NCBI GenBank assembly: GCA_037447655.1
Contig: JBBHKE010002640.1
Coordinates: forward strand, 422,696-486,695
Direction: 5' to 3'
DNA length: 64,000 bases
From: Zygnema cylindricum
Taxonomy: Eukaryota > Streptophyta > Zygnematophyceae > Zygnematales > Zygnemataceae
How positions within the stretch are numbered: the stretch's first letter is position 1; each line of letters starts with the position of its first letter. Positions 1 through 64,000 of the stretch are shown here, piece by piece. The position numbers and the translations under genes were made by a program. The notes under the pieces are model-generated. The model had not been told where the DNA came from and did no database searches. It saw nothing but the letters and a program-made list of their open reading frames with translations.

Positions 1-529
1 TAAAGAGTTATGGTTGCATTTGGGAGGGGAGCATACTGACATCACTACTTAGAGTGATGCCAATTATAGGGACGCACCTGTGAGAAGATGCACTTCTGGG
101 TATGTGTTGTATGTTGGGAAAGGTGCTTGCTGTTGGAGCAGTAAGCAACAAAAGGTGGTTGCTCAGTCTACTATGGAGGCTGAGTACATGACCTCTTATT
201 CTGCTATGAAAGAGTTGATGTGGGTCAAATCCTTGATGCAAGAACTCGGGTATATGAAAGAGGGAGTGAATGAAGTGTTTTGTGAAAATCAAGCTGCCAT
301 TACAATTGCAGCTAATCCAAACATCATTTTAAAGCTAAGCATATGGATATAAGATTGAGTTTCGAAAGAGAAAAAGTTGTGAATAAGATTGTGAATCTTG
401 TATATAAATCTGATGAGAAAATGGTGGCTGATATGATGACAAAACCGGTGCCTTCTCCCAAATTAAAATATTGTAGAGAAAAGTGTGGATTAAAACTAAA
501 GTTAAAATTAGACTAGAAAATAAGGGGAG
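1..529 (+). pseudogene. copia RNase H and polyprotein tail, broken
   Basis: This is the 3' end of a Ty1/copia polyprotein whose remainder lies left of the window. From about 80 the frame reads RCTSGYVLYVG, then CCWSSKQQKVVAQSTMEAEY and KELMWVKSL, the usual copia RNase H blocks. The Trp codon before the first catalytic motif (SDA) is TAG at 50-52, and the frame shifts near 330 before the terminal block with DMMTKPVPSPK. RNase H removes the RNA strand during reverse transcription, but this copy cannot be expressed intact. A polypurine tract and an LTR follow directly, so it is a true 3' terminus. High confidence in identity. Confidence 0.9.
517..529 (+). promoter_or_regulatory. polypurine tract (plus-strand primer)
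   Basis: AAAATAAGGGGAG lies directly before the TGTTGA start of the LTR. The same motif precedes the LTRs at 29117, 55776 and 57949, and its reverse complement flanks the minus-strand LTRs at 13546, 17314 and 23849. In LTR elements this purine run resists RNase H and primes plus-strand DNA. Confidence 0.85.
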
Positions 530-736
530 TGTTGAAATTATTAGATTTATATAGTATTTTCTAGGTCTAAATAGTTCAGTAAAATCGGAAAAGAAAAAAG
601 CAGAAAGCCTACTTCCACCTCCTCTCTCTACCCACTATACTTGTTGTAGTCACTTAGAGATAGAGAGGGTGGTTGAGCCATGGCTGTTCTAGCTAAGTAG
701 GCAGGATTAAAGGGTGACTTACGTCACCCTCTCAAC

Positions 737-813
737 AAAAGGTTGAGCCCGGCAGGACTCGAACCTACAACCGGCACAGTGTGGTGTAGCCGTTAGCTCT
801 AACCAGTCTGTCG
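737..813 (-). ncRNA. antisense tRNA-like module in LTR 1 (candidate Pol III unit)
   Basis: On the minus strand the A-box TGGTTAGAGC (796-805) is followed by the B-box GGTTCGAGTC (756-765). A five-pair T-arm (GTAGG/CCTGC around loop TTCGAGT) is visible, then CGGGCTCA and a TTTT run (737-740 on the plus strand). The 5' acceptor strand does not pair with CGGGCTC and the anticodon region is expanded, so this is not a normal tRNA gene. A-box, B-box and T-run in this order are the elements of a type 2 Pol III promoter and terminator. Transcription is inferred, not shown. Confidence 0.6.
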
Positions 814-1503
814 TAGAAGTCCGTTAGGATATATTAGGTTTGATAATTATTTAAACAATATTCAGACAATGAATTTGATTAACGGAATGATGGACGAAAG
901 AACATAGAACCAATTGTTATATAGTGCGAACATTATCTCGCACGAAACAAATGAATTAGACGTTTGTTTCGACGGCCGACATTTAATGTCATATTTAATC
1001 CGACGGCGTATATCACTTGCAAGATCGCGCAATGGTCATTTTGGCGTTTGTGGACGTGGCATGACGTGGCGCCACGTGGAGGGATAACATTTGGTTGCAC
1101 GAATTCCGAGGATCATAAAAACGAGTTAAAAGTGGACACGCGTCCACTAAATGGCTTTGCCGTACACATGCCGTACACAAAGTACATCGGCCGTAGTGCC
1201 TTTTTGTACCCTACAGTCATGTGATTGGTTCGTACGTCAGTAGATAGGGGTTATGAGAGGGGTTTAGGACTTAGAGAATTTGGTAGGTAGTAACCTCTCT
1301 CCCTTTGCGAGTTTGTATAAACTTGGCATCTTTGCCACCTGATAATTAATCGGCTCGTTGGCCGTTTTCACTGATTCTTTTTCCTACAGACTTGAAGATT
1401 CAAAGCTACAAAGGGGTGCAAGCAAATTGTTAGTTTGCCATCTTGGGCAGTAGTTATTGTGGCTTGAAGTGGTTTAGTTAAAAAATATCTAGAGGCTTTC
1501 TTT

Positions 1504-1532
1504 ATTCTGTCGTCTAATGGAGGACACAGAAT
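1504..1532 (+). promoter_or_regulatory. gag start-codon hairpin of LTR 1
   Basis: ATTCTGT (1504-1510) pairs with ACAGAAT (1526-1532). After one bulged base, GTC (1512-1514) pairs with GAC (1523-1525). The gag ATG at 1517-1519 lies in the eight-base loop. The equivalent position in other LTR subfamilies forms a hairpin with different arm sequences (59011, 53787, 29967), so pairing rather than sequence appears to be kept. Confidence 0.65.
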
Positions 1533-2460
1533 TGCAGGTTATGGGCCCACCCTCTAGGGTGCCCACCTTTAATGGATTTGGGTTCATCTATTGGGAAGCC
1601 ATGTTGATGGGGGCTTTGTGCGAAAAACGATACTGGGGTATCGTCAGTGGACAAGTGAAACGTCCAACTTCGGGAACTCCACCAGGATTTGGAGGAGCAA
1701 GGTTTCCTGCAGCAGCAATTGCTTCCGCAGAGGAGGCAGATGATGGGGACAACAATGTGTCACAAAAGGGGAAAGGGAAGGGGACATCCCTCACTCCTAT
1801 TGCCACGACATTGTGAGAAGCGACCGTGTAGACTGTGGAGAACGATACTCAAATGTGGGAAGACGTAAACATGGCTGCCAAGAACTTTATTCTAAGGCAC
1901 CTCACTCAAGCTTTGGCCACCCCTCACCTTCACATTTACAAGGTCGAGGAGTTGTGGGTGAGTTTGGTGGAGATCTATAGAGCTGGTACTATCCAGGAGC
2001 TCCAACTAGCTGAGCAAAAGCTAGTGAGTAACACTTACAAAGGAGGAAAGATGTAAAATTATTGAAATGATCTTTCTTGTTTGTAAATGGAGATGGAAAG
2101 TGTCGGGTGGACAGGTACAATAAAGATGAAAGTTAACAGTCTCATCATGAAGTTACAAATTGAGTACAACAACATAGTGTACCGAGTACACGAAATGAGT
2201 GAAAGTTCATGGAAGTGAATTAGAGTGGTCCGGATGATACTTGTGCAGGAAAACACCATGGAGATTAGGAGAGGAGGAAAGAGCATTCAAGCTCTAGCTG
2301 TAAGAGGGGATCGATGGGGGAAGGACTCGAAGAACCATACAAAGGAGTAACAGATAAACGTGCATGACTAAGGCCCCCAAAGGGCCTTTGTCATTTTTGC
2401 AAAAAGCTGGAACACTTTATCGCGGATTGTGTCAAGCTATCGAAGCTGAGGCTCCAAGGG
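1517..2460 (+). pseudogene. copia Gag, broken
   Basis: It starts in the LTR with MEDTELQVMGPPSRVP. Early blocks FNGFGFIYWE and WGIVSGQV are the N-terminal Gag region of this family. Stops and frameshifts follow (first stop near 1814), but later blocks remain recognisable in three frames: NFILRHLTQAL near 1880, the KGGKM segment near 2040, and a zinc knuckle CHFCKKLEHFIADC (CX2CX4HX4C) at 2389-2430. Gag would form the virus-like particle and bind genomic RNA. The copy is non-functional. Protease follows. Confidence 0.85.
1537..1552 (+). promoter_or_regulatory. half-tRNA primer binding site inside gag
   Basis: GGTTATGGGCCCACCC follows the LTR end. Its first 13 bases are complementary to the anticodon stem-loop of eukaryotic initiator tRNA-Met (TGGGCCCATAACC). 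Drosophila copia and yeast Ty5 are known to use cleaved initiator tRNA this way. Here the site also encodes the Gag residues QVMGPP, because translation starts 20 bases upstream inside the LTR. Confidence 0.85.
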
Positions 2461-2464
2461 AACC

Positions 2465-2854
2465 GTGGAGGGGGTTCTTCCGGAGGGGAAGAACAAGGCA
2501 CTTATGGTCACAAAAGTGATAGGAGAAATCGAGGACGAGTCCCCTGAAGAGGATGGGGAGCTTCTTCTTGACGAGAGACTAGAGGAGAACGAGATCCCTC
2601 GGAGACAGAAGTGTGCCTTTGGAGCAATTCGGGAAGCTCCACATGAAGGATGGATCATCGACTCAGGTGCATCCATGCATATGTGTCGTGATAAGGAACT
2701 CTCCACTAAGCTAATAAAGATCCCTACTGTAGAGATAGAGTATGGGGATGGGAGAGTGGTTACTACAGATCTAGTGGGGTCAGTAGATCTGAAAGTATTT
2801 GTGAAGGGTAAGACTTCTGTACTCACATTCTTAGATGTGCTTTACATTCCTTAG
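2465..2854 (+). pseudogene. copia Gag tail and aspartic protease
   Basis: An acidic segment (ESPEEDGELLLDERLEE) is followed by RRQKCAFGAIRE and the protease active site WIIDSGASMHMC, with the catalytic Asp codon at 2660-2662. This copy keeps DSGAS, unlike the copies at 40051 (NSGAS) and 50536 (DSSVS). The stop at about 2852 interrupts the polyprotein inside the usual FLDVLYIPEL block, and integrase resumes at 2882. Confidence 0.85.
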
Positions 2855-2881
2855 CTGAGAAAAAAAATTGTCTCTACGTCG

Positions 2882-3790
2882 GTGTTAGATGACAAAGAGT
2901 GTGATACCTTCACTAGAAAGGGAGTCTTTACATCTAAGTATGGGGATGAAGTTTACTTCACGACAGATAAGGGAAGCCAAGGAATGTTTAGGCTTAACCT
3001 GAGTTATGAAAAGAAGAATGCTTACTATGTTAGTGTTCCAAAATTGATAATTTGGCATAAGCGGTTTGGGCATGTGCATTTTGATGGGTTGAGGGAAATG
3101 AAAAAGCTTGTTGTAGTAGAAGGCATTCAGTTCAGTGATAATGAAATGATGAATGATTATAGTGGCTATGCTCAAGGTAAGGCTCACAGACTTCCATTTT
3201 CCAAAGCAGCCACACGTAGAGGTGAGAAAGTACTAGATCTAGTCCACAAAGATATCTGGGGACCTGCAAAAGTACCTTCAGTTGAAGGAAAGAGGTTTAT
3301 GTTGAAAATAACTGATAACTGGTCTAGATACTCTAGAGTCTACTTCTTAAAAACAAAGTCAAAAAACATAAACTTACTTCAAAGAATGTAAAGCTTAGAG
3401 TGAGAAGTTGCATGGAACTCCCATTAAGAGAATAAAGAGTGAATATCGGGGGGAATATACCTCTAACCAGTTTGAGGAATACTTGAGAGATTTTGGAGTT
3501 CAGCACCAGAAAACTGTACCATATAACCCGGAACAAAATGGGGTAGCTGAGAGGTTGAACCGAACACTGGGAGATAATGCATGTCGTATGTTGGCCGACA
3601 AGAAAATAAGAAAGAGATTTTGGGCAGAGGCTATGAATTGTGCCAACTACATTAAGAATAGAGTCCTTACCTCAACTGTAAAGGGAATGACACCTTATGA
3701 GAGATGGGTGGGAAGGAAACACAATATCTCTCACCTTAAAGTATTCGGTAGCCAAGTTTACAGTCTTGACACTAATAGGAAAAACTAGAA
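2882..3790 (+). pseudogene. copia integrase, broken
   Basis: The pre-integrase/zinc region reads WHKRFGHVHFDGLREMKK. The two Cys of the HHCC motif are both Tyr here (YSGYAQGK where sister copies have CSGCAQGK). The first core Asp is in VHKDIWGP. A frameshift lies near 3392, and the second frame reads KRIKSEYRGEY where sister copies keep SDNRGEY, so the second catalytic Asp is Glu. The third residue is in EQNGVAERLNRT. Integrase would insert the cDNA; loss of zinc ligands and a core Asp makes this copy inactive. Confidence 0.88.
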
Positions 3791-3927
3791 ACTAGATGCT
3801 AAGGGAAAACCTAGATATTTTGTATGATATGATGAAGATGTCAATGGATATAGAGTCTACGACTTAGCAAATAGAGATATCATTTTTGTCAAACACCTAG
3901 TTGTCATGAATGTAGGGAAGTCATTTG
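3791..3927 (+). pseudogene. integrase-RT linker fragment ending at a deletion
   Basis: After a stop at 3786-3788, the sequence still matches the GYFVGYDEDVKGYR and IILVKHLVVMDEGKSFDP blocks of the copy at 15918-16050. It breaks off at 3927. Reverse transcriptase, RNase H, the polypurine tract and the first 100 bases of the 3' LTR are missing. The junction shares ACCCACTATAC with LTR 1, which suggests microhomology-mediated joining. Confidence 0.8.
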
Positions 3928-4034
3928 ACCCACTATACTTGTTGTAGTCACTTAGAGATAGAGAGGGTGGTTGAGCCATGGCTGTTCTAGCTAAGTAGGC
4001 AGGATTAAAGGGTGACTTACGTCACCCTCTCAAC

Positions 4035-4111
4035 AAAAGGTTGAGCCCGGCAGGACTCGAACCTACAACCGGCACAGTGTGGTGTAGCCGTTAGCTCTAA
4101 CCAGTCTGTCG
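4035..4111 (-). ncRNA. antisense tRNA-like module in LTR 2
   Basis: This is the same module as in LTR 1 (A-box TGGTTAGAGC, B-box GGTTCGAGTC, then TTTT at 4035-4038 on the plus strand). It has the same limits: T-arm intact, acceptor stem not paired. Confidence 0.55.
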
Positions 4112-4394
4112 TAGAAGTCCGTTAGGATATATTAGGTTTGATAATTATTTAAACAATATTCAGACAATGAATTTGATTAACGGAATGATGGACGAAAGAA
4201 CATAGAACCAAGTGTTATATAGTGCGAACATTATCTCGCACGAAACAAATGAATTAGACGTTTGTTTCGACGGCCGACATTTAATGTCATATTTAATCCG
4301 ACGGCGTATATCACTTGCAAGATCGCGCAATGGTCATTTTGGCGTTTGTGGACGTGGCATGACGTGGCGCCACGTGGAGGGTTAAAATTTGGTT

Positions 4395-4399
4395 GCAAG
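4395..4399. repeat. left target-site duplication GCAAG
   Basis: GCAAG directly precedes TGTTGATATT and recurs at 5611-5615 directly after the terminal TTTCA. Five bases is the usual copia duplication length. LTR 1 reads GCACG at this site, so the target was already one base different. Confidence 0.9.
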
Positions 4400-4467
4400 T
4401 GTTGATATTAGAGTATTTTCTAGGTCTGTATTAGGATAGAAAAAGAGCTGAAGCGGTCTGCCTCTAA

Positions 4468-4521
4468 CTCCCCTATCCAAGCCCCCACACTTGTTGTAGT
4501 CACTGAAGGCTGGATAGGGAG
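4468..4521 (+). promoter_or_regulatory. U3 stem-loop with variable arms
   Basis: CTCCC-TATCCA-GCC pairs with GGC-TGGATA-GGGAG around a loop containing CCCACACTTGTTGTAGTCAC. The loop is nearly invariant across LTRs while the arms differ: CTTCAGCT/AGTTGAAG near 21325, CTCTTCAACT/AGTTGGAGAG near 58034, and a shorter CTCTCTA/TAGAGAG in LTR 1. A role is unknown. Confidence 0.55.
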
Positions 4522-4582
4522 CTAGAGCCATGGCTGCCTAGGCTCTCTAGAGAAGACAGGGGGTGAATTAGGTAGACTAACC

Positions 4583-4670
4583 AAAAGTTGGTTGACGGAC
4601 CCAGGAATTGATCCTGGTACCTGCCGTCCGCCAATCCGCATTAGCCGTTAGCTCTAGCCGTTAAGTCTAG
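4583..4670 (-). ncRNA. antisense tRNA-like module in LTR 3
   Basis: On the minus strand an A-box-like GGCTAGAGCTAACGG is followed by GACGG, linker, CCAGG-ATCAATT-CCTGG and CCGTC, so a T-arm sits on a short acceptor-like stem. A TTTT run follows (AAAA at 4583-4586 on the plus strand). The outer stem and T-stem both pair perfectly. Confidence 0.55.
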
Positions 4671-4806
4671 GACAGATATTACGATATATAGGGTTTGATA
4701 AATATATAAATCGTCATATGTAGATTAATCCATTTAAAGGCTAATAGATACTTAGTACATAGATAGAGTTTGATTTAGTACGAAGTACGGTATGTGAACA
4801 AAACGA

Positions 4807-4880
4807 ATACCGCGCATTTGTTTCGATAGCGAAACAAATACCGCGCATTTGTTTCGATAGCGAAACAAATACCGCGCGTC
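4807..4880. repeat. duplicated palindromic U3 box
   Basis: ATTTGTTTCG-ATAG-CGAAACAAAT flanked by CGCG is present twice in tandem, period about 31 bp. One copy of the palindrome, or a degraded version, lies at the same relative position in most other LTRs (for example near 10140, 32590, 43440). It may bind a dimeric factor; this is an inference. Confidence 0.6.
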
Positions 4881-6052
4881 GAATTTCAGCGGCTAGGATT
4901 ATAGCCGGTTTTGATCGGACGGCCACGATAGGCGCTGCGATCACGGAAAAGGCATTTTTGGCGTTCTACGGTCTTTGCCACGTCAGATGACACGTGGCGT
5001 GATAACATTGGACTACGGGAATTTCGGAGATTACAGGAACTAATCCTGATTTGACACGTGTCGACATTTTGGTCATGTCGTACTATGGTCGTACATAAAG
5101 TACACCAGCACCTGTACTTTTCTGTACGACACATTAATTTGATTGGTGCCGTACTTCAGTAGATAGAGTTTTAGAGAGGGAATACGACTTAGAAAATTTT
5201 GGGTAGGCAGCTGCCTCTCCCAGAGAGCACTCTGTATAAATGGCAAACTTTGGCCAACCATAACTATTTATTTACTTGACCATTTTCAGTGATTCTTTTT
5301 GCTGCGGACTCAGGGGAGTCCAAGCTACATAGGGGTGTAGTCGGTCAGAGTTTTTGTCTGCCAGGGTGGCTGCATTTATAAGGGAAAGTCAAAGTGGGTG
5401 AATGTGTCCAAATCTCATATTCTAACTTTGAATTCTGTGGTGGAACTGAGCACACAGAAAGTGTTATTTCACAGGGGTGAATCTATATTAGGATTGTGAC
5501 TGTCAAGGGGTCTGTCATTTGGGTTTATATTAACTTGGAGTCGGCACTATCTAGATTACCTTCTTTTGGATCTGCATACTTTGAGGGCCAATGGAGGTCT
5601 CAGAGTTTCAGCAAGAATTCCGAGGAACATAAAAACGAGGTAAAACTGGGCACGCGTCCACTCAATGGCTTTGCCGTACAAATGCCGTACACAAAGTACA
5701 TCGGTCGTAGTGCCTTTTTGTACCCTACAGTCATGTGATTCGTTCGTACGTCAGTAGATAGGGGTTGTTAGAGGGGTTTAGGACTTAGAGAATTTGGTAG
5801 GTAGTAACCTCTCTCCCTTTGAGAGTTTGTATAAACTTTGCATCTTTACCACTTGATAAATAATCAGCTGGTTGGTGTTTTTACTGATTCTTTTTCCTAC
5901 GGACTCAGGGGAGTTTAGGTTACACAGGGGTGCAGTCAAACTTTCAGTTTGCCATCTTGGGCAACATTAAAAGTTATGCTTGAAGTGGGTTAGTTAAAAA
6001 TTATCATGAGGCTTCCTATATTCTGTTGTCCAATGGATGACACAAAATTGCA

Positions 6053-6380
6053 CTACAAACTAGCTTGCTTCACCTTTCAATCCACCGAAAGCACATTTAT
6101 GTTTTTGTGGAATTTCGACATGGTTTTTTGCCTACAACTCCTCATCGAATAAGAGCTCATCGTCCTTGTCCTCGGATTCCGCCTGATGTACTTGTGTCAC
6201 AAAGACCTTTTTCTTTCCTCTTGGGGGTCCACCGGTCTGCCCCTCGTATAGCCGAAGCTCAGTTAGCTTGGTACACTCTGCCATATAGTGTCTTGGTTTG
6301 TTGCAATAATGACAAAACCCCTTTGAGACCCTCAGTCGTGATTTATCGGACTGAGTTTTCTGTCTTCCTCCTGCATAGTT
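6053..6380 (-). pseudogene. Gag C-terminal fragment with zinc knuckle
   Basis: Read on the minus strand it contains GFCHYCNKPRHYMAECTKLTELRL, an intact CX2CX4HX4C knuckle, followed by the acidic VHQAESEDKDDELLFDEEL block and matches to KCAFGGLKGEA near 6070. It belongs with the Gag N-terminus at 9373-9566; the middle of the gene was lost around the inserted second copia element. It ends at its left against LTR 2. Confidence 0.8.
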
Positions 6381-6951
6381 TGAAAGGATCGATAAAAATT
6401 TTGAGCTCACTTACAAACAATTATAGCAGCAAAAGCATTCATAATATAAAACATTAAATCAACATTAAAGAGACATTTCGAAAATTTCTCATATTAATAA
6501 AAATCTGAATTTACAAATTTTGCTCCTCTATCGCCTTTTCTTTACTCCTTGTATTCCTTACTTAATTCATTAACACACATTCATGGTGTCCCTTAAATAC
6601 AATACCTGCCATGGCGTGACACGTGTGAGAGTGCGCCGCCAATAAGCCTCTAGAAATCTGCCACTTGTCCGCAGATTAGACTAGAACACTCTAAATTTCA
6701 CTAATGACTGAAACATTGCAAAACGACAAGCTAAGACGAAAGTACTAGACAAAACTAGAAGTAATATCGTACTAAACTAGACGTACGAAAGTTCAAGACG
6801 CGAAACGAAACGACAAATGTTTCGCGAAACATATAGAACTATATGGAAACGTACGTTTGAGTATTTTCGGTATATTCTAGAAAGTACAGTTTTTCTTTCG
6901 CGAAATCAAACTGATTCTGCGTGCTTACTATTCTTTCAATGAGTCGTAACA
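6381..6951 (-). repeat. 3' LTR of a second copia lineage
   Basis: On the minus strand it starts TGTTACGACTC next to a polypurine tract (GAAGAGGGGGAA, 6952-6963) and ends CGATCCTTTCA, giving 571 bp with TG...CA ends. A TATA-like TATTTAAGG lies near 6590. It shares no tRNA-like module or start hairpin with the dominant family. It lies inside the broken gag of a minus-strand element. Confidence 0.75.
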
Positions 6952-6981
6952 TTCCCCCTCTTCATTAAAGAATCGTCTACG

Positions 6982-7560
6982 TCACAACAACCCTACTTTA
7001 TGTCTTCCTCGTAAAAGCACATCAAACGTCGCCGCCTTAGTAAGCATATCGGCAGCTTTCTCAAGTGTCGATACATACAAAAATTCCACTTCTTTAGCCG
7101 CAACCAAATCTCGTACAAAATGCCATTGAATCCGTATATGTTTAGTGCGTTTGTGAAAAACGTGATTTTTCACAAGTGCCATCAAACTCATACTATCCGT
7201 AAAAATTTGTAAGCATCCAATTGAAAATCCATGTTCGCTTAACATTACTTTTATCAATATAGATGTTTTGCTTGCGTGGCACGACGCCATATACTCGACC
7301 TCCGTTGAACTTAGTGCCACGATTGGTTGCAAACGTGAACTCCACGAAATTGCCGCTCCACCAAACACGAATGCGTATCCAGACATTGATTTTCTCGAAT
7401 CGAAATCTCCGCCCCAATCGGCGTCGCAATATCTGACGTATTCCAACGATTCACTTTTAGATTTGAATACAAGACTGATATCCGTAGTTCCCGCCAAGTA
7501 TCGAAATATACGTTTGACGGCTACCCAATGCGATTTCTTAGGCGCTTGACAATATCGACT
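6982..7560 (-). pseudogene. copia RNase H, second lineage
   Basis: Blocks YCDADWGGDFDSRKSMSGY, AISWSSRLQPIVALSSTEVEY and KHIRIQWHFVRDLV are diagnostic copia RNase H. The catalytic DAD and the late D (FTDSMS) are present. The 171-codon frame 6982-7497 is open, but it is offset from the reverse transcriptase frame by damage around 7500-7660. The sequence differs strongly from the RNase H copies elsewhere in the window, so this is a separate lineage. Confidence 0.88.
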
Positions 7561-8470
7561 TACAATTGAAACGCCGCCGAAATATCGAGCAACGTACCTA
7601 CACTTAGGTACATTAAACTTCCAATCGCTTCGCGGTACGGTACATCTATCGTCGCTTCTTCCTCAAACTTTCGCAATTGACTTTTTGCATCCATAGGCGT
7701 CAAATTGGTTTTGCGTCAAGCATAGAAACCGAGTTAATACCTCTTTACAATATTGTGCTTGACTTAACTTCATATCCCCGTTCTCATTACGAATCACTTC
7801 AATTCCCAAAATATATTTTACTTCGCCAAGATCTTTGACTTTGAAATGTTGTCGTAAGTACGCTTTCAATTCGCGTATACGTTCCAAACTATTCGACGTT
7901 ATCAAGAAATCATCGACGTAAAGTGAAAATATAATTTGATCTTTTCCTTGTCCTTTCACGTACACTTCAGAATTCGAAATCGTACGTGTGAAACCAAAGT
8001 CTAAAAGAACTTTGTGTAGGCGTAGATACCAAGTGCGAGGCGCTTGCTTCAACCCGTAAAGCGATTTGCAAAGACGCCATACCATTCCTTCCCGTGACGT
8101 CACGCCTTTAGATATCTTCATGTAAACCTCTTTTTCTAACTCTCTGTTCAAAAACGCGGTCTCCACGTCAATTTGATGAACGTGTTTCTTCTTTGCAGTG
8201 GCAATCGCCATATTCATCCTTAGAGAGTCGAATTTCACAACGGGAGCATATGTCTCCGTGTAATCTACCCCTTCTCTTTGCTGAAATCCTTTGCATACAA
8301 GGCTAGCCTAATATTTAACTACCTCACTCGATGCTTCAGTTTTAGTTTTGAAGACCCATTTCAGGTAAATTGCCTTCTTTCCATCTTGTAATTTTACTTC
8401 GTCAAATGTCCGATTTTCCACAATTGACTTATACTCCTCCCATGCCGGCTTCCACTTCGTTTCTCAATCA
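7561..8470 (-). pseudogene. copia reverse transcriptase, second lineage
   Basis: The main open frame (7663-8238) contains VHQIDVETAFLN, KSLYGLKQAPRTWYLRLH, the catalytic FSLYVDDFLITS and KDLGEVKYILGIEV. The N-terminal part continues upstream with WKPAWEEYKSIVEN and KKAIYLKWVFKTKTEASSE (about 8300-8465), separated by stops. YVDD is intact. It would copy element RNA into DNA, but frameshifts divide it. Confidence 0.9.
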
Positions 8471-8532
8471 CACGAGTTTCTCGCCTCTGCGTATGATTGT
8501 GGATCACCGACCAAATTCTCGCACATTAATTG

Positions 8533-8934
8533 CTATAAAAAGAATTCCGTCTCCTTCGCATCGGAGACGAAATAATGGGAATTCTCTCCATCAATTTTGT
8601 TATAAGAAAGCCGATTTGGCTTCTTTCCTCTATTCTCTCGAGTACTCCGTCTAAGGACCGGAACTTGTTCTACAATTTTCTCCTCCTCGTCCACATTCGG
8701 TAAACTCGATTTTGAGCTCGAAGATTTTTGACTTTCCGTCGACATTTTGGAATTACGGCTCACATTACTCCGAACATCAATGTCAATGTCCAATTTCTCC
8801 GAACGCGAATCAACATTTGATTTTCCATTCTTGATGTTATCAATGGATTCAGGCTCCTCATCCGAATCCGAGTCCTCAATTTCCGGGAAATTTGTAACAT
8901 CGTCTACCTCATAGAAATCAAGATTCTTCTTCAA
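8533..8934 (-). pseudogene. integrase-RT linker, second lineage
   Basis: An acidic, Ser-rich stretch (EIEDSDSDEEPES, SSSKSSLPNVDEEE) ends in RRSTRENRGKKPNRLSYNK, the conserved basic motif before copia reverse transcriptase. The frame is open for 133 codons and stops just before the RT N-terminus. Confidence 0.8.
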
Positions 8935-8985
8935 TTCCGCCGATTTCTCAATAACCGATTTTAAGTCTTCATGAAAATTGACATT

Positions 8986-9372
8986 TCAGCATTCTTCCAC
9001 GATGCGACAAACCGGATCAAATACACGGTAAAGATTTCTTTTCGTACTATAGCCCACGAAAATTCCGGGCCAACTTCTCGCCGCAATTTTTCCTTTCCTT
9101 TTCACTTGATCCACATAAACCGTAGCACGACATCCCCAAATTCGGAGATGATGGAGTGCCGGTTTGCGCCCATAAAGTAATTCGAATGGTGTTTTATCAC
9201 CGGAAACTGAAGTAAGTCTCCGATTACAAATGTAAATGGCCGTGAGGATGGCATCTCCCCATAATGAGATACCTTGACCGACCGAATGCATCATCGCCCT
9301 CACCATTTCTTGTAATGTCCTATTCTTCTTTTCGGCAACTCCATTCGATTTCGGAGAATAAGGTGAAGTGAA
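8986..9372 (-). pseudogene. integrase C-terminal fragment, second lineage
   Basis: LTSVSGDKTPFELLYGRKPALHHLRIWGC is the conserved end of the copia integrase core, followed by GIFVGYSTKRNLYRVFDP. The upstream part (third catalytic Glu region SKNGVAEKKNR-like) is only partly present near 9310-9370, where the element is cut off and joined to Gag of the dominant family. Its 5' LTR, gag and protease are missing. Confidence 0.85.
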
Positions 9373-9566
9373 TTGAATATGCTTCCCCCAATCTTTGGAG
9401 GGGCGCCTGAATTAGATGGACGCCTCACTCATCCAGTTACTATCCCCCAAAACCTCATTTCACATAGAGCCCTTGTTATCATTCTTTCCCAATATGTGAA
9501 GCCTGTTCCATTAAATATGGGTACCCTAGAGGGTGGGCCCACAACCTGCAACTTTGAGATCTCCAT
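9373..9566 (-). pseudogene. Gag N-terminus of dominant family
   Basis: On the minus strand it begins ATGGAGATCTCAAAG in the LTR and passes through the primer site, reading SKLQVVGPPSRVPIFNGTGF and YWERMI. It runs into a stop and then the junction at 9372. The primer site (9531-9546) is GGTTGTGGGCCCACCC, one base changed from consensus, so Met is Val here. Confidence 0.82.
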
Positions 9567-10604
9567 TGGCCCTTAGAGTAGGCAGCTCACTAGAAGCCCC
9601 TAAGATAACCCTGACCACTTTGAGTTTCCACAAGAATAACTGCCACCTTGACAGTTAAAAACTTTGATCAACTTCACCCCTATTAAAAGAAGACTCCTCG
9701 AGTCGATAGCAAAAAGAATCTATGAATTTGCTCCCTGAGCAGTAAGTTATGAAGGGTCAAAGTTGACCTTTTGTACAATAGCTCTTAGGGAGAGAGGGGT
9801 CTACCTACCAAATTTTCTATCTACTAAATCCTTGTCTAAACCCTATACTACTAGAGTACGGCACCAATCAAATTAGTGTGTTATACAGAAAAGTACAGGT
9901 GCGGGTGTACTTTTCTGTACGGCCATCGTACGACATGGCCAAAATGTCGACACCTGCCATATCCACATTTGCTCCCGTATTCTCCGAAGATGCCGCAAGC
10001 CAATGTGATTGTGCCACGTGTCAATTAACGAGGCGATGACCGAAAAATGCCAAAGCGCCCATTCCGCGATCTCGACATTTATCCTGGCAGTTCGATCAAG
10101 ATCGACTTTTAATTCTAGCCGTTGAAAATAGATGCGTGGTATTTGTTTCGCTGTCGAAACAAATGCGCAGTGTTAGTTTCGTGGAGTACCGTACACCCTA
10201 CATTTACAAATATTATATCTATGTCAAAAAAATGTTCGCACCGTTAAATGAAATTGTCTACGTATATATTTATAAATATGTATGAAACCGTATATACCTC
10301 AACACTGATCCTAGACTAACGGGATAAAGCTACAGGCTACTGCTTGACTTGACAGACGGCAGGTACCAGGATCAAATCCTGGGTCCGTCATTTCCCTTTT
10401 GGTAAACTTACCCAACTACTACATATCTCTCTCTTTGGACAGCATGGGCAGCCATGGCTCTAGCTTCCTCTCTAACCTTTGGTGATTGCGACAAGTGTGG
10501 GAGTTGGAGAGAGAGTTAGAGGCAGACTGCCTCTGCTTTTTGTGATCTGTATCTTTACATGTTTTAAACCTAGAAAATACAAAATAAAACCTCTAGTTTC
10601 TACA
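9547..10604 (-). repeat. LTR 4 (5' LTR of a minus-strand element)
   Basis: On the minus strand it starts TGTAGAAACTAGAGG and ends AAAGTTGCA beside the primer site, 1,058 bp. It contains the U3 hairpin region (about 10485-10530), CCATGG (10453), the tRNA-like module (10315-10400), the U3 palindrome ATTTGTTTCG/CGAAACAAAT near 10140-10165, G-box CCACGTG near 10013 and a GTAC cluster near 9850-9930. Confidence 0.88.
10315..10400 (+). ncRNA. tRNA-like module in LTR 4 (antisense to element)
   Basis: GACGG (10355-10359) pairs with CCGTC (10385-10389), enclosing CCAGG-ATCAAAT-CCTGG (10366-10382), a perfect T-arm. TTTT follows at 10397-10400. An A-box-like AACGGG..AAAGCTACAGGCTA lies upstream. It has the same layout as LTR 3 but is read on the plus strand because the LTR is inverted. 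Confidence 0.55.
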
Positions 10605-10740
10605 CTCTAATCAAACAAGGTTAAACGGGGTCGCAGGTAGTTAAATAGAGTCAAACTGGGTTAAATAAAGTCAAACATCTTAAAACAGGGTTAATGGAAT
10701 CACACTAGATCAACTAGGGTCAAACAACTATAAAAATCGT
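10605..10740. other. degenerate GGTTAAA/GTCAAAC repeat stretch
   Basis: Short irregular repetitions of GTTAAA and GTCAAAC occur about every 15-20 bases between LTR 4 and the LINE fragment. No gene is seen. Confidence 0.4.
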
Positions 10741-12430
10741 GAAGCCTTTACCAAGGCCATCGTTAAGTCCCTTCAGCTTTCCCCAGGCGGTCTCCCTCGG
10801 ATGGTTTATGAGTTACTTCGAGATATCTTTCCTCGTGATACCCCATCCCTAAAAAAAATTTGACATCCAGTTTAAGGAAGTGTCCAAGGTTGCTCGTTAG
10901 CACAATCCCTATAGTGTAGATCCGCTACTTTTTGTTGCTCAACATACGGTTGTTTTTAAGCTTGCTGGGGGAATCCGTCTAATAATTATTCGTGAAGTAT
11001 TCTACTGATTGTTGGCTTGCACTATTAGCATCCAACTCCAAGGAAGCGTTTCACGACATTTTTTTGTAACATCAATTTAATGTTTCTACGAAAAAGGGTT
11101 GTGAGGTAGTTGTCATTAGCTTGCTGGATATTTAATATTTTTGTCCGGATTAAATGGTCTTCAAAGTTGATGTAGCAAACGCCGTCAATATAGTCGATCC
11201 TAATGTTATCCTACAAAAAGTATGACAAGTACCTTCACAATCTAAACGAACTCTTTCTTTTTGTTCAGGCTTTACATTCTCGGCCTATCTTGCCATTCTT
11301 TCCTTGTAAAACTCGTTTAGGCGACGTTGCCACTTTTGGGTCTACAAGTGATAATCACCAAAGTGATTGTTTAGGGGCACATATTTTTGCTTTAGCCCAC
11401 CTTGAATCATTACGAGCATTAACAACGACATCCTTTATTGGTTGTAGATTTTTTTTAATAGCGAATTATACACATATTTTAGGTTTGAGCGATCAAGATT
11501 TTTGCTTTCTCCCATTTCTCAGACCAACTTTATCAGATCGTACTATCAATAAAACCATCTAAATGCGTGGCTTGGTGCCCACGAGGTTTGACGTCGGGTC
11601 GCCTCTTCCCCACACATTTTTATCTTGCTTCCATCGATTACGACATAAAGGCATTAAGTTGCCCTATTCGTGCCCTTTTTTTTTTCAACCACGTAGTTGG
11701 TTATGCACTGTTAGAAGACCTTTCATATAGCGACGACCTTCACACACTATTAGACTCACAAGTGGAGTTTGCAATCTTGAAGTGTTGTTTTCTTCAATGC
11801 CCTCTCGATCTTGCGCCAACTTTGCAACCAACGACTTCTTTATTGTATTCATTCAACAATTTTGACGATAAACGTTTGGGTGTGATTCACCACCTCGTTG
11901 GTCATAAGAATTTTTATCATTATGAATGGGTCGCTTTCTTGTCAGCAAACATGCATGCTAGTTTTTATCGGCGATTCATGTTGATTTCCATGGCCATAAT
12001 TTTGCCAACAACGTAATTTGATATTTGGGCTTTGGCATTGCCCACCATCACTCCTCGATTTATTTTGGATGATGTCCCTACTCTAGTGCAATTTAACCCT
12101 TAGTTGGAAGACGATCTCGTACCATTTCACCAAGCTCTTCTTTTAACTTCTGTATTATTACCTGGACCCTCGAAACTAATTTCCACCTTTTCAATCTCTT
12201 AATGCCGACATACATCTTGAACGACAACAATGAAAAACTAAATAAGTAGTCCCCATTGACTTTATAAACCTCCTATTTGAGCCCTCAGGCTGACTTCGTT
12301 TTCATCCATGGTGTTGGAAGGACGCTTGCCGATGTGGTTATCATTGATCCGACAGGGACACATTTTTCATCTTGCATGGCTTCACATAAGGTGAGGCGGC
12401 TCGGGACGTGACGGCTACAAATGAAAGAGA
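10741..12430 (+). pseudogene. LINE-type (non-LTR) reverse transcriptase, eroded
   Basis: Blocks in order: AFTKAIVKSLQLSPGGLPRM, DPLLFVAQHTVVFKLAGGIR, VFKVDVANAVN (10.7-11.2 kb), GDVATFGSTS, CLGAHIFALAHLESLRAL, then FLIANYTHILGLS at about 11455-11490, VAWCPRGL, and a late DFVFIHGVGRTLADVVIIDPT near 12293. The order matches a plant or lower-eukaryote non-LTR reverse transcriptase. The catalytic pair expected as ADDTHI is ANYTHI here (11464-11469), and many stops and shifts are present. It is a dead copy. No 3' tail or target duplication could be placed. Confidence 0.68.
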
Positions 12431-12621
12431 CTATGCTCAATGAGACTGGAGGGACCAGATTTTTTTTATTTAGGATAGGTATTTTTCGATCTTTGGACCA
12501 GTCGTTTGACATTTAACTTCGAAAGTGTGCCCAAAAAATGTTTGAATTTGGGGGTCTTGAGGGTCCTCGATCAAGTTTGATGGTTTTGTTATACCGTCAA
12601 TGTGTCTCAATTTCCCTTCAA
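12431..12621. other. unassigned spacer
   Basis: Between the LINE remnant and LTR 5 I see no coding blocks or repeats. A run of T at about 12461 and the phrase GTTTGATGGTTTTG give no clear identity. Confidence 0.4.
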
Positions 12622-13545
12622 TGTATAATTTTGTGACCTCTGCTGGCCCACAAAGTATCCACCTTATATGAAGTCTCTAAGATAATATTTGCCCTTCAAA
12701 CTTTCCCACTAAATAAGTGCTACCCAAGCACACAAGTATTTAGACCACCTTCACCTCCTAAATGCCCGACTCCTCTTAGCCGAACGCAAAAATAATTACG
12801 AAATACGCTCCCTAGAGCAGTTAATTGTGGTTGGTCAAAGATGACCTTTATAGTTACAAACTCTCTTAGCGAGGGGTACCTTAATTTCACTAAGTCCTCG
12901 TCTACCTACTCACACCTACCTGCTACTAAACTTTAGTCCACTAGGAACACTATATATTATAAGAAGGTACAGAGGCCGATATTCTTATTGTATGGCCATT
13001 GACGACATGTCGTTTAAGGTGACGCTTGTCAAATCGGGAGCCATGGTTCCTCCTCCCATCTTCTCCGGTATCCAATAATATGGCGCCACTTGGCATCACG
13101 TGACGCTATCTCCAAATGCCGCCAAAAGCTCATTCCAAATGGCGGCTGCAACCACGGTCGTCCGGTCAAAAGTGTTTAGACGGTTCAGATTCGCGTCTGT
13201 GCATGAATTGTTTCACATTCGCCTCGTAGCCAGTTTTGTGTGAATTAGCCGTTGCGTTATAGTTTAAGTATTTATCAAAGCTGACAAGTGTATCTCTTCT
13301 TTAACGACTAAATGGATAAGTCGGCAAGCCTTTTTTGACTTTAAAGGACCCAGGTTCAAATTCGTATAAGACTAACATTTTGGTAAAAAATGTCCTCACT
13401 TCAATCTACCACCTTCTAAAATAAGGCTGCAACCATGGCGTGTCATTGATCCCCTCTCTCTCTTTAAAGTCTGACTAAAATAGAGAAGTGAACAATAAAA
13501 TGATAAGACCTGGAAACTACCTAACAAAAACCATTAATGTTTTCA
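12622..13545 (-). repeat. LTR 5 (3' LTR, old copy)
   Basis: On the minus strand it starts TGAAAACATTAATGG after a polypurine tract (13546-13563) and ends AAATTATACA, 924 bp. The CCATGG (13435), tRNA-like module (13300-13381) and G-box-like CACGTG near 13097 are present. It is clearly diverged from the others; a related fragment is at 30000-30284. Confidence 0.8.
13300..13381 (+). ncRNA. tRNA-like module in LTR 5
   Basis: A-box TGGATAAGTCGG and B-box GGTTCAAATTC are followed by TTTT at 13378-13381. The T-stem is weak and the acceptor stem does not pair. The same module appears at 30048-30120. It is antisense to the LTR. Confidence 0.45.
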
Positions 13546-15075
13546 CTCCCCCTATTGTCTAGTCATCTTTTAATTTAAGACCACACTTCTCCCTGCAAAA
13601 AAATAATTTAAGAAAGGGTACAGGTTTGTTCATTGTATCTGCTACCATCTCACTATCTGATGTGTAATCTTAACTCATTATTTTTTTTTCTACTTTCTCT
13701 TTTACAAAAATCAGTCTAATATCCATGTGTTTGGCTTTGAAGTGGTGTTTGAGGTTGGAAGGAATGGCAATGGTTGCTTGATTATCACATGATATTTTTT
13801 GCACACCAGCTTTAAGATGACCAAGCTCACCAAGTAAAGACTTGACCCACATCAATTCTTTTACTGCAGTACAAGAGGCCATATACTCAGCCTCCATGGT
13901 GGTTTGAGCAATAACCTTTGGTTGTTAAGTGCTCCAACAACAAGCCCTATCTCCCACATACATCACATATCCAAAGGTACACCTCCTCATAAGAGCATCC
14001 CTATAACTAGCATCACTCCAAGTGGTGATGTCCGTATTGTCCCCTCCCAAATGCAACCATAAATCCTTAGTCCCTACAAGATATCTAAAAACCCTATTAG
14101 TTAGCTCCCAATCCTATTTAGTGGGAGCATTGAGTCTCATACACAGTAGCCTATTGCTGCAGCTAAATCTAGCCGAGAACAATTCATAAAGTAGATTAAG
14201 TTGCCCACTACTTGTCGGTAAAGAATAGTCTTCATGAAATTTTGCTATGCATGACCTTATTCATCATCCAAAATTATAACTCCCTCTTCCACACTCCCCT
14301 CACCTGCCTTTTTTAGCTCTATAGGAGTTGTACAACTATTTGCCTTTTCCATTTGATTTTTTTCCAATATGTTTCTAATGGCCTATTTTTGAGTTAATCT
14401 GATTATCTTTGTATCTGTGTCTCTCTCTATTTGAATTCCCAAAATATATCTTGCCTCCCCCATATCTTTTATCTCGAATCTATCTTTTAGATCCATTTTC
14501 ACTTTATTAATTTTATCCATCGATATACTTAAGACAAGCAAATCATCAACACAAATTGCAATAAAAATAATTCATTCCTCATCTTCAATTAAATAAATTT
14601 AGTGATCTAAGCGGATCGAAATGTATCCTAAACCATTAAAAAACTCATCGAACTTCTTATTCCACTTCCAGGGTGCTTGTTTTAGTCTTTACAAAGATTT
14701 GATCATTGGACATACCTTGCTCTCCTCCCCTTACTCCACAAACTCTTCGAGCTGCCTCATAGAAATCTCCTTTTCAAACTCTCTATGCAAGAAGGCCGTT
14801 TTTATGTCTGTTGGACGCAGTTCTATGTCTTCTGCTGCCCCCAAACTGGGAAGTATTAAGACAGTGGGGAACCTAACAAATAGATCAAATGTCTCCTCCT
14901 AGTCACTTCCCTCTTTCTTAGTAAATCATTTTGTCACCAACCGAGTCTTCTAGCGCTCAATGGTGTTATTTGGGTTAAGTTTCAGTATAAATTTCCACTT
15001 ACACCCGATTTGGTTTCGGTCAAGAGGATAGTCAACCAACTCTCATGTATCGACCGCCATAATTGAAGCTCTACT
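13546..15075 (-). pseudogene. copia RT-RNase H, minus strand, broken
   Basis: The internal part of the element ending in LTR 5. RNase H blocks: EYMASCTAVKELMWVKSLLGELGHL and FCDNQ-like SCDNQATIAI (13670-13897). The motif TTWSDA is intact near 14010, unlike four sister copies that have stops there. Reverse transcriptase follows, with the catalytic motif CVDD (14542-14553, Tyr to Cys) and the RT N-terminal region to about 15000. Integrase, protease and gag are absent; it joins a plus-strand fragment near 15080. Several stops interrupt it. Confidence 0.82.
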
Positions 15076-15084
15076 TGAATGTTT

Positions 15085-16266
15085 GAATGTTTGAAGCTTG
15101 AATGTTTAGGCTTAACCTGAGTAATGAAAAGAAGAGTGCTTATTATGGTGGTGTCCTGAGCTTGATGATTTGGCATAAGCGGTTGGGGCATGTGCATTTT
15201 GATAGGCTGAGGGAAATGAAGAAGCTAGCTGTGGTAGAAGGCGTTTTGTTTGGGGATAATGAAATGATGGATGATTGTAGTGGTTGTTCCTAAGGAATGG
15301 CTCATAAACTTCCCTTTCCCAAAACTGCCACATATAGAGGTGAGAAGGTACTAGATCTGGTCCACACAAATAACTGAGGACCAGCAAGAGTACCTTTGAT
15401 TGGGGGGAAGAAGTATATAATGACAATTACTGATGGTTGGTCCCGATAATCTAAAGTCTACTTCCTGAAAACAAAGTCTGAAACACCAAAGTACTTCAAA
15501 GAATATTAAGCTTGGAGTGAAAAGTTGCACGGAACCCCCATTAAGAGAATAAGAAGTGATAATAGGGGAGAGTACACCTATAACCAGTTTGAACAATACT
15601 TGAGAGATGAGGGAGTTCAGCATCAGAAAACTCTACCGAATAATCCAAAACAAAATGGGGTAGCTGAGAGGTTGAACCAGACTTTCGGAGATAGTGTGTG
15701 TAGTATGTTGGCAGATAAGAAAATAGGAAGAAGATTTTGGGCAGAAGCCATGAACTGTGCTAACAACATTAAGAATAGAGTCCTCACTACAACCGTCAAA
15801 GGAATGACAACTTATGAGAGATGGGTTGGAAGGAAACTGGATATTTCTCACTTGAAAGTATTTGGTAGTCAAGTTTACAGTCTTTACACAGATAAGAAAA
15901 ACTGGAAACTAGATGCTAAAGGAAAATCGGGATATTTTGTGGGATACGATGAGGATGTCAAGGGATATAGATTCTATGACTTAGCTAAACAAGATATCAT
16001 TCTCGTAAAACACCTAGTTGTGATGGATGAAGGGAAGTCATTTGATCCCTTTAAATACACTAAGAAAATTAGAATCAATTTTGAGTCCGAAAGTGAGGAT
16101 GACTTAGATCTTCCCAGAAAGGACACAAGTGAAAACGTGATTGCAGATTCAAGGGAGATCTAAGATGGGGGAGATATACCGGAATCTCCTCATATTTCTT
16201 CACACTCTGAGGAGAGAGAGGAACAAGAGCCAGAACCGGTTTTCATGGATAGGGGAGCTGATGAGA
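15085..16266 (+). pseudogene. copia integrase and linker fragment, plus strand
   Basis: MFRLNLSNEKKSAYY and IWHKRLGHVHFDRLREMKK (pre-integrase) lead to CSGCS. After stops near 15290 and 15376 a long open frame (15525-16163) carries KRIRSDNRGEY with the second core Asp, NPKQNGVAERLNQT, YERWVGRKLDISHLKVFGSQ, GYFVGYDEDVKGYRFYD and an acidic linker. The expected VAERLN Glu is present. This is the best preserved integrase core in the window, but it lacks its upstream and downstream partners. Confidence 0.87.
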
Positions 16267-17313
16267 TGAAACTCTGAGACCTCCATAAGTCCTCAGAGTG
16301 GACAGCTTTCAAGAAGCCTCTAGGATAATCCTGACCCCTTTGTGTTTCAGCAAAAAGAACTGCCACCCTGGCAGACAAAAAACTCCGACCACCTGCACCC
16401 CTGTGAAGGCAAGACTCCCCTGAGTCGATAGCAAAAAGAATCTCTAAATTTTCTCCCCTGAGCAGTAAGTTATGGAGGGTCAAAGTTGACCTTTTGTACA
16501 GAAGCTCTCTGGGAGAGAGGGTCCTATCTTCTAATTTTTCTAAGTCCTATCTCTCTCACAGACTCTATCTACTCATGTACGGAACCAATCAGATTACAGT
16601 TCTGTACGCAAAAGTACAACTGCCGGTGTACTTTATGTACGTACACTGTACGACATGGCCTAAATGTCCACACGTGGTATGTCCGGATTCGCTCCTTTAA
16701 TCCTCGGAGATGCCGCGCTCCAATGTAACATCACCACGTGTCATCCGATGTGGCGATGCCCACAAACCGCCGAATTCTTCTTCCGCGATCTCGGCGCTTA
16801 TTCCGGCCGTCCGATTAAACTCGCATTTGATCGTAGCCGTAATAAATACATGCGCGGTATTTGTTTCGCTTACGAAATCAATGCGCGGTATTGATTTCTT
16901 ATCCGTACCGCAATTCGTATTTTACATACCAGATCTATGTATCTCGTTAACAATTATATTTAAATGATATATCCTACGAATTAATGTTTAATTAATTATC
17001 GTACTACATATTACGTAAGACTACTTCTAGATTTAACGGCTATGGCTACCGGCTATCTACTATTTGTCGGCTGGCAGGTACTAGGATCAAATCCTGTGGC
17101 CGGCACATACCTTTTAGTAAATAATCCCCTAGCTAATATAAATTTCCCGTAACCCTCAGGATAGCCTAGGTAGCCATGGCTCTAGCTTCCTCTCCAATTT
17201 CTCAGTGACTGCGACAAGTTTGAGAGTTGGAGAAAGAAGTTAGAGGTAAACTGCCTCGGCTTCTTTATTTCTATTCAGACCTAGAAAATACTTTAAAACC
17301 ATTAATTTCTACA
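16267..17313 (-). repeat. LTR 6 (3' LTR, minus strand)
   Basis: On the minus strand it starts TGTAGAAATTAATGG after a polypurine tract and ends CTCAGAGTTTCA, 1,047 bp. Visible: CCATGG (17175), tRNA-like module (17037-17115), palindrome remnants near 16860, G-box CCACGTG near 16734, GTAC cluster near 16575-16660, and hairpins TGCTC/GAGCA, GACTC/GAGTC and CTGCCA/TGGCAG in the leader. It cuts the integrase fragment at 16266. Confidence 0.9.
17037..17115 (+). ncRNA. tRNA-like module in LTR 6
   Basis: TGTCGGC (17065-17071) pairs with GCCGGCA (17099-17105) and encloses a T-arm-like CTAGG-ATCAAAT-CCTGT. TTTT follows at 17112-17115. The outer stem sequence differs from LTR 4 (GACGG/CCGTC) and LTR 15 (TGCCGGC/GCCGGCA), yet each pairs. 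Confidence 0.55.
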
Positions 17314-17590
17314 CTCCCCTTATTTTCTAGTCAATCTTTAATTTCAGACAACACTTCTCTCTGCAGAAAATTAGCTTAGGGGAAGGCACAGGATTGGTCA
17401 TCATATCTGCTTCCATCTCACTATCTAGTCGGTACTCTAAACTGATTATTTTATTTTCTACTTTCTCTCTAACAAAGCTGAGTCTAATGTCCATATGTTT
17501 GGCTTTAAAATGATGTTTAGGATTGGCAGAAATAGCAATTGCTGCCTGATTATCACAAAATATTTTCTGAATACCACTCTTAAGATAATT
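17314..17590 (-). pseudogene. RNase H tail, truncated
   Basis: Polypurine tract, then on the minus strand the end of the polyprotein with SVQKIFCDNQAAIAISANPKHH-type sequence and HMDIRLSFVREKV. It is cut at about 17590 and followed by unrelated DNA. It belongs to LTR 6. Confidence 0.8.
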
Positions 17591-17843
17591 CCGTACATCC
17601 CAACACAGTCAGTATCATTACTCCCCCAATTCGCATATCCTTTCAAACCTCCACTGTAAATCCAGATTGCATACAAAATATAAACCGCGTACTGTACTCA
17701 CGGAACATTATGTACGCACGAAACGTCGCGTACGCACGAAACTCATTTTCCAAAAAACCAACACTCCCCCAAAATTTAGTTTCGTGCACCCGAATAAAAT
17801 AAGAGTATAGTGGCTGCTATAATTGCGATGTCACATAAGGGCA
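17591..17843. other. unassigned; possible LTR end of the gag-only element
   Basis: GTACGCACGAAAC occurs twice (17709-17742). CCAAAAAACCAACA is followed by CTCCCCCAAAATTT (17751-17777), which on the minus strand would be a polypurine tract followed by TGTTGG. The right end of LTR 7 near 20635-20650 has the same last 15 or so bases but little else in common, so an LTR pairing is only a suggestion. Confidence 0.3.
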
Positions 17844-17949
17844 GTATAGCAGCATAGCAACGCCGGATAGCAATATAGCAGCATAGGAATGCCGCATAGC
17901 AACACAGCAGCATGGCAACGCCGCATAGCAACATAGCAGCGCAGCAAGA
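17844..17949. repeat. minisatellite, about 30 bp unit
   Basis: About 3.5 units built from ATAGCAGCATAGCAACGCCG. Related words (GCTGCTATG, GCGATGTGACCAGCGCA) occur in the LTR at 20505-20610, so the array probably belongs to the same element. Confidence 0.6.
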
Positions 17950-18207
17950 TGGGTTAAACGTCTCCACTGCTCTAGCTCCTTGCGGCCATCTCTTCCTAAA
18001 TTCGTCCTTCCTAGACACACCATTGCTTCCGCTGCCTCATTCTAGGTCTTTAAAATAAAACTATTTTTCAATCAATTTTAGAACAAACAAAAACCAAAAT
18101 TCAAAATTCCATGAATATTACCGAATGTTAATGGTAGTCACTTCCGTAAAGTTATTTTTCACGTCGTCTTCTTTGGATCACTTTCGGAATACGTTTTTTT
18201 CTACGAT

Positions 18208-18715
18208 TCATCCTTTGAATTCTACTTCTTTTGTTAGTTTTCTTACTGAATTTTGATGTTTTTCCCATTTTCGCAATTTTATTTTATTTTTCCGTATTAT
18301 AAACTCCTTCACGTACTCCAATTTTCTGAACACTTTTCCTCTCTCGTTCTTCTTCCGTATTAATCTCCTCCTGCAAATTATTTTCAGTTTAAACTTCCAA
18401 ATCCCTTTCACTTCCTCCTAATATTCTTACTTCAATAACCTTTTCCTTTTGCACCTCTTCATCACTCACCAATATGTCGCTTGTAAAAGTTACAAAAACT
18501 GACTCTTTTTCTGTCACCTCTTTCTCCACTCCATTTCCGGTAACAACAAGGTTTTCTTTTCCTTCCTCATGTTCTATATCTCGAAGAGCAACAATCGGTA
18601 AGTATACAAATTCTTTGACGGGAAGTGTAACCCTTCGTTTAGGGGGTCGAACTCGATTGTCATCCCATCCATTCCTGAAAGTTCCAACAACACATGCACT
18701 ATATATAGCGGACAT
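18208..18715 (-). pseudogene. C-terminal region downstream of gag, no known domain
   Basis: Two frames follow the Gag frame on the minus strand: 18389-18715 (PPKRRVTLPVKEFVYLPIV, then an acidic stretch with EKEVTEKESV) and 18208-18411, rich in Lys and Arg. No protease, integrase or reverse transcriptase motif is visible. They may be one extension of Gag split by frameshifts. I do not recognise it. Confidence 0.45.
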
Positions 18716-19428
18716 ACCCTGAAAGTATGCCCTACATCATTACAGTAAAAACAGTTTTCAAGCTTACAACTTTTCTTATTTCTTTGAAACTGTGATCTGA
18801 CACCTTGACAATTCCCCCTATTCTTTAAAGACTCGTTATTAGCATCTTCCTCTAAAACACACCCGATTGCTAAAGGTAAGTTCCGATCCCTTTTATCAAC
18901 TTGTCTTAATCTATCTAAAGCACACCTATGTTCCTTCGGTAATCCTTTCATTAACAGGAAAGCCTTTTGAGCATTGGTAAAGTTTCCTCCTGCTATATCG
19001 TTTTCTGCAAACAGTATTCGTATCCCACTACAATAATTCAACATACTACCTCCATCATACTTGTACTCAATTATTTTTGTAACATTACTCATCCAGTGAT
19101 ACACAGAAGTCTTTTGATATGCACGTTCTAAACACTTCAATAATTCAGCTGCACTTTCTAAACTAAGGTAAGTCATTACAAGTTCCTCGTTCAAGGATAG
19201 CTTGATAGTCAACATACACTCATTGTTCTTCTCCTCCCATCCAACCAATGATTCAACACATGTCCCGTCCACCACATCCATTAGCTTCCTCAACTTGAAG
19301 TAGCTCTCAATCATACTCCTCCAATAGTAATATTTAGAACCATCAAATATGGGTAGGGTTAATTCATCCAAAATGGGTAGCCATGGGCGTGGGCCCATAA
19401 CCTGTTGTTCATAGCCATTTTCAGCCAT
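18574..19428 (-). CDS. Gag of a gag-only LTR element
   Basis: An open frame of 284 codons. It starts in the LTR with MAENGYEQQVMGPRP, so the primer site again encodes VMGP. Next come LPIFDGSKYYYWRSMIESY (Gag N-terminal block), a central UBN2-like region with ELLKCLERAYQKTSV and FLLMKGLPKEH, and the zinc knuckle CFYCNDVGHTFRVC (18712-18753). Gag would package RNA. No pol is found before the next element, so the element is non-autonomous or deleted. The long intact frame suggests it is younger than its neighbours or selected. The final C-terminal residues depend on a frame change near 18600-18715. Confidence 0.72.
   Translation of the reverse strand: MAENGYEQQVMGPRPWLPILDELTLPIFDGSKYYYWRSMIESYFKLRKLMDVVDGTCVESLVGWEEKNNECMLTIKLSLNEELVMTYLSLESAAELLKCLERAYQKTSVYHWMSNVTKIIEYKYDGGSMLNYCSGIRILFAENDIAGGNFTNAQKAFLLMKGLPKEHRCALDRLRQVDKRDRNLPLAIGCVLEEDANNESLKNRGNCQGVRSQFQRNKKSCKLENCFYCNDVGHTFRVCPLYIVHVLLELSGMDGMTIEFDPLNEGLHFPSKNLYTYRLLLFEI
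19388..19402 (-). promoter_or_regulatory. half-tRNA primer site of the gag-only element
   Basis: On the minus strand GGTTATGGGCCCACG follows LTR 7 directly, with the same 13-base initiator tRNA-Met match as the dominant family although the LTR sequence is different. It also encodes Gag residues. Confidence 0.8.
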
Positions 19429-20650
19429 GAATGTACCCTCGGAAGCACCATAGACTAAACCAAATCAGCCTTCTTTGATTCCACTCAGAATTCTACAGAA
19501 TAACCAAAACAAGCTGAAACAACTCAACAAGATATTTCCTAGTCCACTTAGTATTCCCACCAAATTTCATATAATAATACCAAACCGAATAATCAGAACA
19601 CTCAGTCAAAGTTGCAGAAAAACAGCCTGCCAGAACTTTGATAAATATGACCAACTTCACAATGAAGCCCCAAGCAAATCAGACACACAATAGGTCTGCA
19701 AATATGCCACAATATTGCCCACACAAGGAGGAACACACATGCAAAATTTCAGATAATTCTGCCAATAAAACTGAGAGTAATTCTCAGATGAAATTCCCAA
19801 AAAGGAGCAGAAACAGTTTTTGTCCAAAAAGTTCCTAAACCTGAAAAATGACTAAGTCCTACAAATATACACTAGAGCTTACTACTGTATGTACGGAGGC
19901 ATACCAGCCGTACGTAATAAATCAACTACCTGTATTAATGTGAGTATATCCGAATACTTCGAGATATGTCAGAATGAATAAATCTACACTAATAATTAAT
20001 GCAAGTAGGACAAAAACATTGTTGTAACTATTTACAAACCTTACGAATTTTGTCAAATGAATCTAGACCGTCCATGATAAATAACATGTGATGGACACCA
20101 TTTCGCGTCCCTCACCAAATTGACCAAACTGACGGCGCTGTTGTCCGTAGCTCCGGTGGAGTCCAATCCATCACATGTTGACCCCCACATTATGTTTCGT
20201 ACGACCAACATACAATGACAGCACAGTCGATATTTCTCTTCCAAAATGACGGCGGACTCCGTCCGCCTTCCACGTATTCTTTCATCACCGAAGATGAACC
20301 TCCACGTGTAAATCCGGTTCCCAAAAATGAAACTGTACTTTTCCATCGGGAAAACCAATCTTGACTTCCTCACGGAGTGACACGTGTATCTGAAGTGTAC
20401 CGCCGTCCATTTCCCTTTACGCAAACCGTACTTTTCGTCTATGTTTATTCTCGTCACTTGAATTCCAATTCCGTACGTTCCAATACACTTAGTACATGGT
20501 ACACAAGCTGCTATGACTGCGATGTGACCAGCGCACCATGGCAGCAGAATATCTTTTTCATACACGCTGCTATGGCTGCGGTGTGATCAGCGCAGCATGG
20601 CAGCATAACAATGTGATATAGAGAGGACTAAAGGTTTCCAAAAACCAACG
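19403..20650 (-). repeat. LTR 7 of the gag-only element
   Basis: On the minus strand it ends GCTATGAACAACA beside the primer site and seems to start CGTTGGTTTTTGG near 20650, about 1,248 bp. It lacks the CCATGG, U3 hairpin and TTTT-linked module of the dominant family. G-box-like CCACGTG near 20286 and GACACGTG near 20380 and several GTAC motifs are present. The right boundary is less certain because the first bases are CG rather than TG. Confidence 0.6.
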
Positions 20651-21174
20651 TTTCGGACAGCCGCAAAGCATGCTGGGATCTCAAAATAGGTTTTTGGTGG
20701 TTTGCGGTCGACGTCACATCGATTGACACGTGGGATAACCATATTGGATTACGGCATCTCCGGGGATTACAGGAACGAATCCAAAAATGACATGTGTCGA
20801 TTTGTTGGCCATGTCCTACAATGGCCGTACAACGAGTACACCGGCACCTATACCTTTCTGTACGACACAGTATTATGATTCGTGCCGTACTTCAAGAGAA
20901 AGAGTTTTAGAGAGAAATAGGACTTGGAAAAATTTGATAGATTGGACCCTCTCTTCCAGAGAGCTTCTGTACAAAAGGTCAAACTTTGACTCTCCATAAC
21001 TTATTGCTCAGAGGAGCAAATTCAAAGATTTTTTTTGCTATAGACTCAAGGGAGTCTTGCCATTATAAAGGTGAAGATGGTCAGAGTTTTTTTTTTCCAG
21101 GGTGGCACTTATTCTTGCTGAAACACAAAGGGGTCAAGGTTATCCTAGAGGCTTAGGGAGGTCTCACAGTTGCA
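20651..21174 (+). repeat. LTR 8, 3' half
   Basis: From GACACGTGGGATAAC (G-box, near 20728) through GTAC motifs and TGTACAAAAGGTCAA to GTCTCACAGTTGCA at 21174, it matches the second half of the dominant LTR. The U3 half with the tRNA-like module is missing. A primer site and short gag follow. Confidence 0.8.
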
Positions 21175-21237
21175 GGTTATGGGCCAACCCTCTAGGGTGC
21201 TCATCTTCAATGGAACTGGCTTCATATATTGGGAAAA
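21175..21237 (+). pseudogene. Gag N-terminal stub
   Basis: The primer site GGTTATGGGCCAACCC and codons for LQVMGQPSRVLIFNGTGFIYWE end abruptly at the next LTR. Only about 20 codons remain. Confidence 0.75.
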
Positions 21238-21752
21238 TTAGAAATTAATGGTTATTTTTATTATTTTCTAGGTCTAAATTTATTATTGAAAAGAAGCCGA
21301 GGTAGTCTGTCTTTAACTCCTCACTTCAGCTCCCACACTTGTCGCGGTCGGAGAAAGTTGAAGAGGGAGATAGAGCAAGGGCTGCCTGTGGTATTTATAG
21401 AGTGATAGGCATGTGTTTTAGTAGATTCACTAAAAAGGTACTTGACAGACCCACGATTTGATCCTGGTACCTACCGTCTGCCAATCTAGCCGGTAACGCT
21501 TAGCTTTATCCTACAAATCTAAGATCAGTGTTGAGACATATAGGGTTTGACAGATATATAAACTATTACGCGTGAACAAACTCATTTAACTAAAACTATA
21601 GACGTCGCGCATCGATACAGTTTTGTAAAGTACGGATTACAGTACAAATACGAAACGGATACCGCGCATTTTGTTTCGACAGCGCAACAAATATCGCGCA
21701 ATGATTTAGGACGGCTATGATTAAGATCTAGTTTTGATCTTTCTGGCACATC
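21238..21752 (+). repeat. LTR 9, 5' half
   Basis: It starts TTAGAAATTAATGG (first base changed from TG), carries the U3 hairpin CTTCAGCT/AGTTGAAG (21325-21360), the antisense module (21432-21510) and part of the palindrome near 21665-21700. It is cut at about 21752, before the promoter and primer site. An ACC-rich stretch follows. Confidence 0.8.
21432..21510 (-). ncRNA. antisense tRNA-like module in LTR 9
   Basis: On the minus strand GGCAGAC, eight bases, CCAGG-ATCAAAT-CGTGG and GTCTGTC form a seven-pair outer stem (one wobble) on a T-arm, followed by TTTTT (AAAAA at 21432-21436 on the plus strand). The outer stem sequence is unlike LTRs 4 and 6 but still pairs. Confidence 0.55.
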
Positions 21753-22625
21753 CACCACCACCGCCACCATAACAACTACCTGAACATCAACCACCATCAC
21801 GAACAGTGACGAGGAATAATAAGAAATAATAATGTAAGGAGAACAGATAGAAGTTGTTTCTCTAGAGACTCCATTATCAAGGACGATAACGGCAGCAGCA
21901 CCACCAGGACTGGTGACAGGGAGTCAGACTAAACGGTCAGAATATGAAAATTGGAACTATAAAGACAAGGTTGTTAAGCTCTTAATTCTCAAAAGTGTAG
22001 TGAAAGGTATCGCCATTTCCTTTATGCAAATGAGATCTTCCTCTCCGATTTGGGTATCTCTTGTAAACAAATATAAGACTAGGTCATTGCAGCAACAACA
22101 GCTAGAACAAAATATTATTTCAGGATAAACTTTCAAAGGAGGAAATATGAATGATTATGGCAATGACTTAGGAGCATTATTTGGAGAACTAGAGATCGCA
22201 GATACCTCATGGTCTAAGAGACAAAGACTAAATATATAGATAATGAAACTAGTGGAAGATTATAAGAATATCATTAATCGGTTGCAAGATCTAGGTGATA
22301 GCAACTGGAATTGGGATGATACAGTGGGGATGATTTTAGTAAAAGAGAGTACCATAGAATTTAGGAGAGGAAGTTTAAGTGTTAAAGCATTGGCTGCAAG
22401 ATCTGATTGGCGAAAGCGTGATGAGGAAAAAGGATAGGATCCCTATCAAAACTTTAGAGGAATAGGACAACGAGGTGGCAGATTTGACCAACAAAGGAGA
22501 GGAGCTCCTCGAGGTGGACAATGTCACTTCTGCAAGAACCGGAACATTATATGGCATATTATGACAAGCTTGCAAAACTCCGACTAAAAGATGGACAAGG
22601 TTCTTCAAGAGATGGAGGAAAAAAA
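21753..22625 (+). pseudogene. Gag of the element hosting the nested insertion
   Basis: A short ACC repeat (21753-21800) precedes YENWNYKDKVVKLLILKSVV, SSPIWVSLVNKYKTRSLQQQQ, FKGGNMNDYGNDL, DSNWNWDDTVGMILVKEST and a Gly/Arg-rich RNA-binding stretch (RGGRFDQQRRGAPRGG). The zinc knuckle begins CHFCKN but loses its His and last Cys. The gene is cut at 22625 by the minus-strand element and resumes at 27724. It is closer to the Gag at 54218 than to that at 33187. No LTR of its own is visible on the left. Confidence 0.8.
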
Positions 22626-22740
22626 TGCAACGCGAGACCTCCATAGGTCCTTAGTAAGGGCAGCTTGCAAGAAGCCTTTAGGATAACCCTGACCCCTTTG
22701 TGTTTCAGCAAGAATATATGCCACCCTGGCAGACAAAAAG

Positions 22741-22894
22741 ATTGGAAGTTAACCAGTAGAAGCACCTTATGTGTTTAGTTCATTGATCAATTTTGTAGCA
22801 CGTAATCCATCATTAGCTAAACAACTTTTTGGTGGCGTTTACACCGGGCAACAGATTAAAAAGAGCAGATATGATGTGCGCCACTAGCTAGTTG
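22741..22894 (+). other. foreign 154 bp block inside LTR 10
   Basis: The block splits a leader sequence that is continuous in other LTRs (GACAAAAA before, TCTGAC after). On the plus strand one frame is open for about 45 codons and reads PYVFSSLINFVARNPS, then KQLFGGVYTGQQIKKSRYDV, ending in a stop. I do not recognise it. It could be a captured exon piece or part of an unknown element. No clear target duplication is seen. Confidence 0.4.
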
Positions 22895-23547
22895 ATCTGA
22901 CAACCTTCACCCCTTTGAAGGCAAGACTCCCCTAAGTCGATAGCAAAAAGAATCTCTAAATTTGCTCCCTTGAGCAATAAGTTGTGGAGGGTCAAAGTTG
23001 ACCTTTTGTACAGAAGCTCTCTTGGAGAGAGGGTCCTATCTACCAAATTTTCCCAAGTCCTATCTCTCTCTAAAACTCTATCTACTGACGTAAGACACCA
23101 ATCATATTTTTGTGGTGTACAGAAAGGTACAGGTGCCGGTGTACTTTCTCTACGGACATTGTACAACATAGACAAAAAGTCGACACATGTCGTATTCGGA
23201 TTTGTTTCCGTAATCTCGGGAGATGCCAAAATCCAATGTCATGGTGCCACGTGTCATCCAATGTGGCGATTACCACAAACCGCCAAAATCCTTATCCGCG
23301 ATCTCAGCATTCATTCTGGCTGTCTGATTAAATGCAGATTTCAATCTTAAGCGTCATATATAAATGCGCGGTATTCGTTTCGCTATCAAAACAAATACGT
23401 CGTACTTGTTTCTTCTCTGTACCTTAATCCGTATTTTATATAACTGAATCTATGTTTCCAGTAAATAGTTACCGTTAAATGAATTAGTCGACGTGGAAAC
23501 ATTTATAGATTTATCAAACCCTATATGACCTTACATTATTTTTAGAC

Positions 23548-23631
23548 TAAACGGCTAAAGCTACCAGCTATCGCCAGTTTGACGGAAGGTAGGTACCAGG
23601 ATCAAATCATGGTTCCGACAACTACTCTTTT
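23548..23631 (+). ncRNA. tRNA-like module in LTR 10
   Basis: GACGGAA (23581-23587) can pair with TTCCGAC (23613-23619) except for one position, around CCAGG-ATCAAAT-CATGG. TTTT follows at 23628-23631. It is the same subfamily as LTR 11, where the T-stem is perfect. Confidence 0.5.
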
Positions 23632-23848
23632 AGTAAATCAACTAATCTACTACCCGTATATCAACTAATCTACTACCCGTAAATCTCTGGATAGCATAAG
23701 CAGCCATGGCTCTAGCTTCCTCTCCAACTTTTAGTGACTGCAACAAGCGTGGGAGTTGAAGAGAGGAGTTAAAGGCAGATTGCCTCGGCTTCTTTTCTAC
23801 ATTTTATTTTAGACCTAGAAAATACTAAAAGAACCATCAATTTCTACA

Positions 23849-26800
23849 CTCCCCTTATTTTCTAGTCACTCTTTAATTTCAGACCACACGTCTCCTTGCA
23901 GAAAATTAGCTTAGGGGAAGGCACAGGTTTGATCATCATATTTGCTACCATCCTGCTATCTGGTCGGTACTCTAAACTGATTATTTTGTTTTCTACTTTC
24001 TTTTAACAAAGCTTAGTCTATTATCCATGTATTTGGCTTTAAAATGATGTTTAGAATTGGCAGAAATAGCTATTGCTACTTGATTATCACAAAAAAAAAA
24101 TTACACACCACTGTTAAGGTGACCAAGCTCACCAAGCAAAGACTTGAACCACATCAATTCTTTTACAGCAGAGCAAGAGGCCAAATACTCATCCTCTATG
24201 GTGGACTGAGCAATAACCTTTTTTTGTTTGCTACTCCAACAACAAGCCCTATCACCCACATAGAATACATATTCAGAAGTACATCTCCTCATCGGAGCAT
24301 CATCATAACTGGCATCACTCTAAGTAGTGATGTCAGTTTTCTCCCCACCTAAATGCAACCATAGATCCCTAGTTCCTATCAAATATCTAAGGACTTTCTT
24401 TGGCGCCAACGAATCCCTCTTAGTGGGAGCATTTAGACTTCTACTCAGCACTCGTACAGGTGCTACTAAATCCAGCAGGGTAGAATTCATAAAATGGATT
24501 AGGCTTCCCACTACTTACATGTAACGGATAGTCTGTATGAACTTCTGTTTTTTATGACTTAAATCCTCGTCTAAGACTCTGACTCCTTCTTCCTCACTCT
24601 CCTCACTTCCTTTCTTTAACTCCATTGGAGTTGTACAACTATTTGCCTTATCCATCTGAATTTTTTCCAAAATGTTCCCTATTGCTTCTTTTTGAGTCAA
24701 TCTTATAATCTTTCTTTCTTGGTCTCTTTCAACTTGAATTCCCAAAATATATCTTGCCTCCCCCATATCCTTCATCTCAAATCTCCTTTTAAAATCAATT
24801 TTCAGTTTATTAATTTTTTCCATTTATTTACTTAAAAAAGCAAATCATCAACATAAATTGTAATAAAAATAACAACTTCCTCATCTTCAAAAACATAGAT
24901 TGACTGATCTGAGCTGATCCGAATATATCTTAGACCGGTAAGAAACTCATCAAGCTTCTTATTCCACTGTCGAAGCACCTGTTTCAAACCATAAAGAGAT
25001 TTAGTAAGCCGGCATACCTTACTCTAATTAGCTGGCATACCTTACTCTCCTCTCCTTCCTCCACAAATCCTTATGGTTGTCGCATGAAGATCTCCTCTCC
25101 CAAATCTCCATGCTAAAGGGTGATTTTGATGTCCATTTGGTGCACCTCTATGTCTTTCGCTCCTGCCAAACTGAGAAGTATGCGGACGGAGGGAAATCTG
25201 ACGACCGCCGCAAAGGTTTCCTCGTAGTCGATTCCTTCTTACTGCGTAAATCCTTTTGCCACTAATCGGGCTTTGTAACGCTCAATGGTGTTATCTGGGT
25301 TCAGTTTTAATTTGAACACCCACTTACAACCGATTGGTTTTCGGTTAGATGGACAATCCACCAACTTCGAAGTATCGGCTGTGATAATTTTGGCCATCTC
25401 CTCATTGATGGTTGTCTTCCACCGGTTCCTTTCTGGACAAGTCCTCGCCTCTCCATAAGTCTGAGGTTCATTTGATGAGATAGTTTTGTTACCTTGTTAT
25501 TAACCTGTAATTATTGCAACCTTTTGGTACTTCTCATTCCTCCCTCAAAATATGTTGTCGGAATAGATGGTTCTCGTGGGTTCTTTTGAACAATCTCGGC
25601 TTCTCCCCTGTCCCTTGATTATGAATCAATTTCCACCACGTCTTTCACTTCGGGTATAGTTGTCACTAGAGTTTATGCAGCCGATTCCTTTTCGGTGTGA
25701 TATGTACATATAAGAATGTCATCTTCTCTAAAACGAAGATAGTTAGGAAGGTCAAAGTCATCGAAATTTTCTGACTCAAATCTGAATTTTACTGACTTTG
25801 TATATTTGAAGGGATCCACATAATTTTCTTCATCCATAACTACTAGATGCTTTACTAAGATTATATCTTCCCTTTTTAGATCATAATTTCTATATCCTTT
25901 AACATCCTCATCATATCCTAATAAGTACCCCGAATTTCCTTTAGGATCTAGCTTCCAATTAGACCGATCTGTATCTAGACTAAACACTTGACACTCGAAA
26001 ACCTTAAAGTGAGATATGTCAGGTTTCCGACCGGTCCATCTCTCATAAGGTGTTTGACCTTTTATAGATGAAGTAACAACTATATTTTTGAGATAATTAG
26101 CACAATTAATTGTTTCTGCTCAAAACCTTTTTCCTATCTTCTTATCCGACAACATACTTCTAGCACTATCAATTAGTGTCCTATTTAATCTTTCAACTAC
26201 CCCATTCTGTTCCACGTTTTCTGGAACTGTCTTTTGGTGTCGGACTGCATCTTCCCTCAAAAAAATCCTCAAACTAGTTAGAAGTATACTCTCCACCATT
26301 GTCACTCCTTACTCTCTTAATTGGATTTTCATAGAGTTTTTCGCTCCATGATTTATATTGTCTAAAACATTCTTAAGCTTTTGACTTGTTTTTCAACAAA
26401 TACACCTTGGAATACCAAGACCAATCATGAGTAATAGTCATCATAAATCTCTTCCTCCTAGGTGATGGCACTCTGGCCGACCCCAAAATATCTGTGTGTA
26501 CTAAAACTATAATCTTTTCTCCCATATAGGTGGCAATTTTTGGGAAGGGTAACCTGTGTGCTTTACCTTAAGCACATCCACTACAATCACTTAGATTCTG
26601 ACTTTCACCGAACTGAATTCTTTCCACCACTCCCATCTTTTCCATCTTTTTTAACTTATCTAGATTCACATGCCCAAGCCTGTTATCCCACAGCATTATA
26701 TCATGAACACCAGCATAATAAAGTTTCTTCTTTTCATTGCTTAAAATCAGCCTAAACATCCCTTGGCTACCTTTTCCAACAGTGAAATAAACTTCCTCCT

Positions 26801-26934
26801 CAAAACTAGCAGTAAAGACTCTTTTACTAATGCTAGTAACAAAACCCTTATCATTTAATACAGACGTAGAGATGAGGATTTTTTCAGTTCTAGAATAAAC
26901 AATACATCGGAGAATGTAACTATGGATGTCTTTC
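23849..26934 (-). pseudogene. copia pol of nested minus-strand element
   Basis: From its 3' end: polypurine tract; RNase H blocks RRCTSEYVFYVGDRACCWSS and KELMWFKSLLGELGHL, with a stop at 24320-24322 replacing the Trp before SDA; reverse transcriptase with YVDD (24844-24855) and KDMGEARYILGIQVERD; RT N-terminus to about 25450; linker with VKHLVVMDEENYVDPFKYTK; integrase pieces VEQNGVVERLNRT (26120-26305) and WDNRLGHVNLDKLKKMEK with SDCSGCA (26568-26759). Gag, protease, primer site and the end of the 5' LTR are deleted. Multiple stops are present. Confidence 0.88.
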
Positions 26935-27723
26935 TATCTCTCTCTAAAAATCTATCTACTAACGTACGGCACCAATCATATTACTGTGGTGTGCAGAAAG
27001 GTACAGGTGTCGGTGTACTTTTTGTACGAACATTGTACTACATGGCCAAAAAGTTGACACATGTCATATCCGGATTTATTTCCGTAATCCCAGGGGATGC
27101 CAAAATCCAATGTCATGGTGCCACGTGTCATCCAATGTGGCGATTACCACAAAACCGCCAAAATCCTTTTCACGATCTCGGCATTCATTTCGGCCGTCGG
27201 ATTAAATGCAGATATCAATCTTTGCCGTCATAAATAAATGTACGGTATTCGTTTCGCTATCAAAACAAATGCGCGGTACTTGTTTTCTTCTCCGTACCTT
27301 AATCCGTATTTTATATAACTGAATCTATGTATCCAGTAAATAGTTACCGTTAAATGAATTAGTCGACGTGGAAACATTTATAGATTTATGAAACCCTATA
27401 TGACCTTACACTATTCTTAGACTAAACGGCTAAAGCTACCAGCTATCGCCAATTTGACGGAAGGTAGGTACCAGGATCAAATCCTGGTTCCGACAAGTAC
27501 TCTTTTAGTAAATCAACTAGTCTACTACCCGTATATCAACTAATCTACTACCCGTAAATCTCTGGATAGCATTGGCAGCCATGGCTCTAGCTTCCTCTCC
27601 AAATTTTAGTGACTGCAACAAGTGTGGGAGTTGAAGAGAGGAGTTAGAGGCAGATTGCCTCGGCTTCTTTTCTACATTTTATTTTAGACCTTGAAAATAC
27701 TAAAAGAACCATCAATTTCTACA
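26935..27723 (-). repeat. LTR 11 (5' LTR of nested element, truncated)
   Basis: On the minus strand it starts TGTAGAAATTGATGG at 27723 and runs to about 26935, lacking the leader, gag start and primer site. It is strongly similar to LTR 10 over the shared part. Next to it at 27724 the host gag resumes with AGAAAAAG; host sequence left of LTR 10 ends GAGGAAAAAA, consistent with an A-rich five-base duplication with one mismatch. Confidence 0.87.
27425..27506 (+). ncRNA. tRNA-like module in LTR 11
   Basis: GACGGAA (27456-27462) and TTCCGAC (27488-27494) form the outer stem with one mismatch, around a perfect T-arm CCAGG-ATCAAAT-CCTGG. TTTT lies at 27503-27506. The upstream A-box-like region is AACGGCTAAAGCTACC. 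Confidence 0.55.
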
Positions 27724-29116
27724 AGAAAAAGTCTTTTGTGACTCTAGTTCATGACGAGGAAAAAGATGAAGTAACTGAACTAGAACCTGTAGTTAGATTT
27801 CTCTCTATCATAATCCTCTTAAGTTTAACCGCAGTAGAGGATATAGAAATACATCAAATGGATATCAAAACCGCTTTCTTACACGAAGAGTTAGAAAAAG
27901 GGGTCTACATAGGGCAACCGGAAGGATTTGTGGAAAGTGGAGAAGAAAGCAAGGTATGCAAACTCGTAAAATCACTTTATAGCCTTAAGGAAGCCCCGCG
28001 ACAATGGAACATAAAATTGGACGAAATTCTGACCGGTTTCGGATACATCAGAATGAGATCACTCTATATATCTATTTGAGGATAAAAATGGAGTGATTTT
28101 TATTGCTATTTATGTTGATGATTTGTTAGTCTAAAGCAAGTCCTTAGATAAGATTAACAAACTCAAACACGATTTGAGAAGTCGGTTTGACATGAAAGAT
28201 CTCGGAGAAGCAAAATACATCTTAGGGATTCAAATAGAGAGGGATAAAGGGAATAGAATTATAAGACTCACTCAGAAGGAAGTTATCAGTAATATGCTAG
28301 AAAAGTTTCAAATGGAGAAAACAAATGAATGTACCACTCCCATGGATCTGAAGAAAGTATCGGAGAGGAGTGAAGAGGGAGGGATTTTGATTTTGAATGA
28401 TGAGATGGATGAGGAAAAAAAGAGGTTTATGGAACGAATTCGTTAACAACAAATTGTAGGCAGTTTAATTTACTTTATGAAGTGTACACGTCCGGACATA
28501 GCTGCACTTGTAGGTGTTCTCAGTTGAAGTCTAAATGAACCCGAAAAAAAAGACTAGGAAGCCACGAAAAAAATGATGAGATATTTGGTGGGAAAGAGGG
28601 AAATATGGTTGCATTTGGGAAGGGAAGCACACTGACATCACCACTAGGAGTGATGCTAGTTATAGAGATGTGCCTTTAAGACAATATATAACTGGATATG
28701 TGTTGCAATTTAGATCTCGTGCATGTTGTTGGAGTAGCAAACACTAAAAAGTAGTTGCTCAATCCACTATCGAGGTACATGGCTTCATGTGCGGCCACCA
28801 AAGAATTAATGTGGGTAAAATTTCTACTCGAAGAACTTGGGTTCATGAAATCTGGGACTCAGAATGTCTTTTGTGATAATCAAGTTGCTATCTCTATCGC
28901 GGCTAATCCAAAACACCATTTCAAAACTAAACACATGGATATAAGACTAAGCTTTGTAAAAGAGAAGGTTGAGAATAAAATATTTAAAATTGGTTCATAA
29001 AAGTGACAAAGAGATGATTGCAGACATGATGACAAAATCAGTGCCTTCCCCTAAGTTGATTTATTACAAAGAAAATTGTGGACTTAAATTAAAAGTTGAT
29101 TAAAAATTAAGGGGAC
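27724..29116 (+). pseudogene. Gag tail fused to RT and RNase H (internal deletion)
   Basis: It begins with the Gag/protease-side block KSFVTLVHDEEKDE, then jumps at about 27790 into reverse transcriptase (VVRFLSIIILLSLTAVEDIE, IHQMDIKTAFLHEELEKGVY, KSLYSLKEAPRQWN). Protease and integrase are thus deleted. YVDD is intact at 28111-28122 but a stop follows. KDLGEAKYILGIQIERD (28190-28260) and RNase H (KELMWVKFLLEELGF, FCDNQVAISIAANPKHH) follow, then the polypurine tract AAATTAAGGGGAC. It continues the gag interrupted at 22625. Confidence 0.87.
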
Positions 29117-29999
29117 TGTTGAAAAAGAAGTAATTAATATTCACTTCATAATTTACACTCTAGAGAGAAGAGAGAGAGAGAGTCACTATGGATGCCCCCA
29201 TAGTAAGAAAGAAATAGGCTGGCAGGAAGACAGACTGAAAGATGAACAAAATGATGTCGTGGACAGGATTTGATCCTGGGACTGCGCCCTACAATATAGA
29301 CGTACGCCTTATCCAATAAGGCGTTAACGAAACGATACAATGTGAATCGATAATTAATTCAAACGTCACTCAACGTCACTTTCACTTAAACAGACCAAAT
29401 TGACGATTAAAACATATAGACAGCGGCGCTCGCGGACGCGAATCTAACCGTGTAAAATATATGATCAGACGGACGTCGTCGCCACCGCCAAACCCAAGGG
29501 AATCTTTAGCGGCTTTCACACATAGCAGCGCGGTATGCCACGTGGCGCCACATATTTGGACGCCGCAAAAGATGGGTGGAGGAACAATGGCTCCCAAGTT
29601 GACAAGTGTCAACCAAAAGGCCATGGTTGTATAAGAAGTACAATCCGCCACTCTACCTTCTTTTACTACACACTCTTTTAATTCGTCTAGGAAACAGTAG
29701 TAGGTAGCTGTGAGTAGGACTTTAGGGACTAAACGTGTTTGAGGCGCCACTCTCCAAGTGACCATTTGTATTTATAGGCCATCTTTGGCCAACCATTACT
29801 TACTGCTCAGGGGAGCAAATTCACTGATTCATTTTGCGTTTGACTCAATGGAGTCTTCTCCTCATCGAAGTGAGGGTGGCTAGGTATTAATGTGCCTGGG
29901 CGCCACCTATTCAATGAGAAAGTGGAAGGGGAAAATATTATCTTAGAGGCTTTACATAGGTTGTTCATTCTGTGGGATAATGGAGACCACAGAATTTCA
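29117..29999 (+). repeat. LTR 12 (3' LTR)
   Basis: TGTTGAAAAAGAAG to CCACAGAATTTCA, 883 bp. It belongs to a subfamily with a shorter U3 and no ACACTTGTTG loop. Antisense tRNA-like module at 29248-29335, CCACGTGGCG near 29538, TATTTATA near 29770, leader hairpins, and a perfect nine-pair hairpin (ATTCTGTGG/CCACAGAAT, 29967-29995) around the gag ATG at 29980. No primer site follows. Confidence 0.9.
29248..29335 (-). ncRNA. antisense tRNA-like module in LTR 12
   Basis: On the minus strand the D-arm-like GCCTTA-TTGGA-TAAGGC and B-box GGATCAAATCC are present, with TTTT beyond the 3' end (AAAA at 29248-29251 on the plus strand). The ATGGATAAGGC type resembles tRNA-Arg genes. The acceptor stem does not pair. 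Confidence 0.48.
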
Positions 30000-30284
30000 G
30001 TTTAAGTATTTATCAAAGTTGACAAGTGTGTCTCTTTTTTAACGAATAAATGGATAAGTCGGCAGTCTTTTCTTGACTTCAAAGGACCTAGGTTCAAATC
30101 TGCGTAAGGCTAACATTTTGGTAAAAAATGTCCTGATTTCAATCTACCACCTTCTAAAATAAGGTGGCAGCCATGGCGTTTCATTGATCCTCTCTCTCTC
30201 TTTAGAGTCTACCTAAAATAGAGAAGTGCACAATTACAATTATAAAACCTAGAAAATGCGTAATAGAAACCATAAATATTTTCA
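30000..30284 (-). repeat. LTR 13, partial, related to LTR 5
   Basis: On the minus strand it starts TGAAAATATTTATGG and matches the first 285 bases of LTR 5, including CCATGG and the tRNA-like B-box with its TTTT (near 30113-30116). It is cut at 30000 by the element ending in LTR 12, which therefore inserted into it or joined it later. Confidence 0.75.
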
Positions 30285-32141
30285 ACATAAGCAAAAGATG
30301 TGTCTCTCTTTTGTTGAAGTACACTAGATGATGATAGACAAGGTCTTATATAACTTCCACTAAGGGACGTGATCCACATGATGACCTTCATGGTTGTGGA
30401 CCTTAACTAGTTTACAGGTAGCCTCGTTTATGTATTTTTTTTCGTATGCGGTCTAACTCTAGTATTTCTATTTTGATTTTTTGCTCTTGTTACTTATGTT
30501 TTGTTTTGTTTTATTTTTTAGTTGTAGCTTACTTTTATACAACTCTTGTAGTGTCCGAATGATATTTTCACTTTTACCCCTTTTGAACACATATGGTTTT
30601 ACCATCCCATTTTTTGTAGTAAAGACCCTTCTTTTTTAAATGCTAACAACAATTGGAAGTTAACTTACATATGTAGCGGGCTTGACGTTATAAATTTGAG
30701 ATGTCACCCGGACATTCATGTACTAAAAACACTTGTGTTACACAACATTAGAATAGCTATTATAAATATAACATTAAATGTCAACACTAAAAAACATCTT
30801 TCGTTGTTAGCCTTATATAAGTTTTGATGGAAACAACAAGAGTTTATGATTTTTGGCAAGAAAAAGCCGCAACAAAATTATGGTTATTGAAGCTAATGAC
30901 ATAGGGTAGTGTAGTTCTCCCATTTTTTTGTTCTTCCCAACACGAATTTTATCTCTAAAAAAAAACAACTAAGAGTGGGTTGGGAAGGAACGACCAGCTC
31001 TCTCACTCCCTCTTACCCTTCCAATCTCCTGTGTCGGGCAAGCTTCGTATTTGGTGGTCGTGTATTGGAGATGTATCTGTATAATATCATATCGTGATGT
31101 GTCTTTGGCACATCATTATTGGGATATCAAATAAAATTGGAGAGTACGGTATCGAGTGCTTTGTGTTAAAGGTTGCAGTCAAGTACCGGAATTTGTACCC
31201 GATCCATACTTAACCGACCGCATCAAAAACGGAGAGGATTCGGTTGCACAATTTTGAGGGTTGGCTAAATTCGGCCTGGTGATACAGAAAAAAAAAAATC
31301 GGGTACAGCCGAATAAGGGAAAAATGGAAAAAATCGAATTATATTTGGGTACGTTCCACTACAGTACACCTTCAATTTCTATTAGTGTTAGCCTTTTTTC
31401 CGCAACTCAACACATCGTCTTTCCGTTCACACGTGTCGAATTTTCAATTTGAGACCGCTAATAGGAAGCTGGGGATCTTACCTTTCCATCATATAAACAA
31501 TCTGACATGTGTGTACAGGGAATAAATGTTATAAGCCATGAAAAAAAATCATCACTAATAGTGATTCACGGTGTAGAGTACTTACATTACAATATTGTTC
31601 ATACTATCTAACATTTTTTTATTTTGTATTCTTTGCATTGTGGAAGGTATGAAGGAGGAGTACCACAAATTTTGTGCTTATCATAGTACGGTCGAATACG
31701 GGTAGTCGCGAGATATCGAGTTTTGGTTAACATTGTTTTTCCGTAAATACGTATCAGGTACTTCGTAACAAGCGTAACATAGCCCAGCCAGGTTTCGCGT
31801 GTTCAAATAAAAAAAAAATGTTGGTTTCAAGTAAATAAAATTTTGACTTTGGTTACCTCTATTTTGTGTATATTAAAGTAAAGTGGAGCATAAATGTGCA
31901 TCGGCACATCGATTCACAAGTAAACCAAGTCGATACGGAACACTATTCGTTGTTGTGGAGGAAGATTTAAAGGAAAAGTCTTTATTGCACAAAATGCATT
32001 GACATTTCCATTTGTGTACAAAAAGGGTAAAACAAGAAATAAACTTTTTGGAGACTACAAGAGTTACAAGAAAGTAATCAACGCCTATAAACTGAAACAA
32101 AACAAAATAATATTAATAAGAGAAAATAACCAAAACAAATA
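30285..32141. other. anonymous AT-rich DNA with one TIR-element end
   Basis: No gene is recognisable. Near 31553-31573 the sequence CTAATAGTGATTCACGGTG followed by TA resembles the termini of the 500 bp element at 61915-62414. The stretch upstream (about 31370-31573) shares ACACGTG and TTTGAGACCGC phrases with 36220-36380, so both are probably old copies of one family. The left end was not found. Confidence 0.45.
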
Positions 32142-33206
32142 TGCATAAATTGATGGTTCCTTTAGCATTTTCTAGTTCTAAAATGAAATGCAGAAAGAAG
32201 CCGAGGCTGTGTGCCTCTAACTTCTTTCTCCAGATCCCACACTTGTTGCAGTCACTGAGAAGTTGGAGAGGAAGCTAGAGCCATGGCTACCTAGGCTTTC
32301 CAGAGGTTTACGGGAAATAGATTAGATGATTAACGGATAGGTAGTTTATTTACTTAAAGGGTAGATGTCGTGTCCAAGATTTGATCTTGGTACCAGCCGC
32401 CCGTTAAAGCCGCCAGTAGCCAGTAGACTTATCCATGAAGCCTAGGACTATAGTTACATGCTTTAGGGTTTATTAGATATTTAAATGTTACCACGTAGGA
32501 TAAATCATTTAACGGCAACTATTTACGGAATACATAGATTTAGTTATGTAAAAGTACGATTACCATTCGGATAAGAAACGAGTACCGCGCATTTGTTTTT
32601 TTAAACGAAACAAATATCGCGCAAGTATTTATGACGGCTACGATTAAAATCTGCATTCAATCGGACGGTCGGAAGAATGCCGAGATCGCGAAAGAGAATC
32701 TCAACGGTTTGTGGTCATCGCCACATCGGATGACACGTGGCACAATTACATTGAATCGCAGCATCTATGTGAATTACGGGACCGAATGCGGATATGACAT
32801 GTGTCGACATTTAGGCCATGTCGTACAATATTTGTACAGAAAGTACACTAGCAGCTGTACTTTTGTGTACGACAATGTAATATGATTGGTGCCGTACATC
32901 AGTAGATAGAGTTTAGAGAGAGATAGGACTTAGAAAAATTTGGTAGATATGACCCTCTCTCCCAAAGAGCTTCTGTACAAAAGGTCAACTTTGACCCTCC
33001 ATAACTTACTGCTCAGGGGAGCAAATTCATATATTTTTTTTGCCATCAACTCAAGGGAGTCTTGCCTTCACAAAGGTGAAGGTGGTCAAAGTTTTTTTCT
33101 GCTAGGGTAGCATTTATTCTTTTTGAAACAAAAAAGGGTCAGGGTTATGCTTGAGGCTTCTTGCAAGCTGTCCATTCTGAGGATCTATGGAGGTCTCTAA
33201 GTTGCA
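32142..33206 (+). repeat. LTR 16 (5' LTR of element A)
   Basis: It starts TGCATAAATTGATGG and ends CTCTAAGTTGCA before the primer site, 1,065 bp. U3 hairpin, CCATGG (32283), antisense module (32362-32450), palindrome region near 32590-32620, G-box GACACGTGGC near 32731, GTAC cluster 32820-32900, and leader hairpins TGCTC/GAGCA, CTCAA/GGGAG and CCTTCAC/GTGAAGG. It is very similar to LTR 17 at 42988, so these are the two ends of one element. Confidence 0.9.
32362..32450 (-). ncRNA. antisense tRNA-like module in LTR 16
   Basis: On the minus strand the T-arm is CCAAG-ATCAAAT-CTTGG, a perfect stem in which the usual G-C pair is replaced by A-T on both sides relative to CCAGG/CCTGG. The outer stem does not pair. 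Only TTT, not TTTT, follows. Confidence 0.45.
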
Positions 33207-34173
33207 GGTTATGGGCCCACCCTCTAAGGTACCCATCTTTAATGGAACTGGCTTCATATACTGCGAAAGTATGATGACAGGAGCTCTATGCGAGAAAAGG
33301 TTTTGGGGGATAGTGAGTGGACGAGTGGGGCGTCCATCAAGTCTTAGCATTCCTCTAGGGTTTGGAGGAGGTAGATTCACCAAGAAAGAAGATCCATCTC
33401 TAACGGAGGAGACAAAGGAAGGGGAGGTGGTGGACAAAGGAAAGGAGAAGGAGACGACCACACCAATAGCAATTGGTGCGGCATTCATGTCAACTATTTC
33501 CGAGGAACGAGGAGAATGATACTGATACGTGGGACTTCAACAATTTGGCGGCAAAGCCCTTCATCCTCTACCATCTTACTCAAGGGCTTGCATGTCCTCA
33601 TTTGCAGGTAGAAAGGGCATCCGATCTTTGGATGGCTCTCATAGAGATGTACCGAAGTGGTACGATTCAACAACAATTGTTGGCTTATCAAAAAATTAAG
33701 GAGTATGTATACAAAGGGGGGAAGATGTTGGATTTATGCAATGAGCTAGCTACACATATCATGGAGCTACAGAGTGTTGGAAAAGAATTTAGTGAAAAGG
33801 AAAAGGTTAACTGTTTACTCATGTAGTTACCCGATGAGTTTGAGAACATAGTCAACCGTGTGCAGGACTTGCCAGACTCAAGGTGGATATGGAACTCAGT
33901 GGTAAGAATGATTCTCGTTCGGGAGAATACGATTGAGATCCGAAGGGGAGGAAAGAGTGGGCAGGCCTTGGCAGCCGGGACCGATTGGAGGAACAAATAT
34001 TCCCGGAGACCGGTCAAAAATTATAGAGGGGGGGAGCAAAAAAATTAGACCGACGAGTTCGGACCAAGGGCTCCCAAGGGTTTATGTCATTTGTGTAAGA
34101 AACCAGGGCACTATATGGCAGAGTGCACTAAGCTAACCGAGCTTCGGTTAAAGGAGGGGCAGACCCGTGGAAC
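33187..34173 (+). pseudogene. Gag of element A, 5' part
   Basis: It starts in the LTR at MEVSKLQVMGPPSKVPIFN, with the primer site at 33207-33222. Blocks: FIYCESMMTGALCEKRFWGI, RPSSLSIPLGFGGGRFTKK, then in a second frame NLAAKPFILYHLTQGLACPH, EMYRSGTIQQQLLAYQKIKE and KGGKMLDLCNELATHIMELQ. The zinc knuckle region reads LCHLCKKPGHYMAECTKLTE near 34075-34140. Frameshifts near 33500 and a stop at 33824 break it. It is cut at 34173 by an LTR and resumes at 39881. Confidence 0.87.
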
Positions 34174-35076
34174 TGTTGAAATGAAGTTATTATTATTCAC
34201 TTCTTCATTTAGACTCTAGAGTTAAGAGAGAGGGAGAGAGTCACCATGGTTGCCGCCATAGTCAAAAAGAAACAGGCAGACATGCACACAGATTGATAGA
34301 TTACCAAAATGTTGCCTCAAAGACGATTTGAACCTTGGTCTGCGGAGTACTTTGTAGACATCCGCCTTAACCATTTAGGCGTTAATGAAATGATACAGGT
34401 ATGTGGTTCGGTAAATAATTAAAGTGTTACGCAAAATGTCATTTTCCATTAAACATACCAAAATTGACGATACGTCATCTATAATCAAACGACGCTCGCG
34501 GACGCGAATCTAACCGTGTAAAAAACATTATAGGACGGACGTTGTCGCCCCCGCCAAACCCGCATAAATCTTCGGCGGCTTTCGGACATAGTGGCGCGTT
34601 GTGTCACATGGCGCGACGTCAATGGACGCCGGAAAGGATGAGAGGAGGAACGATGGCTCCCAAGTAGACAAGTGTCAACTAGAAGGCCATGTTGTACAAA
34701 GGTCGTACAAGAAGTACAATCGGACACTGTACCTTCTTCTACTATACACTCTTTTGATTGGCCTAGAGTAGAGTAGTAGGTATTTGTGAGTAAGAGTTAA
34801 CGGACTTAGCGTGTTTGAGGCTCCTCTCTCTAGATGACCTTTTGTATTTATATGTCATCTTTGGCCAGCCATAACTTATTGCTCAAGGGAGCAAATTCAG
34901 TGATTCTTTTTGCGTTTGACTCAGGGGAGTCTTGTCCTCACAGGGGTGAAGTTGGTCAGAATATTTGTGTGCCTGGGCGGCACTTATTGAGTGAGAAAGT
35001 GAAAGGGGCAAATATACTCCTAGAGGCTTTACATAGGCTGCTCATTTTGTGGGTTAATGGAGACCACATAATTTCA
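34174..35076 (+). repeat. LTR 14, inserted in gag of element A
   Basis: TGTTGAAATGAAG to CACATAATTTCA, 903 bp, subfamily of LTR 12. Antisense module 34306-34392, gag start at 35058 within TGTGG...CCACA arms. No primer site follows its end, which is abnormal for a 5' LTR. Its second half recurs almost unchanged at 39450-39880. Confidence 0.88.
34306..34392 (-). ncRNA. antisense tRNA-like module in LTR 14
   Basis: On the minus strand GCCTAAA can pair with TTTGAGGC (one mismatch), enclosing A-box TGGTTAAGGCGG, a GCGGA/TCCGC stem with an enlarged loop, and B-box GGTTCAAATC. TTTT lies just beyond (AAAA at 34306-34309 on the plus strand). It resembles a shrunken tRNA with merged acceptor and D arms. 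Confidence 0.52.
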
Positions 35077-35590
35077 TAAAGTGTCCCATGTAGGTATATT
35101 CATACATAAAACCTTGAAAGTCAAAAGTTGGTCGCATATATCATAAGAGTACAAAATTGAAGTCGGACGTACCATTGAAAACCGGATATACCTGGATAGT
35201 TCGTGGTTATCAAAGACAAAGTCTTGTAAATGGGTACTTTACGAGGTCGAATAAAACTCTTAGTAGTCGAAAGTACATTGAGATGTGTTTATGCCATTGT
35301 CAACCATTCAACTTTGGGCGTTATGGCCTAGCAAGTTCGTGATGAAATCCTAGTTTGAGAGGAGGAAGACATGATACACTAACGAGTAAGAGGCTTTTAA
35401 TTGCTTTCTCCCTCACAATTCGAGGGGAGAGATCCCCCCAAAAGACAATTCTGGAAAAGGAATTCTCTTGTTCTCAATTCATGCGATGGTGGATTTTTAA
35501 ATGAGTGAGGTAAGTGAGAGGAATGGGTATTTTCTAACGGTAATGGGGGCATTTCCTCATTTATCACGGTTTTGCTAATAGGTAACATAT
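35077..35590. other. unassigned block after LTR 14
   Basis: No reading frame or repeat was recognised. It contains CAATTCGAGGGGAGAGATCCCCCC near 35416, with a small GGGGA/TCCCC inverted repeat. Confidence 0.35.
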
Positions 35591-35872
35591 GTGCGTAGTG
35601 AAACGGACTATGTACGATCAGTGTTGCATTTTAATAGGTTTTGGCAGTCATGCAAGCCACGTGCGTCATTACGTGTCAACGCGAGTCCTGTGCCTCGTGA
35701 GGATGGTTATACGCGAGACTACGGTTATTCATATGATCACGTGCGCGCTAATAATGAGTACGATGCACTGACAGCTACACCAGCAAGTGCACGCGATTGC
35801 ACGCTGACGCGTATATTGCATAACACGCTACGTATGCTTTCCGCTTAGCGACATTTTCACACTTGTGGGGGA
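35591..35872 (+). other. possible 3' end of another LTR element
   Basis: An open frame of 85 codons (GYTRDYGYSYDHVRANNEYD) ends at 35848, followed by ACTTGTGGGGGAG at 35860-35872 and then TGCGCGACATTC. A purine run before TG is typical of the end of an LTR element's internal region, so 35873 onward may be a foreign LTR. The protein matches nothing I recognise; composition is unlike the copia genes nearby. Confidence 0.3.
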
Positions 35873-38800
35873 GTGCGCGACATTCATTCGCGATGGGCTC
35901 TAATGTCATCCAAGCGTCATGCACATCTAGTAAGACCAGTGGCCAAATGCATGATCACTAGGTCATTTGACATGTGCGAACAAATTCGTTGCGACAAGGA
36001 AACATAGTTATGTTGCCATTTTGCCTGTTGCCAACAATTTCCATTGATCAAGTTTTCGGCCTTTCTCTCATAAATGAGGTGGCACGTAGGAAAATGCAAA
36101 TAGCCACATAGTTTACCCTTATGGTACATTATATTAAAGTTTGAAACTTTCGAATTAGTTGAGACTACACATTGTTATTAAGGCTAATAATTTTTACGCA
36201 CTTAAAACAGGTTTTCTCCGTACACACGTGCCCAATTTTTAATTTGAGACCGCCAATCGAGAATCTTACCTTTCAATCGCAACTGTCGGATCCGCAATCG
36301 GGCAAGTGTGTAAGGAGAAAATATGTTTTAAGTTGGAAAAAATAACATTAACCCTAATAGCGAATACTGTATCTCTGTACGATTCGAGTTTTTTTGAGCA
36401 CAATACGAGTTCTTCGTAAGAACATTACCAGATGGAATAAAACTGAGCGCATTGGCTGATTTCGACATGCGATACCTATGCATCCTACGATCTTTAGTTC
36501 TGACGAAAACAGTCGAGCGTTTGTTAAATGTTGGGACGCGCGTTCCAATATCAATAACTGTAGTTCGCAATAGTGAGTAATATTCCGAGGTCATCACTCC
36601 TCTATGATGTCATCATGTTCGAAGTATTGGTAAAATACTACATTTCATCTTTTTTGCCCTATTACTGTCGAGTCTTTTTTGTTTTAAAATTTCGATATAT
36701 GCTTCAAATGATTACGGAAAACAACTACACTATGAATCGTCATTAGTGTCAAATTTTAAATAGTGTTGAAGAAAATTTACCGTACTTGATGTTAATTAAG
36801 AATTTGATTTTTTTCAAAAAAAAGGTGTATTCTACTTTCAGCGATAATGCTATTTTGGGAACAACAAAAATGGAATATTCGTTGTACAATCATATACATT
36901 AATATATGTATCTTACAAAAAAATAGAAATCGTACGCCATCGTGAAATTTCATGCCAGATTAATTTAAGTGTCAGACTAATCCCGTTTTTTGGGCGCACG
37001 TTCCTATACGTGCGCGTCTGATTTAATTATTTTTTTGTAAAATTTTCACTTGTTAAGGTACATTTATGTACGGTCTGACATCTACCGTACACCACACAAT
37101 TTAGATCTTATTGTACTTTCGTTCTTTACGCTATTTTGTACGGTACCTTAATTAACGTCAAGGAACAATTAAAATCATGTATCCTATTTGAGGAAAAAAA
37201 TCATAATTTTAAGAACCCAAATTAGAGTTATATACACTAATAACGATTCGCGGTGTACATCTCCATGTCGCCGATACGTGACTGAATCTCCATATCGCCA
37301 AAGATCGAGACTGCCTCCTTTAGAAACCGAAAAGTGAATTTGACGATTCCAGGTCGATACGAAATACTAGAAATGTTCGCGGGTCCAGAGTACGGTCTGA
37401 GACTTACTAGATCTCACCGTGTGAAAGTGACATAATATTGTCGTATTATAATCCTCATCTACAGTGCTTTCCTTTTGGTCTGACAAACTGCAACTTCGCG
37501 GACAAGCTGTCTTGCTACACGACATTTGAGACCCGCCACCAGAAGACAAAAAAGTGTGCACGCGCTTGCCAGTAGGCGGCCACCGTACCTCCCCCAAGTC
37601 AAGATTATAGTTAGGGAGCATCTGGACAAGGACTTTGGCTCTAAATTTTGTAGATTTCGGAATTTGTTTAGCAACCTTGGGAAGGTAAATCCGCCACAAA
37701 TTTAGTTCGCCCATCCAGCACTTGCCACGTGGCACTACATTTCCAGCGTTGCAAGAGGCTATTCTGATTCGAGGGACCATTCGAGATTCCTCGCGCCTCG
37801 TGGTATTCCGTTTTGCTGCCCTCCGAAAAGTCAAAAAGTCTATCTCGGCAACTCGGAATCTAGGATGATAAATGACCTGTTCACACCTGTTCATACATGT
37901 TCACACGTGCGCCGCCATCCAGAGCTCGGAAGGACGTAAAGTTTTCAATTGTACACTTTCCTAAAACCCTAAAATTGTACACATGTTATTTGTCCCGTGG
38001 AAACATCTGCGACACGTGGAAAAGTAGATTAAAATTTATTTTGTATCGGATTGGGCTCCCCGATCTTGTGCCTATTCAAAATAGGTCACGAGATAGTCAC
38101 TCTAAATAGTGCTTAGTTGACTCAAATAATCCAATGGTAGTGCAAATGTAAAAAATAAGTACCTTTCAATCACGATTTTGGCGTCATGCATGCCCAGCAT
38201 TTATTCGTAAGGTACTGTGTTCGATAAAATTTCAGGCTTTGTCTCTTCCCGCCAAATAATGTTTTCGTGGAAACGTCTATTAACGCGGGAATCGCGTGAA
38301 AATTTGTCGCTTTTGTAGCAGCTCTAGCACTGCAGCTATATCCGTACAGAAATGCAAATATTCTCTGTCCAATTTTTTTTCAGGTTCTTCGCCGCCTCCC
38401 CCAGTTTTTCCTCGCTGCATTCCACGTGTCAGTGCGTTCACTTCGAAAAAAGTATACAGCTGAGATACTCCTGTCACATGCCACCTGGCTGGCTCTAACG
38501 TTCCGTACGTCTTGATATCCAATACTGAATCACGCGACAAGATTCTGAGGAGGATCCATCGCGGATTTCGAATTTCCGTACTACCGTCCCCAGCTCGTCC
38601 TTTTGTATATATTTCTTCATTATTTTCTGCTTCATCCGTACATCTAGTCCGTTCCATGATCCATATTCCATAACAACTGTCAAGCATATGTACGGATGTC
38701 CACGTCACATGACACGTGAACAGCTGTTCAGAAACCTTATCAAATGCGGTGAATTCAATTTGTACTTTACGTATATTACGGATTTATGGAAAACGACAAA

Positions 38801-39184
38801 CGCTACGTACCTCTTGTCCGAAGTCCATTCCGCGACAAAATGTCGCGGACGTGCAACAAAACACTTCTGTCACGTCACAAACCGGACATTTTGTCGCATT
38901 GCTGCGTCCTCTTCTTGTCCACCTGTACGGACGCATTAGTTTCACGTAACAAAAAGTACCATTTCGTACGAAAAAGTAGTTTTAATGCCTTACGCTGTTC
39001 GAGACTGACAGAAGTACGGACGATCTTCCGTGTAATATGTACGGAAAGCTAGCTGGGTCTTCACTACTGGTCCAGAGTCACGAGAAAATAAAAGAAAAGT
39101 GTCTTCTCGCGTTTCTATGTTTTACTATTTTTCAGGTCTTCCCTCGCTATCCCTCCACCCCCTTATAAAGAGACGGGAGGGGAG
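35873..39184. other. anonymous block with TIR-element ends
   Basis: No gene is recognised. 36220-36380 is related to 31370-31573. At 37233-37257 ACACTAATAACGATTCGCGGTGTA is the right terminus of the TIR family seen at 61915-62414 and 46856. 38690-39060 is rich in ACGTG and GTAC words but has no LTR structure I can define. CTTATAAAG near 39162 looks like a TATA box without an evident gene. Confidence 0.4.
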
Positions 39185-39449
39185 AATGATCATTGTGTCT
39201 GCCGGCCGGCAGGTACAAGGATCAAATCCTGCCGCCGGCATATACATTTTAATTAAATATATAAACCCTAATATAAAATTCCCGTAAACCTCAGGATAGC
39301 CAAGGTAGCCATGGCTCTAGCTTCCTCTCCAATTTCTCAGTGACTGCGACAAGTTTGAGAGTTGGAGAGAGAAGTTAGAGATAGACTGCCTCGACTTCTA
39401 TATTTCTTTTCAGACCTAGAAAATACTAATAAAACCATTAGTTTCTACA
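39185..39449 (-). repeat. LTR 15, 5' part only
   Basis: On the minus strand it starts TGTAGAAACTAATGG and matches the first 265 bases of LTR 6 (CCATGG, U3 hairpin, tRNA-like module). It is joined directly to the LTR 14 copy at 39450. Confidence 0.8.
39199..39250 (+). ncRNA. tRNA-like module in LTR 15
   Basis: TGCCGGC (39200-39206) pairs perfectly with GCCGGCA (39234-39240) around AGG-ATCAAAT-CCT. TTTT lies at 39247-39250. A-box sequence is truncated. Confidence 0.5.
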
Positions 39450-39880
39450 GAACGATGGCTCCCAAGTAGACAAGTGTCAACTAGAAGGCCATGTTGTACA
39501 AAGGTCGTACAAGAAGTACAATCGGACACTGTACCTTCTTCTACTATACACTCTTTTGATTGGCCTAGAGTAGAGTAGTAGGTATTTGTGAGTAAGAGTT
39601 AACGGACTTAGCGTGTTTGAGGCTCCTCTCTCTAGATGACCTTTTGTATTTATATGTCATCTTTGGCCAGCCATAACTTATTGCTCAAGGGAGCAAATTC
39701 AGTGATTCTTTTTGCGTTTGACTCAGGGGAGTCTTGTCCTCACAGGGGTGAAGTTGGTCAGAATATTTGTGTGCCTGGGCGGCACTTATTGAGTGAGAAA
39801 GTGAAAGGGGAAAATATTATCCTAGAGGCTTTACATAGGCTGCTATTTTTGTGGGTTAATGGAGACCACTGAATTTCATC
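39450..39880 (+). repeat. partial copy of LTR 14
   Basis: GAACGATGGCTCC to CACTGAATTTCA matches 34646-35076 with only a handful of differences. It has leader hairpins and the gag ATG at 39861. Gag of element A resumes at once, without a five-base duplication relative to 34173. Confidence 0.88.
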
Positions 39881-40176
39881 CGAGAGGAATGAAAAAGGCC
39901 CTTGTGACACAGGTACATGAGGTGGAATCCGAAGACGAGGATGATGAGCTCTTATTGGATGAGGAGTTGGAAGCGACAAACGAGGTCGAAATTCCACAAA
40001 AGCAGAAATGTGCTTTTGGTAGATTGAAAGGTGAAGCAGGCTGGATTGTAAATTCAGGTGCCTCCATGCACATGTGTAAGGATAAACACCTGTTCACTAA
40101 GATAAGAAAGATTCCCACCGTAGAAATAGAGTACGGGGATTGCGGATGGTTTGACCGGCTTTCCCGTGAGGGGGGG
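39881..40176 (+). pseudogene. Gag tail and protease of element A
   Basis: KKALVTQVHEVESEDEDDEL, KQKCAFGRLKGEAGWIVNSG and ASMHMCKDKHLFTKIRKIPT. The protease catalytic Asp is Asn (AAT at 40051-40053), a G to A change, so the active site is lost. The frame runs into a 229 bp inserted LTR at 40177. Confidence 0.87.
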
Positions 40177-40405
40177 TGTTGGATTGGCACGTGAAGCCGG
40201 TCCAATACGGGGTAGAATATGGAAATATCCATACTCGAGCCGCCCGTAATAAATGGGTACGGACCCACCAGTCTCAACATCGAGCTGGTGGCACAGTGGT
40301 AGTGCGTTCGCAGCTGAAGTGAAAGGTCCCAGGTTCGAACCCTGGCCGGCTCAATTTTCCCTAGTGTGGGACATGCCGAATCCCGGATTTCTAGGAAATC
40401 TAACA
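40177..40405 (+). mobile_element. short solo LTR carrying a tRNA cloverleaf
   Basis: It starts TGTTGGATT and ends AATCTAACA, which are inverted complements with one wobble, and it interrupts the protease region, where sister copies are continuous. Features: a hairpin TTGGATTGGC/GCCGGTCCAA (40179-40206 area), then a full tRNA cloverleaf (40282-40353) and TTTT. The size and logic recall Cassandra elements, whose short LTRs hold 5S rRNA sequence. Left flank is a G-run and right flank GTAGG, so the target duplication is unclear. It is unrelated in sequence to the 1 kb LTRs. Confidence 0.68.
40282..40353 (+). tRNA. tRNA-like cloverleaf, anticodon CTG, inside short LTR
   Basis: A 72-base cloverleaf. 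Acceptor GAGCTGG/CCGGCTC (7 pairs, one G-T), D-stem GCAC/GTGC with loop AGTGGTA, anticodon stem TTCGC/GTGAA with a seven-base loop, variable AGGTC, T-arm CCAGG-TTCGAAC-CCTGG, discriminator A. The anticodon position reads CTG (Gln), but base 33 is G instead of the universal T. TTTT follows at 40355-40358, so A-box, B-box and terminator are all in place. The abnormal loop argues against a decoding tRNA and for a promoter or structural role. Confidence 0.65.
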
Positions 40406-41690
40406 GTAGGATCGGTAGATTTGAAAGTGTTAGTAGAAGGAAAGACATCCATAGTTACATTCTCCGATATATTGTTTATTCCGGAGCTGAACAAAAACCT
40501 CATATCTATGTCTGTATTAGATGATAAGGGTTTTGATACCAGCACTAGGAAAGGATTCTTTACTGCTAGTTTTGAGGAGGAAGTCTATTTCACTGCTGAA
40601 AAAGGTAGCCAATGGATGATTAGGCTGATTTTAAGCAATGAAAAGAATAAACTTTATTATGCTGGAGTTCATGATATAATAATGTGGCATAAGAGGCTCG
40701 TGCAGGTGAATCTAGATAAGCTAAGAGAGATGAAAAAGATGGGAGTGGTGGAAGGGATTCAGTTCGGTGAAAGTGAGAATCTAAGTGATTGTAGTGGATG
40801 TGCTCAAGGTAAAGCACACAGATTACCCTTTCCCAAAACAGCCACCTATAAGGGAGAAAAAATTCTAGGTTTAGTACACACAGATATTTGGGGACAGGCC
40901 AAAGTGCCCTCATCGGGGGGGAAGAGATTTATGATGACTTTCACTAATGATTGGTCTCGGTATTTCAGGGTGTATTTTTTGAAAAACAAGTCAGAAGCTT
41001 AGTATTGTTTTAGACAATATAAAGCATGGAGCCAAAAACTCTATGAAACCTTAATCAAGAGTGTAAGGAGTGAAAATTGTGGAGTGTATTCTTCTAACCA
41101 GTTTGAGGATTTGTTGAGGGAAGATGGAGTCCAACACCAAAAGACATTTCTATAAAAAGCGGAACAGAATGGGGTAGCTGAAAGATTAAATAGGATACTA
41201 AGTGATAGTGCTAGAAGTATGTTGTCGGATAAGAAGATAGGAAAAAAGTTTTGGGCAAAAGCAATGAACTGTGCAAATTACCTCAAAAATATAATTCTTA
41301 CTTCAGCTATAAAAGGTCAAACACCTTATGAGAGATGGACCGGCCGGAAACCAGACATATCTCACTTAAAGGTTTTCAGCAGTCAAGTATTCAGTCTAGA
41401 TACAGATTGATCTAATTCGAAGGTAGATCCTAAAGGAAAATCGGGATACTTATTTGGATATGATGAGGATGTTAAATGATATAGAAGTTTTAATCTAAAA
41501 AGGGAAGATATAATCTTAGTAAAGCATCTAGTAGTTATGGATGAAGGAAAGTCTGTGGATCCCTTCAATTATACAAAGTCAGTAAAAATCAGATTTGAGT
41601 AAGAAAATTCTGATGACTTTGAGCTTCCTACTATCCTGATTTTAGAGAAGATGACATTCTTGCAGGTACAAATCAGACGGAAAAGGACTC
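40406..41690 (+). pseudogene. integrase and linker of element A
   Basis: The open frame (from inside the inserted LTR to 41002) continues GSVDLKVLVEGKTSIVTFSD, IMWHKRLVQVNLDKLREMKK (first HHCC His changed to Gln in LVQVN), SDCSGCAQGKAHRLPF and VHTDIWGQAKVPS. After a stop at 41000 come RSENCGVYSSNQFED (second core Asp to Glu), AEQNGVAERLNR, RWTGRKPDISHLKVF and VKHLVVMDEGKSVDPF. Several stops follow. The C-terminal acidic linker ends near 41850. Confidence 0.86.
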
Positions 41691-42172
41691 GGCTACGGAA
41701 ATTCCAGTGACAACTCTACCCGAAGCGGAAGACGTGGTGGAAATTTATTCAAAATCAATGAACACGGGAGAAGCCGATATTGTTCGAAAGAACCCACAAT
41801 AACCATCTATTTCGGCCACAGATTTTGAGGGAGGAAGAAGAAGTAGCAAAAGATTGCAAGAAAAAGAGGTTAATAACACGGTAACAAAACTATCTCATCA
41901 AGATGAACCTCAGACTTATGGAGAGGCGATGACTTGTCCAGAAAGGAACTGCTTGAAGACAGCCATCAATGAGGAGATGGTCTCAATTATGGCAGCCGAT
42001 ACTTGGGAGCTAGTGGATTGTCCATCTAACCGAAAACCAATCGATTGTAAGTGGGTTTTCAAATTAAAACTGAACCCAGATAACATTATCGAGCGCTATA
42101 AGACCAGATTAGTGGCAAAGGGATTTATACAAAAGGAGGGAATTGACTAGGAGGAAACCTTTGCCCCGGAAA
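41691..42172 (+). pseudogene. RT N-terminal region of element A
   Basis: VNNTVTKLSHQDEPQTYGEA, ERNCLKTAINEEMVSIMAAD, TWELVDCPSNRKPIDCKWVF and RYKTRLVAKGFIQKEGID are the usual blocks before the copia polymerase core. A stop at 42148-42150 and a deletion at about 42170 remove the polymerase core including YVDD. Confidence 0.86.
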
Positions 42173-42987
42173 AATTTCAGATGGATAAAGCCAATAGTTG
42201 TACAACTCCAATAGAGTTAAAGAAAGGAAGTGAGGGGAGTGAGGATGAAGGAGTCATAGTATTAGATGAGGAATTAAGTCCTGAAGAACAGAAGTTCATG
42301 CAGACTATTCCTTACAGGCAAGTAGTGGGAAGCCTAATCTATTTTATGAATTGAACACGGCCGGATTTAGCTGCAGTTGTAGGAGTGCTGAGTAGTAGTC
42401 TAAATGCTCCCACTAAAAATGATTGGGAAGCAGCTAAGAGAGTCCTTAGATATTTGATAGGAACTAGGGATCTATAGTTGCATTTGGGTAAGGAGAATAC
42501 TCACATCACTACTTGAAGTGATGCCAGTTATGGTGATGCTCCGATGAGGAGATGTACTTCAGGATACATATTATATGTGGGTAATGGGCTTGTTGTTGGA
42601 GTAGCTAACAGCAAAAGGTTATTGCTCAGTCCACCATGGAGGGTGAGTATATGGCATCATGCTCTGCTGTAAAAGAATTGATGTGGGTCAAGTCTTTGCT
42701 TGGTAAGCTTGATTACCTTAAGAGTGGTGTGCAGAAAAGTTTTTGTGATAATCAGGCTGCAATCGCTATTTCAGCCAATCCTAAACATCATTTTAAAGCC
42801 AAACACATGGACTTTAGGCTTAGCTTTGTTAAGAGAAAGTAGAAAACAAAATAATCAGTTTAGAGTACCGACCAGATAGCGAGTAGGTAGAAGATATGAT
42901 GACCAAACCTGTGCCTTCCCCTAAGCTAAATTTATGCAGGGAGAAGTGTGGTCTGATATTAAAATTTGACTAGAAAATAAAGGGAGA
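42173..42987 (+). pseudogene. RNase H of element A after RT-core deletion
   Basis: It resumes at KFQMDKANSCTTPIELKKGS, then FMQTIPYRQVVGSLIYFMN, LNAPTKNDWEAAKRVLRYLI. TGA at 42514-42516 replaces the Trp before SDASY. Then MEGEYMASCSAVKELMWVKS and FCDNQAAIAISANPKHHF. It ends with a damaged polypurine tract AAAATAAAGGGAGAG. It is continuous with LTR 17. Confidence 0.87.
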
Positions 42988-44047
42988 GTAAAAATTGATG
43001 GTTTTTTTAGTATTTTCTAGGTCTAAAATGAAATGTATAAAGAAGTTGAGGCTGTGTGCCTCTAACTTCTCTCTCCAGATCCCACACTTGTTGCAGTCAC
43101 TGAGAAGTTGGAGAGGAAGCTAAAGCCATGGCTACCTAGGCTATCCAGAGGTTTACGGGATATAGACTAGTTGATTTACGGATAGGTAGTTTATTTACTA
43201 AAAGGGGAGATGTCGAGTCCATGATTTGATCCTAGTACCTGCCGCCCGTTAAAGCCGCTGGTAGTGGGTAGACTTATCCATTAAATCTAGGACTAGAGTT
43301 ACATGCTTTAGGGTTTGTTAGATATTTAAATGTTACCACGTAGGAAAATTCATTTAACGGCAATTGTTTACGAGATACTTAGATTCAGTTATGTAAAAGT
43401 ACAGATTACGGTACGGATAAAAAACGAGTACCGCGCATTTGTTTTTTTAAACGAAACAAATACCGCGCAAGTATTTATGACAGCTACGATTGAAATCTGC
43501 ATTCAATCCGACGGTCGGGAAGAATGCCGAGATCGCGGAAGAAAATCTCGGCGGTTTGTGGTCATCGCCACATCGGATGACATGTGGCACAATTACATTG
43601 AATCGTGGCATCTTCGGGAATTACAAGATCGAATCCGGACATGTGTCGACATTTAGGCCATATCGTACAATATTCGTACAGAAAGTACACCGCCAGCAGT
43701 ACTTTTGTGTACGGCGGTGTAATATGATTTGTGCCGTACATCAGTAGATAGAGTTTAGAGAGAGATAGGACTTAGAGAAATTTGGTAGATAGGACCCTCT
43801 CTCCCAGAGAGCTTCTGTACAAATGGTCAACTTTGACCCTCTATAACTTACTGCTCAGAGAAGCAAATTCAGAGATTTTTTTTGCTATCGACTGAAGGGA
43901 GTCTTGCCTTCACAAAGGTGAAGGCAATCAAAGTTTTTGTCATTCGGGGTGGTATTTATTCTTGCTGAAACACAAAGGGGTCAGGGTTATCCTAGAGGCT
44001 TCTTGCAAGCTGTCCATTCTGAGGATCTATGGAGGTCTCAGAGTTGA
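42988..44047 (+). repeat. LTR 17 (3' LTR of element A)
   Basis: It starts TAAAAATTGATGG (the leading TG is lost) and ends CTCAGAGTTGA, about 1,060 bp. It is very like LTR 16 in the U3 hairpin, CCATGG, module (43200-43290) and promoter region. The gag start hairpin CTGAGGATCT-ATGG-AGGTCTCAG is intact near 44020-44042. No matching target duplication with the left flank AAATA is visible. Confidence 0.87.
43200..43290 (-). ncRNA. antisense tRNA-like module in LTR 17
   Basis: B-box GGATCAAATC and TTTT (AAAA at 43200-43203 on the plus strand) are kept; the T-stem has one mismatch and the outer stem is poor. It is an older or decayed version of the module in LTR 16. Confidence 0.42.
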
Positions 44048-45100
44048 CCATCTATAAAATGAAAAACCCTAGACTAGTCTACCCACAGACAACGCATGTG
44101 CTAAAGTTACAGATATTTTCTGTCGTTTTACTCAATAAATTAGAAAAAAAAAGAGAAAATCTGCAGCCGTACCAAAAAATTGAAATTACCACTGTACAAG
44201 TTGCGTTACTTCGAAACTTTATATGTACTAGAGTTTGTCGTCTAACGCGTTTCAACCCACTTTTACATCCTTCGAGCTCATCTTCAACCTTTATATAAAA
44301 TCACCTCGCGCCGTGGTTTTAAATAAAGCTCCATGAGGTGGGCGAATAGGCAGATGTTGTCACAGGTGTCGGAAGATTTTGACAATTTTTGAGCGCGGAG
44401 TACCAAAAAAAAACCCACTACACGTTTTTAACCTGTGAGTGAACTTTTTATGTGTGTTTTTTTTTGTACAGGGGTCGTGGAGGGGGTCTTGACCAACTTA
44501 CACCATTTCGCAAAAGCGTAGTTGGTGAAAACGCGTCTCTCTCTCCCTCTCCCACGACCGCGTATATCTCATAATTCTTGCAATTTAAAACGTTAATAAT
44601 GGTATCAAATGAAAGATCTCTAAAAAAGAATTTTATTGACTATGTTTGGGCGTATTTGATGGCAAGTATAGTGAGAAAATACTAAAAATCAAATTCGGGA
44701 AACCATGGCGGATATTTTATAATTTGTGACGTCGACGTTGTCATAATTTGAGTGTGACGTCAAAATGCCACAAACCCTAAACATCTACAATGTCAAAAGT
44801 AGTTAGACGTCTACAACCGTCGCTATTTTGTTAACGTCATCAATTGTCGCGAGTTTTGCAATCGTCTACAATATAGTTCAAAAGTAGGTGAAAGTAGGCC
44901 CATATAATATGCCTATTGTACGCAAAACATACAATATGATATTAAGACCCATGTTGTATTGGTTGCAAAATGAACAAAAAAACAGTAACAGGGTTGAGTT
45001 GCACATCAATCGATAGAGAATTAAACGTCATGTTTAAATTTTGAAAAACATTCGGACAATTATTTTTTTCTGTGAGTTTTGAGTTATTTTTTATTCAAAC
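44048..45100. other. anonymous AT-rich DNA
   Basis: No gene or repeat family was recognised. The phrases GTCTACAACCGTC and related words recur between 44750 and 45370, hinting at an old repeat. Confidence 0.35.
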
Positions 45101-45279
45101 CGTCAGATTTGGACGATCAGGCGGTCGCTGATCAAAGTAGCGATCAAGAACATCACATGAAAAGCCCATAACACAACTTACGATAGGACTATCGTCAGAT
45201 TTGGATGATCGGACGGTCGTTGATCAAAGTAGCGATCTAAGAAGATCACATGAGAAGCCCATAACACAACTTACGATAA
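45101..45279. repeat. tandem duplication, about 92 bp period
   Basis: CGTCAGATTTGGACGATCAG (45101) recurs at 45193 with the same following text up to ACAACTTACGATA. The two units differ at several positions, so the duplication is not recent. Confidence 0.7.
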
Positions 45280-45429
45280 AGGCGCCTGCGAAAGGCCTAC
45301 CATAAAAACGCCTACATTTGAACTATGGTCTACAACCGTCACAAATTACACCCACGTCTACATCCGTCACAATCTTAAGCAACGATTTCTTTTTAATAGG
45401 AATGCTGTGAAAGTAGTATGGGAGAGTCT

Positions 45430-45620
45430 TCGCTAAAAAATAAAGTTACAAGGCTGAAGTTTCGGCTACATGCGAAAGTGCCGTAAGGTCCATAGCCACG
45501 AAGATCATGGATGTGAACCGGGTCCCTTGGTGGAAGACTGGGAGGTCAGGAAGACCCCGCCGGTCATCGGCTACTGTAGTGTGCTACGCCGAAGGAAAGC
45601 CGCAGCTTGCGCCCGCTGAA
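45430..45620 (+). pseudogene. possible LINE C-terminal remnant
   Basis: A frame around 45490 reads KIMDVNRVPWWKTGRSGRPR, which resembles the basic GRPR tail common at the end of some non-LTR reverse transcriptases. The matching upstream domains are absent. This is a weak call based on one motif. Confidence 0.22.
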
Positions 45621-46853
45621 GTGCAATTGAGATGCGTGCAGTGACCGTACAATGTTACCACACATTTGTATGACGTGTGAATGCCTGATTGATTGCATAG
45701 AGCACTCGCTGGTGAAGCCCCTGAAGGACACGTAATATACCTTTATTATCGCGTGTCGATTTGGCGACAAATATTGTGTACGAAGAGTGCATAGAATCTA
45801 TCAGTCTTTTCCCAATTGTATGGAATACCGATGGTCCACAATTTTCACGCGGGACAAAATGATCTCAACGGTAAGCGAATCGGTCGTGTGCCAAAGGCAT
45901 GTCGATGCGTATTTAGTTATTCATGTCCTTTTGCGTAATTCTGTCCATACTCTATAACATGCGAAAACAGTTTTTGTCATACCAGAGACATCCGTCATTG
46001 GTTGATAACAAATCCAGGTGCAGGCGCTGGTACTGGCGCTGGTACTTTTTTTGACACACTGTGACGTGTCTCAAAGACCTATTTGCTTGTGGCAGGTGTC
46101 AATCACATTTAAGTTCCGGCGGATGTGTAGTAATAGATTTTGTTTCCAAAAACGTGATGGTACAACCAATCATAGTACGGATTCATGCAAGTACAGTCAT
46201 AGATGCTATGATATGACGTGTCCAGTCGTGTCCAATTTTTTGAAGTTCCGGCGGATCTGAGAGCTGTACGATCTACCGACAAATCTTTCTTCTTGTAAAA
46301 TTGGGAGGACGATCTGTTTTTTTGTGGTGGTCTTGAATATATGATGTGGAAAAGATGAGAACGGAAAAAGTAGATTGGCTGCCCGTGTGATAAAATATTT
46401 TCTTCGAAGACGGACTTCACAAGTGTAGATTTACCCCAATTTCTGCTAGTATATTTTTGCAATATTCATTATGACACGTAATCACTAGTCAGACTCGATC
46501 CTTGTGGTCCACAAAAAGGCAGTCCCTTTATTTCGGGAAATTGATTTTTGGCATGCGTCGTTTTGTACGCAAAAGTCAGCAGGCAAAAAATTGTACAATT
46601 TACGTACAAAGCCGTACATCTTCATGCATAAAGGTACGCGAACCTGCAGAACGAATCAGAAAACTTGACGGTAGCCGTTCTGACACACTTTCCGCAATTT
46701 CGCACAGGTGGGGCTTTGAAGTTTGAACCCTCGCCGTCAGGTTATTCCAACAAAGAGGATGCCAAGCGCAAACGTTATGGCGGAATTACGTGGCCAGGAT
46801 TTTTTAGAGTTAATAACACTGTTCGAAACTTTTTATGCCCAAAAATCATATGA
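45621..46853. other. anonymous DNA
   Basis: Nothing recognisable. Short GC-richer patches and frequent ACGTG and GTAC words, but no open frame with known blocks. Confidence 0.35.
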
Positions 46854-46855
46854 TA

Positions 46856-46930
46856 CACCGCGAATCGCTATTAGCGTATATAACGCTAATTCGATTCCCC
46901 TAAATTTTGACACAATTTCTTAAATGGAAT
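46856..46930 (+). repeat. left end of a TIR element
   Basis: TA followed by CACCGCGAATCGCTATTAGCG, then TATATAACGCTAATT and CCCTAAATTTTGACAC. The reverse complement of the right part of 61915-62414 has the same order of words. The right end of this copy was not located. Confidence 0.5.
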
Positions 46931-48400
46931 TAATAATTATATTTTGTTCTCACGCCTTTTAGAGTTCTGTTCCAATTAGCATTAATAACGAAAGTACACT
47001 GCGAGTTAAATAGTCTGGTGTACGGTCAGTGTATGACAGTACAAATTTGTACCCTTCTAAGTGTTAAAGTACACAAAATGATTTAACATTACCACGCACG
47101 CATGTGAATGTGCGCTCTTAAAAAGGGATGAAATCGGGTCGCCAAAAATAATGTTCGCACATTTTCGTCCGACAAACGCGTGGTCGACCGTGTGAACATA
47201 CGACTTGTGTACGATTTTTCAGATTTAGTACGAGTACCTATATTAGTGTAAGCATCTTTATGGCGATTATACTTTTATTGGAAAAACCCAAATTAGGGTG
47301 CGTCTCCATGTACTTGAAACTTAGAGAATTTACTTTGTTTTTTAGCGCAAATCCAGCGGACCCGAATTTCGGGTGTCCCTATGTGTATCAAACAAAGTTG
47401 TCACTTAAGGGCGTGACAATTGTATACGACGACAATGCTCGTGACAGATGTGTACAATCGTGATGACGCACGTTATTTTTTGTAACTGCTTGTGACGTCG
47501 CATGACTTTTCGTGACATTGTAGACGTAACGCCATCCAGCCAGGGCCGTTTCACAGATGAAGAAGATGCACTTTGCCTTTGTGTCTCTTGTCCGCTCGAC
47601 GTGAAATGGCATCGGATCTTGAGACCCCTAGCGAAATAAAATCTGTACCAGGCGCAAACGGACAAATCCAAACAAATTGTGTACTTTGCTTTGTCGTACA
47701 TGAGCGCAAACGGACAAAACATAGCGGATCGTACATTTTTCGTCGTCGCTTGAATTCTTTTTAATTTTTTTGAAAATTTTTTACACGTGCGACTACGTGT
47801 TTCTATTTGTTTTTCGAAAATTCTTTGCTTTAAAACACATCTTCACTGTGTTTTAAAGAAAAGTTTGAAGATGACGTTTTTTGGCGTGGCCGTGGGTCGA
47901 AGAAAAAAAAACAACAACATGTAGTACATCTTAAATTTGATGATGACACAAAATGTACTTCTCATTTTTTTTTTCTGTACGGTTGACACTTACGCGGTAC
48001 GGCTTTAAGTTTTACAGGAAAACGACAAAAAAAAAACCCTACGCACCCTTACAATAAATAAAAACTTAGAGTAAGGGTTTTTTTTATTTATTATTCTCAA
48101 TTATTGTTAATAACACTAATTTTTTTTTAGCTATTTATTTCTTGTCACTTATAGCGATTAGAGCTGTAGGGTTACAAAGTTATTTAACTACAACCTGCTA
48201 AGGCGCCTTGCACTAAACCACACCGCCCATTGTTATTAGCGTTAAACGATAATGTTAACAACAAATTATAATTAGTTATATAAAATTAGTGACACTGAAA
48301 CGTGGCAGAATATAGACCACATTCTTATTTCTTGTAAGTAACACTATCATTCTATCTTATAATCACTAAAAATAAATTATGACCTAATTAGTGTTATTAA
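46931..48400. other. anonymous DNA with strong hairpins
   Basis: No gene was recognised. CTTTAAAACACA (47828-47839) and TGTGTTTTAAAG (47847-47858) form a perfect 12-pair hairpin with a seven-base loop. Near 48040-48100, ACCCTTAC and GTAAGGGT flank an AT-rich inverted repeat. Part may be the interior of the TIR element starting at 46856. Confidence 0.4.
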
Positions 48401-49400
48401 TGTAAAAATTGATGGTTCTTTTAGTATTTTCTAGGTCTAAAATGAAATGCATAAAAAAAGCCGAGGCAATTTGCCTCTAACTCCTCTCTTCAACTCATAC
48501 ACTTATTGAAAGTTGGAGAGGAAGCTAGAGCCATGGCTGCCTATGCTATCCAGAGAATTACGGGTAGTAGATTAGTTGATATACGAGTAGAAGATTAGTT
48601 GATATACGAGAGCGAGTAGCTTTATCCATTAAGTCTAAGACTAGTGTTAGGTCATGTAGGGTTTGATAATTATATGAATGTTTCCACGTCAACTAATTCA
48701 TTTAACAGTAACTATCTACTGGATAAATAGATTCGGTTATGTAAAGTATGGATTAAGGTACGGAGAAGAAACAGGTACCGCGCATTTCTTTCGATAGCGA
48801 AATGAATACCGCGCATGTATTTATGACGGCTATGATTGAAATATGCATTTAATCAGACGACCGGAAAGAATGTCGAGATCGCGGAAGAGGATTTCAGCGG
48901 TTTGTGGTCATCGCCACATCGCATGACACGTGGCACCATGACATTGGATTTTGGCATCTCCAGGGATTACGGAAACAAATACGGATATGACATTTGTTGA
49001 CTTTTTGGCTATGTCGTACAATGTTCGTACAGAAAGTACACCGGCACCTGTACCTTTCTGTACAACATAGTAATATGATTGGTGCCGTACTTCAGTAGAT
49101 AGATTTTTAGAGAGAGATATGACTTAGAAAATTTTGGTAGATAAGACCCTCTCTCCCACAGAGCTTTTGTACAAAAGGTCAACTTTGACCCTCCATAACT
49201 TACTACACAGGGGAGCAAATTTAGAGATTCTATTTGCTATCGACTCAAGGGAGTCTTGCCTTCACACGGGTGCACGTGGTCACAGTTTTTGTCTGCCAAG
49301 GTGGCAGTTATTCTTGCTGAAACACAAAGGGGTCAGGGTTATCCTAGAGGCTACTTCCGAGCTGCCCTTTCTGAGGACCTATGGAGGTCTCAGAGTTGCA
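48401..49400 (+). repeat. LTR 18 (5' LTR of element B)
   Basis: TGTAAAAATTGATGG to CTCAGAGTTGCA, 1,000 bp. It pairs with LTR 21 (57949-59040); flanks ATTAA and ATTGA are a near-perfect target duplication. U3 hairpin and CCATGG are present, but the T-arm half of the tRNA-like module is deleted near 48605, making it the one copy without a B-box. G-box GACACGTGGC near 48925, GTAC cluster near 49015-49095, gag ATG at 49381. Confidence 0.9.
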
Positions 49401-50370
49401 GGTTATCGGCCCACCCTCTAGGGTACCCGTCTTTAATAGAACTGGCTTCATATACTTGGAAAGTATGATGACATGAGCTCTATGCGAGAAAAGGTTTTAG
49501 GGGATAGTTAGTGGAAGAGTGGGGCGTCCATCAAGTCTAGGCATCCCTCAAGGGTTTCGACGAGGCAGATCCACCAAGAAAGCAGATCCATCTCCAACTG
49601 AGGAGACAAAAGAAGGGGAGGTGGTGGACAAAGGAAAGGAGAAGGATACGACCACACCAATAACAACTGTTTCAACATTCATGTCACCTATTCCGAGGAA
49701 CGAGGAGAATGATACTGATACATGGGACTTCATTAATATGGCAGCAAAGCACTTCATTCTCCGCCATCTTACTTAAGGGCTTGCATCTCCTCATTTGCAA
49801 GTAGAGAGGGCATCCGATCTTTGGGTGGCTCTCATATAGATGTACCAAGTGGTATGATTCAGCAACAACGGTTGGCTGATCAGAAAAATTAAGGAGTATG
49901 TATACAAAAGGGGGAAGATGTTGGATTTTTGCAATGAGCTAGCTACACTTTTTATTGAACTAGAGAGTGCTGGAAAAGTATTTAGTGTAAAGGAAAAGGT
50001 TAAATGTTTACTGATGAAGTTACTTGATGAGTTCGAGAACGTCATCAACCTTGTGCAGGACTTGGCTGACTCAAGGTGGATAGGGAAAGAGTTAGGGATG
50101 ATTCTCGTTCAAGAGAATACGATTGAGATCCGAAGGGGAGGAAAGAGTGGGCAAGCCTTAGCAGCTGGGACGGATTGAAGGAAGAAGGATTCCCAAAAAC
50201 CTATCAGAAATTACGGAGGGGGGGGAGCACAAAAATCAGACCGACGAGTTCGGACCTAGGGCTCTTAAGGGTTTATGTCATTTTTGTAAGAAACCAGGGC
50301 ATTATATGGTGGAGTGCACAAAGCTGACCGAGCTTCGGTTAAAAGAGGGGCAGACCGGTGGAACCCTAAG
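49381..50370 (+). pseudogene. Gag of element B
   Basis: It starts at MEVSELQ in the LTR; the primer site (49401-49416) is GGTTATCGGCCCACCC, one base changed. Blocks RPSSLGIPQGFRRGRSTKKA, MAAKHFILRHLT, GGKMLDFCNELATLFIEL and GMILVQENTIEIRRGGKSGQ. The zinc knuckle reads LCHFCKKPGHYMVECTKLTE near 50277-50330. Stops at 49774 and elsewhere break it. Confidence 0.87.
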
Positions 50371-50790
50371 AGGAAAGAAAAAGCCCTTGTGACACAGGTA
50401 CATGAGGTGGAATCCGAAGACAATGATAATGAGCTCCTATTCGATGAGGAGTTGGAGGCGACAAACGAGGTCGAAATTCCACGAAAGCAAACATATTCCT
50501 TCGGTGGATTGAAAGGTGAAGCAGGCTGGATTGTAGATTCAAGTGTCTCTATGCACATGTGTAAGGATATACACCTATTCACTAAGATAAGAAAGGTTCC
50601 CACAGTAGAGATAGAGTACACGATGGCAGGATCTTCACAACTACTCTTGTAGGATTGGTAGATATCAAAGTTTTAGTAGAAAAAAAGACATCCATAGTTA
50701 CATTCTCCGATGTATTGGTTATTTTGGAGCTGAACAAAAACCTCATCTCTACGTCTGTATTAGATGATAAAGGTTTTGATACTAGCAATA
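50371..50790 (+). pseudogene. protease region of element B
   Basis: KKALVTQVHEVESEDNDNEL, EIPRKQTYSFGGLKGEAGWI, then VDSSVSMHMC: the DSGAS active site is DSSVS (Asp codon 50536-50538 kept, Gly to Ser and Ala to Val by transitions). A stop near 50650 precedes KVLVEKKTSIVTFSDVLVIL in another frame. Confidence 0.85.
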
Positions 50791-51900
50791 GAAAATGAGT
50801 CTTTACTGCTAGTTTTGAGGAGGAAGGTTATTTCACTGCTGAAAAAGGTAGCCAAGGGATGTTTAGGTTGATTTTAAGCAATGAAAAGAAGAAACTTTAT
50901 TATGTTGGTGTTCATGATATAATGTTGTGGCATAACAAGCTTGGGCATGTGAATCTAGATAAGTTAAAATAGATGAAATAGATGGGAGTGGTGGAAGGGA
51001 TTCAGTTCGGTGAGAGTGAGAATCTAAGTGATTGTAGTGGATGTGCTCAAGGTAGAACACACAGGTTACCCTTTCCCAAAACAGCCACCTATAAGGGAGA
51101 AAAAATTATAGACTTAGTACACACAGATATTGGGGGACCGGCCAGAGTGCCCTCACCGAGGGGGAAGAGATTTATGATGACTATCACTAATGATTGGTCT
51201 CGGTATACCAAGGTGTATTTTCTGAAAAACAAGTCAGAAGGTCAGGAATGTTTTAGATAATATAAAGCATGGAGCGAAAAACTCCATGAAACTCCAATCA
51301 AGAGAGTAAAGAGTGGCAATGATGGCGAGCATACTACTAACTAGTTTGAGGATTTTCTGAGGGAAGATGGAGTCCAACACCAAAAGATAGTACTAGAAAA
51401 CCTGGAAACAATTGGGGTAGCTGAACGATTAAATAGGACACTAAGTGATAGTGTTAGAAGAATGTTGTCGGATAAGAAGATAGGAAAAAGGTTTTGGGCA
51501 GAAGCAATGAACTATGTTAATTACCTCAAAAATAGAGTTCTTATTTCAACTATATAAGGTCAAACACCTTATGAGAGATAGACCGACCGGAAACTAGACA
51601 TATCTCACTTAAAGGTTTTCGGCAATCAAGTGTTCAGTCTAGATAAACATCGGTTTAATTGGAAGCTAAATCCTAAACGAAAACCGGAGTACTTATTAAA
51701 ATATGATGAGGATGTTAAAGGATATAGAGTTTATGATCTAAAAAGGGAAGATATAATCTTAGTAAAGCATATAGTAGTTATAGATGAAGGAAAGTCTGTG
51801 GATCCCTTCAAGTATACAAAGTCAGTAAAAATCAGATTTAAGTCACAAATTTCCGATGACTTTGACCTCCCTAACTATCCACGTTTTAGAAAAGATGGTA
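50791..51900 (+). pseudogene. integrase of element B
   Basis: WHNKLGHVNLDKLK, SDCSGCAQGRTHRLPFPK and VHTDIGGPARVPSPRGKRF (Trp to Gly in the usual DIWGP). The second core region reads RVKSGNDGEHTTN with Asp replaced by Gly. ETIGVAERLNRT keeps the third residue. LKVFGNQVFSLDKHRFNWKL and VKHIVVIDEGKSVDPFKYTK follow. Multiple stops. Not functional. Confidence 0.86.
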
Positions 51901-52727
51901 TTCTTACAGGTACAAATCAGAATGAAAAAGACTTAGCTGCAGAAACTTTAGTGACAACTCTACCCGAAGCGAAAGACGTGGTGGGAATTGATTCGGATCA
52001 AGGGACAGAGGAGAAGTCGAGATTGTTCGAAAGAACCCACAAGAACCATCTATTGCGACCACAAATTTTGAGGGAGGAAAGAGAAGTAGCAAAAGGTTGC
52101 AAGAAAAACAAGTTAATAACAAGGTAACAAAACTATCTCATCAAGATGAACCTCATACTTATGGAGAGGCGATGACTTGTCCAAAAAGAAACTGGTGGAA
52201 GACAACCATCAATGAAGAGATGGCCCCAATTATGGCACCGATACTTAGGAGTTGGTGGATTTTCCACCTAACCGAAAACCAATCGGTTGTAAGCGAGTGT
52301 TCAAATTTAGCTTGAACCCAGATAACACCATTGAGCATTACAAAGTCTGGTTAGTCGCAAAAAGATTTACACAAAAAGAAGGAATCGACTACGAGGAAAT
52401 ATTTGCCCCAGTCGTCAAATTTCCCTCTGTTCGCATACTTTTCAGTTTGGCAGCAGTGGAAGACATCGAGGTGCACCAGATGGACAACAAGACAACCTTT
52501 TTGCATTGAGAATTAAGAAAGGAGATCTTCATGCGTCAACCCGAAGGATTTGTGGAGGGACGAGAGAAGAGTAAGGTATGCCGGCTAATTAAATCTCTTG
52601 ATGGTTTCAAACAGGCGCCTCGACAGTGGAATAAGAAGCTTGATGAGTTTGATACCAGTGTAAGTTATATCGGGATCAGCTCAGATCACTCAATCTATGT
52701 TTTTGAAGATGATGAAAGTGTTATTTT
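51901..52727 (+). pseudogene. RT of element B, upstream of nested insertion
   Basis: KLSHQDEPHTYGEAMTCPKR, CKRVFKFSLNPDNTIEHYKV, QKEGIDYEEIFAPVVKFPSV, VHQMDNKTTFLH, KSLDGFKQAPRQWNKKLDEF and SSDHSIYVFEDDESVIFVEI. It stops just before YVDD because a 4.2 kb element is inserted at 52728. The polymerase motif itself lies on the other side at 56942. Confidence 0.88.
52723..52727. repeat. target-site duplication ATTTT (left)
   Basis: ATTTT before the TGTTGA start of LTR 19 is repeated exactly at 56927-56931 after the TTTCA end of LTR 20. This defines element N1 as 52728-56926. Confidence 0.92.
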
Positions 52728-52921
52728 TGTTGAAATTTATGTATTTTTTAGGTCTATATTGGAAAAAAAAATAGAGTGTTGAAAAAAGGTAATTAATTGT
52801 TCACTTCTATATTTTAGTTAGAATGTAAAGAGAGAGAAAGAAAGGACCAAAGGCAGGCCATGGCTGCTGCGTCATTTAGAAGGAGGCAGAATGAATTACA
52901 AGGTATTTTACTAGTTTTAGC

Positions 52922-53005
52922 AAAATAGTGCCTCTGGCCTGATTTGAACCGGATCTGCAGATTACTATGTCCACCCACCCTTATCCATTAAGGCACTAAC
53001 AAAAC
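52922..53005 (-). ncRNA. antisense tRNA-like module in LTR 19
   Basis: On the minus strand GTGCCTT (52990-52996) pairs with GAGGCAC (52928-52934) over seven bases (one wobble), enclosing A-box ATGGATAAGG and B-box GGTTCAAATC. TTTT follows (AAAA at 52922-52925). ATGGATAAGG and GTGCCT recall tRNA-Arg; the acceptor and D arms seem merged by a small deletion. Confidence 0.55.
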
Positions 53006-53786
53006 GATACACATGAAATATTCCACGTATATATATCTATTGGTCCAAAGGACTCATTCGCACCAAACAAACGAAAACGCGCATTAATCAATTTATGCAT
53101 GGAAGCGAATTGAAGCCGTATAAATACACTGATCAGACGGCCACCATTACAGCCCCCACCCCCAATAAGCTTTCGGCGGCCTTTGGTGATAACCTCACGC
53201 GGTGCCACGTGGCGACACATTATTTGATATCGGAGAAGATGGGAGGAGGAACCATGGCTCCCAATATGGCAAATGTCACCTTGTAAACCATGTCGTACAT
53301 TAGCCGTACAATAAGTACATCACCCATCGTACCTTCTTGTACTATATAGTGTTCTTATTGTACTAGGGTTTAGTAGTAGGTAGTCGTGAGTAGGCAGACC
53401 AAGACTTAGTGATATTTAGGTACCTCTCTCTAAGAGAGCTTGTAACTATAAAGGTAATCTTTGACCAGCCATAACTTACTGCTCAAGGGAACAAATTGAG
53501 TGAATCTTTTTGCTGCACACTCAGGGGAGTTTAAGCTACACATGGGTGTAGTTAGTAAAATTTTTTACCTACCTGGGTGTCTACATTTCTAAAGGAAATT
53601 CAAAGTGGGGAATGTTATCCAAAACACATATTTTTTCTTGGCATTCTATGGGGGAATTGATCACATAGAAAGTCTTCTTTCTCAAGGGTGAAGTTGTAAT
53701 AGGGTTCTAATTGTCAAGGGGTCAATCATTTGGGTTTATGTAAACTTGGAGTCGGCACTATCTAGATTAGCTTTTTTGGATCTGCG

Positions 53787-53817
53787 AATTCTGTGTGGCA
53801 ATGGAGCCCATAGAATT
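53787..53817 (+). promoter_or_regulatory. gag start-codon hairpin of LTR 19
   Basis: AATTCTGTG (53787-53795) pairs with CATAGAATT (53809-53817), and inside it GGC (53797-53799) pairs with GCC (53806-53808). The ATG at 53801-53803 is in the six-base loop. Confidence 0.65.
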
Positions 53818-54754
53818 TCAGGTAATGGGCCCACCATCTAGGGTGCCTATGTTTGATGGAACAAACTTCACTTATTGGGAGTTTACGATGGAGGGATTGC
53901 TTTTCGAAAAGCATTTGTGGGGAATTGTTTCGGGGCAAGTGAGGTGTCCGCCACCCGGCTTTGGTGGAACTCATAATAAAGAATCATCTAGGGCTTCCGA
54001 AAAAACCAAATGGATTTCAGATGTAACGGAAGGTGAAGGGAAAATCATTGCCATGGAAGGGAAAAAAAAGGGAGAAGGATAAAGGGACACCTATGGTGAG
54101 GGGAGCTAAGCTCTCCGCTACAGCTCCACTTGGAGAAGTTATAAGTAAAACTGAAAAAAATGATAGTAAAATATGGGAGTTTAAAACACTATAGCAAAAC
54201 ATCTCATACTTAGATATATGTCTAAGTCTGTAGCTATCACTCTTTTAAGTCTAACCAAGTCTTCGGAAATCTGGGAAACACTAAGTCAGATTTATGAGAG
54301 TGGGACTATTCAGAGCCAACAGTTAGTAAAACAAGAAATAGATGCCTATGCTTATAAAGGCGGTAACATGATAGAGTTTTGCAATGATATTGCTGTGTTA
54401 TATATTGAGCTAGCTCATGCAGGATATGTAGAGTCTGAGGAGAGAAAGATTAATACACTACTAATAAAACTCCCAGTTGAGTACGAAAACATGATTTATT
54501 GTATGCAGGCAATGGGTGGCTCCTCATGGACTTGGAGCTTTACCATGGGGATAATTTTTGTGAGGGAAAGCACTTTGGAGCTTCGTAGGGGAAGTGACAG
54601 GGTGAATGTATTTAAAGCTGGTGGTGATTGGCGGAAGCGTGATGAGAGGAACGACGGTGACGAGCGGAAGCGTGATGAGAGGAAGAAAAACGAAGGTAAA
54701 CCTTATCGGAACTTTGGTGGAAAAGAGGGAGAGGAAAAGAAAGGGGAGCTTTGA
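53801..54754 (+). pseudogene. Gag of element N1
   Basis: MEPIEFQVMGPPSRVPMFDG starts in the LTR; primer site 53821-53836 is GGTAATGGGCCCACCA. FTYWEFTMEGLLFEKHLWGI and VSGQVRCPPPGFGGTHNKES lead to a frameshift near 54080 and stops to 54215. A second open frame (54218-54754) holds VAITLLSLTKSSEIWETLSQ, YAYKGGNMIEFCNDIAVLYI and WTWSFTMGIIFVREST, and ends in charged tandem repeats RKRDER. Otherwise better preserved than neighbours. Confidence 0.85.
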
Positions 54755-55044
54755 AAAAGGGGGTTTGCTTCTTTTGTAGGGAACCGAGTAATTATATGGA
54801 GGGATGCCCTTGTTTGGAAGAACTTAGAAGTTGGAATGTGGATGAGGAGGAAGAAAGGGAAGTGCAGAAAGAGGATAAAGGAATCTTAGAGCTTCTCCAC
54901 ATCAGCAGAATGGAAAAGAGAGAAAAGTACACAGAAATTCCACGAAAGCAACAATGTGCTTTTGGAGGTATAAGGGAAGTAAAGGGAAGGGAGGTACTTA
55001 AAGGAGTTAGACATGATGTGGATGTGAAGGAGTATAGAAGTTAG
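54751..55044 (+). pseudogene. N1 zinc knuckle and acidic region
   Basis: The frame overlaps the Gag frame end by four bases. The knuckle reads CFFCREPSNYMEGC (54766-54807): the His ligand of CX2CX4HX4C is Asn. EIPRKQQCAFGGIREVKGRE follows, then the frame leaves known sequence before the expected protease active site, which is absent. Confidence 0.75.
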
Positions 55045-55106
55045 ATCTAGAATCTATAATTGAAAAAAGGAAATATAAAAATAATGAGGATAATTTTATA
55101 GATATT

Positions 55107-55736
55107 TTGGAAACAAAAAACTGGTCGGAAAAGGAGACTTCAACAGATTCCGAGGAAATTGGAGAAGTAAATCTAGCGGGGGTTTTAAAAGATAGGGGAG
55201 AAGAGGAATATTTAATGAAAGGTTTAGGGGAGGAGAAATATTTATTGGGAATAAAAATAGAAAGTGATAGCGGAAAGAATTCCATGGGAGAGAGTGAGGA
55301 AAGTTTTGAAAATGGGGTGAGTATCATGGAAAAAAATATGAGTACGGAAGACGTAGATCTTATGAGGATCTTAGTGGGGATACTTGTTTTTTGGGAAAAT
55401 TTGGGGGGTAGTGGATTTGACATCACTAATGGGAGTGATGGCATTTATGAAGGTGTGTTTGTAAAAGGGTTAGCATCTAGGTGTGTGTTGCAGATTGGAG
55501 ATGGGGCGGCCTGTTTGAATTGCAAGAGGGAAATTAGATTTCGTGTAGATGGAAAAGAGATGAGGTGGATAAATTTTTTTCTCGAATTTATGAAAAAAGG
55601 CATGCAAAATAAAATGTGTGATGTAATTATTATTTCGGCTCATCCAATACACTTCTTTAAATACGAGGGTATTCACTTAAAGTTTTATGAGGAGAAAAGA
55701 AAGAAGAAAATGAAAAGAAAAAAAAAATGTGTTTAG
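55107..55736 (+). CDS. N1 degenerate RT/RNase H-derived frame of 209 codons
   Basis: An open frame with compressed remnants of pol. MKGLGEEKYLLGIKIESDSG corresponds to the RT block KDLGEAKYILGIQIERD. FDITNGSDGIYEGVFVKGLA, CVLQIGDGAACLNCKREIRF and MRWINFFLEFMKKGMQNKM correspond to RNase H (DITTWSDASY, GDGACCWSSKQKK, MWVKSLL..). The polymerase motif, protease and integrase are absent, and key residues are changed, so no enzyme activity is expected. Charged residues dominate. The frame has stayed open while diverging far more than Gag or the LTRs. Confidence 0.6.
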   Translation: METKNWSEKETSTDSEEIGEVNLAGVLKDRGEEEYLMKGLGEEKYLLGIKIESDSGKNSMGESEESFENGVSIMEKNMSTEDVDLMRILVGILVFWENLGGSGFDITNGSDGIYEGVFVKGLASRCVLQIGDGAACLNCKREIRFRVDGKEMRWINFFLEFMKKGMQNKMCDVIIISAHPIHFFKYEGIHLKFYEEKRKKKMKRKKKCV

Positions 55737-55754
55737 TGGGAGTTGAAAAGAAAA

Positions 55755-55775
55755 TAGACTAGAAAATAAAGGGAG
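55755..55775 (+). promoter_or_regulatory. polypurine tract of N1
   Basis: AGACTAGAAAATAAAGGGAG ends directly before TGTTGAAATT of LTR 20. Confidence 0.85.
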
Positions 55776-56926
55776 TGTTGAAATTTATGTATTTTCTAGG
55801 TCTGTATTGGAAAAATAAATAGAGTGTTGAAAAACGGTAATTAAGAGTTCACTTCTATATTTTAGTTAGAATGTAAAGAGAGAGAAAGTGAGGACCAAAG
55901 GCGGGCCATGGCTGCTGCGTTATTTAGAAGGAGGCAGAATGAATTAGAAGGTATTTTATTTGATTTATTAAAATAGTGCCTCTGGCCGGATTTGAACCGG
56001 ATCTGCGTTTTACTATGTCGACCCACCCTTATCCATTAAAGCACTAACGAAACGATACACGTGAAATGTTCCACGCATATATATTTATTGATCCAAATGA
56101 CTAATTCACACCAGACTAACAAAAACGTGCATTAATCAATTCATGTATGGAACCGAATCGAAGCCGTATAAAAACAACTGATCGGTCGGCCACCATTACA
56201 GCCGCCACCCACAATAAGCATTCGGTGGCCTTTGGGGATAACCTCACGCGGTGCCACGTGGCGCCACATTATTTGATATCGGAGAAGATGGGAGGAGGAA
56301 CCATGGCTCCCGATTTGGCAGATGTCACCTTGTAGACCATGTCGTACAATAGTCGTACAATAATTACATCGCCCATCGTACCTTCTTGTACTATATAGTG
56401 TTCGTATTGGATTAGGGTTTAGTAGTAGGTAGTTGTGAGTAGGCAGACCAAGACTTAGTGATATTTAGGTACCTCTTAGTAGTAGGTAGTTGTGAGTAGG
56501 CAGACGAAGACTTAGTGATATTTAGGTACCTCTCTTTAAGAGAGCTTGTATCTATAAAGGTAATCTTTGACCAGCCATAACTTACTGCTCAGGGGAGCAA
56601 ATTTAGTGAATCTTTTTGCTGCACACTCAGGGGAGTTTAAGCTACACATGGGTGTAGTTAGTAAAAGTTTTTACCTACCTTGGTGTCTACATTTCTAAAG
56701 GAAATTCAAAGTGGGGAATGTTATCCAAAACACATATTTTTTCTTGGCATTCTATGGGGGAATTGATCACATAGAAAGTCTTCTTTCTCAAGGGTGAAGT
56801 TGTAATAGGGTTCTAATTGTCAAGGGGTCAATCATTTGGGTTTATATAAACTTGGAGTTTGCACTATCTAGATTTGTTTTTTTGGATCTGCGAATTATGT
56901 TTGGCAATGGAGCCCATAAAATTTCA
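55776..56926 (+). repeat. LTR 20 (3' LTR of element N1)
   Basis: TGTTGAAATTTATG to CATAAAATTTCA, 1,151 bp; followed by ATTTT duplication. Antisense module 55970-56044: GTGCTTT pairs with GAGGCAC, TCCGG-TTCAAAT-CCGGC T-arm, then TTTT. A 57 bp unit is tandemly duplicated (56420-56476 and 56477-56533), which explains the length difference from LTR 19. Few point differences from LTR 19 indicate that N1 is the youngest complete insertion here. Confidence 0.93.
56420..56533 (+). repeat. 57 bp tandem duplication in LTR 20
   Basis: TAGTAGTAGGTAGTTGTGAG begins both units (56420, 56477), which differ at one or two positions. LTR 19 has a single unit, so the duplication happened after insertion. Confidence 0.88.
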
Positions 56927-56931
56927 ATTTT

Positions 56932-57948
56932 TATTGCAATTTATGTTGATGATTTTTTTGTTTAAAAAAATCAATGGAAAAAATTATTAAACTGAAAATC
57001 AATCTTAAAGGGGAATTTGAGATGAAGGATATGGGGGAGGCAAGATATATTTAGGGAATTCAAGTAGAAAGAGACTGAGAAATAAAGATTATAAGATTGA
57101 CTCAAAAAGAAACAATACGCATCATGTTTGAAAAAATTCAAATGGATAAGGCTAATAGTTGTACAACTTCAATGGAGTTAAATAAAGGAAGATAAATGAG
57201 TGAGGAAGAAGGAGTCATAGTCTTAGAAGAGGAATTAAGTCTTGAAGAACAAAAGTTCATGCGAACTATTCCTTACAAGCAATTAGTGGGAAGCCTAATC
57301 TATTTTGTGAATTGTACCTTGTCGAATTTAGCTGCAGCTGTAGGTGTGGTGAGTAGAAGTCTTAATGCTCCCACTAAAAGAGATAGGGAGGCGACTAAGA
57401 GAGTCCTTAGATATTTGATAGGAACTAGGGATCTATGGTTCCATTTGACTGAGGATAATACTGACATCACTATTTAGAGTGATGCTAGTTATGGTGATGC
57501 TCTGATGAGGAGATGTACTTCTGGATATGTATTATATGTGGGTGATGGGGCTTGTTGTTGGAGTAGCAAACAGAAAAAGGTTATTGCTCGGTCCAACATG
57601 GAGGTTGAGTATATGGCCTCTTGCTCTGCTGTAAAAGAATTGATGTGGGTCAAGTCTTTGCTTGGTGAGCTTGGTTACCTTCAGAGTGGTGTGCAATTTT
57701 TTTTTTGTGATAATCAAGTAGCAATAGCTATTTCTGACAATCCTAAACATCATTTTAAAGACAAAGACAAGGACATTAGACTCACCTTTGTTAGAGAGAA
57801 AGTATAAATAAAATAATCAGTGTGGAGTACTAACGAGATAGCCAGATGGTAGCAGATATGATGACCAAACTTGTGCCTTCCCCTAAGCTAAATTTTTGCA
57901 GGGAGAAGTGTGGTCTAAAATTAAAGAGTGACTAGAAAATAAGGGGAG
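56932..57948 (+). pseudogene. RT core end and RNase H of element B
   Basis: It resumes at IAIYVDDFFV with YVDD at 56942-56953, then KDMGEARYI, KANSCTTSMELNKGR with a stop at 57193, EQKFMRTIPYKQLVGSLIYF and RDREATKRVLRYLIGTRDLW. TAG at 57475-57477 replaces Trp before SDASY. RNase H CCWSSKQKKVIARSNMEVEY and KELMWVKSLLGELGYLQSGV follow, then polypurine AAATAAGGGGAG. It continues the RT interrupted at 52727. Confidence 0.88.
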
Positions 57949-59040
57949 TGTAGAAATTGATGGTTCTTCTAGTATTTTATAGGTCTAAAATGAAATGCAA
58001 AAAAGAAGCCGAGGCAATCTGCCTCTAACTCCTCTCTTCAACTCCTACAATTGTTGCAATCACTAAAAGTTGGAGAGGAAGTTAGAGCCATGGCTGCCTA
58101 TGCTATCCATAGATTTATGGGTAGTAGATTAGTTAATATACGGGTAGTGGATTAGTTGATATACGAGTAGTAGATTAGTTTATTTACTAAAAGAAAGGCT
58201 GTCACACCCAGATTTTGATCATGGTACCTACCTTCCGTCAAAGCTGCCAATAGCTTGTAGCTTTATCCATTTAGTATAAGACTAGTGTTAGGTCGTATGT
58301 GGTTTGATAATTATATGAATGTTTCCACGTCAACTAATTTATTTAACGGTAACTATTTACTGGATACATAGATTCGGTTATGTAAAGTACGGATTAAGGT
58401 ACGGAGAAGAAAGTGGTACCGCGCATTTCTTTCGATAGCGAAACGAATACCGCGTAGGTATTTATGACGGCTATGATTGAAATTTGTATGTAATCGGACA
58501 GCGGAATGAATGCCGAAATCTTGGAAGAGGATTTCGGCGGTTTGTGGTCATTGCCACATCGGATGACACGTGGCACCATGACATTGGATTTTGGCATCTC
58601 CAAGGATTACGGAAACAAATCCGGATATGACATTGTCGACTTTTTGGCCATGTCGTACAATGTCCGTACAGAAAGTACACCGGCACATGTACCTTTCTGT
58701 ATAGCACACTAATATGATTAGTGCCGTAGGTCACGAGATAGAGTTTTAGAGAGAGATAGGACTTATAAAATTTTGGTAGATAGGACCCTCTCTCTCAGAG
58801 AGCTTTTGTACAAAAGGTCAACTTTGACCCTCCATAACTTACTACTCAGGGGAGCAAATTCAGAGATTCATTTTGCTTTCGACTCACGGGAGTCTTGCCT
58901 TTACACCAGTGAAGGTTTTTAGAGTTTTTGTCTACCAGGGTGGCACTTATTCTTGCTGAAACACAAAGGGGTTAGGGTTATCCTAGAGGCTTTCTTGTAA
59001 GTTGCCCTTTCTGAGGACCTATGGAGGTCTCAGAGTTGCA
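57949..59040 (+). repeat. LTR 21 (3' LTR of element B)
   Basis: TGTAGAAATTGATGG to CTCAGAGTTGCA, 1,092 bp, partner of LTR 18. U3 hairpin CTCTTCAACT/AGTTGGAGAG, CCATGG, decayed antisense module (58199-58280, with TTTT), palindrome remnant near 58430, G-box GACACGTGGC near 58565, GTAC cluster near 58650-58700, leader hairpins, and gag start hairpin CTGAGGACCT-ATGG-AGGTCTCAG (59011-59033). Confidence 0.92.
59011..59033 (+). promoter_or_regulatory. gag start-codon hairpin of LTR 21
   Basis: CTGAGGACCT (59011-59020) pairs with AGGTCTCAG (59025-59033) with one bulged G. The four-base loop ATGG contains the start codon (59021-59023). Arms are unrelated in sequence to those at 53787 and 29967. Confidence 0.62.
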
Positions 59041-59833
<793 letters not shown>

Positions 59834-59836
<3 letters not shown>

Positions 59837-61914
59837 TTTGTTTTCTCTCTCTCTCCCTTTTTCTCTCTATCTCTACCTTTAGTTTTGTTTGTTTTTGTTT
59901 GTGCAAGACGATGACGGTTTTTTATTCTTTTTATCATTAATAGGGAGTTTTTTTTTAGTAGTATTATGTTAATCATTTTGCAAGCAAGCGCCAATGAAAT
60001 TCAAATACCTAATTATATCACTATCATCGAAAGAATAACATTTGCAAATTAAAAGCGAACATGTTTAAAAACATCTAATATTTTAACATCAAAATATGTT
60101 TATCAATCAAATGGCTCCACAAAACTCGAATGAAAAAACTTGACGTATAAACACATTTTTGATGTTTTCATTCATAACATAGTATAAATGTATACTTACG
60201 ACTATTGGTAGGTTTTAACATATACCCTAAAAAACATAAAACATTTGATAGCGGTCTAAACATTGACAAATTTGTATCGATATTTTTTTAATCATAAACT
60301 CACATAACTTTTTTTTAATTATGTAAATACATATATACGTATAACGAATGAAATTGAAATTATTACATATTTCTTTTAATTAGTTAACATTCTAATTTAT
60401 CCTTAAAGTTGTAACGTTTGCGCTTTTATCATAATTTATATAATTTTACACATTAAACATAGCATATGGATTTATGTTAAACAAATTATTAGTAATATAT
60501 ATGTATATATGCATGCATATATATATATATATATAAGTATCAATTGTTATTGAATTTAATAAAACTCCTCGCAATTCGAGTTGTCAATAGCCATACAATG
60601 CTTGTCTTAGTTTCATCATAGAAATCTTTATTTTTATATAGATTATATGGTCTGAAGTCATTGCAAGGTTTTTCCCATTGTATCGAATAAATTGTTTGAT
60701 GTGCAAGCCCTTATCAATTCCATTGTCTTTTTCCCTTACGAGCATGCTTCGAGTGTAGTTATGTTACTTCATTTGTTTTACGTACTTAGTTATCCTATTG
60801 ATTGAATTGACAAAAGTCTTTTAATTCACGATACTCGCTCACAACCTTATGCCAACTAATATGTTGAGTTATGGAATGTTTTTTGTAATTCTAAGTTGCA
60901 CCAAGTTCTTTACGTTTTTTTTCTTCGTATATTTATGTTTGCTTGGCTTATAGTTATCCTACAATTATTTTCTTTTTTGAAAACGGTGACTTGAGTATTG
61001 TAAGAAACTTTGTGCAATGTATTAATTTTGAAATAGAAAAAACGATGTATACCAACGTCTTTGTGGTGGAGTTGAAAGTGGGACATGTTTAGTTTTGTGA
61101 GATTAATGTTAGTGTATCGATTGCCTGAAAAACACAAACCCTGTCTTATTTTCATGTATTACATTCACATGTAACGTTGTACTTTTTGAAAATTCTTTGA
61201 GCATAATAAAACTTGTTTTCATCATCTGTACTATTAAAATAATTTATAGTATTAAATAAATCCTAATATTTCACCATGAATCGATATTGGTGTCAATAAC
61301 AATAGTTATGCCCCAATCTTGTTTTAATGTCCGAATGTAAAGTAACTCTTCTCATATTAATACTTGAGATTTTTTAAAGTTTATTATTTTATATTTTAAT
61401 AATCATTTATATCTCTTTGAATGAACACGAAGTTGTTGATATTAAAACATTCATTTTTACTATAATTTGGGAGTATTAAATGTTTCATGTTACACACTCT
61501 TTTTAAAACTTTGTGAAAGTAGTTTTTCGATTTTATATTCGCAATTTTCATAAGATACTATATGGGTTACCCATAAATGTATCGTACACTGTGAGCTGAT
61601 GTGTGCAAATGTAGTTTGATTGTTTTTACTCCAATTTGATATTATGGTGTGGTACATGGTGAGTTGTGGTTGACGCTTGCTTGAATGAAATGGGTATTGC
61701 GAGTCACGAAATGTAACCAAAAACATTTTGACATTTTGGGACATTTTTACTTGTTTTGTTATAGGATGTTTATTTGTTTTAGAACATATGTAAAGATGTA
61801 ACTTTACATACATTTAGTTCCCCCCACTTGTAAGGATGTACATTGGCGTACACATACTACTCGCCATCCATGTCTGAATGTAAAGAAGGTCTATACTGGA
61901 AAGCGATTTCGGTA
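59834..61914. other. AT-rich non-coding DNA
   Basis: No frame above about 100 codons and no repeat family recognised. TATATA-rich patch at about 60500-60535. Confidence 0.5.
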
Positions 61915-62414
61915 CATCGCGAATCGTAATTAGAGTAAAGAAAAAATTAGGGTAAAAAAGGAGAAAATAATAATTAGAGTTATGAACTCTAATTTGTGTG
62001 ATAGAAGTTTTTCAAAAAGGAATTTACTCTAATTTATTTAAGTATTCTAATTTGACGTGCTGAATACCTCCACTGTAAATTAGGTATTCGCACAGAATCT
62101 GTCAAATGTACAGTTTAACGTCACTATGACGTTTGCACTACGCGGTTTGTTAAAACGCAGTTACATGATAACGACCTGTATTAAATCATTATTTGTATTT
62201 TTTTACTTAATAAAGAACAATTGTGCATGGCCAGACAACGACCGTACGTCACACTATTTAAAACGGCACCGTATTAGAGTTATTAACGCTCATTCAAAAA
62301 GTACCTTAAATAACGTAAAGAATAATTTAGAATAATGTACTCTATTTATGGTGACATCGTCAAAATTTAGGGTGACGAAATTAGCGTATATTACTCTAAT
62401 TACGATTCGCGGTG
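61915..62414. mobile_element. 500 bp TIR element (MITE-like, TA target)
   Basis: The left terminus starts CATCGCGAATCGTAATTAG and the right terminus is its inverted complement ending TTACGATTCGCGGTG, 23 of 24 positions paired. TA flanks both ends (61913-61914, 62415-62416), as in Tc1/mariner-type targets. No transposase is encoded. Related single ends occur at 37255, 46856 and 31573, so it is a family. An internal TTAGAGTT/AACTCTAA inverted repeat lies near 61975. Confidence 0.78.
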
Positions 62415-62416
62415 TA

Positions 62417-63820
62417 GCGATCCACAATAGGTCAAATCACGATCTAAACTTAGTATAAACGATTACTATTTCTCGTTTAAACGTTTGCTCACAACCGTAG
62501 GGACATTCCCACGTGAGCGAAGATGTGAATGTTTAAACGTAATGCTTAATGAATCAAATCCAATATTTGAAGATAATCGGGTAAAAATCGGAAAACATTG
62601 TAGAGAGTTTACACAAATTTGTTGTTAATAGAATATTGCATACATCTTTGCCGGCCGATAATTAAGAAATCTAGATTGACTGACACCAAGAATTTACAGA
62701 CAATTTGGAAAGTTAAGTATCGTAGTTTTGAAAGCTTTGTGTTTCTCATTCAAAATATTATGCCCAAAGCGGCGGTCATTATTAAATTTCATATTTTGAA
62801 AAATTATGGATTCCATTGGTTAGATGTATTTTTATTCCTATATGTTTTTTCTATTTTTTCCGACCGTTAGGCCGGTCTGCTACGTACTAAAATATTGTAA
62901 TTGTTATTGCTATATTGAAGTGTCCGTACACGAGGATCGCGAATGAAAGTATTTTTCGCGTCGACGTGTGCAAAACTGCAAAACTGCAAAAGTGCAAAAG
63001 TGCAAATTGAAAAACGTCACCGTACAGAATAGGTCTGAAAAATCTGGTTTAGATTCTGATTTGATTCGTTTTTCTAACATTATTAGAAACGTTCGCAACT
63101 GCGCCCGTGAGATTACTTCCTACTTCCTTCATTGGCCCAAACTACAGTAATCAAATCCTTAACGCTAATAGCAATTCTCAATGAACTGTTTATTAACGCT
63201 AATTGAGATATACTGTACGGTCAATTGTCGTGGTTCAGTACGTCACATTTGTTCTAAAAGCTGGTTCTTTTCCCGCTTTCTATGTCAAACATTCCTGTTG
63301 CGACTGTACAATGTCGAAACGGTTTCAAACAACCAGTCGTTATTGACTTTTTATCTAATGCTTGATACGTGGCCTTACGGTAAATAAGAAACATCTCCTG
63401 ATTGGCCTTTCCTAAATTATGACCACAGAGTTTTCCGCCTTTCTCGTTCCTTTTTCCTGGCCGCTTATGCACGTGTAGAATATGATATTCATTGGCCGAT
63501 GTCTCCAGGCGCCAACAATATTCCTTTGCCCGTTCCCGCCGTTATGAAAATAGAAGGTAATTCCTTAAATACAAAAAATAACGAACCTACAGTGCAAACC
63601 TCCGTACTCCTCTCCGTCAGATTTCTGTCCAGATCCCATATCCGTACAGGTCACCCCGTACCGTAACTTGTTTGCCCTCGCGCCGTTTTGTGGTGAATCC
63701 AAGTCGGTCTGACTCTAAGCCACGTCCCATCGACGCTGACAGCCGTCCGAATTTAGCCGCCTGGCAAAGTCTTTTCTCACAGCGCAGTCTCGTTTCGGCA
63801 AGAATCCGTGCAAGTATTGC
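62417..63820. other. anonymous DNA
   Basis: No gene recognised. Near 63155-63200 words such as TTAACGCTAATAG and ACGCTAATTGAG resemble internal parts of the TIR family. 63470-63810 is less AT-rich and contains CACGTG near 63472 and CTTAAATAC near 63565, possibly upstream DNA of a gene outside the window. Confidence 0.35.
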
Positions 63821-63916
63821 TATTACCAAGTAATTCTATTGCCAAGTAATGCTATTGCCAAGTAATGCTATTGCCAAGTTATGCTATTGCCAAATATTGC
63901 TATTGCCAAATATTGG
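63821..63916. repeat. 16 bp tandem array, 6 units
   Basis: Units of TATTGCCAAGTAATGC start at 63821, 63837, 63853, 63869, 63885 and 63901. Units 2 and 3 are identical; the last two carry AAATATTG. Confidence 0.93.
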
Positions 63917-63950
63917 TAAGACCAGTTTTTTGAAGCTGCAATCGCGTGTC

Positions 63951-63970
63951 TTACAGTACCTGTACTGTAA
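63951..63970. promoter_or_regulatory. palindrome TTACAGTAC-CT-GTACTGTAA
   Basis: A perfect nine-base inverted repeat with a two-base spacer containing two GTAC cores. It may be a dimeric protein site; no gene is visible in the window to link it to. Confidence 0.4.
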
Positions 63971-64000
63971 CGTAGCAGGCATACCATCGAAGTTGCCAGT

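What the first reader, a model, noticed from the sequence alone, without database searches (positions are those of the whole stretch)
737..58280. LTRs of the dominant family carry an antisense tRNA-like Pol III-type unit
Seen: at the same place in LTRs 1-6, 9-17 and 19-21 the strand opposite to the element reads A-box-like sequence, B-box (GGTTCGAGTC, GGATCAAATCC or GGTTCAAATC), a T-arm hairpin, and in nearly all a TTTT run within about 4-12 bases (737, 4035, 4583, 10397, 13378, 17112, 21432, 23628, 27503, 29248, 34306, 39247, 43200, 52922, 55970, 58199; LTR 16 has only TTT). Known: A-box, B-box and TTTT are the parts of a tRNA-type Pol III gene. Inference: the LTRs carry an antisense Pol III unit, which could yield a regulatory RNA, bind TFIIIC as a boundary, or interfere with Pol II silencing.
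Basis: partly seen in the sequence, partly recalled or inferred. Interest (0 to 1): 0.9.

Follow-up and report, generated by a model that had tools for sequence, protein, structure and literature searches.

The report
Backwards tRNA-like unit in Copia LTRs
A large family of plant-type Copia jumping genes carries, backwards inside its end repeats, a small tRNA-derived unit with the sequence parts of an RNA polymerase III gene, and those parts have been kept while the sequence between them changed, so a second, opposite-strand transcription unit is likely but not yet shown.

Summary
Eighteen LTRs in the window carry the unit on the strand opposite to the element: 17 with A and B box, one (39219) truncated before the A box. 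A four-part descriptor finds 12 full sites, all in LTR units, against 0.03 per shuffle. In 13 LTRs averaging 59% identity, eight tRNA key positions (G18, G19, A21, G53, T55, C56, A58, A73) are invariant, while the A-B spacer is less conserved than the LTR average. TTTT follows in 17 of 18 units. Hand-named stems covary. Further subfamilies in a 353-Mb plant-like genome carry it, some at 5.35-5.40 kb spacing, as expected for the two LTRs of full-length Copia. It is not a tRNA gene: Rfam's tRNA model and default ARAGORN miss it. Closest known are Helenus and Cassandra, short non-autonomous TRIMs with a tRNA or 5S unit in the LTR. Here LTRs are long, Copia genes are present, and the unit is antisense, so it cannot make the template RNA. 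I read it as a maintained antisense Pol III-type unit, probably giving a ~90-nt RNA and/or a TFIIIC boundary. Transcription and binding are untested.

The parts
530..1536 (+). LTR (TG..CA, ends read by eye) carrying unit 756; element sense is +
   Evidence: PPT at 522 and PBS at 1537; LTR-profile hit 509-1540; sequence
737..816 (-). antisense unit 756: A box 796-809, B box 756-765, A73 744, TTTT
1314..1321 (+). TATA-like TGTATAAA of the presumed sense Pol II promoter (motif only)
1537..1551 (+). PBS GGTTATGGGCCCACC, complementary to the anticodon stem-loop of initiator tRNA-Met (host tRNA recalled, not fetched)
4035..4114 (-). antisense unit 4054 (near-identical LTR to 756)
4583..4671 (-). antisense unit 4605, type I with 7-bp closing stem and 8-nt linker
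10310..10400 (+). antisense unit 10369 (element on - strand; PBS 9532-)
13302..13381 (+). antisense unit 13353 (u13351 in the alignments), D stem GAC/GTC
17026..17115 (+). antisense unit 17084
21433..21523 (-). antisense unit 21455
23541..23631 (+). antisense unit 23599
27416..27506 (+). antisense unit 27474
29248..29326 (-). antisense unit 29267, type II, D arm like host tRNA-Arg(TCG)
32356..32446 (-). antisense unit 32378, only TTT
34306..34384 (-). antisense unit 34325, type II
39195..39250 (+). truncated unit 39219: B box, A73 and TTTT but no A box
43200..43291 (-). antisense unit 43223
48607..48645 (-). remnant unit: A box kept, B box and T arm deleted
52922..52998 (-). antisense unit 52941, long outer stem in the predicted fold
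55970..56046 (-). antisense unit 55989
58189..58280 (-). antisense unit 58226: B box 58212-58221, A box 58260-58273 (limits partly read by eye)

Best explanation
An ancestor of this Copia lineage acquired a tRNA-gene-like Pol III unit, antisense, in the U3 part of its roughly 1-kb LTR. In some lineages the D arm or T arm still resembles tRNA-Arg. Active elements have since kept the promoter parts (A box, B box, T-run). SHOWN: position, orientation, invariance of the tRNA/Pol III key bases against a freely changing spacer, the T-run, covarying stems, and presence in several subfamilies including very recent copies. INFERRED: TFIIIC and Pol III bind it and make a roughly 90-100-nt RNA that runs away from the sense Pol II promoter (TATA-like box about 0.5 kb downstream in the 756 LTR) and stops at the T-run. 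INFERRED: the gain to the element is local. A TFIIIC/Pol III complex upstream of the Pol II promoter would act as a boundary against silent chromatin and against read-through from the flank, and in the 3' LTR the short RNA would be antisense to the element's own 3' end. An antisense unit cannot make the template RNA, which is the role proposed for Helenus.
For: Eight key positions are invariant in 13 LTRs; the same spaced pattern at 561 placements along the LTR reaches at most 0.872 elsewhere, and 0 of 200,000 random 8-column sets reach 1.0. A box 0.73 and B box 0.81 flank a spacer of about 0.49, with an LTR mean of 0.588. Descriptor: 12 full sites against 0.03 per shuffle. TTTT 4-8 nt after A73 in 17 of 18 units against 3.9% of LTR positions. 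Covariation: 12 of 16 pairs with double changes, score 0.273 against 0.144 +/- 0.018 shuffled and 0.05-0.09 slid. D arm matches host tRNA-Arg(TCG) at 84-90% over 20-25 nt in three units. Over all fetched DNA, of 101 distinct units 88 have the A box, 87 the B box, 97 A73, 94 TTTT and 74 all four. Unit pairs 5.35-5.40 kb apart fit the two LTRs of full-length elements. One 756-type unit sequence found identical at eight loci folds better on the antisense strand (-44.9, z -4.1 to -5.4 over repeated shuffles) than on the sense strand (-34.7, z -2.6 to -3.4). For the window units the antisense energy is lower in 13 of 16.
Against: No transcript or binding data. Rfam's tRNA model does not find the LTR units even at E 10 in the window; on eight other loci the only match on a unit is a weak tmRNA one (L006, 9 bits, E 1.5). 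ARAGORN finds none at default (window; young copies). Folding of the window units does not resolve the strand once composition is allowed for: mean z -1.06 antisense against -0.99 sense. In the 4605 type the sense z is the more negative in 6 of 6, and the 17084 type folds weakly on both strands. In the young 756 type the best fold puts the B box in a different hairpin, not in a T arm. G.U against A.C pairs do not decide the strand (T stem 6:2, D stem 6:5, closing stem 6:5). RNAalifold found no consensus pair on the longer alignment. Only 10 of 30 host tRNA genes have TTTT within 25 nt downstream, so the T-run is not an obvious host terminator rule. In old copies the B box is lost more often than the other parts. 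Type I units mostly have only weak best matches to host tRNAs of several kinds. The 13 aligned LTRs were chosen because they carry the unit, and the aligner is drawn to shared motifs.
Confidence: 0.52

Rival explanations
1. Passive relic: a tRNA gene or SINE head inserted antisense into an ancestral LTR and has been copied along with the element without function.
For: Units in old copies decay freely (11 of 26 distinct 29267-type units without a B box). The tRNA fold is incomplete: no Rfam tRNA or default ARAGORN hit. One LTR survives with the B box deleted.
Against: Between subfamilies the A and B boxes stay invariant while the bases between them change more than the LTR average, and stems covary. 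A SINE head would not be followed at once by a T-run.
Confidence: 0.2
2. Sense-strand function: the region matters as a hairpin near the 3' end of the sense RNA, or as DNA sites for the Pol II promoter, and only looks like an antisense tRNA.
For: Folding z-scores of the two strands are alike for the window units and the sense strand is the better in 6 of 6 4605-type loci. Other LTR islands are as conserved as the B box and are not Pol III parts as far as I can see.
Against: The invariant bases are exactly the tRNA D-loop and T-loop bases in the antisense reading, with tRNA spacing to A73, plus a T-run on that strand. Antisense folding is clearly stronger in the youngest 756 type.
Confidence: 0.15
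3. Second half of a primer-binding site: the sense RNA copy of the unit pairs with the T and D arms of primer initiator tRNA-Met, as the U3 segment of Ty3 does.
For: The PBS fits the anticodon stem-loop of initiator tRNA-Met (tRNA recalled). Ty3 has 3' PBS segments in U3 (passages of PMC5371799 and PMC4974528). The type I T arm resembles the initiator T arm (recalled sequence).
Against: The T stems differ among units (CCAGG/CCTGG, CCAAG/CTTGG, GTAGG/CCTGC, TCCGG/CCGGC) while the six PBS copies behind LTRs of this family differ from the commonest form by at most one base, and three D arms are like tRNA-Arg. The host initiator tRNA gene could not be fetched.
Confidence: 0.06
4. Landing pad: the unit attracts new insertions of the same family, as tRNA genes do for Ty1 and Ty3.
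For: The window is densely nested, and Pol III-gene targeting by LTR elements is known (PMC5911963 passages). One LTR (39219) breaks off inside its unit, cause unknown.
Against: Weak only: I did not map insertion points. In the 14 loci holding more than one unit, units start at least 0.44 kb apart, and the one nested insertion that I followed lies about 0.34 kb from the B box of its host LTR.
Confidence: 0.05

Closest known systems
Helenus (TRIMs with a tRNA-like sequence in the LTR; Kojima 2024, PMC10886601)
   Same: A and B boxes in an LTR; tRNA mostly not functional by prediction; most fungal Helenus families have a PBS on a tRNA anticodon loop, and initiator tRNA-Met is among the tRNAs used.
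   Different: Helenus is 311-1263 bp in all, with LTRs of up to 323 bp, non-autonomous, and thought to make its template RNA by Pol III. Here LTRs are about 1 kb, unit pairs lie 5.35-5.40 kb apart, Copia coding regions are present, and the unit is antisense.
Cassandra and Ajax (TRIMs with a 5S rRNA-derived Pol III promoter in the LTR)
   Same: A Pol III-type internal promoter inside an LTR, with conserved promoter motifs.
   Different: 5S-derived rather than tRNA-derived, non-autonomous; in Cassandra the Pol III promoter replaces the Pol II promoter (PMC10853983 passage).
Ty3 bipartite primer-binding site in U3
   Same: tRNA-complementary sequence in U3 on the sense strand.
   Different: The unit follows tRNA/Pol III conservation and its stems covary, rather than staying complementary to one primer tRNA.
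tRNA-derived SINEs as boundaries (B2 SINE; PMC8136502, seen only as a search listing)
   Same: A tRNA-type Pol III promoter as possible boundary.
   Different: Here the unit is built into an LTR, with a T-run directly after the tRNA part.
tRNA genes
   Same: G18, G19, A21, G53, T55, C56, A58 and A73 with correct T-arm spacing; T-run.
   Different: Anticodon arm and acceptor not recognisable as in a tRNA; missed by the tRNA covariance model.

Membership tests
Helenus / TRIMp3 | tRNA-like sequence with A and B box in the LTR | tested here: met
Helenus / TRIMp3 | short non-autonomous element (311-1263 bp) | tested here: not met
   near-complete LTR-profile hits 0.96-1.12 kb (the profile itself spans about 1.07 kb); unit pairs 5.35-5.40 kb apart; Copia gag, integrase-region and RT domains in the window. 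The 3.1-3.2-kb spacing of some 4605-type units may mark a shorter relative.
Helenus / TRIMp3 | unit oriented to transcribe the template RNA | tested here: not met
   unit antisense to PBS and PPT; for Helenus the sense orientation is my reading of the paper, which has no occurrence of 'antisense'
Helenus / TRIMp3 | PBS on a tRNA anticodon loop (most fungal Helenus; not defining for all) | tested here: met
   PBS GGTTATGGGCCCACC; match to initiator tRNA-Met rests on the recalled tRNA
tRNA gene | match to the tRNA covariance model / ARAGORN at default | tested here: not met
   window; eight and twenty other loci
tRNA gene | D- and T-loop invariant bases and A73 at tRNA spacing | tested here: met
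Pol III type 2 gene | A box, B box, terminator-like T-run on one strand | tested here: met
   (17 of 18 units with A box; 17 of 18 with TTTT)
Pol III type 2 gene | transcription by Pol III, TFIIIC binding | not testable with these tools
   no RNA or ChIP data
SINE | tRNA head followed by body and tail | tested here: not met
   T-run directly after the tRNA part in 17 of 18 units; no search for a SINE with the same head was made
Ty1/copia (Pseudoviridae) | copia-type gag, integrase region, RVT_2 reverse transcriptase | tested here: met
   (domains on separate broken ORFs in the window; not assigned to one intact element)
Ty3-like bipartite PBS | U3 segment complementary to the primer tRNA | tested here: inconclusive
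   T stems vary while PBS does not; host initiator tRNA not fetched

The most novel reading that the evidence does not exclude
A coding-type LTR retrotransposon runs two polymerases: Pol II on the sense strand and a built-in, tRNA-derived antisense Pol III unit in U3, maintained by selection over deep subfamily divergence. The unit works as a portable boundary and/or a structured antisense RNA that protects the element's promoter from silencing or read-through. This would be a new regulatory layer for autonomous retrotransposons.
Probability: 0.35. Interest if true: 0.82.

Novelty: new variant of a known kind. Interest (0 to 1): 0.62.

Why it matters
Pol III promoters inside LTRs are reported for tiny non-autonomous elements, where they are thought to make the template RNA, and Kojima argues that autonomous partners must use Pol II. 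A long-LTR, coding-type Copia family with the unit in antisense suggests that a Pol III-type module can be kept for some other reason. That makes a direct test possible of whether retrotransposons use TFIIIC/Pol III against silencing. It also warns that LTR-borne B boxes may add TFIIIC sites across a genome.

Tried and rejected
Rfam tRNA model and ARAGORN on the window and on young copies: no LTR unit found except with ARAGORN at a threshold lowered to 75% or less. RNAalifold on the wide MAFFT alignment predicted no pairs; the pair count with a tRNA-guided structure on the shorter alignment did show covariation, but I named that structure after seeing the sequences. Strand test by folding energy and by G.U against A.C: not decisive. 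Ty3-like bipartite PBS and landing-pad ideas: weighed and ranked low. Origin of the unit from initiator tRNA-Met: set aside because three type II D arms match host tRNA-Arg (against about 30 fetched host tRNAs, not the whole set). Paper searches for an antisense tRNA-like or Pol III unit in an LTR listed no such report beyond Helenus, Ajax and Cassandra, but two lists were capped (15 of 34 papers, 12 of 62) and the library lacks most subscription papers. A Culex Gypsy element with tandem tRNA copies at its PBS (PMC3286476 passages) suggests that primer tRNA can be captured next to an LTR; I saw no case inside an LTR.

Rows dropped: the 13-LTR alignment leaves out 4054, 27474, 30091, 39219 and 55989. 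One search's tallies leave out 4054, 27474 and 39219 (closing stem: nine type I units). One search's means leave out 4054 and 27474. One search counts distinct units only, drops hits that do not span A box to acceptor, and groups by locus, so a group can hold a neighbouring unit of another type and its three 'other' units may be the window's own. Searches folded 12 and 20 loci of those held.
Full report
WHAT IS THERE. The window (64 kb, G000 contig C1979:422696-486695 of a 352.8-Mb assembly) is dense in Copia-type elements. Pfam finds gag_pre-integrs, SH3_retrovirus, RVT_2 and copia-type gag on separate broken ORFs. A profile of 13 LTRs finds 26 LTR pieces in the window; the near-complete ones span 0.96-1.12 kb, with a profile of about 1.07 kb. 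The first LTR runs from 530 to 1536 by my reading. The motif GGTTATGGGCCCACC (at most 1 mismatch) occurs at seven places in the window. Six follow an LTR of this family and one (19388-) lies in another copia-type gag ORF. It is complementary to the anticodon stem-loop of initiator tRNA-Met (tRNA recalled), as in the half-tRNA or anticodon-loop priming of copia and Ty5 (PMC5371799 passages).

THE UNIT. On the strand opposite to the element, 18 LTRs carry a B box (GGTTCGAGTC, GGATCAAATC, GGTTCAAATC and close variants), and 17 of them also an A box with GGNTA. One more LTR keeps only the A box. All 18 have A exactly 15 bases after A58, the place of the tRNA discriminator base 73. TTTT starts 4-8 bases after that A in 17 of 18 (16; 58226), against 3.9% of LTR positions. 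The G19-to-G53 distance is 36-47 bases in the correctly anchored units. Two broad forms exist. Type I (4605, 10369, 17084, 21455, 23599, 27474, 32378, 39219, 43223, 58226) has a 7-bp stem, intact to decayed, closing the T arm through an 8-base linker. Type II (29267, 34325, 52941, 55989, 13353, 30091) and the 756 type lack the linker. Against about 30 fetched host tRNAs, units 29267, 52941 and 55989 match tRNA-Arg(TCG) in the D arm at 84-90% over 20-25 bases, and 756 matches tRNA-Arg(TCT) in the T arm at 87% over 23 bases; most type I units have only weak best matches, to tRNAs of several kinds.

MORE THAN CHANCE. A descriptor (GWTCRA plus T stem of at least 4 bp, A73, TTTT, upstream GGNTA) gives 12 full sites in the window, all LTR units, against 0.03 per dinucleotide shuffle (60 shuffles, maximum 1). 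At three or more of the four added features there are 19 sites, 17 of them LTR units, against 1.4 (maximum 5). The copies are homologous, so this does not count independent origins; it says that the pattern is not random.

CONSTRAINT. In the 13-LTR alignment (942 usable columns, mean pairwise identity 0.588) the B-box window reaches 0.81, the fourth-best 12-column island of the LTR. The A box reaches 0.73, the 25-column spacer block 0.49, and the T-run block 0.46, because the run shifts by a few bases. G18, G19, A21, G53, T55, C56, A58 and A73 are all invariant, while position 54 varies (A or T). The same spaced pattern at 561 placements along the LTR reaches at most 0.872 elsewhere, and no random 8-column set of 200,000 reaches 1.0. 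I chose the eight columns after seeing the alignment, the LTRs were selected for having the unit, and the aligner favours shared motifs, so these figures are flattering. The contrast with the spacer inside the same unit is less affected. Other islands of the LTR are as conserved as the B box.

STRUCTURE. With D stem, T stem and closing stem named by hand on alignment A2, 12 of 16 pairs show changes on both sides. The covariation score is 0.273 against 0.144 +/- 0.018 when 3' letters are shuffled (0 of 500 reach it) and 0.05-0.09 when partners are slid. RNAalifold found no consensus on the longer alignment. Which strand's RNA is constrained is not settled. For the window units the antisense energy is lower in 13 of 16, but z-scores are equal (-1.06 and -0.99). 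The 756 type has the more negative z on the antisense strand in 5 of 6 loci and the 4605 type on the sense strand in 6 of 6. One 756-type sequence, identical at eight loci, folds at -44.9 kcal/mol antisense and -34.7 sense. In that type the best fold places the B box in a hairpin just before TTTT and not in a T arm. What is common to the lineages is therefore the promoter-like base pattern, not one RNA fold.

REST OF THE GENOME. DNA queries with four units gave 40-41 scored matches each, out of 735 to 3,383 first-look candidates, so copy number is probably high but is uncounted. Pairs of matches lie 5.35-5.39 kb apart for the 756 type and 5.40 kb for the 17084 type, as expected for both LTRs of a Copia of ordinary length; I did not read the DNA between them. 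For the 4605 type some lie 3.1-3.2 kb apart, perhaps a shorter relative. Over all fetched DNA, 101 distinct units were scored: A box 88, B box 87, A73 97, TTTT 94, all four 74. By locus group, all four: window 13 of 15, 17084 type 11 of 12, 4605 type 30 of 35, 756 type 7 of 10, 29267 type 11 of 26, other 2 of 3. Among 29 29267-type copies, agreement is 0.92 in the A box, 0.87 in the B box, 0.93 at the T-run, 0.80 in the spacer and 0.85 overall; those copies were found by similarity to one query. Only 10 of 30 host tRNA genes called by ARAGORN (organellar-like ones and pseudogenes not removed) have TTTT within 25 bases, which I cannot explain and which weakens the reading of the T-run as a standard host terminator.

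HOW IT MOST LIKELY WORKS. The unit sits in U3, about 0.5 kb upstream of a TATA-like box in the 756 LTR, and reads away from it. The element would thus have a Pol II promoter for its own RNA and an opposed, short Pol III unit. Because it is antisense it cannot make the template RNA, the role proposed for Helenus (PMC10886601; abstract, section 3 part 1 of 2, section 4, figure legends and passages seen). The remaining gains are local: recruiting TFIIIC/Pol III as a boundary or against read-through, or making a short RNA antisense to the 3' LTR part of the sense RNA. I think the promoter reading more likely than not; the gain is inference.

KNOWN KINDS. It works like the Pol III modules of Cassandra, Ajax and Helenus, but it fails the size, non-autonomy and orientation features of Helenus, so I do not file it as Helenus. 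It is not a tRNA gene by model score, and not a plain SINE because the T-run follows at once. The Ty3-like bipartite PBS is unlikely because T stems change while the PBS does not. Paper searches (two of the lists capped) showed no report of an antisense tRNA-like Pol III unit in an autonomous-type LTR; subscription papers are mostly not held.

VERDICT. A real, conserved feature and a new variant of the LTR-with-Pol-III-unit kind; function plausible but untested.

Noticed in passing
window 40282-40353 +: A tRNA-like gene (ARAGORN tRNA-Gln CTG, Rfam 53.6 bits) overlaps a Copia-like ORF (40253-41002), so it looks like an insertion of a tRNA or tRNA-derived repeat in a retrotransposon.
   Followed up: partly
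window 1517-1551 and 33187-33221: The likely gag start codon lies in the last bases of the LTR and the frame appears to run through the PBS, so the PBS would be inside the gag coding sequence (read by eye).
   Followed up: partly
G000 contigs C403, C2064, C1728: 4605-type units occur 3.1-3.2 kb apart, unlike the 5.35-5.40 kb of other types, suggesting a shorter, perhaps non-autonomous relative.
   Followed up: no
loci L009-L038: Only 10 of 30 distinct host tRNA genes have TTTT within 25 bases downstream, although 22 of 30 have a TATA-like upstream stretch.
   Followed up: partly
window LTRs, about 76 bases past the B box, e.g. 677-684 and 4527-4534: A palindromic island around GCCATGGC is one of the most conserved parts of the LTR (0.82) and is unexplained.
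   Followed up: no
window 19388 -: A different copia-type gag ORF also carries the same PBS motif inside its frame (one mismatch).
   Followed up: no
window 59452-59874: A long TC microsatellite (about 213 copies of the 2-base unit).
   Followed up: no
window 36617 +: A lone B-box-like site with T stem, A73 and TTTT but no A box, outside the LTR-profile hits.
   Followed up: no
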